A stretch of 48,681 nucleotides of DNA from an uncultured Prevotella sp. GTDB taxonomy: Bacteria; Bacteroidota; Bacteroidia; Bacteroidales; Bacteroidaceae. The notes below the pieces were generated by a model. The model was not told where the DNA came from. It did no database searches and worked only from the letters and a program-made list of their open reading frames with translations. Positions 1 to 48,681 of the stretch are shown here, in pieces. The DNA lies in NCBI GenBank assembly GCA_900315955.1, contig ONBC01000031.1, positions 1-48,681 of the forward strand, in the 5' to 3' direction. Numbering within the stretch: position 1 is the stretch's first letter; the number at the start of each line of letters is the position of its first letter. The position numbers and the translations under genes are program-made.

Positions 1-443
1 GCTGAAGTCGAATGCGCTCCAATGAAGTCTGGAGCAAACTTTTAGTCTTTTCCATCATTGTTGACTTTAGGTGTCAACCTTATTTAAAAAAAGACACACC
101 ATTTACGCTTCTTTCATGCGGAATTATTTTCTCGCCAAGCCGCAAAGGTCGCAAAGACCTTCATACCCCGCGAAGCCTCTGCGTACTTAGCATCTTTGCG
201 GGAGCCCTTTCCCTTGTTCTCTTGTGACTCATACGCGTCACCTTTCGCTTGTTGTCGCGTATTGTTATCGCAGAGTAATTAGTGTGTCCGTTTCCAATCT
301 TAAAAAAATATAAAACGGGAAAAACGATTGCACAATATTTTGTAGGAATAAACAATTTTACTAAATTTGGAAAATGAAAGAGACAGACTTCAGTCATATC
401 TCTCTGACAGAGATTGTTGAACCTATTAAAATGCCTTATAGCT
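1..443. other. 5' intergenic region with a REP-like inverted repeat
   Basis: No gene is supported in this stretch. Bases 60-78 hold a perfect 6-bp inverted repeat (GTTGAC, 7-base loop, GTCAAC). Bases 131-205 are rich in CGCAAAG and CTTTGCG words, and CCGCAAAG at 140-147 is mirrored by CTTTGCGG at 194-201, giving a large imperfect palindrome like the short interspersed intergenic repeats of many bacteria. The word ATTGTTATCGC at 261-271 recurs at 46596-46606. The debranching-enzyme promoter lies at 339-369. Confidence 0.5.
339..369 (+). promoter_or_regulatory. Bacteroidota-type promoter for the glycogen cluster
   Basis: TTTG at 339-342 is followed after 19 bases by TAAATTTG at 362-369, an excellent match to the Bacteroidota consensus TTTG-N19-21-TAnnTTTG. 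The predicted transcription start is near 376, about 70 bases before the first gene. Confidence 0.8.
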
Positions 444-2393
444 ATGAGTTATCTCAAATTTGAAAGGGCACAGATGATAAACCTGCAGGAGTCGCTCCAA
501 AAAGAGATTCTAAGAACTAACCGTTCCGGGGCCTATTCCTGTTCTACTGTTGTCGACTGTAATACCAGAAAGTATCACGGCCTGCTGGTCGTTCCTGTTC
601 CTGAGCTTGACGATGACAACCATGTGTTGCTTTCTTCTCTCGATTGCTCTGTCATTCAGCATGGAGCAGCTTTTAACCTTGGCCTGCACAAGTATCAAGG
701 AGACACATTCAGCCCTAACGGGCACAAATACATCCGCGACTTCGACTGTGACAAGATTCCTACCACCATTTATAGAGTGGGCGGTGTCGTTCTGAAGAAA
801 GAGGTCGTGTTTCAGCACTATGAGGATCGTGTGCTCATACGCTACACCCTCATGGATGCGCACTCTCCGACGGTTCTGCAGTTTCAGCCTTTCTTAGCTT
901 TTCGCAGCGTGAGACAGTTTACGCACGAAAACGCAAGAGCCAGCCGAGAATATGAAGAGGTAGAGAACGGTATCCGCACCCGTATGTACGATGGATATCC
1001 TTACCTGTATATGCAATTCTCAAAGAAGCCAACCTTCAACTTTGACCCTGACTGGTATCGCGGACTTGAATATCCCAAAGAGCAGGAACGCGGATATTCT
1101 TCGACGGAAGATCTATATGTGCCTGGCTACTTCTCTGTTCCCATCAAGAAGGACGAGAGCATCGTCTTTGCTGCGTCAACCTCCGAGTCGAAGCCACGCG
1201 GATTGAAGACGCTCTTTCAGAAAGAGGCGGACGAACGCACGCCCCGTGACAACTTCCTGCACTGCCTTATCAATGCCGCGCACCAGTTTCACGTTCACGA
1301 CAAGAATGGTAAACGATATATCCTTGCGGGTTACCCTTGGTTCAAATGCCGTGCACGCGACACCTTCGTCTCTCTACCGGGGCTTACACTCTCCATTGAT
1401 GAGGTAGACTACTTTGAGGATGCCATGGATACAGCCATCAAGCAGCTCTACCAGTTTATGGAAGGCAAAGAGCAAACGGGACTTATCACGGAGATAGACC
1501 AGCCCGATGTCCCACTGTGGGCTGTCAGAGCCGTTCAACTATATGCCAACAAGTTAGGCATCAAGCTCTGCGCGCAGAAATATGGTAAGCTGGTTAAAGA
1601 TATAATCCAATATATCCGCAGCAACAAACACCCCTATCTCGTGCTTGATACCAATGGATTGCTCAGGTGCGACGGTAAGAAAAAAGCCATGACGTGGATG
1701 AACTCTACAGCCAACGGCAGCCCCGTAGTGCCAAGAACAGGATATATTGTTGAGTTCAATGCACTGTGGTATAATGCCCTTGTCTTTGCTCAAGACATAG
1801 CCCAGGAGCTCGGCGACAACAGTTCTCTGCTGAAACTTCGCGGGCTGACGGAGACATGCAAGGCTTCGTTTGTAGCGACTTTCGTAAATAAATTCGGCTA
1901 TCTGTATGATTTCGTCGACGGCGATACGCCCGATTGGAGCGTGCGCCCGAATATGATTTTTGCCGTTGCGCTCGACAACTCTCCACTCACGCCTCAACAG
2001 CAGAAAACGGTCATCGACTATTGTACGCGTGAGCTGCTCACGCCTAAGGGACTGCGCTCGCTCTCACCCAAGAGCCCGGGCTACAACCCCATGTATGTTG
2101 GTCCCCAGAGCCAGCGCGACTACGCTTATCACCAAGGCACGGCATGGCCTTGGCTTGAAGGATTCTATTTGAGTGCTTGCATGAAGCTCTTTAAGCGTTC
2201 GCGCCTGAGTTTCATCCGCCGGCAGATGATAGGCTACGAAGATGAGATGTTCAACCATTGCATCGGCACGCTGCCGGAGCTCTTCGACGGCAATCCGCCG
2301 TTCCGCGGGAGAGGTGCCATCTCTTTCGCCGCCAATGTAGCAGGTATTCTGCGTGCCACTGAATTACTCGAGAAGTTTAACGAAAGCAAATAG
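444..2393 (+). CDS. Glycogen debranching enzyme (amylo-alpha-1,6-glucosidase type)
   Basis: This 649-residue cytoplasmic protein should remove alpha-1,6 branches from glycogen. It has the two-part architecture of bacterial GDE proteins: an N-terminal domain beginning with the conserved run around TNRSGAYSCSTVVDCNTRKYHG, broken here as TNRSGAYSCS then NTRKYHGLL, and a C-terminal (alpha/alpha)6 domain. The latter contains GYPWFKCRARDTFVSLPG, with the Arg-Asp typical of the family, and YAYHQGTAWPWLEG near the C terminus. The ATG at 444 is chosen because homologs begin at MSYLKF; the frame is open back to a TTG at 414, which lacks homology. It is first in a three-gene cluster with glycogen synthase (11-base gap) and a GH57-like protein. 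Family assignment is firm; substrate is inferred from neighbours. Confidence 0.92.
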   Translation: MSYLKFERAQMINLQESLQKEILRTNRSGAYSCSTVVDCNTRKYHGLLVVPVPELDDDNHVLLSSLDCSVIQHGAAFNLGLHKYQGDTFSPNGHKYIRDFDCDKIPTTIYRVGGVVLKKEVVFQHYEDRVLIRYTLMDAHSPTVLQFQPFLAFRSVRQFTHENARASREYEEVENGIRTRMYDGYPYLYMQFSKKPTFNFDPDWYRGLEYPKEQERGYSSTEDLYVPGYFSVPIKKDESIVFAASTSESKPRGLKTLFQKEADERTPRDNFLHCLINAAHQFHVHDKNGKRYILAGYPWFKCRARDTFVSLPGLTLSIDEVDYFEDAMDTAIKQLYQFMEGKEQTGLITEIDQPDVPLWAVRAVQLYANKLGIKLCAQKYGKLVKDIIQYIRSNKHPYLVLDTNGLLRCDGKKKAMTWMNSTANGSPVVPRTGYIVEFNALWYNALVFAQDIAQELGDNSSLLKLRGLTETCKASFVATFVNKFGYLYDFVDGDTPDWSVRPNMIFAVALDNSPLTPQQQKTVIDYCTRELLTPKGLRSLSPKSPGYNPMYVGPQSQRDYAYHQGTAWPWLEGFYLSACMKLFKRSRLSFIRRQMIGYEDEMFNHCIGTLPELFDGNPPFRGRGAISFAANVAGILRATELLEKFNESK

Positions 2394-2397
2394 GAGG
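2392..2397 (+). promoter_or_regulatory. Strong Shine-Dalgarno site of glycogen synthase
   Basis: AGGAGG overlaps the TAG stop of the debranching enzyme and lies 7 bases before the ATG at 2405. Such a full anti-16S match is uncommon in Bacteroidota, where initiation sites are usually A-rich, so this gene may be translated strongly. Confidence 0.6.
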
Positions 2398-2404
2398 ACC
2401 AGCA

Positions 2405-3676
2405 ATGATTAAAGTATTAATGTTCGGATGGGAGTATCCTCCTCACGTATATGGCGGTCTTGCCACTGCCAACTTCGGTATCTCGGAGGGTCTCCATGCG
2501 CAGGGCGATGTCCAGATTACGCTTTGTCTGCCTCGGCCTTTTGGTGACGAGGATCATACCTTTGCCCACATCGTGGCCATGAATTGCGTGCCTATCGTTT
2601 ATAAAGATGTCGACTACGACTACGTCAGGCAGCGTATCGGCAACCTTATGAGCCCGGAGGAGTATTATCATTTCCGCGATCATATCTATGCCGACTTCCG
2701 CTACATGCATGTCAACGATTTGGGCTGCATGGAGTTTGCCGGAGGTTATCCGGGCAATCTGACAGATGAGATCAACAACTACAGCATCATTGCGGGTCAA
2801 GTGGCCCGCGCTGAGGAGTTCGACATCATCCATGCCCACGACTGGCTAACCTATCCCGCGGGAATCTTTGCCAAGCAAGTGAGCGGGAAGCCTCTTTGCA
2901 TTCATGTGCATGCCACCGACTGGGACCGCTCCCGCGGCCATGTCAATCCGACCGTGTATGGCATTGAGAAGGACGGTATGGATCATGCCGACTGCATTAT
3001 GTGTGTCTCGGAGCTGACGCGCCAGACCGTTATCAATCACTATCATCAAGACCCCAGAAAAGTCTTCACTGTTCACAACGCTGTCTACCCGCTGAGCGCG
3101 GAGAATCAGGCCATCCCCCGTCCCGACCACAAAGGAAAAGAGAAGATCGTCACCTTCCTCGGACGTATCACGATGCAGAAGGGACCGGAGTATTTTGTGG
3201 AAGCTGCCAACCTGGTGCTTCACCGCACAAAGAACATCCGCTTCTGTATGGCAGGCTCCGGAGACATGATGGAAGCGATGATCTATCTCGCCGCAGAGCG
3301 AGGCATCGCCGACCGATTCCACTTCCCGGGCTTCATGCGGGGGAAACAAGTGTACGAATGCCTTAAAGACTCAGATGTCTACGTCATGCCTTCTGTCAGC
3401 GAGCCCTTCGGCATCTCTCCCCTCGAGGCCATGCAGTGCGGAACCCCGACCATTATCTCCAAGACAAGCGGATGCGGTGAGATACTCACCAACTGCCTGA
3501 AGGTCGACTACTGGGACATCAACGCTTTGGCCGATTCCATCTACAGCATCTGTCACAACGAGAGCCTCTTCAATTACCTGCAGCAACAAGGACAGGAGGA
3601 AGTGGCACAGATCACGTGGGAGAAAGTGGGCCGGTGGATCCGCGACCTCTATCTCAGAACGCTCCACCGGAAATAA
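2405..3676 (+). CDS. Glycogen synthase-like glycosyltransferase (GT-B fold)
   Basis: This 423-residue protein is a retaining GT-B glycosyltransferase, most likely adding glucose from a nucleotide sugar to glycogen. The N terminus reads MFGWEYPPHVYGGL, matching the sugar-nucleotide-binding start of starch and glycogen synthases (K/V-x-G-G-L). IHAHDWLTYPAG follows at about residues 140-151. The C-terminal domain has FLGRITMQKGPEYF and the E-x7-E motif in SEPFGISPLEAMQCGTPTI, the donor-binding and catalytic signature of GT4/GT5 enzymes. It is shorter than E. coli GlgA (about 477) and belongs to the compact form found in Bacteroidota next to the debranching enzyme. Donor (UDP- or ADP-glucose) cannot be told from sequence. 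Confidence 0.88.
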   Translation: MIKVLMFGWEYPPHVYGGLATANFGISEGLHAQGDVQITLCLPRPFGDEDHTFAHIVAMNCVPIVYKDVDYDYVRQRIGNLMSPEEYYHFRDHIYADFRYMHVNDLGCMEFAGGYPGNLTDEINNYSIIAGQVARAEEFDIIHAHDWLTYPAGIFAKQVSGKPLCIHVHATDWDRSRGHVNPTVYGIEKDGMDHADCIMCVSELTRQTVINHYHQDPRKVFTVHNAVYPLSAENQAIPRPDHKGKEKIVTFLGRITMQKGPEYFVEAANLVLHRTKNIRFCMAGSGDMMEAMIYLAAERGIADRFHFPGFMRGKQVYECLKDSDVYVMPSVSEPFGISPLEAMQCGTPTIISKTSGCGEILTNCLKVDYWDINALADSIYSICHNESLFNYLQQQGQEEVAQITWEKVGRWIRDLYLRTLHRK

Positions 3677-3721
3677 CGCAACATAAGAAAACACAATATA
3701 GCAACGAAACTTTAATCGATT

Positions 3722-5110
3722 ATGAAGACTATTTGTTTATATTTCGAGATACATCAGATCGTGCATCTGAAACGTTATCGTTTCTTCGACATAGGCACCG
3801 ATCACTACTATTATGACGACTATGAGAACGAGCGTTCCATCCGCGACATAGCCGAGCGTTCCTATATCCCCGCCCTCAACACGATAGGGGAGATGATCAA
3901 AGAGAACGGGCAGTACTTTCGCGTAGCATTCTCTCTTTCCGGTGTTGGCATGGAACAGTTGGAGCTCTACGCTCCTGAGGTTCTCGACAAGCTTGTGGAA
4001 CTGAACAAGACGGGCTGCGTGGAGTTTCTTGCGGAGCCATATCCTCATGGGCTGTCCTCACTGAAAGACAAGGCTACCTTTGCCGCCAATGTCAAAGAAC
4101 AGTGCGACAAGATGGTGGAATACTTCGGCAAGCGCCCCACCGTGCTCCGCAACTCGTCGCTCATCTATAGTGACGATATCGGGCAGCAGGCGGCAGAGAT
4201 GGGCTTCAAAGGCATGCTCACCGAAGGTGCCAAGCATGTCCTCGGTTGGAAGTCACCTCATTATGTCTACAACTGTGCCCTTGCGCCCAACTTAAAGCTC
4301 CTCTTGCGTGACATCAACCTCAGCGATGATATCAGCCTGCGCTTCAACAACAGCGACTGGGAGGGTTATCCGCTCTTTGCTGACCAGTACATCTCGCGCA
4401 TTGCGCAATTCCCTGAGCAAGAGCGCGTCGTCAACATTTTTATGGAACTCTCCGCTTTGGGTATTGCACAGCCGCTGTCGTCAAACATTCTTGATTTCCT
4501 CCATGCCCTGCCCCGTTTCGCCAAACAGCAGAACATTACGTTCTCTACACCTTCGGAGATCTGCGACCAGTTTGAAAGCGTCGGTGATCTCAATGTTCCC
4601 GATACGCTCTCCTGGGTTGACGAGGAGCGCGATGTCAGCAGTTGGTTAGGCAACGCCATGCAGCGGGAGGCTTTCAACAAGCTCTACAGCGTGACCGACC
4701 GTGTCAGAATTGCCAATGACCCTCAGGTCAATCAGGACTTCAACTATCTCCAGGCAAGCAACAACTTCCGGTTCATGTCAACGAAACCTTCGCATGTCGG
4801 TCTCGACAGAGGCATCTACAGCAGTCCCTTTGATGCGTTCACCAACTATATGAACATTCTTGGTGACTTCATTAACCGCGTCAACTCGCTCTATCCTTCC
4901 GATATCGACAACGACGAGCTCAACTCTCTGCTCACCACGATCAAGAATGAAGGTGAGGAGATCGAGATGAAGGATCAGGAGATAGCACGGTTGCAGGCAC
5001 GTCTCGAGAAGGCCGAAGCCTCTGAAGCCAACCTGCGTGAGAAATACGAGGCAAAGAAGGAAGTAAAGAAAGAAACTAAGCCAAAAGCAAAAGCAAAGGC
5101 CAAGGCGTAA
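3722..5110 (+). CDS. GH57-family alpha-amylase-like protein with altered catalytic region
   Basis: The 462-residue product matches glycoside hydrolase family 57. The start MKTICLYFEIHQ holds the family histidine, and region 3 reads GFKGMLTEGAKHVLGW, with the expected nucleophile at Glu168. Region 4, usually M-D-Y-E-T-F-G-E-H with the acid/base Asp, reads here NIFMELSALGIAQP, so Asp is replaced by Glu242 and the following residues are not kept. Activity is therefore doubtful; GH57 'alpha-amylase-like' homologs with altered catalytic residues are known in Bacteroidota. Residues about 395-462 form a charged coiled coil ending in a Lys/Ala-rich tail. It is third in the glycogen cluster, so a role in glycogen binding or branching is an inference. 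Confidence 0.85.
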   Translation: MKTICLYFEIHQIVHLKRYRFFDIGTDHYYYDDYENERSIRDIAERSYIPALNTIGEMIKENGQYFRVAFSLSGVGMEQLELYAPEVLDKLVELNKTGCVEFLAEPYPHGLSSLKDKATFAANVKEQCDKMVEYFGKRPTVLRNSSLIYSDDIGQQAAEMGFKGMLTEGAKHVLGWKSPHYVYNCALAPNLKLLLRDINLSDDISLRFNNSDWEGYPLFADQYISRIAQFPEQERVVNIFMELSALGIAQPLSSNILDFLHALPRFAKQQNITFSTPSEICDQFESVGDLNVPDTLSWVDEERDVSSWLGNAMQREAFNKLYSVTDRVRIANDPQVNQDFNYLQASNNFRFMSTKPSHVGLDRGIYSSPFDAFTNYMNILGDFINRVNSLYPSDIDNDELNSLLTTIKNEGEEIEMKDQEIARLQARLEKAEASEANLREKYEAKKEVKKETKPKAKAKAKA

Positions 5111-5123
5111 TTGTGATTAAGCA

Positions 5124-5168
5124 ATATCGCATGCCGGTTCCCTGTAATCGGCATGCGATATGTTTTTT
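5124..5168 (+). terminator. Rho-independent terminator of the glycogen cluster
   Basis: A perfect 13-bp stem (5124-5136 with 5149-5161) around a 12-base loop is followed by a T run at 5163-5168. It begins 13 bases after the GH57-like stop codon. Confidence 0.93.
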
Positions 5169-5302
5169 GTTATTGTGCTTAATTGAAAGGACAGGCGTGG
5201 GTACTGCCTTAGGGTTACGGTGCAGAGGCGAGACAAAGAATAAAGCCTTGTAATGGCTTGGAATGATAATTTGTTATTCCTTCAATAAAAATACAGAAAA
5301 AG

Positions 5303-5334
5303 TTTCTTTATTAGAATTGTTTTGTGTAATTTTG
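5303..5334 (+). promoter_or_regulatory. Promoter of the C1 peptidase gene
   Basis: TTTC at 5303-5306, a 20-base spacer and TAATTTTG at 5327-5334 fit the Bacteroidota consensus with one mismatch in the -33 element. The start codon is about 130 bases downstream, an unusually long leader for this window. Confidence 0.65.
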
Positions 5335-5470
5335 CAGTCAATTGATATAAATCATTGACACACATCAACGCAACTGATGTAAGTCAACGATTCCAAGGAA
5401 AACTTTAACTCATCTTTTCTTAGAGGCAACACTCTGGGATAATACTTAAAAAGGATAATACCGATAATCA

Positions 5471-6682
5471 ATGAAGAAAACAATTTTAGCCGCGATGGCT
5501 GTGATGCTGACCCTCAGCGCAGGAGCAGCTGAAAAGAAAGACAGTGTCAATCCCAATAAACCGGTGTTCACCGTTATCAAGAAGAACCCTATCACAAGCA
5601 TCAAGAACCAGAACCGTTCGGGTACGTGCTGGGATTTCTCCACGCTCTCGTTCTTCGAGGCTGAGATTCTGAAGAACACGGGCAAGACCTATGACCTTTG
5701 CGAGGCTTTTGTTGCTAACAAGACTTATATGGACCGTGCCATTCAGGTGGTACGTCTGCATGGCGATTGCCAGTTTGCTGAAGGCGGCAGCTGCTACGAT
5801 CCTCTGTATTGCATCCAGCACTATGGTATCGTGCCCGAGACCGCTATGCCTAAGGCAGGAAGTCAGTACGGCGACTCTTTGTTCAACTTCAACGAGTTCT
5901 TCAAGGTGATGACTCCTTATGTGCAGGCTGTGGCAAAGAGCAATGCCTCAAAGCTCTCTCCGGCTTGGAAAAACGGTCTGCAGGGAATCCTCGACTCTTA
6001 TCTGGGCAAGTGCCCCACTTCTTTCACTTATCAAGGCAAGAGCTATACCCCGAAGAGCTTTGCCGCGGCTATCGGTCTGGACAGCGCCGCGTGCAACAAC
6101 TACGTCAGCTTCACGAGCTACACCCATCATCCTTTCTGGACTTCCTTCGCTGTGGAGGTGCAGGACAACTGGCGTAACCCGCTGACCTGGAACGTGCCTA
6201 TCAATGACCTCTCGAAGATCATCGACAACGCTATCATGAACGGTTATACCGTGGCTTGGGGCGGTGACGTGTCGGAGGATGGCTTCACCCGCCAGGGCCT
6301 GGCTTACATGATCGATACCAAGAAGCTCGCAAGTCTTGAGGGCTCCGATATGGCTCGCTGGCTGAAGCTCGCGCCGGCTAAGAAGAAAAGTTTTGTCGAC
6401 TCGTTGGGTGTCAACGTCCCGGAGATTGAGCCTACACAGAAGATGCGTCAGGAGCGTTACGACGACTGGGAGCTCACCGATGACCACGGCATGCTCATCT
6501 TTGGTATCGCCAAAGACCAGAACGGAAAGGAATATTATATGGTGAAGAACTCTTGGGGTGAGACTGGTGACTACAAAGGCGTGTGGTATATGACCAAGAA
6601 CTTCATCGTGGCCAACACCATGGATTTCATGGTCAACAAGAACGCCGTGCCTAAGGATATCCGCAAGAAGTGTGGATTCTGA
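5471..6682 (+). CDS. Secreted C1-family cysteine peptidase (aminopeptidase C / bleomycin hydrolase type)
   Basis: This 403-residue protein is a papain-like (C1B) peptidase of the PepC family. Residues 1-19/20 form a signal peptide (MKKT, hydrophobic core, SAGAA), so it acts in the periplasm or outside, unlike cytoplasmic PepC of Firmicutes. The oxyanion Gln47 and nucleophile Cys53 lie in QNRSGTCWDFS, His339 in DDHGML and Asn360 in KNSWGE, so the catalytic residues are intact. It is monocistronic, between its own promoter and a terminator. Secreted members are common in Bacteroidota that use peptides as nutrients; the precise specificity is not visible. Confidence 0.9.
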   Translation: MKKTILAAMAVMLTLSAGAAEKKDSVNPNKPVFTVIKKNPITSIKNQNRSGTCWDFSTLSFFEAEILKNTGKTYDLCEAFVANKTYMDRAIQVVRLHGDCQFAEGGSCYDPLYCIQHYGIVPETAMPKAGSQYGDSLFNFNEFFKVMTPYVQAVAKSNASKLSPAWKNGLQGILDSYLGKCPTSFTYQGKSYTPKSFAAAIGLDSAACNNYVSFTSYTHHPFWTSFAVEVQDNWRNPLTWNVPINDLSKIIDNAIMNGYTVAWGGDVSEDGFTRQGLAYMIDTKKLASLEGSDMARWLKLAPAKKKSFVDSLGVNVPEIEPTQKMRQERYDDWELTDDHGMLIFGIAKDQNGKEYYMVKNSWGETGDYKGVWYMTKNFIVANTMDFMVNKNAVPKDIRKKCGF

Positions 6683-6711
6683 TTGATACCGAATCACTCA
6701 ATAAATAAAGA

Positions 6712-6738
6712 AGCTCGCTACTTTGTAGCGGGCTTTTT
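6712..6738 (+). terminator. Rho-independent terminator of the C1 peptidase gene
   Basis: A 10-bp stem (6712-6721 with 6725-6734, one T-G wobble) with a 3-base loop is followed by a T run. Confidence 0.9.
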
Positions 6739-6769
6739 CGCTTTTTTATACTTTTTGTGGTCATAATCG

Positions 6770-6800
6770 TTTCATTTGTGTGTAATTCTTCGTATCTTTG
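6770..6800 (+). promoter_or_regulatory. Promoter of recJ-recQ
   Basis: TTTC at 6770-6773, a 19-base spacer and TATCTTTG at 6793-6800 match the Bacteroidota consensus. The recJ ATG is 24 bases downstream of the box. Confidence 0.75.
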
Positions 6801-6824
6801 TTGCAGAAATAAAAAAGACTTAAA

Positions 6825-8561
6825 ATGCATTTCAAATGGAAGTATGACCCACCATCACCAGAAGAAGCACGTCAAGCCCAGGAGCTGAGCGAGAAGCTCA
6901 ACATGAGTCCGATCCTTGCTGACCTGCTCATACGTCGTGGCATCACTACGGAGAGCGGGGCGAAGCGGTTCTTCCGGCCCCAGCTCTCCGACCTCATCAA
7001 TCCCTTCCTGATGAAGGATATGGATGTAGCCGTGGATCGGCTCAACGATGCCATGGGGCGTAAGGAGCGCGTGCTTGTCTATGGTGACTACGATGTCGAC
7101 GGCTGTACCGCCGTGGCATTGGTGTACAAGTTTCTGCAACAGTTCTATTCGAACATCGACTATTATATCCCTGACCGTTACGACGAGGGGTATGGCGTGA
7201 GCAAGAAAGGCATCGACTATGCCTATCAGACGGGTGTGAAGCTCATCATCATCCTCGACTGTGGCATCAAGGCGCACGAGATGATAGCCTATGCCAAAAG
7301 CTTAGGTATCGACTTCGTCATCTGCGACCATCACATGCCTGACGAGACGCTGCCCGACGCTGTGGCGATCCTCAACCCCAAGCGGGCTGACGACACCTAT
7401 CCTTTCAAGCACCTTTGTGGCTGCGGGGTAGGGTTCAAGTTCATGCAGGCGTTTTCGAAGAACAACGGTATCCCGTTCTCACGGCTCATCCCACTGCTCG
7501 ATTTCTGTGCGGTGAGTATCGCCGCCGACCTCGTGCCGGTGGTGGATGAGAACCGCATTCTCGCTTTCCACGGGCTGAAACAGCTCAACCAGAACCCCTC
7601 GGTGGGTTTGAAGGCGATTATTGACATCTGCGGTCTTAGCGGGCGGGAGATCTCCATGAGCGACATTATCTTCAAGATCGGCCCCCGTATCAATGCCTCC
7701 GGGCGCATGGAGAACGGTAAGAAGAGTGTCGACCTGTTGGTAGAGAAAGATTTCAATGCGGCTGTGCGCATGGCGCGTCATATCGACGAGTATAACGAGC
7801 AGCGCAAGGACATCGACAAGCAGATGACGGAGGAGGCCAACCAGATCGTGTCGCGTATCGACGCGCAGAAGCACCACTCGTCTATCGTGCTTTACGATGA
7901 GCATTGGAAGAAGGGAGTCATCGGCATTGTGGCCTCGCGCTTGACAGAGCTCTATTTCCGTCCTACTGTCGTGCTGACGAAGGATGGGGATCTCGCGACG
8001 GGCTCAGCGCGCTCCGTCATGGGCTTCGACATCTATTCAGCCATCAAGAGCTGTCGTGACCTGTTGCTCAACTTCGGTGGGCACACCTATGCGGCAGGAC
8101 TGACGCTGAAATGGAGCGACGTGCCGGAGTTTCGCAACCGTTTCCAGCATTACGTTGACGAACATATCCATCCTGAGCAGACCGAGGCAATTCTCCATAT
8201 CGATGCCGAGCTCGATTTCAAGGACATCACCAAGCGGTTCTACAACGATCTGAAGCGTTTTGCTCCCTTTGGTCCCGAGAACGAGAAACCGATGTTCAGT
8301 ACGAAGGGTGTCTACGATTACGGTACAAGTAAGGTCGTTGGCCGCTCACAGGAGCATATCAAACTGGAACTCGTCGACTCGAAGTCAGGGGCGGTCGTCA
8401 ACGGCATTGCCTTCGGGCAGAGTGCCTCGGCCAGATACATCAAGTCGAAGCGCTCGTTCGATATCGCCTATACGCTGGCGGCCAACGTGTTCAAGCGCAA
8501 CCAGGTACAACTGCAGATAGAAGACATCCGGCCCACAGAGCAGACAGAGAATGAGTCCTGA
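6825..8561 (+). CDS. Single-stranded-DNA-specific exonuclease RecJ
   Basis: RecJ degrades single-stranded DNA 5' to 3' during RecF-pathway recombination and mismatch or base-excision repair. The 578-residue protein has the DHH phosphoesterase motifs in order: DYDVDG at residues 88-93, an LDCG block near 145, and DHH at 168-170, followed by the DHHA1-type NFGGHTYAAGL block and an OB-like C-terminal domain. The length is normal for the family (about 560-580). The start follows the promoter by a short leader. The 3' end overlaps recQ by 11 bases, so the two should be co-transcribed and translationally coupled; together they resect DNA ends. Confidence 0.96.
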   Translation: MHFKWKYDPPSPEEARQAQELSEKLNMSPILADLLIRRGITTESGAKRFFRPQLSDLINPFLMKDMDVAVDRLNDAMGRKERVLVYGDYDVDGCTAVALVYKFLQQFYSNIDYYIPDRYDEGYGVSKKGIDYAYQTGVKLIIILDCGIKAHEMIAYAKSLGIDFVICDHHMPDETLPDAVAILNPKRADDTYPFKHLCGCGVGFKFMQAFSKNNGIPFSRLIPLLDFCAVSIAADLVPVVDENRILAFHGLKQLNQNPSVGLKAIIDICGLSGREISMSDIIFKIGPRINASGRMENGKKSVDLLVEKDFNAAVRMARHIDEYNEQRKDIDKQMTEEANQIVSRIDAQKHHSSIVLYDEHWKKGVIGIVASRLTELYFRPTVVLTKDGDLATGSARSVMGFDIYSAIKSCRDLLLNFGGHTYAAGLTLKWSDVPEFRNRFQHYVDEHIHPEQTEAILHIDAELDFKDITKRFYNDLKRFAPFGPENEKPMFSTKGVYDYGTSKVVGRSQEHIKLELVDSKSGAVVNGIAFGQSASARYIKSKRSFDIAYTLAANVFKRNQVQLQIEDIRPTEQTENES

Positions 8562-10440
8562 CATTCTTGATATCCTTCACCGATACTGGGGATATGATGA
8601 TTTCCGCGGTATTCAGCGTGAGATCATAGAGAGTATCGATGCAGGGAAAGATACGCTTGGTCTGATGCCTACGGGCGGCGGCAAGAGCCTCACGTTCCAG
8701 GTTCCCGCCTTGAAGAAGGAGGGCACATGCATCGTCATCACCCCGCTCATCGCCTTGATGAAAGACCAGGTGCAGCACTTGAAGGCCAAAGGCATCAAGG
8801 CGGCTGCGATCTATTCGGGCATGAAACGGAGCGAGATCGTCGCAACCCTGGAGAACTGTATCTTCGGAGGCGTGAAGCTCCTCTATGTCTCCCCGGAGCG
8901 TCTCTCCTCGGAGATCTTTCAAGTGAAGCTGCGCCACATGCGCGTGAGCTTTGTCACGGTCGATGAGGCTCACTGCATCAGTCAGTGGGGCTACGACTTC
9001 CGGCCTGCCTATCTGCAGATCGGTAATATTCGGAAGCTCAAGCCTGATGTCCCGGTGCTGGCCCTCACCGCTACGGCTACGCCTCAGGTCATCGATGATA
9101 TCCAGGAGAAGTTAGCGTTCAAGAAAAAGAACGTCTTCCGCATGAGTTTCGAGCGCAAGAACCTCACGTATGTCGTGCGGAAGACAGACGACAAGCCTTC
9201 AGAGCTCGTGCATATCCTCAAGCATGTCAATGGGTCCGCCATCGTCTATGTGCGCAGCAGGCGGCGTTGTCGCGAGATCGCTGAGCTCCTCTCCGGCCAG
9301 GACATCCGTGCGACGTTCTATCATGCCGGTCTGGAACATTCCACGCGCGATGAGCGGCAGAAAGAATGGCAGCAGGACAAGAAGCGGGTCATGGTGGCGA
9401 CGAACGCTTTCGGTATGGGTATCGACAAACCCGATGTGCGTACGGTGATCCATTTCGATTGTCCCGACTCTATAGAAGCTTATTTCCAGGAGGCGGGGCG
9501 CGCGGGGCGTGACGGGAAGCGCGCCTATGCCGTGTTGTTGTGGAATGGCAGTGATGTGACGAAGTTGAACCGGCGCATCGATGAGAACTTCCCGCCGAAA
9601 GACTATATCAATAAAGTGTATAACGAACTTGCCTATTTCTTTGGCATAGGCTTAGGGAGTGGGGCGGGGCACACCTTCACGTTCGACATCGGCAAGTTCT
9701 GTGTCACTTACCATCTTTTCCCCGTCCCCGTCGACGCCGCGCTCCATCTCCTCGACAGTGCCGGATACCTGCATTACGAGACCGATCCCGACTCGGCGGC
9801 GAGGGTGCATATCCTCTTGAAGCGCAATGACCTTTATATGCTCGACTCCTTGTCGGGAAGTGATGAGGCGGTCATGACGGCGTTGCTCCGTAACTACGGC
9901 GGATTGTTTGCCGACTATCAGTATATCGATGAGTCGATCATCGCGGCGCAGGCTCAGCTCACGCGCGACCAATGTTATCAGACTTTGAAGAGCCTGAGCA
10001 AGCGTAATATCATCCACTACATCCCGCAGCGCAAGATGCCTTACATCACATTGATCCGCGACCGTGAGGAGGAGGTTTTTCTTCCTAAGTCGGTGTATGA
10101 GGACCGCAAGGAACAGTATATCAAGCGCATCGAGGCGATGACGGCTTATGCAGGCAATGATGAGGTCTGCCGCAGTCAGCAGCTCCTGCGCTATTTCGGT
10201 GAGGAGGATGTTGAGGAATGTGGCCATTGCGATGTGTGCTTAGCGGGAAAGGAAAAACCGATGACCTTAGAGAACCCTACAGTGAAAATGATCCTCGCCC
10301 TGCTCTCCGACAAGCGCTCCCATCCCTTGCGCGAAGTGGCATCGATCGATGCACCGCAGGGTGAGATCAGCCGTGCCGTTGACTTTCTGATGGCGGAAGA
10401 GAAGATAAAGCGGGAGGTCGACAAACTTTTGCTTCAATAA
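8551..10440 (+). CDS. ATP-dependent DNA helicase RecQ
   Basis: RecQ unwinds DNA 3' to 5' and feeds single strands to RecJ. In this 629-residue protein motif I is TGGGKS at residues 41-46, motif II is DEAH at 138-141 followed by CISQWGYDFRPAY (the RecQ aromatic loop), TATATP is motif III, and QEAGRAGRDG is motif VI. The zinc-binding part of the RQC region is visible as a cysteine before RSQQLLRYF and then CGHCDVC. No clear HRDC domain follows; instead there is a short winged-helix-like tail. The ATG lies inside the last codons of recJ (11-base overlap), which supports coupled expression. Confidence 0.96.
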   Translation: MSPDILDILHRYWGYDDFRGIQREIIESIDAGKDTLGLMPTGGGKSLTFQVPALKKEGTCIVITPLIALMKDQVQHLKAKGIKAAAIYSGMKRSEIVATLENCIFGGVKLLYVSPERLSSEIFQVKLRHMRVSFVTVDEAHCISQWGYDFRPAYLQIGNIRKLKPDVPVLALTATATPQVIDDIQEKLAFKKKNVFRMSFERKNLTYVVRKTDDKPSELVHILKHVNGSAIVYVRSRRRCREIAELLSGQDIRATFYHAGLEHSTRDERQKEWQQDKKRVMVATNAFGMGIDKPDVRTVIHFDCPDSIEAYFQEAGRAGRDGKRAYAVLLWNGSDVTKLNRRIDENFPPKDYINKVYNELAYFFGIGLGSGAGHTFTFDIGKFCVTYHLFPVPVDAALHLLDSAGYLHYETDPDSAARVHILLKRNDLYMLDSLSGSDEAVMTALLRNYGGLFADYQYIDESIIAAQAQLTRDQCYQTLKSLSKRNIIHYIPQRKMPYITLIRDREEEVFLPKSVYEDRKEQYIKRIEAMTAYAGNDEVCRSQQLLRYFGEEDVEECGHCDVCLAGKEKPMTLENPTVKMILALLSDKRSHPLREVASIDAPQGEISRAVDFLMAEEKIKREVDKLLLQ

Positions 10441-10460
10441 CAGCAGGGCTCATCGCTATG

Positions 10461-10492
10461 CAAAAATAAAAGGCTCGCTTCACAGCGAGCCT
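10461..10492 (-). terminator. Minus-strand terminator after flavodoxin-DUF2023
   Basis: A perfect 9-bp stem (10471-10479 with 10484-10492, loop TCAC) is followed, on the minus strand, by a T-rich tract (complement of 10461-10470). Its plus-strand flank is not T-rich, so it mainly serves the minus-strand unit, though it may slow recQ transcription as well. Confidence 0.8.
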
Positions 10493-10583
10493 GATATCAC
10501 ATACTACGTATTATACAAAAACATTATGAATTTTCTATTTTCAGCAGACCGAATCTTCTGAAGTTTATTATGGCCTTGATCTT

Positions 10584-10940
10584 TTATGCGGTAGCGTATG
10601 TGCCCCGCCCTTTGAGCTCACAGTATCGCTCACACTCCATGGTGATGTCATAGCCGAGCATGGTCCCGAGCATGAAGTCCTCCTCCGGAGAAAGCTTGTT
10701 GAGAGGTTTGTTCACAATCATACTGATTGCCTCAATACATTCCTTCTTGCCAAAAAACAAGTTCACGGTGTCGCGTCCTGCTGACCGCAGGAGATAGTCG
10801 ATATGCTTGCGCTCTAATTTCTCGATAGCGTAGGCGGCATAGCATGCGTTGAACGTGTACAGCACCAGGCGGCGCACACCTTTCTCGTATTCGTAAATGT
10901 GGTTCATCAGAACCTTCATCTCTATGGGATATTCTGGCAT
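10584..10940 (-). CDS. DUF2023 family protein, partner of flavodoxin
   Basis: The 118-residue product matches the DUF2023 family, whose members sit beside flavodoxin genes in Bacteroidota. The conserved core begins at MNHIYEYEKGVRRLVLYT and continues with a basic block around RKHIDYLLRSAGRDTVNLFFG; the C terminus holds a helical LSPEEDFMLGTMLGYDI segment. No signal peptide or metal motif is seen. The frame is open to 11021, but homology starts only near residue 28 of that longer frame, so the ATG at 10940 is chosen; 10919 is an alternative. It lies about 105 bases downstream of flavodoxin. The function is unknown; a link to flavodoxin-dependent redox or iron limitation is an inference from context. 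Confidence 0.8.
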   Translation of the reverse strand: MPEYPIEMKVLMNHIYEYEKGVRRLVLYTFNACYAAYAIEKLERKHIDYLLRSAGRDTVNLFFGKKECIEAISMIVNKPLNKLSPEEDFMLGTMLGYDITMECERYCELKGRGTYATA

Positions 10941-11007
10941 GACTTGTTTTCTTGACTTGAATGTTAAACGTTCTCCTTCCATTCTCTTGTTCTCGGGTGC
11001 AGGGTGC

Positions 11008-11031
11008 GGGCGGATCCTCACCGTCCCGCCC
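11008..11031 (-). other. GC-rich hairpin between flavodoxin and DUF2023
   Basis: GGGCGG at 11008-11013 pairs with CCGCCC at 11026-11031 around a 12-base loop, 15 bases after the flavodoxin stop. It has no T run, so it may be an mRNA processing or stability element rather than a terminator. Confidence 0.4.
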
Positions 11032-11045
11032 CTTCACGGGATTGT

Positions 11046-11537
11046 TTAGAATCCTAATGTAGGAATCCAGGCATCGATGCGTGCCTCCGTCTGATCGTCC
11101 TCGTTGACATCGTCGAGGGCGAGGCCGATGAAGTGACCGTCAACGACCGAGTCGCTGTCGTCGTAGGTGTAGCCGTCTGTGGCGACATCGTTGCCGACCA
11201 TGGTGGCACCGGCTGCCTCTGCGGCATCGTAGAGCTCTTTCATGCCGCCACAGAACGTGTCGCTGTAGGAGGCACTGTCGCCGCAGCCGAAGACGGCCAC
11301 TTTCTTGCTGCTCAAGCCTGCCTCTTTGAGTACCTTCACACCGTCGTACCAGTCATCCTGCATCTCACCGGAGCCCCATGTCGAAGTGCCAAGGATGAGG
11401 TTGTCTGCTTCTTTGACATCGTTGGCAGTAAGGTCTGACACATTGATAACATTTGCGCCCAACTTCTCGCCGATGGTCTGTGCGATAGCTTCGCAGGTGC
11501 CGGTTGATGAACCGTAAACTACAATTGTCTTGCTCAT
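11046..11537 (-). CDS. Flavodoxin
   Basis: This 163-residue cytoplasmic protein carries FMN and moves electrons at low potential, often replacing ferredoxin when iron is scarce. The phosphate-binding loop is GSSTGTCEAIA at residues 9-19 (last Thr of the usual loop replaced by Cys15). The Trp-containing isoalloxazine loop is TSTWGSGEMQDDW, and the second flavin loop is FGCGDSASYSDTF. The presence of the extra segment near the C terminus marks it as a long-chain flavodoxin. It is first in a minus-strand unit with DUF2023 and has its own promoter. Confidence 0.95.
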   Translation of the reverse strand: MSKTIVVYGSSTGTCEAIAQTIGEKLGANVINVSDLTANDVKEADNLILGTSTWGSGEMQDDWYDGVKVLKEAGLSSKKVAVFGCGDSASYSDTFCGGMKELYDAAEAAGATMVGNDVATDGYTYDDSDSVVDGHFIGLALDDVNEDDQTEARIDAWIPTLGF

Positions 11538-11578
11538 AGTTCTAATCTTTTTTATTTGTTATTTTTGTTTTCTGGTGG

Positions 11579-11610
11579 CAAAGTTACTTGGTTTCTTGCA
11601 ATGCCACAAT
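11579..11610 (-). promoter_or_regulatory. Promoter of flavodoxin-DUF2023
   Basis: On the minus strand TAACTTTG (complement of 11579-11586) lies 20 bases downstream of ATTG (complement of 11607-11610). The start codon is about 40 bases further on. Confidence 0.7.
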
Positions 11611-11673
11611 ACCTAAAAGTAGTGATTTTAATAAATTACCCACTTCTTAGTATCAGAATTGATGCAAAAAGTG

Positions 11674-11681
11674 TACCTTTG
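11674..11681 (+). promoter_or_regulatory. -7 element of the aroC promoter
   Basis: TACCTTTG fits TAnnTTTG and lies 35 bases before the ATG at 11716; a convincing -33 element is not seen. Its position argues against the in-frame upstream ATG at 11659. Confidence 0.55.
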
Positions 11682-11715
11682 TAACAGAATCCATCAAGAA
11701 CAAAAAATAAGTTTT

Positions 11716-12780
11716 ATGCGAAATACATTTGGCAATGTTTTTACGCTCACGTCCTTCGGTGAGAGTCATGGGGCCGCTGTCGGTGGTGTCGTTGACGGGA
11801 TGCCGGCAGGCATTGACATCGATCTTGACTTTATCCAGCATGAACTTTCCCGTCGCCGTCCCGGTCAGAGCAAGGTGACGACTTCACGCAATGAGCCGGA
11901 TCAGGTAGAGCTGCTCAGTGGCGTGTTCGAGGGGAAGTCGACGGGTACACCGATCGGGTTCATCGTGCGCAATACGAACCAGCATTCGAAGGATTATGAT
12001 AATATCCGTGATCTCTTCCGCCCTTCTCATGCCGACTATACTTATTACAATAAGTATGGCATTCGCGACCATCGGGGCGGCGGCCGTTCCTCGGCGCGTA
12101 TCACGATAGCCCGTTGCGTGGGCGGAGCCCTGGCCAAGCTCGCCCTCAGGCCGTTGGGGATAAGCGTTCAGGCGTATGTCTCACAGGTGGGCGATATTGC
12201 GCTGGATCGTGACTATCATCGCTACGACCTTTCTAAGACGGAAGACAATGTCGTGCGCTGTCCCGATGCGGCGAAAGCCAAAGAGATGGAGGCGCTCATC
12301 ATGGATGTGAAAGGCAAGGGTGATACCGTGGGCGGTGTCGTGACGTGTGTCGTCAAGGGCTGTCCGGTAGGCTTGGGGGAGCCTGAGTTTGGGAAGCTCA
12401 ACGCCCAATTGGGTGCCGCCATGCTCTCTATCAATGCCGTGAAAGGTTTTGAGGTCGGCGACGGCTTCGACATGGTGGCGCATCATGGCTCGGAGGTCAA
12501 CGACATCTTCACACCGGAAGGATTGAAGTCGAATCATTCCGGAGGCATACAAGGTGGAATCTCCAATGGGGCGGACATCTTCTTTCGGGTGGCGTTTAAG
12601 CCTGTGGCGACCTTGCTCATGCCGCAACCGACAATCGATATTCATGGCAATGCCGTGACGGTCGATGTGCGAGGCCGTCATGACCCGTGTGTCGTGCCGC
12701 GTGCTGTGCCGGTCGTGGAGAGCATGGCGGCGATGGTCATCCTTGACAATTTTCTGCTGAACAAGACGGTAAAACTGTAG
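11716..12780 (+). CDS. aroC: Chorismate synthase
   Basis: AroC makes chorismate from 5-enolpyruvylshikimate-3-phosphate, the last common step of aromatic amino acid synthesis, and needs reduced FMN. The 354-residue protein starts [19 protein letters not shown], the first family signature, and contains [13 protein letters not shown] and, near the C terminus, [16 protein letters not shown], the other two signatures. An ATG further upstream (11659) is rejected because the promoter lies between the two. The nearby flavodoxin is divergently transcribed. aroE for an earlier step of the pathway lies at 21515-22255. Confidence 0.96.
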
Positions 12781-13362
12781 ATGATGGTTGAAAACGAAGT
12801 GATAGAGATAGGGAGCGCCCGGAAAGAGGATGCTGCGGAGATAGCGTCGCTGATCATGGAGGCGATGGATTATGACTGTTGTCAGAACTTTGCGGGCGAA
12901 GGACATACGTTGGAGGACTTCCACCGTATGATGACCTCGCTTGTGGCGATGGACGACAGCCAGTATTCGTACAGTAACACGCTCGTGGCTTGGGTTGACG
13001 GACAACTGGCGGGCTGCCTCGTGGGGTACGATGGTAAGGACCTCCGACGGCTTCGGAAACGGTTTATCGAGCAGGCGGCAGAATATTTAGACCGTGACTT
13101 CTCCGATATGGATGGTGAGACTGGGGCGGGCGAATATTACCTCGACTCGTTGTGTGTGAAGTCAGCCTTCCGTAAACGTGGGCTGGCTACAAGGCTCATC
13201 CGGGAAGCGATCCGCCTTCATGGCAGCCAGCCAGTAGGCCTGTTGGTCGATCACACCCACCCTTGGGCGGAGCGGCTCTACCGTGCGCTCGGCTTCGAAT
13301 TCGTCAATGAGACATCGTGGGGCGGACATGCCATGAATCATCTGCAGTATCCTGTGAAATGA
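12781..13362 (+). CDS. GNAT-family N-acetyltransferase
   Basis: The 193-residue product has the GNAT fold: an N-terminal segment (IEIGSARKEDAAEIASLI), a central beta strand YYLDSLCVKSAFRKRGLATRLI with the acetyl-CoA-binding R-x-x-G-x-A loop at about residues 131-141, and the C-terminal WAERLYRALGFEFV typical of motif B. The central part is longer and more acidic than in minimal GNAT proteins. It starts directly after the aroC stop codon (two ATG codons in a row), so it should be co-transcribed with aroC. The substrate cannot be inferred. Confidence 0.85.
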   Translation: MMVENEVIEIGSARKEDAAEIASLIMEAMDYDCCQNFAGEGHTLEDFHRMMTSLVAMDDSQYSYSNTLVAWVDGQLAGCLVGYDGKDLRRLRKRFIEQAAEYLDRDFSDMDGETGAGEYYLDSLCVKSAFRKRGLATRLIREAIRLHGSQPVGLLVDHTHPWAERLYRALGFEFVNETSWGGHAMNHLQYPVK

Positions 13363-13401
13363 CGTTTTCACTGAATGAATTTGGTAATTGGCTGAAAGAA
13401 T

Positions 13402-13432
13402 TTTGACGGTATGAGTTTTCTCTTTACCTTTG
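13402..13432 (+). promoter_or_regulatory. Promoter of the candidate small RNA
   Basis: TTTG at 13402-13405, exactly 19 bases, and TACCTTTG at 13425-13432 form one of the best consensus promoters in the window. No ORF follows before the terminator at 13546-13586, and no plus-strand gene follows it. Confidence 0.7.
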
Positions 13433-13439
13433 CATCAGA

Positions 13440-13586
13440 AATAAAAAAGGAATATAAGAGAGAACTTAAAGAGATATAGAACTAATAAAATAACAAATAG
13501 ACTACAGCAAGAGATTACATTCTTTTCATTCATAAATTACTCTCCAGCGCAAAGTTCGTGGTGACACGCGCTTTGCGCTATTTTTT
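13440..13586 (+). ncRNA. Candidate intergenic small RNA (about 147 nt)
   Basis: A consensus promoter (13402-13432) and a rho-independent terminator (13546-13586) enclose about 147 bases with no ATG-initiated ORF. The 5' two thirds is A-rich and probably unstructured; the 3' end is a strong hairpin with a GTGA tetraloop. The gene on the right, miaA, is on the opposite strand and converges on it, so this cannot be its leader. It could alternatively be only the 3' end of the aroC-GNAT transcript with a spurious promoter. No known RNA family is recognised. Confidence 0.5.
13546..13586 (+). terminator. Rho-independent terminator with GNRA-type loop
   Basis: AGCGCAAAG (13546-13554) pairs with CTTTGCGCT (13571-13579); an inner CGTG/CACG stem (13557-13560 with 13565-13568) closes a GTGA loop, and TT/CG form an internal loop. 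A T run follows at 13581-13586. The orientation is plus; the minus flank is not T-rich. Confidence 0.85.
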
Positions 13587-13610
13587 ATTGTAGAAGAATG
13601 TACACTTCAT

Positions 13611-14528
13611 TCAGTGACTCTTTTCATCGACAAGCCGAATGACAGTCTGGATGTCATTCGGGCTGAACCAATGAATGTCCGCGTCTTTCTTGAACCAGGT
13701 GATCTGCTTGCGCATGTATCGCCGTGTGTTCGACTGTATCTCGCGGATGGCTTCGTCGAGGGTGATGAGGCCATCGAGATAATCGAACATCTCCTTGTAA
13801 CCCACCGTGTTGAGGGCATTGAGTGATCGTTTGTCGTAGACGGACAAAGCCTCTTCTATGAGCCCGTTGTTCACCATCTGGATGACGCGTTGGTTGATAC
13901 GGTCATACATCTCTTCGCGGGGACGGTTCAGCCCGATCTTGATGATTCGGAAAGGACGTTGCTTGATCGTTCCCTTGCGGTAGAAGGAATAAGGATGTCT
14001 CGACTGGTGGCATATCTCTAAGGCATGGACGACGCGTCGCGGATTGTTCTTGTCGACGATGGCCCAGTATTCAGGATCCAACTGCCGGAGCTCTTCAACG
14101 AGTGTTGGAAGGCCTTCGTCGTGCAGCCTTTGTTTCATCCATAGCCGTGTCTTGTCATGGATGGTAGGAATGTCGTCGATGCCTTTGCACACGGCATCGA
14201 TATACATCATGCTGCCGCCTGTGAGGAGGAGAGACGGATGCTGCACCCCATCTTCTTTTCCATTAAAAAGTCGCTCTATGAGGGAGAGACAGTCTTCCTC
14301 ATAGCGCGACGCGCTGTAATAATCGTCGATGGAATGGTTACCGACGAAATAATGTTTTATCTCTTCTTGTTGCTGCGGGGTAGGGGCAGCGGTACCGACG
14401 GGGATCTCTTTGTAGATCTGACGTGAGTCGGCGTTGATGACGGGCGAGGAGAGATGTCTGGCTATGGTCAGTGCTGCCTCGCTCTTGCCCACCCCCGTAG
14501 GGCCGAGAAGTACGAACAGTGTATTCAA
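13611..14528 (-). CDS. miaA: tRNA dimethylallyltransferase
   Basis: MiaA transfers a dimethylallyl group to N6 of adenosine 37 in tRNAs that read codons starting with U. The 305-residue protein has the P-loop GPTGVGKS at residues 9-16, NADSRQIYKEIPVGTA, which carries the catalytic Asp and substrate-binding residues, and LLTGGSMMYIDAV with KNNPRRVVHALEI further on. The C-terminal YMRKQITWFKKD block is typical of the family. It is last in the lpx unit, 8 bases after lpxA. Its dimethylallyl donor comes from the isoprenoid pathway begun by Dxs at 38929. Confidence 0.95.
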   Translation of the reverse strand: MNTLFVLLGPTGVGKSEAALTIARHLSSPVINADSRQIYKEIPVGTAAPTPQQQEEIKHYFVGNHSIDDYYSASRYEEDCLSLIERLFNGKEDGVQHPSLLLTGGSMMYIDAVCKGIDDIPTIHDKTRLWMKQRLHDEGLPTLVEELRQLDPEYWAIVDKNNPRRVVHALEICHQSRHPYSFYRKGTIKQRPFRIIKIGLNRPREEMYDRINQRVIQMVNNGLIEEALSVYDKRSLNALNTVGYKEMFDYLDGLITLDEAIREIQSNTRRYMRKQITWFKKDADIHWFSPNDIQTVIRLVDEKSH

Positions 14529-14536
14529 TGTAATGA

Positions 14537-15307
14537 CTAACGGATGATACCTCGTTTGGATGTAGCGATGAAGTCGATGATATACTGGATCTCCGGTGTC
14601 ACTTGCAACTCGCTCTGCACCTTCTTCAGTCCGTCAGCGATGATACCCTCACTGTAGATGAGGCGGTAGGCGTTGTGGATGAGTTCGATGAGGTCATTGC
14701 TGAAGCCGTGGCGGCGCAGCCCCACGAGGTTGACTCCGCAATAGCGTGTCGGCTCCTTGCCGGCGATGATGTAAGGCGGAATGTCCTGGCTGAAACGGCA
14801 ACCACCCTGGATCATGACGTATCCGCCGATCTTGCAGAACTGATGGCAGAGCACGGTGGCGGAGATGACGGCATTGTCATCGATCGTCACCTCGCCGGCG
14901 AACTTTGTGGAGTTGCCGATGATGCAGTTGTTGCCTAAGACGCAGTCGTGGGCGATGTGCATGTTCTCCATTAAGAGGTTGTTGTTGCCTACAATCGTCT
15001 TTCCCTTGGAGGCAGTGCCGCGTGAGATGGTGACGTTCTCACGGATGCTGTTGTTGTCTCCGATGAAGCACTGGGTGTCCTCACCTTTGAACTTCAGATC
15101 CTGCGGTTTCGTAGAGAGGCTGGCACCAGGGAAGATCTCGTTGTTGTTGCCGATACGTGCACCGTAGTTGATGGTAACGCCGTTGTGCAGCACGTTGTTG
15201 TCACCGAGGACTGTGTTCTTGTCGATAAAACAGAACGGGCCGATAACGTTGTTGTCGCCAAGTTTCGCATCCGGGTCAACGAATGCCAATGGGCTTATCT
15301 GATTCAT
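14537..15307 (-). CDS. lpxA: UDP-N-acetylglucosamine acyltransferase LpxA
   Basis: LpxA adds the first 3-hydroxyacyl chain to UDP-GlcNAc, the opening step of lipid A synthesis in the cytoplasm. The 256-residue protein is built from hexapeptide repeats of the left-handed beta helix (IGDNN, LGNNC, VGNNN type) over residues 1-190 and ends in a helical domain. The catalytic base His120 lies in MHIAHDCVLGN. The length matches the family (about 255-262). It lies between lpxC/fabZ and miaA on the minus strand. Confidence 0.96.
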   Translation of the reverse strand: MNQISPLAFVDPDAKLGDNNVIGPFCFIDKNTVLGDNNVLHNGVTINYGARIGNNNEIFPGASLSTKPQDLKFKGEDTQCFIGDNNSIRENVTISRGTASKGKTIVGNNNLLMENMHIAHDCVLGNNCIIGNSTKFAGEVTIDDNAVISATVLCHQFCKIGGYVMIQGGCRFSQDIPPYIIAGKEPTRYCGVNLVGLRRHGFSNDLIELIHNAYRLIYSEGIIADGLKKVQSELQVTPEIQYIIDFIATSKRGIIR

Positions 15308-15390
15308 AGTATGTTCTAATTCCTACCTATAATAATTTCTAACTATAATAACTCTGTCTCCTATCTCCTAACTCCTAACTCTTATCTCTT
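15308..15390 (-). repeat. CTAACTC-rich spacer between lpxC/fabZ and lpxA
   Basis: This 83-base spacer is made of degenerate CTAACT/CTCCTA words. The 13-mer CTCCTAACTCTTA at 15372-15384 recurs in inverted orientation at 45995-46007 after the GH53 gene. On the minus (coding) strand it reads as a purine-rich series of GGAG words. Confidence 0.4.
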
Positions 15391-16785
15391 TCACTCTTCA
15401 TTTTTCGTGATCTGCGCCGTGAATGTTGCTTCAGACACGACGTGGTCACCGACAAACATATAGCCCTTCATCGAGCTGATGCCGTGGCGCACGGGACCGA
15501 GGAGCTCGACACGGAAGAGCAGGGTGTCACCTGGAACAACCTTGCGACGGAACTTCACACCGTCGATCTTGAGGAAGTAGGTAGACCATTTCTCTGGGTC
15601 TTTGAGCTGGCTGAGGACGAGGAGGCCTCCACATTGTGCCATGGCTTCGATTTGCAGCACACCCGGCATGACGGGTTCCTGTGGGAAGTGGCCTTGGAAG
15701 AACGGCTCATTGGCGGTGACATTCTTCACGCCTACGATGGTCGTTGCCCCCATGGCAATGATTTTGTCCACAAGCTGCATGGGATAGCGGTGGGGCAGAA
15801 GCTGGCGGATGCGGATATTGTCCATCAGCGGCTCCTCATTGGGGTCGTAGATAGGAGCCTGTACTTCGTGCTTACGGATCTCCTTGCGCATCAGACGGGC
15901 AAACTTATTGTTGACCGTGTGGCCGGGGCGTGTGGCGATGATACGACCTTTGATAGGCTTGCCGATGAGCGCCATGTCACCGATGATGTCGAGCAACTTA
16001 TGGCGCGTGCACTCGTTGTCCCATTGCAGGGGTCGGTGCTGGATGTAGCCTATCTTTGTGGCATCGATATGTGGCACATGGAGAAGGTCGGCAAGCTTGT
16101 CGAGCTTAGCCTGCTCCACCTGCTGCTCGTAGATGACGATTGCGTTGTCGAGATCACCCCCCTTGATGAGGTTGGCCTCAAGCAACGGCACAATATCGCG
16201 GACAAAGACAAAAGTGCGTGCCGGTGCTATGTCGGTAGCAAACTTATTGATGTTGTCAAGTGTAGCAAACTGTGAGCTGATGAACTTAGAGTTGAAAGAG
16301 CACATTGCCGTGATGGAGAAGTCCTTATCGGGAAGGATCGTGATGACCGAGCCACTCTCTTCGTCGCGGACCTCAATCTTCTTGCGGATGATGTAATAAT
16401 CCTTTGGCGCGTTCTGATCAACGATGCCTACCTTCCGGATCTGCTCGACATACTCGTCAGCGGCACCGTCAAGGATAGGAAACTCCGGGCCGTTGACTTG
16501 GATGAGGCAATTGTCGATGCCCATGGCATAAAGCGCTGACATGCCGTGCTCCACCGTTGAGACCCTTGCCTCACCTCTCTGCAGAACGGTGCCACGGTGG
16601 GTGTCTACGACATTCTCTGCGATGGCTTCGATGACAGGCTGACCTTCAAGGTCAATACGCTGAATCTTGTAGCCCGTGTTCTCAGGAGCCGGGTTGAAAG
16701 TGACCGTCAGGCTCAGGCCTGTATGAAGACCTTTGCCGAAGAGCGAGAAGCTCCCTCCGAGGGTCTTTTGTTTTTCTGCATCCAT
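15391..16785 (-). CDS. lpxC/fabZ: Bifunctional LpxC deacetylase / FabZ dehydratase fusion
   Basis: The 464-residue protein joins two enzymes, as is usual in Bacteroidota. Residues 1 to about 305 are LpxC, the zinc-dependent deacetylase that commits the cell to lipid A synthesis: zinc ligands His80 (STVEHG), His262 and Asp266 (HKLLDIIGD), and the catalytic His289 in GHTVNNKF. Residues about 318-464 are FabZ, the 3-hydroxyacyl-ACP dehydratase of fatty acid synthesis: LLPHRYPM, active His366 in FFQGHFPQEPVMPG and Glu380 in QIEAMAQ. The fusion ties together two enzymes that compete for 3-hydroxyacyl-ACP. It lies between lpxD and lpxA. Confidence 0.96.
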   Translation of the reverse strand: MDAEKQKTLGGSFSLFGKGLHTGLSLTVTFNPAPENTGYKIQRIDLEGQPVIEAIAENVVDTHRGTVLQRGEARVSTVEHGMSALYAMGIDNCLIQVNGPEFPILDGAADEYVEQIRKVGIVDQNAPKDYYIIRKKIEVRDEESGSVITILPDKDFSITAMCSFNSKFISSQFATLDNINKFATDIAPARTFVFVRDIVPLLEANLIKGGDLDNAIVIYEQQVEQAKLDKLADLLHVPHIDATKIGYIQHRPLQWDNECTRHKLLDIIGDMALIGKPIKGRIIATRPGHTVNNKFARLMRKEIRKHEVQAPIYDPNEEPLMDNIRIRQLLPHRYPMQLVDKIIAMGATTIVGVKNVTANEPFFQGHFPQEPVMPGVLQIEAMAQCGGLLVLSQLKDPEKWSTYFLKIDGVKFRRKVVPGDTLLFRVELLGPVRHGISSMKGYMFVGDHVVSEATFTAQITKNEE

Positions 16786-16821
16786 ATCTTGCTTGTTCTT
16801 TGTTCGTTCTTATACGCTTCC

Positions 16822-17868
16822 TTATTTTGAAGCATTCTTCTTTAATTCCTCAACCTCTTTCTGCAGCGCATTGAGCTGCTTGTAAAGTTCCGGGAGCTTG
16901 TTCACCAAGGCATGACTTCTGAAGAACGCCATTTTGCCTACCGGAGGCGTGCCGATGAGCGTCTGGTTGCTCTCAAGAGAAGAAGGAGCGCCCGACTGCG
17001 CGCCAAGCAGCACCCTGTCGCCGATCTTGATATGACCGGAGATGCCTACTTGTCCGCCAAACATACACCATTGTCCGACCGTTGTAGAGCCGGCAACGCC
17101 GACCTGTGCCGACATGACCGTATTCTCACCGATGTCTGTGTTGTGAGCAATCTGTACGAGGTTGTCGAGCTTGACGCCCTTGCGCACGGTTGTCGTGCCC
17201 ATGGTGGAACGGTCGATGCAGGTGTTGGCACCAATCTCCACATTGTCCTCTATCGTCACGATGCCGAGCTGCGGAATTTTGTCATACTGATTGGTCTCGG
17301 GATTGGGAGCAAACCCGAATCCGTCGGCACCGATGACGGCTCCCGAATGCAAGGTCACGTTGTTGCCGATGTGGCATCCGTAATAAATGCTCACGTGGGG
17401 ATAGAAAAGACAGTTGTCACCCACCTTCACATTCTCCATGATGGTGACGTTGGGATAGATCTGACAACCGTCGCCGATCTCTGCGCCGTCACCGATATAC
17501 GCGAAGGCTCCTACGTAGCAGTCTTTGCCGACCTTGGCTTTGGGTGAGATGAATGCGAGCGGGTCAATGCCTTTCTTCTTGGGAAGGTTAGCGGCGTAAA
17601 GCTGAAGGAGCTTAGCCACACAGTCGCGTGCGTTCTTTACGCGAATGAGCGTGGTCTTTACAGGATGTTCGAAATGGAGGCTGTCGTCCACGAGGACGAT
17701 GCTTGCCTTCGTGTCGTAGATGTACTGAACATATTTGGGATTGGCAAGGAAAGAAATGGAGCCGGGTGTCCCTTCTTCAATCTTTGCGAAGGTATGCACC
17801 ATGGCGTTCTCGTCTCCTTCCACGCGGCCCTGAATGAACTGGGCTATCTGTTTAGCAGAAAATTCCAT
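16822..17868 (-). CDS. lpxD: UDP-3-O-acylglucosamine N-acyltransferase LpxD
   Basis: LpxD attaches the second, N-linked hydroxyacyl chain in lipid A synthesis. The 348-residue protein has an N-terminal uridine-binding domain (residues 1-100, with [11 protein letters not shown]), then about ten left-handed beta-helix hexapeptide coils ([15 protein letters not shown] and similar), the catalytic His242 in [12 protein letters not shown], and a C-terminal helix ([20 protein letters not shown]) for trimer and ACP contacts. It is the first gene of the minus-strand unit lpxD-lpxC/fabZ-lpxA-miaA. Confidence 0.96.
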
Positions 17869-17932
17869 TCTATTATTGCGATAACTATTATATAGGACGT
17901 TTGTAAGACGTCATGTTTATGAAATGTTTCTG

Positions 17933-17940
17933 CAAAAATA
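17933..17940 (-). promoter_or_regulatory. -7 element of the lpx operon promoter
   Basis: The minus strand reads TATTTTTG here, 64 bases before the lpxD ATG. The -33 element is weak, so this call rests on the -7 box and on the operon start. Confidence 0.5.
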
Positions 17941-17997
17941 ATGAATTATTCTCGAATAAAGGGAGAGTGGATAGATTATTTGCTATTTTTATAACGC

Positions 17998-18031
17998 AAA
18001 CGGCGTATAGTTGCACACTTATACGCCGTTT
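17998..18031 (-). terminator. Hairpin terminator after pyrF
   Basis: A perfect 12-bp stem (17998-18009 with 18020-18031) surrounds a 10-base loop 10 bases past the pyrF stop. The minus-strand tail (TTTGCG then TTATAAAAAT) is only partly T-rich, so termination may be incomplete. Confidence 0.75.
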
Positions 18032-18041
18032 GTGAATAAAA

Positions 18042-18863
18042 TCAGAGAGCTTCGAGCTCTTTTTGCATCTGCTGTTGCAGCTCTTTTGCTTTTTCGCGCG
18101 CTGCTTCAGCGAAGTGCTCGTCATGCCCGGCATAGATGATGCCGCGGCTCGAGTTGACGAGAAGTCCGCAATCCTTGATCATGCCGTATTTGCACACTTC
18201 CTGTAAGCTGCCACCCTGTGCGCCAACGCCGGGAACGAGCAGGAAATGGTTGGGTGCGACCTTACGGATGTCCTCAAACATCTGTCCTTGGGTGGCACCC
18301 ACGACATACATCATGTTGTCTTCGGTACCCCACTGTTGTGTTTTCTTGATTACTTTCTCAAAGAGACGCTCACCGGCTTTGTCTTCTGTGAGCTGGAAGT
18401 CGTGACTGCCTTTGTTGCTTGTCAGTGCCAGGACGATCGTCCACTTGTCTTTATATTCAAGAAACGGGGTGAGGCTGTCCTCGCCCATGTAGGGAGCCAC
18501 GGTGAGGGCATCGACATTGAGGTTCCCGAAGAACGACTTGGCATACATCGCTGAGGTGTTGCCGATGTCGCCGCGCTTGGCATCAGCGATGATGAAATGC
18601 TTCGGATAAGCACCGTGAAGATAGTTGACGGTCTTCTCGAGTGCGTTCATTCCATCGAGCCCGCAGCACTCATAGAATGCCAGATTGGGCTTGTAGGCTA
18701 CGCAGTAAGGGGCGGTGGCATCAATGATTGCCTTGTTGAACTCGAAGATGGCATCTTTGTCGCCCTTCATAAAGTCGGGGATCTTGTTGATATCCGTGTC
18801 AAGACCTACACAGAGAAACGACTTCTTTCTGAAGATCTCCTTGACAAGTTCTTGTCTGTTCAT
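18042..18863 (-). CDS. pyrF: Orotidine 5'-phosphate decarboxylase
   Basis: PyrF makes UMP from OMP in pyrimidine synthesis. This 273-residue protein is the longer, type 2 form. It starts [22 protein letters not shown] with the substrate-binding Asp, and carries the catalytic Lys/Asp array in [24 protein letters not shown] near residue 210 binds the phosphate, and [10 protein letters not shown] follows. It is the last gene of the secA operon, 15 bases after a short ORF. Confidence 0.95.
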
Positions 18864-18878
18864 AATAATATAAGCTTA

Positions 18879-19019
18879 TTATTTGGTGTTCTCAATCTTG
18901 GGTTTCTCCGCAGCCTGCTTTTCCTTCCGCTTGACGAGCCTCACGAGGAAGTCTTCGGGCTGCATGGTCTCCTCATCCTTCGAGTAGTCTTCTTGCTTAC
19001 GTGTCCAGAATCGTGCCAT
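18879..19019 (-). CDS. Small basic protein of unknown function (46 aa)
   Basis: A 46-codon ORF fits snugly between prfA (16-base gap) and pyrF (15-base gap) in the same direction, which supports it as a real gene. The product starts MARFWTRKQEDYSKDEE, continues with QPEDFLVRLVKRKEKQ and ends in a Lys/Glu-rich tail. It has no signal peptide, cysteine or membrane segment and may be a small nucleic-acid- or ribosome-associated protein, but that is only suggested by its charge. The frame is open upstream to 19067, inside prfA; the ATG at 19019 is preferred because it clears the prfA stop. Confidence 0.65.
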   Translation of the reverse strand: MARFWTRKQEDYSKDEETMQPEDFLVRLVKRKEKQAAEKPKIENTK

Positions 19020-19035
19020 AGTGTTAAAATATTTG

Positions 19036-20151
19036 TTACAGTTCGCTTTCTTTGAGCTTCTCCGCATTCTCCGCCACGGTGAGGTGGTCGATCATGTCCT
19101 GGATATTTCCGTTCATGAATCCCTGAAGGTCGTGGATCGTGTATCCGATGCGGTGGTCCGTGACTCGTCCCTGCGGATAGTTGTAGGTACGGATCTTCGC
19201 CGATCGGTCACCCGTGGAGACGAGCGACTTGCGACGGCTCTGGATGTCGCCTACATACTTGGCATGCTCACGGTCGTAGACGAAGGTGTAGAGGCGGCTC
19301 AGGGCGCGCTCTTTGTTCTTTGGCTGGTCACGTGTCTCCGTACACTCGATGAGGATCTCCTCCTCCTCGCCGGTCTCTGGATTCTTCCAGGGATAGCGCA
19401 AACGCACGCCGGAGCTCACCTTGTTGACGTTCTGGCCACCAGCACCACTCGAGCGGAAGGTGTCCCATTTGATCTTGCTCTCGTCGATATGCACCTCAAA
19501 CTTTTCTGCTTCCGGCAGCACCGCCACCGTCGCAGCACTCGTGTGCATACGGCCCTGTGTCTCCGTGGCGGGCACACGCTGCACACGGTGCACGCCCGAC
19601 TCATATTTGAGTGTACCGTATACGTTGTCACCGCTCACCGCGAAGTCGATCTCCTTGTAGCCTCCTACGGCTCCCTCATTGAAAGAGGTGACGCTCACAG
19701 ACCAGCCTTTGGAGTCGCAGTAGCGTTTGTACATATTGAAGAGGTCACCGGCGAAGAGCGCAGCTTCGTCGCCACCCGTCCCGGCACGGATCTCCATCTG
19801 CACGTTCTTCGCGTCTTCGGGATCCTTCGGTACGAGCAGCATCTTGATCTCTTCCTCGAGCTTTGGCTGCAGCTCTTCGTTCTCCTGCAGTTCTTCTCTC
19901 GCCATCGCTTTCATGTCGGGGTCACTCTCGTTGACGATGATGTCCTTCGACTCTTTGATGGCATTGAGGCAGGCGACATAACGCTTCCGTGCGTCCATGA
20001 TGTCGCCCAACTCCTTGTATTCCTTTGTCAACTTGACATAGCGGCTCTGGTCAGCGATGACCTCGGGGTCGGTGATGAGTGTCGATACCTCTTCGTACCG
20101 GGCCTCGAGTCCGTCAAGTTTCTGTAATATTGAATTGTTTTCTTCAGCCAT
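19036..20151 (-). CDS. prfA: Peptide chain release factor 1
   Basis: RF1 reads UAA and UAG and releases the finished peptide. The 371-residue protein has the N-terminal helical domain, the tripeptide anticodon-type motif in RVQRVPATETQGR (P-A-T, as in RF1, not S-P-F of RF2) and the catalytic GGQ loop in RSSGAGGQNVNK, followed by a slightly extended region (WKNPETGEEEEI) before the usual RDQPKNKERAL. Start at MAEENNS (20151) is chosen over an upstream in-frame ATG (20175). It sits between purM and a short ORF. Confidence 0.95.
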   Translation of the reverse strand: MAEENNSILQKLDGLEARYEEVSTLITDPEVIADQSRYVKLTKEYKELGDIMDARKRYVACLNAIKESKDIIVNESDPDMKAMAREELQENEELQPKLEEEIKMLLVPKDPEDAKNVQMEIRAGTGGDEAALFAGDLFNMYKRYCDSKGWSVSVTSFNEGAVGGYKEIDFAVSGDNVYGTLKYESGVHRVQRVPATETQGRMHTSAATVAVLPEAEKFEVHIDESKIKWDTFRSSGAGGQNVNKVSSGVRLRYPWKNPETGEEEEILIECTETRDQPKNKERALSRLYTFVYDREHAKYVGDIQSRRKSLVSTGDRSAKIRTYNYPQGRVTDHRIGYTIHDLQGFMNGNIQDMIDHLTVAENAEKLKESEL

Positions 20152-20191
20152 TATTGATGATCTTTCGGCGTACAATAAACGGTCGCCTCTA

Positions 20192-21355
20192 TTAATAGTT
20201 GAATTCTCCGTATTCTGAATGGATAGTCAGCGAGCGCTTCCCTTCCTCGATGTGTCCGATGACCTGTGCGTCGATGTTGAAGCTCTTGCTCACGGCGATG
20301 ACCTTGTCGGCAACCTCTGGCCGCACATAGATCTCCATGCGGTGCCCCATGTTAAACACTTGGTACATCTCTTTCCAGTCGGTGCCGGAGCAGTCGTGGA
20401 TGATCTTGAACAACGGTGGGATGGGGAACATGTTGTCTTTCACGACGCGGCAGTTCTCGCCTACGAAGTGCAGCACCTTGGTCTGTGCGCCGCCTGTGCA
20501 GTGCACCATTCCGTGGATCTCGGGGCGCATCTCGTCGAGCAGTCGTTTGATGACAGGCGCATAGGTGCGGGTGGGGGAGAGTACGAGCTGTCCGGCATCG
20601 ACATCGAGCCCCTCGATCTTATCCGTGAGATGGTACTTGCCACTGTAGACGAGCTCATCGGGCACCGCGTGGTCGTAGCTCTCGGGGAACTTCTCAGCGA
20701 GATACTTGGCAAAGACATCGTGGCGGGCACTCGTCAGTCCGTTGCTTCCCATGCCTCCGTTGTAACGGTCCTCATAGGTTGCTTGTCCTGTGGAACTCAA
20801 GCCTACGATGACATCGCCCGGACGGATGTTGGCATTGTTGATGACGTCGCTGCGCTTCATGCGGCAGGTCACCGTAGAGTCGACGATGATCGTCCTCACG
20901 AGGTCGCCGACATCCGCCGTCTCACCACCAGTGGGATAAATGCCGATACCCATCTCGCGAAGCTGACCTAAGAACTCATCCGTGCCATTGATGACGGCGG
21001 AGATGACCTCTCCGGGTACGAGCATCTTGTTGCGCCCTATCGTGGAAGATACGAGGATGTTGTCTACCGCTCCTACACAGAGCAGGTCGTCGGTGTTCAT
21101 CACCACAGCATCCTGAGCGATACCTTTCCATACACTCAGGTCACCCGTCTCTTTCCAGTACATATAAGCCAATGACGACTTCGTGCCGGCACCATCCGCG
21201 TGCATGATGTTGCAATAGTCAGGATCACCGCCGAGCGTGTCGGGGATAATCTTGCAGAAAGCCTGCGGGAAGATACCCTTGTCGATGTTCTTGATAGCGT
21301 TGTGAACATCCTCCTTGGCGGCTGATACACCGCGCATCATATATCTGTTGTCCAT
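20192..21355 (-). CDS. purM: Phosphoribosylformylglycinamidine cyclo-ligase (AIR synthase)
   Basis: PurM closes the imidazole ring in purine synthesis, using ATP. The 387-residue protein has the PurM/SelD fold: MRGVSAAKEDVHNAIKNI at the start, HADGAGTKSSLAYMYW (conserved ATP-phosphate and substrate loop), AQDAVVMNTDDLLCVGA and PTGGETADVGDL. It is longer than the E. coli enzyme (345) and is the Bacteroidota form. purC lies three genes upstream in the same operon. The aroE-purM spacer carries the 14-bp minisatellite described separately. Confidence 0.9.
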   Translation of the reverse strand: MDNRYMMRGVSAAKEDVHNAIKNIDKGIFPQAFCKIIPDTLGGDPDYCNIMHADGAGTKSSLAYMYWKETGDLSVWKGIAQDAVVMNTDDLLCVGAVDNILVSSTIGRNKMLVPGEVISAVINGTDEFLGQLREMGIGIYPTGGETADVGDLVRTIIVDSTVTCRMKRSDVINNANIRPGDVIVGLSSTGQATYEDRYNGGMGSNGLTSARHDVFAKYLAEKFPESYDHAVPDELVYSGKYHLTDKIEGLDVDAGQLVLSPTRTYAPVIKRLLDEMRPEIHGMVHCTGGAQTKVLHFVGENCRVVKDNMFPIPPLFKIIHDCSGTDWKEMYQVFNMGHRMEIYVRPEVADKVIAVSKSFNIDAQVIGHIEEGKRSLTIHSEYGEFNY

Positions 21356-21407
21356 TTCCTTTTATTATTCTCTATTCTTCATTGTTAATTTCTCACTCCA
21401 CACTAAG

Positions 21408-21517
21408 CACTTAACATTAAACATTCCCCATTAAACACTTAACATTAAACACTTAACATTAAACACTTAACATTAAACATTCCCCATTAAACACTTAACA
21501 TTAAACACTTAACATTA
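21408..21517. repeat. 14-bp minisatellite between aroE and purM
   Basis: Eight units start at 21408, 21422, 21436, 21450, 21464, 21478, 21492 and 21506. Type A is CACTTAACATTAAA and type B is CATTCCCCATTAAA. The order is A-B-A-A-A-B-A-A, a duplication of a 56-bp ABAA block. The last unit runs into the aroE stop codon at 21515-21517. Confidence 0.95.
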
Positions 21518-22255
21518 TTTATTCCAGAACTCCCAGCTTGCAAATGCCTGGAGGAGCAACATCTCGAGCCCATTCTTTATGATGGCCCCTTTCTTCTTTC
21601 CTTTCGTGAGGAAGAGTGTCTCATCGGGGTTGTAGATGAGGTCGTAGAGCAGCGTGTGGTTGTCCATGGCGTTGTAGGGGAGGTCCGGACATTCGTCAGC
21701 ATGGGGGAACATGCCGCACGGCGTGCAGTTGACGATGACATTGTACTCCTTCATCATCTCCGGCGTGATATCCGTATATCTGATGGCACCGTCTTTACCT
21801 GTGCGGCTCACTTTCAGCGTCTCCAGCTTGAGCGACCGCAATCCAAACTCGATCGCTTTCGAGGCACCGCCCGTACCGAGGATCAGTGCTTTCTTGTGAT
21901 ACGGCTCCAGCAAAGGCTCTATGCTGCGTGTGAATCCGATGACATCACTGTTGTAGCCTTTGAGCACCGTTTTTTTGCCTTTGTGTTCTATCTTGATGAC
22001 GTTTACGGCACCTATCTCACTGGCTTCCGGACTGAGGCTGTCGAGATAGCTGATCACTTTCTCCTTGTATGGAATGGTCACGTTGAGACCACGGAGCTCG
22101 GGGTTGGTGTCCAAGACCTCCGGTAATTGTTCAATGGTGGGAATCTCATAGTTCTCATACACGGCATCAATGCCTTCGTTCTTGAATTTCTCATTGAAGT
22201 AACTGATAGAGAACGAGTGTCCTAAAGGATAACCTATTAATCCGTATTTATCCAT
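21515..22255 (-). CDS. aroE: Shikimate dehydrogenase
   Basis: AroE reduces 3-dehydroshikimate to shikimate with NADPH. The 246-residue protein starts MDKYGLIGYPLGHSFS, the substrate-binding signature, and has the catalytic Lys in NVTIPYKEKVI. The Rossmann loop is LGTGGASKAIEFGL, and IVNCTPCGMFP follows. It is a little shorter than E. coli AroE (272). Its stop codon lies inside a repeat unit of the minisatellite. It sits between ubiE (30-base gap) and purM. Confidence 0.94.
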   Translation of the reverse strand: MDKYGLIGYPLGHSFSISYFNEKFKNEGIDAVYENYEIPTIEQLPEVLDTNPELRGLNVTIPYKEKVISYLDSLSPEASEIGAVNVIKIEHKGKKTVLKGYNSDVIGFTRSIEPLLEPYHKKALILGTGGASKAIEFGLRSLKLETLKVSRTGKDGAIRYTDITPEMMKEYNVIVNCTPCGMFPHADECPDLPYNAMDNHTLLYDLIYNPDETLFLTKGKKKGAIIKNGLEMLLLQAFASWEFWNK

Positions 22256-22285
22256 AGTGGTGAAAGTTAATATTGAGAATCTTTA

Positions 22286-23020
22286 TTATTTCTCAGCAAA
22301 ATATAACGTGCAAATTCCGAAGGTCAGTCTCTTGAAACTCACTTTGGAGAACCCTGCTTTCTTTAAGATCTCCATCATCTTTTCTCCCTGTGGGAAGGCT
22401 TCGATGGTCGCCGTGAGATAACTGTAGGCGCTGCTGTCCTTGCTGATGAGCTTGCCGTAGACCGGTAGGAACGTGTGCGAATAGATGTGGAACAGTTGCT
22501 TCATCGGAAACGAGACAGGTGTCGTAAGCTCGGCGATGCTCAGGTGCCCGCCTTTCTTCAGCACGCGGCACATCTCCTTGAGACCTCTGTCCAGATCCTG
22601 AAAGTTGCGGATGCCGAAAGCCGCCGTCACGGCATCAAAGGTGTTGTCCTCAAACGACATGGCCATACAGTCTTCCTTCTTGAAGGATACGATGTCGTCG
22701 AGTCCGAGTTTCTTTACTTTTTCCTTACCGATATTCATCATCCCTTCAGAGATGTCGGCACCGATGAGCTTCCCGGGGTGCAGCATCTGTGCGGCAAGGA
22801 TCGCGAAGTCACCTGTTCCGGTAGCGATGTCAAGGATCGACTGGGGATGGAAAGGCGCAAGAAGACCTATTGCCTTCCTGCGCCATCCTTTGTCAATGTC
22901 CCACGACAAGCGGTGGTTGAGGGCATCATAGGTGGGGGCGATGTTGTCAAACATCTCCTCCACAAGCTGTCCCTTGTCTCCCTGCTTGCCGTAAGGCTTT
23001 ATCTTTTCCTGGTCGTACAT
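22286..23020 (-). CDS. ubiE: Demethylmenaquinone methyltransferase
   Basis: This 244-residue SAM-dependent methyltransferase carries out the last step of menaquinone synthesis; anaerobic Bacteroidota use menaquinone, so the MenG activity is meant rather than ubiquinone synthesis. SAM motif I is [13 protein letters not shown], preceded by the UbiE signature [26 protein letters not shown]; the second signature covers [24 protein letters not shown]. It lies between purC and aroE. Confidence 0.94.
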
Positions 23021-23057
23021 GAATAACCTTTCGATGATCGTGTTCGATGATTGTCGA

Positions 23058-24011
23058 TCACTTCTTGTAGTTAGCGAGCCAGTTCTTCACGTTGTTCTCG
23101 ATGCGCGCGGCGATGTCTCCTTCCTCAGCTGCTTTGTCGAACTTCTCACCAGTGATGTGCTCATAGAGCTCGATGTACCGGTCGGAGACGCTTTCAGCAT
23201 ATTCGTCGGTGATCTCCGGCATCTTCTGTCCGGGCTTGTTCATGAAGTTGTGCTCGATGAGCCACTGGCGTACGAACTCCTTGGAGAGCTGCTTCTGAGG
23301 CTCGCCTTTGGCGAAACGCTCCTCGTAGCCGTCGGCATAGAAATAGCGGCTGGAGTCCGGCGTGTGGATCTCGTCGATGAGATAGAGCTTGCCATCGCGC
23401 TTGCCGAACTCATATTTGGTGTCGACAAGGATGAGGCCGTGCTGGGCAGCGATCTCCTGACCACGGGCGAAGAGCTTGCGGGTCCAGTCCTCGATGACAG
23501 CGTAGTCCTCAGCACTGACGATACCCTGCTTGATGATCTCCTCCTTGGAGATGTTCATGTCGTGTCCCTCGTCAGCCTTTGTCGTCGGGGTGATGATCGG
23601 CTCTGGGAAACGCTCGTTCTCGCGCATGCCCTCGGGGAGCTTCACGCCGCAGAGTTCCCGGCAGCCGTTCTTGTACTCACGCCAAGCGGAGCCAGTGAGG
23701 ATGCCGCGGATGATCATCTCCACGCGGAACCCCTCACACTTGCGGCCGATGGTGACCATCGGATCAGGTGTAGCGAGTTTCCAGTTGGGGCAAATGTCGC
23801 TGGTGAGGTCAAGAAACTTAGAGGCTATCTGGTTGAGCACCTGACCTTTGAAAGGGATGCCCTTGGGGAGCACCACATCAAAAGCGGAGATACGGTCGGT
23901 GGCTACCATCACGATGAGGTTATCGTTGATGTTGTAAACGTCACGCACTTTACCATGGTAAACACTCTTCTGTCCATCGAAATGGAAATCAGTCCTTGTC
24001 AATGCTTTCAT
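23058..24011 (-). CDS. purC: Phosphoribosylaminoimidazole-succinocarboxamide synthase
   Basis: PurC joins aspartate to CAIR with ATP in purine synthesis. The 317-residue protein is the longer SAICAR synthase form: [25 protein letters not shown] is split here as [10 protein letters not shown] and [13 protein letters not shown] near the start, [20 protein letters not shown] carries the second signature and [12 protein letters not shown] the third. It lies 8 bases after phoH in the operon. Confidence 0.95.
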
Positions 24012-24019
24012 TTTGCTTA

Positions 24020-24922
24020 TTATTTGATTTTAGCGAAGCTATTTTTGTCTTTCTGATTGAGGTTGACAACGGAGATACCTTCTATATTGTGCAGAATCTC
24101 CAAGGCTTCTCTCAGTCCGCTCTTCTGCTGTCGCGGCAGGTCCACCTGCGTCATGTCACCGGTGATGATCATCTTCGTGTTCCATCCCATACGCGTGAGG
24201 AACATGCGGATCTGTGCCGGGGTAGTGTTCTGCGCCTCATCGAGGATGACGACGGCATCGGATAGGGTGCGGCCGCGCATAAACGCCAAGGGCGCAATCT
24301 GGATGACATGTTTCTCCATCATATCCTGCAGCTTCACGGCAGGGATCATATCCTCCAAGGCATCGTACAGCGGCTGCAGGTAGGGATCGATCTTGTCCTT
24401 CATGTCTCCGGGAAGAAAGCCGAGCTTCTCGCCAGCTTCCACGGCAGGGCGGCTGAGGATGATCTTCTTGATGTCTTTATCTTTCAAAGCTCTCACGGCG
24501 AGGGCGATGCTGAGATAAGTCTTACCCGTTCCCGCAGGTCCTACGGCGAACACCATGTCGTTCTTGGCAAAGGCATCGAGCAGCTTCTGCTGGTTCTCTG
24601 AGCGGGCTTTGATGGGCCTTCCCGAGACACTGTAGACGAGAACGCCTTTCGTGGCATCGGCCTTCGTCTTCTGGCCTTTGACAATGTCGAGGATGTCCTC
24701 TTCCGAGAGGGTGTTGTATTTGAGGATGTGCTTGCGCATGGTCTCGATCTCCTCTTCGACCTTCGCCATGTCTTCCTCATCCCCGAGCACCCGCAGCACG
24801 TTGCCCCTGGCCACGATACGGGTCTTGGGATACAACGACTTGATCATCTGCAAGTGTCCGTTGTTGACCCCGTAGAATGTTACGGGGTCGATGTCTTCCA
24901 ATACGATGTGCTTTTCTATCAT
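24020..24922 (-). CDS. phoH: PhoH family ATPase
   Basis: This 300-residue cytoplasmic protein has a PhoH domain over residues 105-300: Walker A GPAGTGKT at 128-135, [17 protein letters not shown], and Walker [13 protein letters not shown]. An N-terminal KH-like part precedes it, as in YbeZ-type proteins, which take part in ribosome and RNA metabolism. It overlaps the secA stop by one base (TAATG), so the two should be translationally coupled. Its cellular role here is not established. Confidence 0.92.
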
Positions 24923-27900
24923 TATCTAAGTCCTTTGCCGTGGCAGTTCTTGAACTTCTTGCCACTTCCGCACGGACACGGATCGTTGGGCCTTGGCATC
25001 TTCTCGCGGATGATAGGCTGACGGTGCTGAGGCTCTGCCCCCTCACGTGTGTCCTGCATGGCGGCGCGGCGCTGTGCTTCCTCTATCTCGTCGATGTTGG
25101 CTTTCTGTTCGTTGAACCGCTGCTGATGCTCCTCGGGAGCGGCTTCCTGGACGGGGGCCTGCTGTTGCTGGATGGGAATCTGGCCGCGCATGAGGAACGA
25201 GGCGATGCGGTTGTTCATGTCGTCGATCATCGAATCCCACAGCTTCGCGCTCTCGAGCTTGAAGACCAGCAGCGGGTCTTTCTGCTCATAAGACGCGTTC
25301 TGTACGGAGTGGCGCAGCTCATCGAGCTGGCGGAGGTTCTCTTTCCAGTCGTCGTCGATGATATGGAGAACGACAAACTTCTCAAACTCCTTGACGATGT
25401 TCTTCGCTTCCGTCTCGTAAGCCTCCTTGAGGTTGACACGGAGCTGAACGACGTGGCGGCCGTCTGTGATCGGGATGAGGATGAACTGGTAGATGTTGCC
25501 CTGGTTCTCGTAGACATCCTTGATGACGGGGTAGGCATCGCTCTGGATGCGGTCGGTCTTGCGCTTGAACGCTGCCATGGCAGCCTGGAAGGCGCGCTCC
25601 TCGAGCTCACCGCGGTCAGAGTTCTCAAACTCCTCGGCCGTGAACGGCACCTCCATGGAGAGGATCTCAAGGAACTGCTCCTTGGCTCCCTCGAAATCGT
25701 TCCGCTCAATGATGCTCACCACACGGTCCCAGATGATGTTCGTGATATCCATGCCGATACGCTCACCCATCAGGGCGTGGCGACGTTTCTCGTAGATGAC
25801 GGTACGCTGCTTGTTCATCACGTCATCATACTCGAGGAGGTTCTTACGGATACCGAAGTTGTTTTCCTCCACCTTCTTCTGGGCGCGCTCGATACTCTTG
25901 GAGATCATCGGGCTCTCGATCCGCTCGCCATCCTCAAAGCCGAGACGGTCCATGACATGGGCGATACGCTCTGAACCGAACTTACGCATGAGCTCGTCTT
26001 CGAGCGAGACGTAGAACACGGAGGATCCGGGGTCTCCCTGACGTCCTGCACGGCCACGGAGCTGACGGTCCACACGACGGCTCTCGTGACGCGTCGTGCC
26101 GATGATAGCGAGGCCACCGGCAGCCTTCACCTCAGGTGTAAGCTTGATATCGGTACCACGACCAGCCATGTTCGTGGCGATCGTGACGGCGCCAAGCAGG
26201 CGCTCCTCGTTGTGGATGAGGCTGTCGGCTGTCTTGCCCACGAGGTTCGGGTCAGCACCTTTCTTCTTGTCAGTGGCAGCCTTGATGAGCGCTTCCTGAT
26301 AACGTACGGCTGAGGGCTTGTCAGTGAACGCCTTGCCGTCAGAGGTGATATATACCTGTCCCATCGTGCTCTTACCGGCTTCGGCCACAATTAAAGCCTC
26401 TTTCTGGTGAAGCTTGGCGTTCAGCACATGGTGTGGAATCTTGCGCATGGTCAGCATGCGGGAGAGCAGCTCGGAGATCTCGACGGAAGTCGTACCCACG
26501 AGGCACGGACGGCCTTGGACACGCATCTCCTCCACCTCCTCGATGACGGCTGCATATTTCTCGCGCTGCGTCTTATAGACGCGGTCGTCGAGGTCCTTGC
26601 GGATCACCGGACGGTTGGTAGGAATCTCCACGACATCGAGCTTGTAGATGTCCCAGAACTCACCCGCCTCCGTAGAAGCCGTACCCGTCATACCGGCGAG
26701 CTTGTGGTACATACGGAAGTAGTTCTGCAGCGTGATGGTAGCGAAGGTCTGTGTGGCAGCCTCCACCTTCACGTGCTCCTTGGCCTCGATAGCCTGGTGC
26801 AGGCCATCGCTCCAGCGGCGGCCTTCCATGATACGACCCGTCTGCTCATCGACGATCTTTACCTCGCCGTCCATGACGACATACTCATCGTCCTTGTTGA
26901 ACATCGTGTACGCCTTGAGCAGCTGCTGCAGGGTGTGCACGCGGTCGCTCTGAACGGCGTAGTGGTTGAGGAGGTCATCCTTCTTGTCGAGACGCTCTTG
27001 GTCGCTCAGTCCCTTCTCGTTCTCGAGAGCGGAGAGCTCCGAGGCGATGTCGGGGAGCACGAAGAGGTTCTTGTCGTGCACCTGGTTGGCGAGCCATTCG
27101 GCACCTTTATCCGTGAGGTCGGCGGAGTTCATCTTCTCGTCGACAACGAAATACAACGGCTTGACAGCCTCCGGCATGCGGCGGTTGTTGTTCTCCATGT
27201 AGATCTCCTCGGTCTTCTGCATGCCACTCTTGATACCCTCCTCAGAGAGGTATTTGATGAGCGCCTTGTTCTTAGGCAGTGCCTTGAAGGAACGGTAGAG
27301 GCTGAGGAAACCCTCGTCGAGGAGCTCCTGCGCCTTGTTCTTATCGGTCTCCTGGCGGCCGGCGTTGATCTTCTGGCGGGCATCGGCGAGGAGCTCTGTA
27401 GCCTGCTTGCGCTGCACCTCATAGAGCTTCTCTACGAGCGGTTGGTACTCCTCGTACATCTGGTTCTCACCCTTGGGCACGGGACCGGAAATGATGAGCG
27501 GGGTACGGGCATCATCGATCAGCACGGAGTCGACCTCATCGACGATGGCGAAATTGTGACGGCGCTGCACGAGGTCGTCGGGCGAGAGTGCCATGTTGTC
27601 ACGCAGATAGTCGAAGCCGAACTCATTGTTCGTACCGAAGGTGATATCCGCCTGGTAAGCCTTGCGGCGCTCGGGGGAGTTGGGCTGGTGTTTGTCGATA
27701 CAGTCGACGGAGAGTCCGTGGAACTCATAGAGCGGTCCCATCCACTCCGAGTCACGCTTGGCGAGGTAGTCGTTGACCGTCACCATGTGCACGCCGTTGC
27801 CTGTGAGGGCGTTGAGGAACACGGGGAGCGTAGCCACGAGGGTCTTACCCTCACCGGTAGCCATCTCAGCGATCTTGCCCTGGTGGAGGGCGATGCCACC

Positions 27901-28437
27901 GAAGAGCTGCACGTCGTAGTGCACCATGTCCCAGTGGATCTTGTTGCCGCCGGCTGTCCACTCGTTGTGGTAGATAGCCTTGTCACCGTCGATGGTGATG
28001 AAGTCGTTCTTCGGATTGGCAGCGAGCTCGCGGTCGAAATCGGTCGCTGTCACCACGGTGTCAGCGTTCTGCGCAAAGCGGCGGGCGGTGTCCTTGACGA
28101 TGGCGAAAGCCACGGGCATGACCTTGTTGAGGGCTTTCTCCAGCTCATCGAGCATCTCCTTGTCCTGCTTGTCTATCTCGTTGAAGATCGGCTCACGCTC
28201 ATCGATCGGCGTGTCCTCAATCTTGGCACGGAGCTCGGCAATCTTTTCCTTGTAAGGCTTGGCAGCGTCCTGCACGTAATTCTGTATCTCCTTGCTCTTG
28301 GCACGGAGCTCGTCGTTGGACAGTTTCTCAATGTCAGGGTAGGCCTCTTTCACTTTCTCTACGAGTGGCTGAATGAGGCGCATGTCGCGCTTCGACTTAT
28401 CCCCGAAGATGGATCTCAAAAACTTGTTGAAGTTCAT
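24922..28437 (-). CDS. secA: Preprotein translocase ATPase SecA
   Basis: SecA drives unfolded preproteins through SecYEG. At 1171 residues it is much longer than E. coli SecA (901), as usual in Bacteroidota, with extra helical sequence at about residues 60-105 and 340-400. Walker A is MATGEGKT near 192-199, Walker B is [19 protein letters not shown], and helicase-type motifs NMAGRGTDI and [13 protein letters not shown] are present. The C terminus ends in a zinc site, [14 protein letters not shown] (Cys1154, Cys1156, Cys1165, His1166), which binds SecB or ribosomes. It is first in the minus-strand operon ending with pyrF. Confidence 0.97.
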
Positions 28438-28467
28438 ATCTTGTTATTGTTTTTTCTTATTTGGATG

Positions 28468-28475
28468 CAAAGTTA
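28468..28475 (-). promoter_or_regulatory. -7 element of the secA operon promoter
   Basis: The minus strand reads TAACTTTG here, 30 bases before the secA ATG. A clear -33 element is not visible. The 22-bp array begins about 117 bases further upstream. Confidence 0.55.
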
Positions 28476-28591
28476 ATAAAACTATTTGGTAATCAGCCTT
28501 ATTAAGGCTGAAAAAAGCAATGATTTCTTCCTTGTTCCGGCCCGTTTGTCAGCAGTCTTGCTGCTTTATGGTCGTCTTTTCACGATTGAGC

Positions 28592-28729
28592 CACGATCTT
28601 TTCACAGCTGTGTCACGATCTTTTCACAGCTGTGTCACGATCTTTTCACAGCTGTGTCACGATCTTTTCACAGCTGTGTCACGATCTTTTCGCAGCTGTG
28701 TCACGATCTTTTCACAGCTGTGTCACGAT
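28592..28729 (+). repeat. Array 1 of the 22-bp tandem repeat
   Basis: Six full units start at 28592, 28614, 28636, 28658, 28680 and 28702, with a partial unit at 28724. The unit is CACGATC + TTTTCA + CAGCTGTGT. Five are identical; the fifth has CG instead of CA before CAGCTG. Each unit contains the 10-bp palindrome CACAGCTGTG. No frame has a stop within the unit, so all three plus-strand frames are open through it. Array 2 at 46375 shares the outer 16 bases. Confidence 0.97.
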
Positions 28730-28833
28730 GGCGTCAGCCTTGGATGGTGTCGCAATTTCAGTTGAATCGTCGTGCGATGACTGCGCAATGACACTGCGAT
28801 TCTTCTTCAATCGCAGGGCGTTGCAGAATAAAA

Positions 28834-30243
28834 TCAGAACAAGGGAGCAACGGTGCAAGCGTTTGGTGCACGGATGCGGATAGTCTTTGCAATGGTTGGC
28901 GCGATGCGATCAACGGTGACAGGGCCTGTCACACGCTCTTGCTTGATACCGTCGCCAAAGAAAATGATAGGGAATGGAACAACACCGGCCCGGCTCATGG
29001 AAGTCTGCTGGGTGTTCTCGTTGAGGAGTCGCCATCCCGGAGCAACGTTGATGATAATGTCGCCGCAGAGGATGGGATTATAACCGGCACGTATCTTCTG
29101 GATGTCGTTGTTGCCCGACTGTATTCGGTCGCTGGTGTAGACATCAGCCACGCCTGCGCTCTGCATGAGAAACTCTTGCGAGCGGGAGAGCAACTCTGAC
29201 ATGGATATACGCTTCTGCTCTATGAGCCGGTGGTCGAGATAAATCTCGTTGCCGTACTCCTGTTCGACGTATCTTCCTGGGCCATAGATTGCTCCAAGAT
29301 ACATGTTGAGCAGGCTTGCCGTGCGGTTGATATAGAAAGTGCCTGTCGGAATGCGATAACGGGAGAGGTCGGTGGGCTTCTCCTCGCTGTAGCCTGTGGA
29401 GGTGACGACAAAGAGCACCTGCTGCATGCTCATCTTTTTCTCTACGGCATTGATGAGCCTGCCAAGGGTATAGTCGAGCTGCTGATAGACGCTTTGCATC
29501 TCCTCCTGCCAGTTGTGTACCGGCTTGCCGTCTGACTTTGTGGCAGAGAGTGTGATGTTCAGAATGTCAGAAACCTCGTCCTGACCTAAGTCGGTTGAGG
29601 ACAAGGCGGCGAGCGCGAGGTCCACGACGTTGTCGTTATCCTGATGGTTCTTTTGCTTCTTATACTGCGCTCCGAAGCCTTCGTTGTAGTTTCGGACCCA
29701 TTTCGGAAGAGACTTCTCATAGTAGGACGACGTTGTCCACAACCGGTCCTTGCCGAGCCAGTAGCATCCGTCGGCGGCATGGCCCGCTAAAAGGATGGCC
29801 GACTTGCTGTCAGCCGCAAACGAATAGACAAGCGCCTTGCCGTTGGAGCTTACTTTGAGTTCATCGCCAATGGTGCTGGTGCGAATTTTGTCGGCCGAGA
29901 AGAATCCTTTGCCGTCATCCACGCTGCCTACAGGCTGGAGCGACTTGCGGTCGAGCCATGTGTCACCGATGATGCCGTTGTAGAAAGGCGTTGTGCCTGT
30001 GGAGATGGAAGCTGTGGCCGACGACTGATCGACCGGGAAGAAAGGGTAGGTGGCTCCCTCATAGACGAGCCCTTCGTCGAGCAGGCGTTTGATGCCGTAG
30101 CGGGAATAAAACTTGCTGAACGCCTCGACATAGTCGGAGCGCAGCTGGTCGATCGTAACGTTGATGACAAGGCGCGGCGCAAGCTCGTAGGCCTGCATCT
30201 CGGCTGTCGTCAGTGCTGCTACTAAAAGCGCTAAATATCGCAT
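28834..30243 (-). CDS. Secreted alkaline-phosphatase-superfamily protein, probably inactive
   Basis: The 469-residue product has a signal peptide (MRYLALLVAALTTAEMQA) and the fold of the PafA/nucleotide pyrophosphatase group: INVTIDQLRSDY at residues 27-38 with the first metal ligand Asp32, then FFPVDQSSATASISTGTTPFYNGIIGD. The Thr nucleophile position before the STG block is not kept (DQSSATAS). The usual D-x3-H of the second site is replaced by TLSATKSDGK (about 231-240), the D-H-G block by VTSTGYSEE (about 280-288), and the last His before P-x-x-F-x-G by Pro in PFPIIFFG. So it probably does not hydrolyse phosphates and may bind a ligand instead. It overlaps the DUF4105 gene by one base. 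Confidence 0.75.
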   Translation of the reverse strand: MRYLALLVAALTTAEMQAYELAPRLVINVTIDQLRSDYVEAFSKFYSRYGIKRLLDEGLVYEGATYPFFPVDQSSATASISTGTTPFYNGIIGDTWLDRKSLQPVGSVDDGKGFFSADKIRTSTIGDELKVSSNGKALVYSFAADSKSAILLAGHAADGCYWLGKDRLWTTSSYYEKSLPKWVRNYNEGFGAQYKKQKNHQDNDNVVDLALAALSSTDLGQDEVSDILNITLSATKSDGKPVHNWQEEMQSVYQQLDYTLGRLINAVEKKMSMQQVLFVVTSTGYSEEKPTDLSRYRIPTGTFYINRTASLLNMYLGAIYGPGRYVEQEYGNEIYLDHRLIEQKRISMSELLSRSQEFLMQSAGVADVYTSDRIQSGNNDIQKIRAGYNPILCGDIIINVAPGWRLLNENTQQTSMSRAGVVPFPIIFFGDGIKQERVTGPVTVDRIAPTIAKTIRIRAPNACTVAPLF

Positions 30244-31478
30244 TATTTATTATTCCCTTCCGCTAATTTATGAGTTGCCGGTTCCCGATAGAGAAGCCGG
30301 TTGATGATGCATCTTACTAACAAAGTGCATGCCAAAAGCCACATTCCTTCCGCATATTTTTGCAAATAGAATCCGCAGACAAGGAAAAAAATGAGGCATA
30401 CACACAGGATGCTCCAATAGAAATGGTACTTATGATGACAGGCGCTACGGCTCACTCCAAAGACGAAAACGATGGATAAAGGATTGAGCAACAGAATCTG
30501 CAGGTTGACTCTTACCGTAGGATGCTGCGAGAAAATCATCAGGAAAAGCACGATGCCGGCGAGCCCGGAGAGCGTAAGCAGCAGGGTGTCGTAGGGCCAG
30601 AAAGTCTTCTTGCGCCGATATTCGAAGAAAGAGCTGACCAAGGTCAGAACAAGGAGCGCCGCAAACAACAGCGAGGGTGTCACTGTCGTCCAGAAGCCTG
30701 ACTCGTCTTCGGCATTATTGGGAACGAGCGTGTTCGTGGTATCGGCCACGAGCTTGTGTGTACGGCCGGAGGGCTCCACGACGACCGCGCGCTCGAAGTC
30801 TTTGCGCAACGAATCGGGAAGGAATTGCTGCTGCTGATAGTCGGTCTTTAAGTCTGAGCCCACGCCGAGGAGCAGGTCGCAACCGAATGCCATCCAGCGG
30901 TGTCCGTGATTCCACTGGTGGATCATCTCACGATAGGACGACTTGACGTTGGGATTGATCTGATATTTTACCTTTCCGTCGAGGTGCCTCACGAGGATGT
31001 CACGTGCCCGTGTCGTGCAGTTGTCATAAAAATAGTTGTAGCGATAGGTCCTCACGCTTGGGTCATAGTTGGCCTGAATGGCCTGCGCGATGGCCAGTTT
31101 TTCCTTGCGCGATAGGTTCAGTCTTTGTTCAATGATGCCGCGCCCTTCCTCGCTGTAATCTGTGAGAAACAGGTCGTAGTCTTCAATACCCATTTGATAA
31201 TCAGTGAGTCCGAAGACGAACCTAAGGATGAAATATTTTTTGGAAAGGTCGAAAAGACCATAGTTGATGGCGTAGTCGGCATGACGCGACCGGTCTTCGA
31301 AACGAATGGCGGTATGCCCGTAGAGGCTCCATATCTCATGCCCCGGAGAGCATGTGAGCAGACTTATGTTGACGCTGTCCATCTGTTCCAAAGGTGTCTC
31401 CGCTCCTGTGGCACCGGCCTTGGAGAGCATGGAAACAAGCAACAGGACAAGGATTGCAGCTTGCTTAAAATATCTCAT
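30243..31478 (-). CDS. DUF4105 (Lnb N-terminal periplasmic domain) membrane protein
   Basis: The 411-residue protein has a signal peptide at residues 1-25 and a periplasmic DUF4105 domain with the two family blocks SLYGHTAIRFED (His55) and YFYDNCTTRARD (Cys154). A conserved Cys and His suggest a thiol-dependent activity, but none is proven. Residues about 260-400 form five or so membrane segments (for example LLFAALLVLTLVSSFF and LCVCLIFFLVCGFYL). The ATG at 31478 is chosen over 31490 because the -7 box at 31495-31502 leaves no leader for the latter. The next gene encodes the phosphatase-like protein and overlaps it by one base. Confidence 0.82.
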   Translation of the reverse strand: MRYFKQAAILVLLLVSMLSKAGATGAETPLEQMDSVNISLLTCSPGHEIWSLYGHTAIRFEDRSRHADYAINYGLFDLSKKYFILRFVFGLTDYQMGIEDYDLFLTDYSEEGRGIIEQRLNLSRKEKLAIAQAIQANYDPSVRTYRYNYFYDNCTTRARDILVRHLDGKVKYQINPNVKSSYREMIHQWNHGHRWMAFGCDLLLGVGSDLKTDYQQQQFLPDSLRKDFERAVVVEPSGRTHKLVADTTNTLVPNNAEDESGFWTTVTPSLLFAALLVLTLVSSFFEYRRKKTFWPYDTLLLTLSGLAGIVLFLMIFSQHPTVRVNLQILLLNPLSIVFVFGVSRSACHHKYHFYWSILCVCLIFFLVCGFYLQKYAEGMWLLACTLLVRCIINRLLYREPATHKLAEGNNK

Positions 31479-31494
31479 ATTAAATTTCACAGTG

Positions 31495-31502
31495 CAAAAA
31501 TA
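31495..31502 (-). promoter_or_regulatory. -7 element for the DUF4105 unit
   Basis: The minus strand reads TATTTTTG here, 16 bases before the chosen start at 31478. The -33 element is not clear. Confidence 0.5.
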
Positions 31503-31559
31503 CCTTATTATTTCGACTTATCGTGCGTTTATCTTATTTTTTTTCAATACTTTAACGCA

Positions 31560-32882
31560 TTGAAGACAAAAATCAATATTCTCGTGAGCAGTATTGCAGC
31601 GGGATTCATGCTTGCTTCCGCTCAGCCGGCGATGGCTCAAAGTGGCACAAACTCGCCTTACAGCCAGTTTGGGCTGGGACAGCTGTCCGATCAGTCATCG
31701 GGGTTCAACCGTGGTATGGATGGAGTGGCGATAGGCTTCCATGACCATAATCAGGTCAACTATCTCAACCCAGCATCCTACTCGTCGCTTGACAGCCTGT
31801 CGTTTATTTTCGATGTCGGACTGTCAGGGCAGATCACCAATTTCAAGGAGAACGGTGTGAAGAAGAACGCTAAGAACGCTGATTTCGAGTATATTGTTGC
31901 CGGTTTCCGGGTGCTTCGTCATTTGGGTCTGAGCTTCGGCTTCCTGCCTTATACGAACGTGGGCTATTCCTATACATCCTCAACGAAGTTGGGCGATGCC
32001 AATGCTACGACCTCCACCGACACATACAATGGGACAGGCGGCTTCCATCAGGTATACCTCGGTTTAGGCTGGTCGCCGTTCAAGGGGTTTGCTGTCGGTG
32101 TCAACGGTGGCTATCTCTATGGCAACTACAGCCGTACGCTGGTAAACAGTTTCAGTAACAGTTATGTAAACAGCATCTCGAAGATAGCCACGGCAGACGT
32201 GGAAAGCTACAAGCTTAACTTCGGCGCTCAGTATACAGCACGCCTTACGAAGAAGGATGAGCTGACGCTCGGTGTCACCTATGAGCTCGGGCATAAGCTC
32301 GGCGGTAATCCGGAACTCAGTGTGATTTCTTCCAACGCTTCTACCGGCGTGGCTGATACGGTAGTTTACAAAGGCAATGGAGCAAAGCTTCAGTTGGAGA
32401 TGCCTACGACGATCGGAGCAGGACTGATGTACAACCATGACAACAAGTTGAAGATCGCCGCTGACTATACGCTCCAGAAATGGGGAAAGGTGGAGGAACC
32501 TGGTTACAGTTCCGACAATGGCGTAATCTCTTACGCTATGATGTCGGGGCAATATAAGGACCGCCATAAAGTGACACTGGGTGCTGAATACTGCCCGGGA
32601 GAACACAACCGACATTTCATCAACCGCGTAAGATATAGGGTGGGCGTGTCTTATGCTACACCTTATTATTATATAAACGGTCAGAACGGTCCCAAGGAGA
32701 TGAGTGCAAGCCTCGGTTTCGGCATCCCTATTATGAACAGCTGGAACAACCGGTCCATCCTGAACATCAGTGGACAGTGGGTGCGTCGCTCGGCAACCAA
32801 CTTTATCACGGAGAACACGTTCCGGATCAATATTGGCTTGACGTTCAACGAGCGCTGGTTTGCTAAATGGAAGGTGCAGTAA
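31560..32882 (+). CDS. Outer-membrane beta-barrel protein, TTG start
   Basis: This 440-residue protein is read from a TTG codon at 31560: that gives a full signal peptide (MKTKINILVSS, hydrophobic core, AQPAMAQ) and no ATG is available in frame before residue 17. The mature protein begins NSPYSQFGLGQLSDQSSGFNRGMDGVA, a block seen in Bacteroidota outer-membrane proteins of this locus, and continues with alternating aromatic and polar strands, ending in FRINIGLTFNERWFAKWKVQ. The predicted fold is a beta barrel. It precedes lptC, so a role in envelope biogenesis is plausible; no family name is assigned. Confidence 0.8.
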   Translation: MKTKINILVSSIAAGFMLASAQPAMAQSGTNSPYSQFGLGQLSDQSSGFNRGMDGVAIGFHDHNQVNYLNPASYSSLDSLSFIFDVGLSGQITNFKENGVKKNAKNADFEYIVAGFRVLRHLGLSFGFLPYTNVGYSYTSSTKLGDANATTSTDTYNGTGGFHQVYLGLGWSPFKGFAVGVNGGYLYGNYSRTLVNSFSNSYVNSISKIATADVESYKLNFGAQYTARLTKKDELTLGVTYELGHKLGGNPELSVISSNASTGVADTVVYKGNGAKLQLEMPTTIGAGLMYNHDNKLKIAADYTLQKWGKVEEPGYSSDNGVISYAMMSGQYKDRHKVTLGAEYCPGEHNRHFINRVRYRVGVSYATPYYYINGQNGPKEMSASLGFGIPIMNSWNNRSILNISGQWVRRSATNFITENTFRINIGLTFNERWFAKWKVQ

Positions 32883-32928
32883 TCGAAGGATGGACAGTAT
32901 CTGTAGAAATAACGATAACAGGAAAAAT

Positions 32929-33594
32929 ATGAGGGTTGGTAGTATGCATATAATAATATGTGTACTATTAACTCTTTTTGCGTCTTCTTTTCTTGCCGCG
33001 TGTCAGGAGGCCGTGGAGCATACAGCGCCGGCTATTCATGACCGCGACTCAGCCTCGGTGATGACAACGCTTGGTGTCAACACGCTTATTTCCGATTCGG
33101 GAGTCATCAAATACCGTATTGTCACGGAGCGGTGGGATGTCAATGAAGTGAGGCATCCCTCCCGCTGGACGTTCGACAAGGGACTTTTCCTGGAGCAGTT
33201 TGATGAGAACTTTCATATCCAGGCTTATATACAGTGCGACACGGCTTATTACTATGACCAACAGCATCTGTGGGAGCTGCGCTCCCGTGTGCGCGTGCTG
33301 ACGAAAGACGGCCTGCGCTTTTCCTCCCAGCAGCTCTACTGGGATGAGCAGAAGCATGAGCTTTACTCTTACACGTTCTCGCGGCTCGTCACGCCGGAAC
33401 GCACGCTTCAGGGCAGCTACTTCCGGTCGGATGAGCGCATGACGCATTATATCGTTACCAACTCCCGCGGCTCGTTCCAGAGCTCCGACTTTGGAGGCTC
33501 TACGGAAGGGTCCGACTCGGCGAAGGCCGCGCAGGACAGCATGCTGATGAATTCGCGTCAGAAGGCTACGCCCGTACGTAATTCGAACGAATAA
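32929..33594 (+). CDS. lptC: LPS export protein LptC (lipoprotein form)
   Basis: LptC links the LptBFG transporter to LptA in LPS transport across the periplasm. The 221-residue product starts MRVGSMHIIICVLLTLFASS and has a lipobox LAAC at about residues 20-23, so it is probably a lipoprotein, unlike E. coli LptC, which keeps a membrane helix. The beta-jellyroll part is visible from TERWDVNEVRHPSRWTF to GLRFSSQQLYWDEQKHELYS, a motif shared by LptC and LptA. The frame is open upstream into the previous gene; the ATG at 32929 fits the signal sequence best. Confidence 0.82.
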   Translation: MRVGSMHIIICVLLTLFASSFLAACQEAVEHTAPAIHDRDSASVMTTLGVNTLISDSGVIKYRIVTERWDVNEVRHPSRWTFDKGLFLEQFDENFHIQAYIQCDTAYYYDQQHLWELRSRVRVLTKDGLRFSSQQLYWDEQKHELYSYTFSRLVTPERTLQGSYFRSDERMTHYIVTNSRGSFQSSDFGGSTEGSDSAKAAQDSMLMNSRQKATPVRNSNE

Positions 33595-33606
33595 ATTATT
33601 GTTATT

Positions 33607-34872
33607 GTGCAAGTTGATATATCAGCAATTATAGAAATTCTTTTCACGATGGTGCTCTCCGCCTTCTTCTCAGGCATGGAGATCGCTTTTGTGTCGAGCA
33701 ACCGTATGCTTGCCTCGATGGACAAAGAGAAGAACGGGCTGTCGCAACGGCTCTGCGACTTCTTTTACCGGCACCCTAACGGCTTTGTCTCGACGATGCT
33801 CGTGGGAAACAATATTGTGCTCGTCATCTACGGTATCCTCTTCGCACGAATCTTCGATTCTACCGTTTTTGCGTCGTTTGCTCCCGGCGTGCGCGTGACG
33901 CTCGATACGCTGCTTTCTACCTTTGTGATGCTTTTCACGGGAGAGTTTTTGCCAAAAGCATTCTTCAAGAGCAGCCCCAACAAGCTCCTGTCGTTCTTCG
34001 CACCCCTCGCGGCTCTGTTCTACATCGTGCTGTGGCCTGTGAGCAAGATCTCTACCTTCCTCTCGCGGATCATGCTGCGTCTGGTTGGAATAAGGATCGA
34101 TCAAAAAGAGTCGGAAAAGAGTTTTACGAAAGTGGATCTCGACTACCTTCTCCAGTCATCGATCGACAATACGCCAAAAGGCGATGAGGTCGACGACGAG
34201 GTAAAGATTTTCCAGAACGCGCTCGACTTCCCCGACACCAAAGTGCGCGACTGTATGATCCCGCGTACGGAGATCAATGCCGTGGATATCGATTGCACGA
34301 TCGATGAGCTCAAACAGAAGTTCATAGAGAGTGGCAATTCGAAGATCGTAGTCTTCAAGGATGACATCGATCATATCGTAGGTTATATTCACAGCTCGGA
34401 GATGTTCCGTAAGCCGGAGCACTGGCAGAACTCCGTGCGTAAGATGCCGTTTGTCCCTGAGACAATGGCGGCTCAGAAGCTCATGCGTATCTTCCTGCAA
34501 CAGAAGAAGAGCCTCGGCGTTGTCGTGGATGAGTTTGGCGGAACCGCAGGTCTCGTCTCCCTTGAGGATATCGTGGAGGAAATCTTCGGCGATATCCAGG
34601 ATGAACACGACAGTGACAACTTGATCGCCAAGCAGGTTGACGAACATGATTATATCTTCTCGGGTCGTGTAGAGATTGATGATGCCAACGACCGTTTTGG
34701 TCTCGATCTCCCTGAGAGTGACGATTATAAGACCATCAGTGGTCTCATTCTCCACGAGTACCAGAGTTTTCCAAAGCTCAACGAGATCATCAACATCGGG
34801 CGCTATTCGTTCAAGATCCTGAAGTCTACGGCGACAAAAATAGAATTGGTGCGCCTGACGGTCTCGCATTGA
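33607..34872 (+). CDS. CNNM/DUF21-CBS-CorC membrane protein (GldE/HlyC-like)
   Basis: This 421-residue inner-membrane protein has an N-terminal DUF21 domain (residues 1 to about 185, several membrane segments, with SAFFSGMEIAFVSSNR), a CBS pair (about 205-335, starting RDCMIPRTEINAVD and including GVVVDEFGGTAGLVSLEDI) and a CorC_HlyC C-terminal domain. Such proteins are linked to divalent-metal transport; in Bacteroidota the GldE name is also used for this type. It starts with GTG at 33607, 12 bases after lptC. Confidence 0.88.
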   Translation: MQVDISAIIEILFTMVLSAFFSGMEIAFVSSNRMLASMDKEKNGLSQRLCDFFYRHPNGFVSTMLVGNNIVLVIYGILFARIFDSTVFASFAPGVRVTLDTLLSTFVMLFTGEFLPKAFFKSSPNKLLSFFAPLAALFYIVLWPVSKISTFLSRIMLRLVGIRIDQKESEKSFTKVDLDYLLQSSIDNTPKGDEVDDEVKIFQNALDFPDTKVRDCMIPRTEINAVDIDCTIDELKQKFIESGNSKIVVFKDDIDHIVGYIHSSEMFRKPEHWQNSVRKMPFVPETMAAQKLMRIFLQQKKSLGVVVDEFGGTAGLVSLEDIVEEIFGDIQDEHDSDNLIAKQVDEHDYIFSGRVEIDDANDRFGLDLPESDDYKTISGLILHEYQSFPKLNEIINIGRYSFKILKSTATKIELVRLTVSH

Positions 34873-34917
34873 TGCTTTCCAAGCTCTTCACTTGCATGAA
34901 AACACCTCCGGAAAGCA
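34873..34917 (+). terminator. Weak hairpin after the CNNM/CBS gene
   Basis: TGCTTTCC at 34873-34880 pairs with GGAAAGCA at 34910-34917 around a 29-base loop, followed by a short AT-rich stretch. The loop is long, so termination is uncertain. Confidence 0.35.
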
Positions 34918-34958
34918 AATTTCTTATAAAAAGATGTGGAGGATTGTTGAATAATTAG

Positions 34959-34966
34959 TAATTTTG
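34959..34966 (+). promoter_or_regulatory. -7 element of the ppiD promoter
   Basis: TAATTTTG fits TAnnTTTG, 54 bases before the ATG. The -33 element is weak (TGTG at 34935-34938 at a 20-base spacing). Confidence 0.55.
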
Positions 34967-35020
34967 CACATTAAAGGATTATCTTCGAAAATAATAAAAT
35001 AAAATAAACGTAAAAACAAA

Positions 35021-37162
35021 ATGGCAGCTTTAGGAAAAATCAGAAGCAGAGGCGTGACACTGATCGTCATCATCGGTATCGGCCTCTTTGCCTTCATTGC
35101 TGAGGAGGCATTCCGTTCCTGTGAGTCGCAGCGTAACAACGAGCGACAGCAGATCGGTGAAATCTTAGGAGAAAAAATCAGTTACGAGGACTTTGCCAAG
35201 CTCGTAGACGAAGCTCAGGACGCTATGAAGGTCATGGGGCAGGACAACCTGACCGACGACCAGCTCAATCAGCTTCGCGATCAAGTGTGGCAGAGCCTTG
35301 TACAGTATAAGCTCATCGAGAAAGAGTGTGATAAACTTGGTCTCACTGTTACCGATGAGGAGATGCAGAATGTGCTCAACGAAGGCACGAACCAGATGCT
35401 TCTCTCCACACCTTTCGTGAACCGTCAGACAGGACGTTTCGATGCCAATCAGCTCAAGCAGTTCCTTGCTCAGTACCAACAGGTCAAAAACACCAATCCC
35501 CAGGCTGCCGAGCAGTACGACGCTATCTACAAGTATTGGACCTATATTGAGAAGACGCTGCGTCAGCAGCTCCTCATGCAGAAATATAACGGTCTGCTTT
35601 CTCACTGCTTCCTTTCCAACCCTGTAGAGGCTAAGATGGCTTACAAGGAGTCGAGTGAGGAGAGCAATATCCAGTTGGCTTCTTATCCTTACAGCAGCAT
35701 CCAGGATTCGAAGGTCAAGATCAGTGACGCTGACCTCAAGGCCAAGTACGACGAGATGAAGCCACGCTTCGAGCAGTATGTTGAAAGCCGTGACATCAAG
35801 TATGTCGACGTGCAGATCACCGCTTCTCGTGCTGACCGCGCCGCGCTGCTCAAGGAGTTTAATGGCTATGCAAAGAATCTCGCGGCTGCTGCCGATCCTA
35901 CGGATGTAGTGCGTAAGAGTACATCTACAGTGCCTTATCTTGGCATTCCTGTGGGTAAGGAGGCTTTCCCCACGGACATTGCTGCAAAGCTCGATTCTAT
36001 GAGCGTTGGGCAGACGCTCGGCCCTGTGGAGTCGAAGAGTGACAACACCCTCAATATCGTGAAGCTTGTCGCTAAGCAGGAGCTCCCTGATTCAGTTCAG
36101 TTCCGTGCTATCCAGATCGGTGGTACGACACCTCAAGAGGCTCATACCCGCGCCGACTCTGTCTATAAGGCTCTCTCCGCCGGTGCCGACTTCGCTACAC
36201 TGGCTAAGAAATATGGACAGGAGGGCAGCGAGCAGTGGCTCACGACTCGTCAGTATGAGTACACGAACACGATGGACAACGATACTAAGAATTACCTCAA
36301 TACGTTGCTGACAATGGCTCCGAAGGAGACCAGGAACATCGCCACGACACAGGGTAACATCATCGTTGAGGTCCTCGACCGTAAGAACATGGTAGAGAAA
36401 TATACGGCTGCTGTCATCAAGAAGACCATCGACTACTCTAAGGACACGCGCAGCGCTATCTACAACAAGTTCAGCACGTTTGTCAGTGCTAACACGACAC
36501 CTGACGCAATCTATAAGAATGCCGCCAAGAGCGGTTATCAGGTGCAGGAGGCTAAGGACGTGACAACTTCTCAGCACTACCTCGCCGGCATTCATTCTAC
36601 GCGTGACGCTATGAAGTGGCTCTTCGACGCTAAGGTAGGTGATGTTTCTCCGCTCTACGAATGTGGTAACAATGGTGATAACCTTTTGGTTGTCGTCTGC
36701 ACAGGTGTCCATCCTATTGGCTACCGTGGGCTTGATGATCCGCAGGTGAAGGAGATGGTTAAAGCAGAGGTGCTCCGCGACAAGAAAGCTGAAATGCTGA
36801 TGGCTAAGGCCAAGGGTGCCACAAGTCTTGCTGCCGCTAAGGCCAAAGGTGCTGTGGTTACACCTGTCAACCAGGTTACGTTCTCTGCTCCTGTTTTCGT
36901 CAGCACGACGGGTGCCAGCGAGCCTGCGCTCAGTGGTGCGGTTTATGTGGCAAAGGTCGGCAAGTTCTTCTCTCGTCCTGTGAAGGGACAGGGTGGCGTT
37001 TACCAGTTCCAGGTCATCAATCGCAAGAAGAACGCTATGAAGTTTAATGAGCAGCAGACAGAGGCTACCCTTCGGCAGAAAGCTATGCAGGCTGCCGGCA
37101 ACTATATGAATGAACTTTACATTAAAGCTAAGGTTGTAGACAACAGATATCTGTTCTTCTAA
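35021..37162 (+). CDS. PpiD/SurA-like peptidyl-prolyl isomerase
   Basis: The 713-residue protein has one N-terminal membrane helix (LIVIIGIGLFAFIAEEAF, about residues 13-31) and a large periplasmic part, as in PpiD, a folding factor near the Sec exit. A SurA-N-like region spans about residues 40-200, and a parvulin domain lies at about 348-455 (HTRADSVYKALSAGADFATLAKKYG is split here as ADSVYKALSAG and ADFATLAKKYGQ). The parvulin domain lacks the usual His-Ile-Leu start (RAIQIGG), so it may have weak isomerase activity. C-terminal repeats of Ala and Lys (AKAKGATSLAAAKAKGA) are present. It has its own promoter. Confidence 0.88.
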   Translation: MAALGKIRSRGVTLIVIIGIGLFAFIAEEAFRSCESQRNNERQQIGEILGEKISYEDFAKLVDEAQDAMKVMGQDNLTDDQLNQLRDQVWQSLVQYKLIEKECDKLGLTVTDEEMQNVLNEGTNQMLLSTPFVNRQTGRFDANQLKQFLAQYQQVKNTNPQAAEQYDAIYKYWTYIEKTLRQQLLMQKYNGLLSHCFLSNPVEAKMAYKESSEESNIQLASYPYSSIQDSKVKISDADLKAKYDEMKPRFEQYVESRDIKYVDVQITASRADRAALLKEFNGYAKNLAAAADPTDVVRKSTSTVPYLGIPVGKEAFPTDIAAKLDSMSVGQTLGPVESKSDNTLNIVKLVAKQELPDSVQFRAIQIGGTTPQEAHTRADSVYKALSAGADFATLAKKYGQEGSEQWLTTRQYEYTNTMDNDTKNYLNTLLTMAPKETRNIATTQGNIIVEVLDRKNMVEKYTAAVIKKTIDYSKDTRSAIYNKFSTFVSANTTPDAIYKNAAKSGYQVQEAKDVTTSQHYLAGIHSTRDAMKWLFDAKVGDVSPLYECGNNGDNLLVVVCTGVHPIGYRGLDDPQVKEMVKAEVLRDKKAEMLMAKAKGATSLAAAKAKGAVVTPVNQVTFSAPVFVSTTGASEPALSGAVYVAKVGKFFSRPVKGQGGVYQFQVINRKKNAMKFNEQQTEATLRQKAMQAAGNYMNELYIKAKVVDNRYLFF

Positions 37163-37224
37163 GCCATGCTTTCTTTTCAACGCGCATTCATTGCGAGCGT
37201 TGAATAGTTACAATATAAATAAAA

Positions 37225-37250
37225 AGGCGGTCCAACGGACTGCCTTTTTT
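37225..37250 (+). terminator. Rho-independent terminator of ppiD
   Basis: A 9-bp stem (37225-37233 with 37237-37245, one G-T wobble), a 3-base loop and a T run at 37245-37250. Confidence 0.9.
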
Positions 37251-37454
37251 CGTTCTGTCTTGCCCTTCAACTTCGTTTTCTGCTTTTTAAGCCTCCCTTG
37301 TGTTCGCGTTCATACCATTTCAGTTGTCTTGTATAAAGTGTTTTTCGAGCTTAAGTACAGACTTATGCACCTTAGTCTTAGAAATGGTCAGAACGGATGG
37401 CCTGTAAAGTATCTTGTAAAAAAATACAATTTTTTGTCAGATATTAAAATTGGG

Positions 37455-37486
37455 TTTGTAGGTTACGATAAAGAATATTATCTTTG
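37455..37486 (+). promoter_or_regulatory. Promoter of the GH29 fucosidase
   Basis: TTTG at 37455-37458, a 20-base spacer and TATCTTTG at 37479-37486 fully match the Bacteroidota consensus. Confidence 0.82.
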
Positions 37487-37535
37487 CAAAAGAGTTTTAA
37501 TCATAATGTTTTCAGACAAGTTAAAGCTTAGCTAT

Positions 37536-38837
37536 ATGAGAAAAATATTTTTATCTGTCTTGTTGGCTTTTTCAACTTTGACAGTTCTCGGTCAGCAGTA
37601 CGTTCCTTCTCAAGACGTGAAACAGTCGCAGAAGGCATTCCAAAATGATCGTTTTGGCGTGTTCATTCATTGGGGGATCTACTCCATGCTTGGTGCCGGA
37701 GAATGGGTGATGAACAGAAAGAACATCAATTACACGGAATACCCTCATCTTGCGGATGTTTTTTATCCTTCTAAATTTGATGCTGATCAATGGGTTAAGA
37801 CTTTTAAGGATGCCGGTGCCAAATATATAACGATAACGAGTCGCCACCACGATGGTTTCTCTATGTTTAAGACGGCGGAAAGCAAGTATAATGTTGTAGA
37901 CGGCACGCCTTTCCATCGTGACGTCTTAGCTGAGATCGCCAAGGCTTGCAAGAAGTATGGGCTTGCGCTTCATGTTTATTATTCACTTCTCGATTGGTCG
38001 CGCGAAGATTACCCTTTAGGACGGACTGGGTTAGGGGTAGGCAGGCCTAAGGACAAGCAGAATTATCAGTCGTATCTCTCTTTCATGAACCGTCAGCTCC
38101 GTGAGATCTTGACCAACTACGGTCCTGTGCGCTGCATCTGGTTTGACGGCTGGTGGGACCACGACTCAGACCCTACACCTTTCGACTGGCATTTTGATCA
38201 ACCCTATAAGCTTATCCATAGTTTGCAGCCTTCGTGTCTTGTCGCAAATAATCACCATCAGGTTCCTTTTGAGGGTGAAGATATTCAGGTCTTTGAGCAA
38301 GATCTGCCAGGGGAGAACAGTTATGGCTTGTCCGGACAGAAAATAAGTCATCTCCCTCTTGAGACTTGTCTTACCATGAATGACAGCTGGGGTTACGATA
38401 TAACTGACAAGGATTACAAGAGCGCTGATTATCTCATTCAGAAACTTGTCACAGCCGCCGGTAAAGATGCCAACCTGCTTCTCAATGTAGGTCCGCGTCC
38501 TGACGGTGAATTGCCTGTAGAGGCCGTGGAAAGGCTATATCAGATTGGTCAGTGGCTTAAGGTTCATGGTGAAACCATTTATGGGACGCGTGGCGGTATC
38601 GTGGCTCCTCACGATTGGGGCGTAACAACCCAAAAGGGTAACAAACTCTTTGTGCATATCCTCAAATGGAGCGACCGTGGTTTGTTCCTGCCCCTTACGG
38701 CGCGTAAAATCGCAGCCGCTAAAATGTATGAAAGCGGAAAGGCGGTAAAAGTCACAAAGGCTGTCTCCGGCGTGTTCCTCGAAATGCCGGTGGCACCCTC
38801 AGGCGTAGATACAATCGTAGAGTTGGATCTAAAATAG
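37536..38837 (+). CDS. Alpha-L-fucosidase, GH29
   Basis: This 433-residue secreted enzyme should remove terminal fucose from glycans. Residues 1-20 form a signal peptide (MRKIFLSVLLAFSTLTVLGQ). The GH29 core is clear: RFGVFIHWGIYSMLGAGEWV, YITITSRHHDGFSMF with the substrate-binding HH, and the nucleophile Asp204 in RCIWFDGWWD. A short beta domain at the C terminus (about 350-433) follows LLNVGPRPDGELP. The start follows the promoter, so the long upstream open frame is ignored; 37506 is an alternative ATG. No SusC/SusD pair is nearby, so it is a lone gene. Confidence 0.93.
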   Translation: MRKIFLSVLLAFSTLTVLGQQYVPSQDVKQSQKAFQNDRFGVFIHWGIYSMLGAGEWVMNRKNINYTEYPHLADVFYPSKFDADQWVKTFKDAGAKYITITSRHHDGFSMFKTAESKYNVVDGTPFHRDVLAEIAKACKKYGLALHVYYSLLDWSREDYPLGRTGLGVGRPKDKQNYQSYLSFMNRQLREILTNYGPVRCIWFDGWWDHDSDPTPFDWHFDQPYKLIHSLQPSCLVANNHHQVPFEGEDIQVFEQDLPGENSYGLSGQKISHLPLETCLTMNDSWGYDITDKDYKSADYLIQKLVTAAGKDANLLLNVGPRPDGELPVEAVERLYQIGQWLKVHGETIYGTRGGIVAPHDWGVTTQKGNKLFVHILKWSDRGLFLPLTARKIAAAKMYESGKAVKVTKAVSGVFLEMPVAPSGVDTIVELDLK

Positions 38838-38900
38838 TGTCCAAGCGTCGTTGAAGTGAATATTGTTTTGTTAAGATAACGTTTGTTGGGAAGAAATGTG

Positions 38901-38908
38901 TAACTTTG
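38901..38908 (+). promoter_or_regulatory. -7 element of the dxs operon promoter
   Basis: TAACTTTG lies 20 bases before the dxs ATG; the -33 element is not clear. Confidence 0.55.
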
Positions 38909-38928
38909 CAAAAATATTATTCCCATAG

Positions 38929-40842
38929 ATGGAAGAAAAGCAATTTTCTTTGCTGAGCCTCATTGATTTTCCTGCGGATCTTCGTCGTCTGCCGGAAGAG
39001 CAATTACCTGAAGTGTGCAAGGAACTTCGACAAGATATCATAGAAGAGGTGTCAGTAAATCCTGGTCACCTTGCCTCGAGTTTAGGTGTGGTGGAGCTGA
39101 CAGTGGCGCTCCACTATGTCTTCAATACTCCCAACGACCGCATCGTCTGGGATGTAGGTCATCAGGCTTATGGTCATAAGATTCTCACGGGGCGCCGGGA
39201 CCAGTTCTGTACGAACAGGCAGTTCGGCGGCATCCGCCCGTTCCCCACACCGTTGGAGAGCGAGTATGACACGTTTACCTGCGGACATGCGTCGAACAGC
39301 ATCTCTGCGGCCCTTGGCATGGCGGTGGCGGCGAAGAAGACGGGACATGACGACCGGCACGTCGTGGCGGTCATCGGGGATGGCGCCATGAGTGGCGGCC
39401 TGGCTTTTGAGGGACTGAACAATGTGTCGTCGACGCCGAACGACATGCTCATCATCCTCAATGACAACGATATGTCAATAGACCGTGCCGTGGGAGGCAT
39501 GGAACAGTATCTCATTAATCTTGATGTCAACGCGACCTACAACAAGTTGCGCTTCAGGGCTTCGCAATGGCTTCACGGGAAAGGTTATCTCAATGATGAC
39601 CGCCGCAAGGGCATTATCCGGCTGAATAATGCCTTGAAGAGTGCGCTGACCCACCAGCAGAACATTTTCGAGGGTTTGAACATCCGTTACTTCGGACCGT
39701 TTGAAGGTCACGATGTAGAGAACCTTGTGCATGTGCTTCGACAGATCAAGGATATGAAGGGTCCGAAGCTTCTCCATCTGCATACCATCAAAGGCAAAGG
39801 CTATGCGCCTGCTGAGAAGAACGCCACGGTGTGGCATGCTCCGGGCAAATTCGATGTCGCCACGGGAGAACGTATCTTAGAGAGTAACGAACAGCAGCCG
39901 CTGAAGTTCCAGGAAGTCTTCGGAAAGACACTCTTGGAATTGGCGAAGCAGAATCCGCGTATCGTCGGGGTGACACCCGCCATGCCTACAGGATGCTCTA
40001 TGAACATCATGATGAAGGAGATGCCGGACAGAGTATTCGATGTCGGAATCGCCGAGGGGCATGCCGTGACGTTCTCAGGCGGTATGGCGAAAGACGGCTT
40101 GCAGCCGTTCTGTAACATCTACAGTGCCTTCGCTCAGCGCGCTTATGACAATATCATCCATGATCTCGCCATATTAAATCTCCCGGTGGTGCTTTGTCTT
40201 GACAGGGCGGGGCTCGTCGGTCAGGATGGCCCAACCCATCACGGAGCCTTCGACATGGCGGCTTTGCGCCCCGTCCCTAATCTCTCGATAGCCTCTCCGA
40301 TGGACGAGCATGAACTGCGCAGATTGATGTACACCGCACAGTTGCCCGGAAAGGGAACGTTTGTCATCCGATACCCGCGTGGACGCGGTGTGTTGCCTGC
40401 TGAAAAGTGGAGCTGTCCTTTTGAGGAAATAGAAGTAGGCACGGGAAGAAAGCTACACGACGGCAAAGAGTTGGCGGTAATCACCATCGGGCCTATTGGC
40501 AACGATGTGGAGACCGTCATCAAGCAGATAGAAACAGACAACAGCAATAGCGTAGGGAAGATTGCTCATTACGACCTTCGTTTTCTTAAGCCTCTCGACG
40601 GGCATCTGCTCACGGAGGTTGGAGAACGTTTTAAGAAGGTCATCACTGTGGAAGATGGCGTGCGTAACGGCGGCATGGGCTCCGCTGTCCTCGAATGGAT
40701 GGCTGACAAAGGCTACACGCCGATGGTTGTGCGTCTCGGTTTGCCCGATAAGTTCGTGGAGCACGGCACTGTGGAGGAAGAGCGTCGGGTCTGCGGCATT
40801 GACAATGAGAGCTTGCGAAAAGACATAGAAGCATTATTATGA
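38929..40842 (+). CDS. dxs: 1-deoxy-D-xylulose-5-phosphate synthase
   Basis: Dxs condenses pyruvate and glyceraldehyde 3-phosphate with thiamine diphosphate, the first step of the MEP isoprenoid pathway. The 637-residue protein has [10 protein letters not shown] with the catalytic His47, [16 protein letters not shown], and the thiamine-binding [16 protein letters not shown] at 150-165. The second half has [15 protein letters not shown] with the conserved Glu, and [18 protein letters not shown]. It is first in an operon with trkA, trkH and manA, and overlaps trkA by 4 bases (ATGA). Confidence 0.97.
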
Positions 40843-42233
40843 AAATTATCATTACAGGCGCCTATGCCATCGGAACGCATCTCGCCCGGTTGCTATCCCG
40901 TAACCAGGAGGAGATTACGATTATTGACGATGATCAGAGCCGTCTTGACAAGATTGGAGCCGACTATGACCTGCTGACACTCTGTGGGTCGCCTTCGAGC
41001 CTGAAGACACTGCGTGAGGCGGGTACAGCCAATGCTGACCTTTTCATTGCTGTTTCACCCGATGAAAACGAAAATATAAACAGTTGTATCCTGGCCCATG
41101 CCCTGCACGCCAAGAAGACGGTGGCAAAGGTCAACGATGCCGAATACGTCGAGGAGGATGTCCGACAGTTTTACAAGGATCTTGGTGTCGATGTGCTCAT
41201 CTACCCAGAGATTCTCGCTGCGAAGGAGATCAACAATGGCCTGAAGATGTCGTGGGTAAGGCAGCGATGGGATGTCCACGGCGGGGCCCTCGTGATGCTT
41301 GCCATCAAACTGCGCGACAACTGTAAGATTCTCAACCAGCCGCTGAAGGATCTCTGTGGACCTGACGACCCATATCATGTCGTCGCTATCAAACGTGGAC
41401 GCGATACGATAATCCCTGGCGGTAACGATGCGTTGCACTGTTTCGACCTCGCTTATTTCATGACGACGAAGCAGTATATTCCTTACATCCGTGAGATTAC
41501 GGGCAAGACGGCTTATGTCGATGTGCGTAACGTGTTGTTTATGGGCGGCGGCATGACGGCTGTGCGTGCGCTGCAGAGCATGCCGGAATATATGCACGCG
41601 AAGATCATAGAGCTGGATCCTGACAGGTGTGAGGAACTGAACCAACTCGTGGAGGACAAGACGCTCATCATTCAGGGTGATGCGCGCGACACCTCGCTCC
41701 TTGAGGATGAAGGCATCAAGAATACACAGGCTTTCGTTGCCCTGACGGGGAACGCGGAAACAAATATTCTGGCTTGTCTTACGGCCAAGCGCCTCGGTGT
41801 CAGGAAGACGGTGGCCGACGTGGAGAATCTCGACTACGTGTCGATGGCAGAGAGTCTTGATATCGGCACGATCATTAATAAGAAGGCGATCGCTGCCAGC
41901 CGCATCTATCAGGTCATGCTTGATGCCGATGTGCTGAACGTTACGTTCCTCATGTCGGCGAACGCCGATGTAGCGGAGTTCGTGGCCAAGGAAGACTCGA
42001 AGGTGACAAAAATGGCAGTTCGTAACCTCCGACTGCCGCAGGATGTGACCATAGGCGGACTGGTACGGGGTGACAAAGGGATGCTCGTCAATGGTAACAC
42101 GCTTATAGAGGCGGGAGATCATGTAGTCGTTTTCTGCCATGGCGTGAACATGAAGACGTTGGAGAAGTATTTCAATTCTCCGAGAAAGATAGAGGCTATC
42201 GGGCGCGACTTGCTTAACAGATTGTCGCTATGA
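40839..42233 (+). CDS. trkA: Trk potassium uptake regulatory subunit TrkA
   Basis: TrkA is the cytoplasmic nucleotide-binding ring that gates TrkH. The 464-residue protein has two RCK units: the first starts [20 protein letters not shown], where the usual G-x-G-x-x-G is changed (G-A-Y-A-I-G), so NAD binding may differ; the second starts [19 protein letters not shown] at about residue 230. Each unit ends in a TrkA-C domain. The second one has the C-terminal [23 protein letters not shown]. It overlaps dxs and trkH by 4 bases each, so the three should be coupled. Confidence 0.95.
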
Positions 42234-43693
42234 TTAACTATATAATCATATTACGGGTTTTAGGCAGCCTGCTCTACGGCGAGGCCGTGACGATGCTTGT
42301 CTGTATGGCTGTGGCGCTTTGTTATCAGGAGGATGACATTCTGCTCTTTGCTTCGTCGGCGATCATCACGGTCTTTGCCGGTGCAGTCTTGAAGTTTTGG
42401 GGACGGAAGGCAGAAAATCGGCTCTCCCGACGTGATGCTTACCTGCTCGTGTCCTTAGTGTGGATTATCTATTCGCTTTTTGCCACGTTGCCGTTCTTGC
42501 TTGGCGGCTACCTGCATAGTTTTACGGATGCTTATTTCGAAGCTATGTCGGGTTTTACGACAACAGGCGCGACCATCATCGACGATGTAGAGGTGCTGCC
42601 TCATGGCATCCTCACATGGCGCTCACTGACGCAGTGGGTGGGCGGCTTGGGCATTGTCTTCACCGTCATAGCCCTCATCCCTTCCGTGGCGGGAGGGAGC
42701 GGGAGTATCCGGGTCTTTGGAGCCGAGTCGACGGGTCCTATCAAGACAAAGTTGCAGCCCAAGCTCTCCACGAGCGTGCGTTTTATCTGGCTTGTGTATC
42801 TCGCCCTAAGCGTGGCTTGCTTCTTGAGTTATAAGGTCTTCGGCATGGACTGGTTCGATGCCGCCAACTTTACCATGTCATCGGTGGCAACGGGCGGTTT
42901 CTCGACATATAACGACTCCACGGAATATTTCCATTCTCCGTCGTTGGAGTATGTGACGACGTTCTTCTGTTTTCTCTCCGGCACCAACTTCACCTTGTTG
43001 TATTTGACGATCTTCAAACGCAAATGGAAGAGCATGTTCAAGGACTCTGAGTTTCGCTTCTATATCATTATCGTGTTGCTCGCAACGGTGTTTATCATGT
43101 GTGAGCTCATCTTCCGCAACCATTATGCCCTCGAGCATGCTTTCCGCTCGGCTATCTTCCAAGTGGTGTCGTTCATCACTACAACGGGACTGTTCAACGA
43201 CAATGCGGGGGTATGGCCGCATGTGACGTGGGTCGTCCTTGCCGTGTGTATGTTCTTTGGTGCCTGCTCGGGGTCGACAACGGGCGGACTGAAATGTGTG
43301 CGATGTGTGATGATTCTCAAGGTATTGAAGAATGAGCTGATGCAACGTCTCCACCCCAACGCGGTGTTGCCGCTGAAGATCAGTGGCACGAATATTCCTG
43401 ACAAGCAGCGAGTGTCGCTTTTAGCGTTTGTCACGGCCTATCTCCTGCTGTTCTTCATTTTTGCTTTTGTCATTATTGCGTCGGGTGTAGACAACACCAA
43501 CGCCATCACGATATGTCTGAGTTGTCTGAGTAATGTAGGTCCGACCCTCGGTACAGAGATAGGTCCGACGATGTCGTGGTCGCAGCTGCCTGCTTTCATC
43601 AAGTGGTTCTGCTCATTCATGATGCTTGTCGGCCGTCTTGAGATCTTCACCGTCATCGTGGTGTTGACACCGGAGTTTTGGAGGAAGAACTAA
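42230..43693 (+). CDS. trkH: Trk potassium uptake channel TrkH
   Basis: TrkH is the potassium-conducting membrane subunit that TrkA controls. The 487-residue protein has about ten hydrophobic segments and four pore-loop motifs, each with the selectivity glycine: SGFTTTGATI (about residues 107-116), MSSVATGGFS, FITTTGLF and LSNVGPTLG. CSGSTTGGLKCVR lies before the last pair of helices. It starts inside the last codons of trkA (ATGA overlap). Confidence 0.96.
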   Translation: MINYIIILRVLGSLLYGEAVTMLVCMAVALCYQEDDILLFASSAIITVFAGAVLKFWGRKAENRLSRRDAYLLVSLVWIIYSLFATLPFLLGGYLHSFTDAYFEAMSGFTTTGATIIDDVEVLPHGILTWRSLTQWVGGLGIVFTVIALIPSVAGGSGSIRVFGAESTGPIKTKLQPKLSTSVRFIWLVYLALSVACFLSYKVFGMDWFDAANFTMSSVATGGFSTYNDSTEYFHSPSLEYVTTFFCFLSGTNFTLLYLTIFKRKWKSMFKDSEFRFYIIIVLLATVFIMCELIFRNHYALEHAFRSAIFQVVSFITTTGLFNDNAGVWPHVTWVVLAVCMFFGACSGSTTGGLKCVRCVMILKVLKNELMQRLHPNAVLPLKISGTNIPDKQRVSLLAFVTAYLLLFFIFAFVIIASGVDNTNAITICLSCLSNVGPTLGTEIGPTMSWSQLPAFIKWFCSFMMLVGRLEIFTVIVVLTPEFWRKN

Positions 43694-43705
43694 ACTTATT
43701 ATTAT

Positions 43706-44668
43706 ATGCAAGCATTACGTTTTAATCCGCTGCTCAAGCAGACGCTGTGGGGCGGCAACAAGATTATCCCGTTCAAGCACCTTCATTCCGATTTGGAGAA
43801 CGTTGGAGAGAGTTGGGAAATCTCCGGAGTACCAGGGAATGAGACCGTTGTCAAAGGCGGTGAGTTTGATGGCAAGAAGCTCAGTGAGGTCGTTGGGATT
43901 CTCAAGGAGCAGCTCGTTGGTGAGGCCAATTACAAGAAATACGGCAACGAATTCCCGTTGCTCATCAAGTTTATCGATGCGCAGCGGCCGCTGTCGATCC
44001 AAGTCCATCCCACGGACGAGATCGCGCATAAGCTTGGCTATGAGCGGGGAAAGACAGAGATGTGGTATGTCATGAAGTCGGACGAGGATGCCAACATGCT
44101 CGTAGGGCTCCGCAAGCAAATCACGCCGGAGCAGTATAAGCAGATGGTAGAAGACGGAACGATTGTCGATGCCCTCGGTCATTACGATGTGAAAGAAGAC
44201 GATTGTTTCTTCCTTCCTTCGGGTCGCATTCATGCCATTGGCAAGGGGTGCTTCCTCTGTGAGATACAGCAGACCTCTGACGTGACGTTCCGCATCTACG
44301 ACTTCAAACGTAAGGATAAAAACGGCAACTACCGGCAGCTGCATACGAAAGAAGCAGCCATGAGCATCAACTATCAAGTGCTGCCCGATTACCGTCAGGC
44401 GTATGTACCGGAGAAGAACCGTGGAGTGTCTCTCGTACAGTGCCCGTTCTTCAGCACGTTTATTTATGATATCGACAAGCCTCTGACGCTCGATGTGGAG
44501 GCCCTCAACTCGTTCTTCATCACCATTGTTGTCGATGGTGAGGGTACGTTCACGGATGATGAAGGCAACGTTTACGAGGTAGCTGCCGGTGACTCTCTCC
44601 TTTTCCCAGCTACCACAAGGGAAATCAAGGCTGAGGGACGAATGAAGTTCCTTGAGACATACGCCTAA
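43706..44668 (+). CDS. manA: Mannose-6-phosphate isomerase (type I, short form)
   Basis: This 320-residue zinc enzyme interconverts mannose 6-phosphate and fructose 6-phosphate, which supplies GDP-mannose and GDP-fucose for glycans. The cupin zinc ligands are visible in LSIQVHPTDEIAH and TEMWYVM, with FLPSGRIHAIGKGCFLCEIQQ, which carries the last His and Glu, in the middle of the protein. It is shorter than E. coli ManA (391) and matches the compact bacterial form. It follows trkH by 12 bases. Confidence 0.92.
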   Translation: MQALRFNPLLKQTLWGGNKIIPFKHLHSDLENVGESWEISGVPGNETVVKGGEFDGKKLSEVVGILKEQLVGEANYKKYGNEFPLLIKFIDAQRPLSIQVHPTDEIAHKLGYERGKTEMWYVMKSDEDANMLVGLRKQITPEQYKQMVEDGTIVDALGHYDVKEDDCFFLPSGRIHAIGKGCFLCEIQQTSDVTFRIYDFKRKDKNGNYRQLHTKEAAMSINYQVLPDYRQAYVPEKNRGVSLVQCPFFSTFIYDIDKPLTLDVEALNSFFITIVVDGEGTFTDDEGNVYEVAAGDSLLFPATTREIKAEGRMKFLETYA

Positions 44669-44729
44669 TCATTGCGTGATTCATCTTTCGATGGTGTAGC
44701 GTGCCATTGCGCCTTTCCTGAACACAGCA

Positions 44730-44771
44730 AGTCCCCGCTGTTAACCTTTATTGGGTTTAACGGCGGGGACT
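44730..44771 (+). terminator. Long hairpin after manA
   Basis: A 15-bp stem (44730-44744 with 44757-44771, one T-G wobble), extended by two or three pairs after a bulged T, follows the manA stop by 61 bases. It lacks a T run, so it may act as an mRNA-stability or REP-type element rather than a true terminator. Confidence 0.5.
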
Positions 44772-44921
44772 ACCTATATACGAAAATTGTTCGTATCCTT
44801 AACGTCTCAACACCTTGCACCCGTTGTGGTGTTGAGGCAGAGAGCGATGTCATTGAGGCTGTTTCACGCCTATTGTCCGTCGATTTTGATCCTCTCATTC
44901 GTCATTGTCAAGGTAAAGTTG

Positions 44922-44929
44922 TACCTTTG
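44922..44929 (+). promoter_or_regulatory. -7 element of the GH53 promoter
   Basis: TACCTTTG lies 31 bases before the ATG at 44961; ATTC at 44897-44900 is a possible -33 element at a 21-base spacing. This shows that the longer open frame from 44751 is not the true start. Confidence 0.6.
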
Positions 44930-44960
44930 GCGAGAAAACAAGAATCAAAAGGGAAACAGT

Positions 44961-45980
44961 ATGTTAAGAACAATTCTATTATCTGTAGTGCTTACGGTAA
45001 CGACCTTCGTCTGCGGTCAAGACAAGCCAGACTTCTGGCTCGGTGCTGACATCAGTGGAACGACTGAGTTGGAAGCACGTGGAGAAAGACTCTATAACTG
45101 TAAAGGTGAGATTCGTGAAAACACGGCTCTCATGCATGAGCTTGGTCTCAATGCCATTCGCCTGCGCGTGTGGGTCAATCCTCGTGGCGGATTCTCCGGG
45201 GCCCAAGATGTTCTCGAGATGGCGAAGCGTGCCAAATATTATGGAATGGCGATCATGATCGACTTCCATTACAGTGACTGGTGGGCAGACCCTGGGAAGC
45301 AAACGATTCCGGCCCAATGGCAGTATCTCAGCTATGGAGAGATGAAGACAAAATTGTGGGAGCATACGCACGACGTACTTCAACTGCTGAAGGATAACCA
45401 CATCGATGTGAGATGGGTACAGGTGGGCAACGAGACTACGCACGGCTTTCTCTGGCCAATGGGAAAGGCAGAAGACAATATGGAACAGTATGCCGGGCTG
45501 ACGGAGACGGGTTACCAAGCTGTAAAATCTGTCTATCCTGATGCACAGGTCATCATCCATCTCGACGGTGGCTGTGACCAGAAACGTTATGACTTCATCT
45601 TTGATGGTTTGAAGAAATATGGGGCTCACTGGGACATGATCGGCCTGAGTGTCTATCCTTATTGGGATGTTCAGGCGAAACTTGAGCATGACTGGAAAGG
45701 AACCGTCAAGGACTTTGCTGCTAACATCCGTCACCTTTATGAAAAGTACGGCTCTGAATGTATGGTAGTAGAGACTGGAGCAGAAGCGAAGAAGGCGATG
45801 GAAGGAAAGAAGATTATGGAAGCAGTGATCAATGCGGCCCTAAACGACTGTGACGGACACTGCCATGGTGTGTTCTACTGGGCACCGGAGTTGGAAGATC
45901 AATATCCTCTCGGGGCTTTCGTCAATCATCGGCCGACAGTCATCATGGATGCGTTTAAAGCCACGGATTTGCATAAATAG
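44961..45980 (+). CDS. Arabinogalactan endo-beta-1,4-galactanase, GH53
   Basis: This 339-residue secreted enzyme should cut beta-1,4-galactan side chains of plant pectin. The signal peptide is residues 1-19 (MLRTILLSVVLTVTTFVCG). The GH53 barrel has FWLGADISGTTELEARG, GLNAIRLRVWVNP, the acid/base Glu158 in VGNETTHGFLWP and the nucleophile Glu271 in MVVETG; LSVYPYW and FYWAPE are also family marks. The length fits single-domain GH53 enzymes. It stands alone, with its own promoter and no SusC/SusD pair nearby. Confidence 0.93.
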   Translation: MLRTILLSVVLTVTTFVCGQDKPDFWLGADISGTTELEARGERLYNCKGEIRENTALMHELGLNAIRLRVWVNPRGGFSGAQDVLEMAKRAKYYGMAIMIDFHYSDWWADPGKQTIPAQWQYLSYGEMKTKLWEHTHDVLQLLKDNHIDVRWVQVGNETTHGFLWPMGKAEDNMEQYAGLTETGYQAVKSVYPDAQVIIHLDGGCDQKRYDFIFDGLKKYGAHWDMIGLSVYPYWDVQAKLEHDWKGTVKDFAANIRHLYEKYGSECMVVETGAEAKKAMEGKKIMEAVINAALNDCDGHCHGVFYWAPELEDQYPLGAFVNHRPTVIMDAFKATDLHK

Positions 45981-46143
45981 CTATCGATAGGTGTTAAGAG
46001 TTAGGAGCGATCCGCAACCACATCGTCACACCCAATCGTGGTTAACATATTGCAATGGCGGACGGCCACGAGGGCAGCATCCTGCAATAAGACCATACTG
46101 CCCACGAAAGACACATAGGATACGAAGATCTGATTCTTCGGCT

Positions 46144-46359
46144 CTATGGCTCATGGTGAATATCTATGGGCTCTTGGTGGGAATATTGCGACTCGGCGAT
46201 AAAATATGAAGCAGAGGCTCTGGAGACAAATGTCTCTTGCAAAGTCCGTTCCACTATTTTCCGTTCAAAGCGAGCGATAGCAATCATAAGCCGTGAAAAG
46301 TCGCTGTCAAAAACAATGCGTGATTGTAACTGCTCAGCGTGATTTCTGAGTTCTGCCAT
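46144..46359 (-). CDS. Doubtful small ORF (71 aa)
   Basis: The frame reads MAELRNHAEQLQSRIVF, then a mixed polar and hydrophobic stretch ending SHQEPIDIHHEP. No family is recognised, and no ribosome binding site or promoter is seen. A GTG start inside array 2 (46377) would lengthen it by 6 codons. It is listed because it is the only sizeable frame in a 720-base gap, but it may be chance. Confidence 0.2.
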   Translation of the reverse strand: MAELRNHAEQLQSRIVFDSDFSRLMIAIARFERKIVERTLQETFVSRASASYFIAESQYSHQEPIDIHHEP

Positions 46360-46374
46360 CGCGTCGCGCTGTGT

Positions 46375-46534
46375 CACGATCCCGCCCCAGCTGTGTCACG
46401 ATCCTGCCTCAGCTGTGTCACGATCCCGCCTCAGCTGTGTCACGATCCCGCCTCAGCTGTGTCACGATCCTGCCTCAGCTGTGTCACGATCTCGCCCCAT
46501 ACGTGTCACGATCTCGTCCCATACGTGTCACGAT
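46375..46534 (+). repeat. Array 2 of the 22-bp tandem repeat
   Basis: Seven full units start at 46375, 46397, 46419, 46441, 46463, 46485 and 46507, with a partial unit at 46529. Units 1-5 are CACGATC + CCGCCY or CTGCCT + CAGCTGTGT; units 6 and 7 end in CATACGTGT. Period and outer 16 bases equal those of array 1 (28592), while the central 6 bases differ (C-rich here, TTTTCA there). It has the same orientation as array 1, and all three plus frames are open. Confidence 0.96.
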
Positions 46535-46685
46535 CGGCATCATACCTCGCAGTTTTGTTGTTGCGCTTGTTTCGCGATACCGTTTGTTTCGCATTATTGT
46601 TATCGCTGAATAGTTACGCGTGATTCGTGGAATACAAAATATAGTTAAATAAGGAGAATCTTGATTCTTGTAGAATTATTATTCG

Positions 46686-46693
46686 TAACTTTG
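46686..46693 (+). promoter_or_regulatory. -7 element of the ars promoter
   Basis: TAACTTTG ends 8 bases before the arsC ATG, so the transcript would start at or next to the start codon and be leaderless or nearly so. A clear -33 element is not seen. Confidence 0.55.
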
Positions 46694-46701
46694 CGAACAA
46701 T

Positions 46702-47070
46702 ATGAAGAAAGTATTGATTCTCTGTACAGGAAACAGTTGCCGAAGCAAGATGGCGCAAGCTTGCCTGCAACATTTGGATGCCGAGCTCTGCGTAAGGTCG
46801 GCCGGCACTGAGGCCGGCATGCCGATTACTGATTTGCAGCCGCACAATGTCAAGGACTATCTCAACGATACGTGGGATGCCGTCATCACAGTCTGTGACC
46901 ATGCCCGCGAGGCGTGTCCTGTATTCACCGGAAAGGTAAAGCGGCAGATGCATATCAGTTTTCCCGATCCCTCGTTAACAACAGGCTCCACCGAAGAGCA
47001 ACTCTCTGTGTTCCGGAAAGTGAGAGACCGTATCATTGAGACTTTTACCAATTTCCATCATACTTATTAA
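46702..47070 (+). CDS. arsC: Arsenate reductase ArsC (thioredoxin-type, LMW-PTP fold), internally shortened
   Basis: ArsC reduces arsenate to arsenite before export. The 122-residue protein has the P-loop CTGNSCRS (Cys8 to Arg14) and the two resolving cysteines in [13 protein letters not shown] (Cys65, Cys72), which marks the thioredoxin-coupled type. Against the usual family pattern S-A-G-T, then a helix with N-P-x-A-V-x-V-M-x-E-x-G, then the YLND block, the helix is absent: SAGTEAG runs straight into [17 protein letters not shown], a loss of about 15 residues. The site coincides with a direct repeat GGCCGGCA (46800-46807 and 46812-46819). The reading frame is intact and all catalytic cysteines remain. 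It is first in the ars cluster. Confidence 0.85.
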
Positions 47071-47077
47071 GACGACC

Positions 47078-47416
47078 ATGGACAACAAGAAAGACTATAG
47101 CCTCAAGGCAGAGCAGATAGCCCGCTTCGCCAAAGCGTTGGCTCACCCCGCCAGGATTCAGATCCTCACTTTCCTCGCCAGCAGGCAGGAGTGCTATTTC
47201 GGTGACATTCATGATGAGCTGCCCATCGCCAAGGCCACCGTGAGCCAGCATCTGAAGGAGCTCAAAGATGCCGGACTCATACAGGGCACCATTGAAGCCC
47301 CAAAAGTGAGATATTGTATCAACCGCGAAAACTGGGAGTATGCACATGAACTGTTCTGTAATTTCTTCTCAAAGGAAATCAAGAACAGTCACTGTAGCTG
47401 CCAAGCAACAAAGTAA
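47078..47416 (+). CDS. arsR: ArsR-family metalloregulator
   Basis: The 112-residue winged-helix repressor should bind the ars promoter and leave it when arsenite binds. [16 protein letters not shown] and the recognition helix [16 protein letters not shown] are typical. The usual E-L-C-V-C-D-L metal site reads [12 protein letters not shown], with one Cys, and the C terminus has HCSCQ, so the metal could be bound by Cys residues from both ends. Start at MDNKKDYS (47078) fits the family; it follows arsC by 7 bases. Confidence 0.9.
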
Positions 47417-47423
47417 TCTTGCT

Positions 47424-47447
47424 AGGCGGACCATGCGTTGTCCGCCT
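47424..47447 (+). terminator. Hairpin after arsR
   Basis: An 8-bp perfect stem (47424-47431 with 47440-47447) and an 8-base loop follow the arsR stop by 7 bases. The tail is only weakly T-rich, so it may attenuate rather than stop transcription into the next genes. Confidence 0.6.
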
Positions 47448-47469
47448 TAGTTAATAAGGTATATGTTCG

Positions 47470-47477
47470 TAGTTTTG
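47470..47477 (+). promoter_or_regulatory. -7 element before the small thioredoxin gene
   Basis: TAGTTTTG fits TAnnTTTG, with TTAG at 47447-47450 as a weak -33 element at a 19-base spacing. It would give the thioredoxin-arsD-arsA part its own start. Confidence 0.5.
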
Positions 47478-47500
47478 CAAATAACAAATTAAGAAAAATC

Positions 47501-47746
47501 ATGGAGATTAAAGTATTAGGTTCCGGATGCTGTCGCTGCAAGAGAACTTTCGACACAGTCAAACAGGTTATCGAAGAAGATAACATAGAGGCCAACATAG
47601 AGTACGTGACCGACATTGCCAAAATATTAGATTATAACATCATGTCAATGCCAGCCATCGTCATTGACGACAAGGTTGTACTCAATGGTCAAGTGCCAAC
47701 AGCTGCACAAGTGAGACAAATACTGAAAGAACAAACGAATAAATAA
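47501..47746 (+). CDS. Small thioredoxin-like redox protein
   Basis: This 81-residue cytoplasmic protein has the short thioredoxin fold of the redox-active disulfide protein 2 type (MTH895/TM0996-like). It begins MEIKVLGSGCCRCKRTFD with a C-x-x-C (Cys10-Cys13 within GCCRC), continues with VTDIAKILDYNIMSMPAIVIDD, where the cis-Pro lies in MSMPA, and ends in a helix. In Bacteroidota such proteins sit in arsenic operons and may reduce ArsC or hand over metal. It precedes arsD by 9 bases. Confidence 0.85.
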   Translation: MEIKVLGSGCCRCKRTFDTVKQVIEEDNIEANIEYVTDIAKILDYNIMSMPAIVIDDKVVLNGQVPTAAQVRQILKEQTNK

Positions 47747-47755
47747 TAAAAGACC

Positions 47756-48151
47756 ATGAAAGAGATTGAGATTTTCGACCCGGCCATGTGCTGCTCCACG
47801 GGAGTATGCGGTCCCAGTGTAGACAAGAATCTGTTGCGCATCGCCACGCTCATCGATGTGCTGAAGAATATGGGCATAGAGGTGAAACGCCACAACTTGA
47901 GCAGTGAGCCACAAGCCTTCATCAAGAATGACAAGGTGAAACAACTGCTTCGCGAGAATGGTGCCGACGTGCTGCCCATAACCCTCGTCGGAGGAGAGGT
48001 TACCGTTGTGGGGCAATACCCGTCCACTGCACAGATGAGCGAGTGGTCAGGCAAGGACCTGACGATTGTCCCCGTTGACGGCGATTGCGATTGCTGCTGT
48101 GGTGGAGAAGACGATGACTGTCACAACGGCGGTTGCTGCTGTGGCAAATAG
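47756..48151 (+). CDS. arsD: Arsenite metallochaperone ArsD
   Basis: ArsD carries arsenite to the ArsA ATPase. The 131-residue protein starts MKEIEIFDPAMCCSTGVCGP, with Cys12, Cys13 and Cys18, the known arsenite-binding triad. The thioredoxin-like fold follows (LPITLVGGEVTVVGQYP). The C-terminal tail from about residue 109 is very Cys-rich (CDCCC ... CHNGGCCCGK), which adds further metal-binding potential. arsA follows 8 bases later, in line with its role. Confidence 0.95.
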   Translation: MKEIEIFDPAMCCSTGVCGPSVDKNLLRIATLIDVLKNMGIEVKRHNLSSEPQAFIKNDKVKQLLRENGADVLPITLVGGEVTVVGQYPSTAQMSEWSGKDLTIVPVDGDCDCCCGGEDDDCHNGGCCCGK

Positions 48152-48159
48152 ATGAAAAG

Positions 48160-48681
48160 ATGAAGGAATATACGGTTCAAGAAGTGGAGCAGCAGAAATA
48201 TCTGTTCTTCACTGGCAAGGGTGGTGTTGGCAAGACCAGTCTGGCTTGTGCGACAGCCATCGCTATGGCCGACAAGGGCGAGAAGGTTTTGCTCATCAGC
48301 ACTGACCCGGCCTCCAACCTACAAGATGTCTTTCACCAGGACATCTCACAACATGGAACTCAAATAAAGGATATAGAGGGTCTGACCGTCGTCAACCTTG
48401 ATCCCGTCAAGGCTGCCGACGAATACCGCGAGTCGGTGGTGGCGCCTTACCGTGGTTTGCTGCCCGAATCCGCCATCGCCAACATGGAGGAACAACTGTC
48501 GGGATCCTGCACCGTGGAGATTGCCGCTTTTAACCAATTCTCCGACTTTCTCACCAACGCGGATGATGCACGTAAATATGATCACATCATCTTCGACACG
48601 GCACCCACCGGCCATACCTTGCGCATGCTCCAACTACCTACGGCATGGTCGTCGTTCATCAAGACGAGCAAACATGGTGCC
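48160..48681 (+). CDS. arsA: Arsenite-activated ATPase ArsA, 5' part
   Basis: The frame runs from an ATG at 48160 to the window edge (174 codons, no stop), so the gene is cut. The product begins MKEYTVQEVEQQKYLFF and has the deviant Walker A TGKGGVGKTSLAC at about residues 23-35, LLISTDPASNLQDVF (Switch I type) and IIFDTAPTGHTLRML (the DTAPTGHTLRLL signature). ArsA powers arsenite export with ArsB. The missing 3' part should hold the second ATPase half if the protein is the duplicated type. A nearby ATG at 48152 is out of frame. Confidence 0.93.
   Translation, partial: MKEYTVQEVEQQKYLFFTGKGGVGKTSLACATAIAMADKGEKVLLISTDPASNLQDVFHQDISQHGTQIKDIEGLTVVNLDPVKAADEYRESVVAPYRGLLPESAIANMEEQLSGSCTVEIAAFNQFSDFLTNADDARKYDHIIFDTAPTGHTLRMLQLPTAWSSFIKTSKHGA

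Follow-up and report, generated by a model that had tools for sequence, protein, structure and literature searches.

A family of intergenic 22-bp tandem arrays in a Prevotella genome, one of them the core of an IS66-type miniature element

Described systems that resemble the arrays

BOX elements of Streptococcus pneumoniae are modular, with two arms and variable tandem core units, and are thought to be moved in trans. The arrays described here are alike in combining modular arms with a tandem core, and differ in sequence, unit length and host.

Among published systems, the nearest is BrickBuilt, a minisatellite that a MITE carries in Porphyromonas gingivalis (Klein 2015, PMC4596501). In the parts of that account drawn on here, BrickBuilt has 19 copies, of which 11 have both arms, three the leader only, two the tail only and three neither; its unit is 23 nt long, its ends are of the IS5 type (GAGACC...), and no element is reported to be bisected by a full-length transposable element. 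Compared with the same parts of the account, the Prevotella arrays are similar in that they are tandem arrays that lie between genes and whose leader differs from the tail, have arms on some copies only, contain no internal transposase remnant, are species-restricted and occur in the Bacteroidales. They differ in their unit (22 bp and of other sequence), their ends (IS66-type, GTAACT), their number (about 60 arrays) and the presence of IS3-type ends that abut arrays.

REP/BIME repeats are targeted by the IS3-family elements IS1397 and ISKpn1, according to the portion of PMC1525189 used here, and the likeness to the present case is that interspersed intergenic repeats serve as landing sites of an IS3-family element. 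In contrast to the REP/BIME repeats of that portion, the target units in Prevotella vary by genome and have mainly the 22-bp period in common, and the main unit family here shows no hairpin folding. A literature search, whose coverage took in few subscription journals, found no report of such arrays in Prevotella.

Two arrays and an IS66-type element

The window, the whole stretch of 48,681 nucleotides that was analysed, contains two arrays. Array 2 and its surroundings comprise the following features:

44751..45980, + strand: glycosyl hydrolase family 53 gene, left neighbour of array 2 (PF07745)
46318..46325, no strand: target site duplication GCGTGATT, left copy
46326..46617, no strand: IS66-type MITE of 292 bp with array 2 as core (inverted ends, target duplication)
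46326..46339, + strand: left terminal inverted repeat GTAACTGCTCAGCG of the MITE
46368..46535, + strand: array 2, seven units plus a partial unit, with C-rich centres (TRF)
46604..46617, - strand: right terminal inverted repeat GTAACTATTCAGCG of the MITE
46618..46625, no strand: target site duplication GCGTGATT, right copy
46702..47070, + strand: low-molecular-weight phosphatase-like gene, right neighbour of array 2 (PF01451)

An IS66-type MITE, non-autonomous and inserted with an 8-bp target duplication, has array 2 as its tandem core. The inverted ends are of the type GTAACTNNTCAGCG (GTAACT), the flanking duplication is perfect (8/8), and no ORF of at least 100 aa and no transposase gene were found within 46326-46617. 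The element combines the end type of the IS66 family and an 8-bp duplication with an intergenic minisatellite inside. Other copies of the MITE also have target duplications, 8/8 at L059 and L072 and 7/8 at L056, and the L072 copy (contig C63) corresponds to an empty site in the sister species G347, where the gap is -6 as opposed to 293 here.

Four intact IS66-family elements with perfect 8-bp duplications were found in congeners. The 1610-bp element L166 has GTAACTATTCAGCG at both ends with no mismatch at the specified bases, while L165, L172 and L173 have IS66-type ends with one mismatch per end. All four have the GTAACTNNTCAGCG end type and the 8-bp duplications in common with the array 2 MITE, but they carry a PF03050 transposase gene where the MITE carries a 22-bp tandem array instead. 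The like ends of these intact elements suggest that an IS66-family transposase mobilises such MITEs in trans. A search of this assembly for an intact IS66 transposase gene found one fragment only.

IS66-type ends were not confined to array 2. A left-end score of 11 or less was obtained for 23 of the 60 arrays scanned, compared with 28 of 2000 random stretches; the right end scored 11 or less at 11 of the 60, and seven arrays, one of them from G038, had both ends. The majority of the arrays in this genome are without IS66 ends, and none of the 46 period-22 arrays sampled in G347 had a pair of them, which indicates that the MITE is not the general source of arrays.

Array 1, upstream of secA, is one of those without IS66 ends:

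24922..28437, - strand: secA, downstream neighbour of array 1 (SecA domains)
28529..28837, no strand: segment holding array 1 and absent from G347 and G251 (orthologous-gap alignment)
28592..28729, + strand: array 1, six 22-bp units CACGATCTTTTCACAGCTGTGT plus a partial unit (TRF)
28834..30243, - strand: type I phosphodiesterase gene, upstream neighbour of array 1 (PF01663)

In the alignment of the gap between secA and the phosphodiesterase gene, this segment takes up 309 bp here where G347 has 7 bp, and about 306 bp here where a second sister species, G251, has 5 bp. Both relatives (90-91% identical) are therefore without the segment of approximately 300 bp, the limits of which are the ends of the alignment, with a precision of about 10 bp. 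The segment ends carry CCTTGTTC / GAACAAGG. The best scores for IS66-type inverted repeats around array 1 were 15 and 15 on the 25-base motif, which is the background level, and a search for a target duplication at the segment gave no clear one. Arrays without IS66 ends, including array 1, may lie within other inserted segments or may be older copies that have lost their ends.

As the preliminary description had proposed, the two arrays are homologous and agree in period and orientation. TRF gave a period of 22, 6.3 copies and 98% matches for array 1, which consists of six full units followed by CACGAT and has one substitution (TTTTCG), and 7.6 copies with 92% matches for array 2. The outer bases described as shared by all units proved to be so in part: a flank is common to both arrays, but CAGCTGTGT was present in only five of the seven units of array 2, the final two having CATACGTGT. 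Uniformity of the centres within each array did not hold for array 2, in which they read, in order, CCGCCC, CTGCCT, CCGCCT (twice), CTGCCT, TCGCCC and TCGTCC.

The array family within the genome

The pattern suggested in the preliminary description recovered 18 exact units on five contigs, and it was a looser core that revealed the extent of the family, about 60 arrays in this Prevotella genome. Fifty-nine were studied: 59 fetched regions minus L068 and L075, which did not satisfy the array rule of the script, plus the two arrays of the window. Across the 3.2 Mb of the genome, a two-unit core pattern with up to three mismatches matched 298 times (146 + 152), and the reversed-pattern control not once. 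Fifty-seven of the 59 arrays overlap no called gene and the other two touch one by at most 7 bp, in a genome with a coding fraction of 0.82. The number of units differs among sites. Several contigs of this genome terminate at or near arrays, so the arrays matter for Prevotella genome assembly.

Several other identities were considered for the arrays and rejected. They are not CRISPR arrays, since the units are contiguous and without spacers; a comparison with Rfam at gathering thresholds gave no match to a structured RNA; and they are not tRNAs. A viral origin was rejected, as the single exact pattern match in viral_contigs was surrounded by DNA without an array. Transfer to Elusimicrobium was also rejected. 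L118 is titled Elusimicrobium, but one of its flanks matches contig C63 of this genome at 98% identity and the other matches C111 at 97%, and it is taken to be same-species DNA in a contig that is chimeric or wrongly labelled. Since the array of L118 joins two loci, it was excluded as evidence for strain variation in unit number.

Identity at unit positions 11-22 was 0.861 within arrays and 0.717 between them, a value reached in none of 1000 permutations, which bears out the earlier proposal of a common family with local homogenisation. Slippage or unequal recombination would keep the units of an array alike. The left edges of the arrays were at phases 6-10 in 31 of 57 cases and at phases 20-22 in 13, and this preservation of phase fits what is expected of copied blocks. 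The right edges were at phases 6-10 in 36 of 57 cases, 18 of these at phase 10, but this is partly built in because the extension begins at phase 10 of the last core, and so the left edge was relied upon.

These data bear on whether the arrays are ordinary neutral minisatellites, each formed independently at its site by replication slippage. Site-dependent unit number and homogenisation within arrays are both usual for minisatellites. However, the same unit sequence recurs at about 60 sites, MITE ends and target duplications are present, and the arrays of G347 cluster at one period (see below). A unit sequence common to unrelated sites largely refutes independent slippage for this family, and we consider it very improbable. 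The preliminary description had held that a lack of copies elsewhere would mark the arrays as neutral; the genome in fact has many, and these speak for a mobile minisatellite and against a control site.

The same description also suggested that the arrays act in gene control or in the organisation of the chromosome, for which no support was found. A related and unlikely possibility is that the arrays are multi-site platforms bound by a host protein, whether a regulator, a partition protein or a nucleoid protein, at half-sites spaced by roughly one turn of the helix. The self-match within the unit is 0.461 at offset 11, compared with 0.11-0.31 at other offsets, and the B half of the unit has a conserved skeleton, with positions 13, 14, 16 and 18 conserved at 90-100% and positions 20 and 21 at 41-51%. 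This unevenness counts against the reading that we prefer, mobile-element DNA, because plain neutral drift does not predict it, and the exact period of 22 over many unit sequences in G347 likewise favours a platform. However, when compared with shuffled units, the half-period match was significant for no more than eight of the 52 arrays examined here and eight of the 45 from G347, and arrays have no orientation preference: at 25 sites with co-directional flanking genes, the array was on the same strand in 12 and on the opposite strand in 13. Furthermore, the site at secA is empty in both sister species, and the exact unit pattern was absent from 394 of 398 genomes of the genus and present in four, in a search that diverged units would escape. 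Because one and the same site has different units in different species (L102 and L264), no single sequence-specific protein can serve all.

The 22-bp period and the IS3-family element

The sister species G347 carries a diverged relative of the array family. In 1.46 Mb of this one species, which together with small pieces formed the period sample, 46 of 100 tandem arrays had a period of exactly 22, compared with two at 21 and none at 23, and the period-22 arrays were mostly of other unit sequences. At L102 and L264, the same site in different species, the unit sequences also differ.

An IS3-family insertion sequence sits in or beside period-22 arrays, both here and in congeners. Its end E was found at ten places in the genome, seven at array units, one in a MITE arm and two elsewhere; it was not found in the G347 sample. 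Three of 20 E loci (L133, L138 and L151), which had a weak end match, were left out of the check. E and a second sequence, F, are not separate repeats: in L141 they mark opposite ends of a single element that has rve and helix-turn-helix ORFs and no plain target duplication. The element may use the arrays as a harmless landing site. Its repeated occurrence beside period-22 arrays of differing sequence suggests a transposase with architectural target choice.

Targeting of REP sequences by IS3-family elements has precedents, as the portion of PMC1525189 used here describes, and the arrays could be REP/BIME-like tandem palindromes, in which the 22-bp units form hairpins and a Y1 (RAYT-type) transposase spreads the arrays. 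Hairpin energy was significant relative to shuffled sequences (p<0.05) in 11 of 45 G347 arrays and in six of 15 hand-picked congener units, while other-period arrays passed in 1/16 and 2/13 cases; dyad symmetry had p<0.05 in nine of 45 G347 arrays and in 18 of 52 here, the latter not being independent. A single Y1 gene was detected in this genome, and it is near an array (C39). However, none of five unit families tested from this genome had a hairpin p<0.05 (0.72 for the main family), the palindromes on either side of the Y1 gene are different ones and not array units, and a period-22 array with 2.8 or more copies occurs at only four of the 17 Y1 loci. The RAYT link is not clearly supported by these flanks and loci, and a REP/BIME-like origin appears quite improbable.

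We conclude, with a probability of roughly 0.7, that the arrays are an interspersed, intergenic minisatellite family of mobile-element DNA, which includes the array 2 MITE, is homogenised within arrays and receives the IS3-family element. They are read as mobile-element DNA rather than as a regulatory site, no sign of gene control having been found, and we propose that they persist because they are intergenic. A more tentative possibility, short of an even chance, is that intergenic arrays in Prevotella are a class set by the exact 22-bp period and not by sequence, such that units turn over between sister species even within one gap, the IS3-family transposase targets them through their periodic architecture, and the cell has some process that measures out 22 bp in the making, upkeep or invasion of arrays.

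The array 2 element is a direct case of a MITE-carried minisatellite, and it adds an IS66-borne counterpart of BrickBuilt in a second genus of the Bacteroidales. If the fixed 22-bp period is general, it would offer a way into the question of how the repeat length of a bacterial minisatellite is fixed although its sequence may change.

Two arrays and their family

The preliminary description had claimed two 22-bp arrays in the window, and both were recovered by TRF:

28592-28729: array 1, 6.3 copies, 98%
46368-46535: array 2, 7.6 copies, 92%

The neighbours of array 1 are a phosphodiesterase gene and secA, each on the minus strand; array 2 has a GH53 gene on one side and a phosphatase-like gene on the other. 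Array 2 was less uniform than had been described, in that CAGCTGTGT was missing from its final two units. A further tandem array, of period 14 (8.4 copies, unit ACATTAAACACTTA), was found at 21400-21517.

The 3.2-Mb genome of the window, a fragmented assembly of 149 contigs in which the window is C43, contained 298 matches to GTGTCACGAT-N12-GTGTCACGAT at up to 3 mismatches, and the reversed pattern, a control with the same threshold, had 0; copies thus exist elsewhere in the genome. A sequence-model search gave 176 matches, with at least 47 contigs among the matches listed. The 59 arrays studied were 57 kept from 59 fetched regions plus the two of the window. According to a home-made gene caller, which placed 82% of the DNA in coding sequence, 57 of the 59 overlapped no called gene and the remaining two touched one by at most 7 bp. 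Neighbours on both sides were available for 41 arrays (25 co-directional, 9 divergent, 7 convergent), and the array strand agreed with the gene strand at 12 of the 25 co-directional sites. Therefore no gene-control geometry was apparent among the 59 arrays, and the suggested role in gene control was not borne out.

Across 258 interior units from 58 arrays, the A half of the unit, GTGTCACGATC, was near-invariant, a result that is biased because this half served to find the arrays. In the B half of these units, T13, G14, C16 and C18 were conserved at 90-100% and positions 20 and 21 at 41-51%. The unit seems to consist of a pair of similar 11-bp halves (self-match 0.461 at offset 11 versus 0.11-0.31 at other offsets), a weak signal since the half-period match was significant against shuffled units in only 8 of 52 arrays. 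Local homogenisation, proposed earlier from the two arrays, held for the family: unit likeness was 0.861 within arrays versus 0.717 between them (56 arrays), which 0 of 1000 permutations reached. Left array edges were in phase (phases 6-10 in 31 of 57, phases 20-22 in 13 of 57), and the right-edge phase peak was partly built into the method.

Some arrays of this genome were built differently. One (locus L047, 820-1005, contig C16) had a 44-bp higher-order unit of four different 11-bp halves, and three period-22 arrays had units without the GTGTCACGAT core (L072, 8353-8442; L048, 3647-3720; L084, 295-350).

IS66-type ends and other settings

Array 2 sits inside a MITE, flanked by the inverted repeats GTAACTGCTCAGCG (at 46326) and GTAACTATTCAGCG (ending at 46617), with GCGTGATT duplicated, one copy on each side. 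Loci L059 and L072 had a similar layout with different perfect 8-bp duplications, and L056 had one matching at 7 of 8 positions; the L072 site was empty in the sister species G347. IS66 transposase matches were found in 19 of 80 genus genomes; of the 29 loci scanned among them, L166, L165, L172 and L173 combined such ends with perfect 8-bp duplications. The search of the window's own genome gave one fragment only, which lies near 1381-1761 of L120 (contig C100) beside the end GTAACTATCCAGCG, the sole such trace found there. Among 60 arrays (the 59 plus one of the congener G038), the left-end score was ≤11 in 23, the right-end score in 11 and both in 7, with 28 of 2000 random stretches reaching this left-end score. 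In most arrays, therefore, no IS66 ends were seen.

Array 1 is not an IS66-type MITE like that of array 2. The orthologous secA gap was 7 bp in G347 and 5 bp in the second sister species, G251 (91% and 90% identity to the query), versus 306-309 bp in the window's genome. The extra segment ends in CCTTGTTC and GAACAAGG, with no clear target duplication at its limits, and is possibly another element. Another repeated flank, GAGAGCCG...TTCTGCTTGA, adjacent to arrays at L079 and L055 (ends of contigs C74 and C38), possibly represents another inserted element.

The arrays resemble BrickBuilt of Porphyromonas gingivalis (PMC4596501) as a minisatellite borne by a MITE, with arms on some copies only; they are distinct from BrickBuilt, since unit and ends differ. 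A link to RAYT-type transposases was not clearly supported. The only Y1 gene found in the genome (L056, 3961-4399, contig C39) lies within a gap of ~1.6 kb missing in G347 and is flanked by palindromes such as CAGCCTCGGAGAGGCTG, different from the 22-bp units; hairpin folding was supported in 0 of 5 unit families of this genome, and elsewhere for only some of the units in G347 and in congeners.

Unit and period in related genomes

At ≤1 mismatch the unit pattern was found in 4 of 398 genus genomes: the window's own (216 matches), G038 (3), G131 (1) and G251 (1). Allowing 2 mismatches in 100 relatives added one array each in G023 and G050, which may be explained by chance. The exact three-unit pattern retrieved 2 records from genomes of 84,980 species, one fitting G038, where a contig of 65,823 bases carries one array, and one titled Elusimicrobium (CADBYN010000001.1), whose flanks are 97-98% identical to loci on contigs C63 and C111 of the window's genome. 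The end of the latter contig joins C63-like and C111-like DNA, two separate loci, across an array, reflecting either misassembly or recombination between arrays. These pattern counts understate the range: a cluster of 10 arrays in G347 shared as many as 16 of the 22 positions with the consensus of the window's genome, with 400 shuffled pairs reaching at most 14; the family is thus present in G347 in diverged form.

The 22-bp period outlasts the unit sequence. In 80 stretches of G347 (1,455,217 bases, weighted to contig starts, which may be repeat-rich), 46 of 100 tandem arrays with at least 2.8 copies had a period of exactly 22; period 21 was found in 2, 23 in 0, 20 in 1, 24 in 1 and 7 in 20. 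A 200-base block shuffle gave none, and exact 11-mer recurrence likewise peaked at spacings of 22, 44 and 66. The period-22 arrays were intergenic in 44 of 46 cases versus 43 of 54 for other periods, none of the 46 had the IS66 end pair, and single linkage of 45 gave clusters of 26, 10, 3, 2 and 2 with two singles. Five orthologous gaps were compared with G347: those of array 1 and L072 were empty there, that of L102 held a period-22 array of other sequence (L264), that of L083 held two such arrays (L228), and that of L056 differed by a larger insertion.

The period survey depends mainly on G347; small samples gave period 22 in 1 of 3 arrays in G131 (40 kb), 1 of 4 in G016, 1 of 1 in G024 and 0 of 3 in G385, with no tandem array in that of G290. 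In G251, 60 kb of contig C5 had no period-22 array and one of period 12. Loci fetched for other features, a biased set, had period 22 in 4 of 4 arrays of G038 and 6 of 13 of other congeners.

An IS3-family element beside period-22 DNA

A 24-bp end, E, was found at 10 places in the window's genome, of which 7 adjoin array units, 1 is in a MITE arm and 2 are elsewhere; a second end, F, adjoins array units at both places examined. E was not detected in the sampled stretches of G347, and its relatives were found in 22 of 150 genus genomes. On the reverse strand of L141 (genome G128, contig C88), ~1.4 kb running from E to F carries rve and helix-turn-helix ORFs, the IS3-type pair, between ends that match the array-associated ones; this is a complete IS3-type element. 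The link between IS3-type ends and arrays resembles that of IS1397 and ISKpn1 with REP sequences (PMC1525189).

Of 20 E-end loci chosen from 15 of the 22 genomes, 10 had an array that TRF scored at period 22 or 44, with at least 2.2 copies and no more than 50 bp away on the outer side of E. Independently of TRF, the 110 bp outside E at 17 of the 20 had a mean self-match that reached 0.492 for lag 22 and 0.446 for lag 44, with 0.21-0.31 at the remaining lags from 8 to 49, and the control stretch past the other side of the E boundary had 0.282 at lag 22. The best lag was 22 in 14 of the 17 loci; for the F side of L141 it was 21. The units beside E were unlike from locus to locus; together with the lag-22 signal, this means that the preference seems to concern period-22 DNA, whichever unit it is made of.
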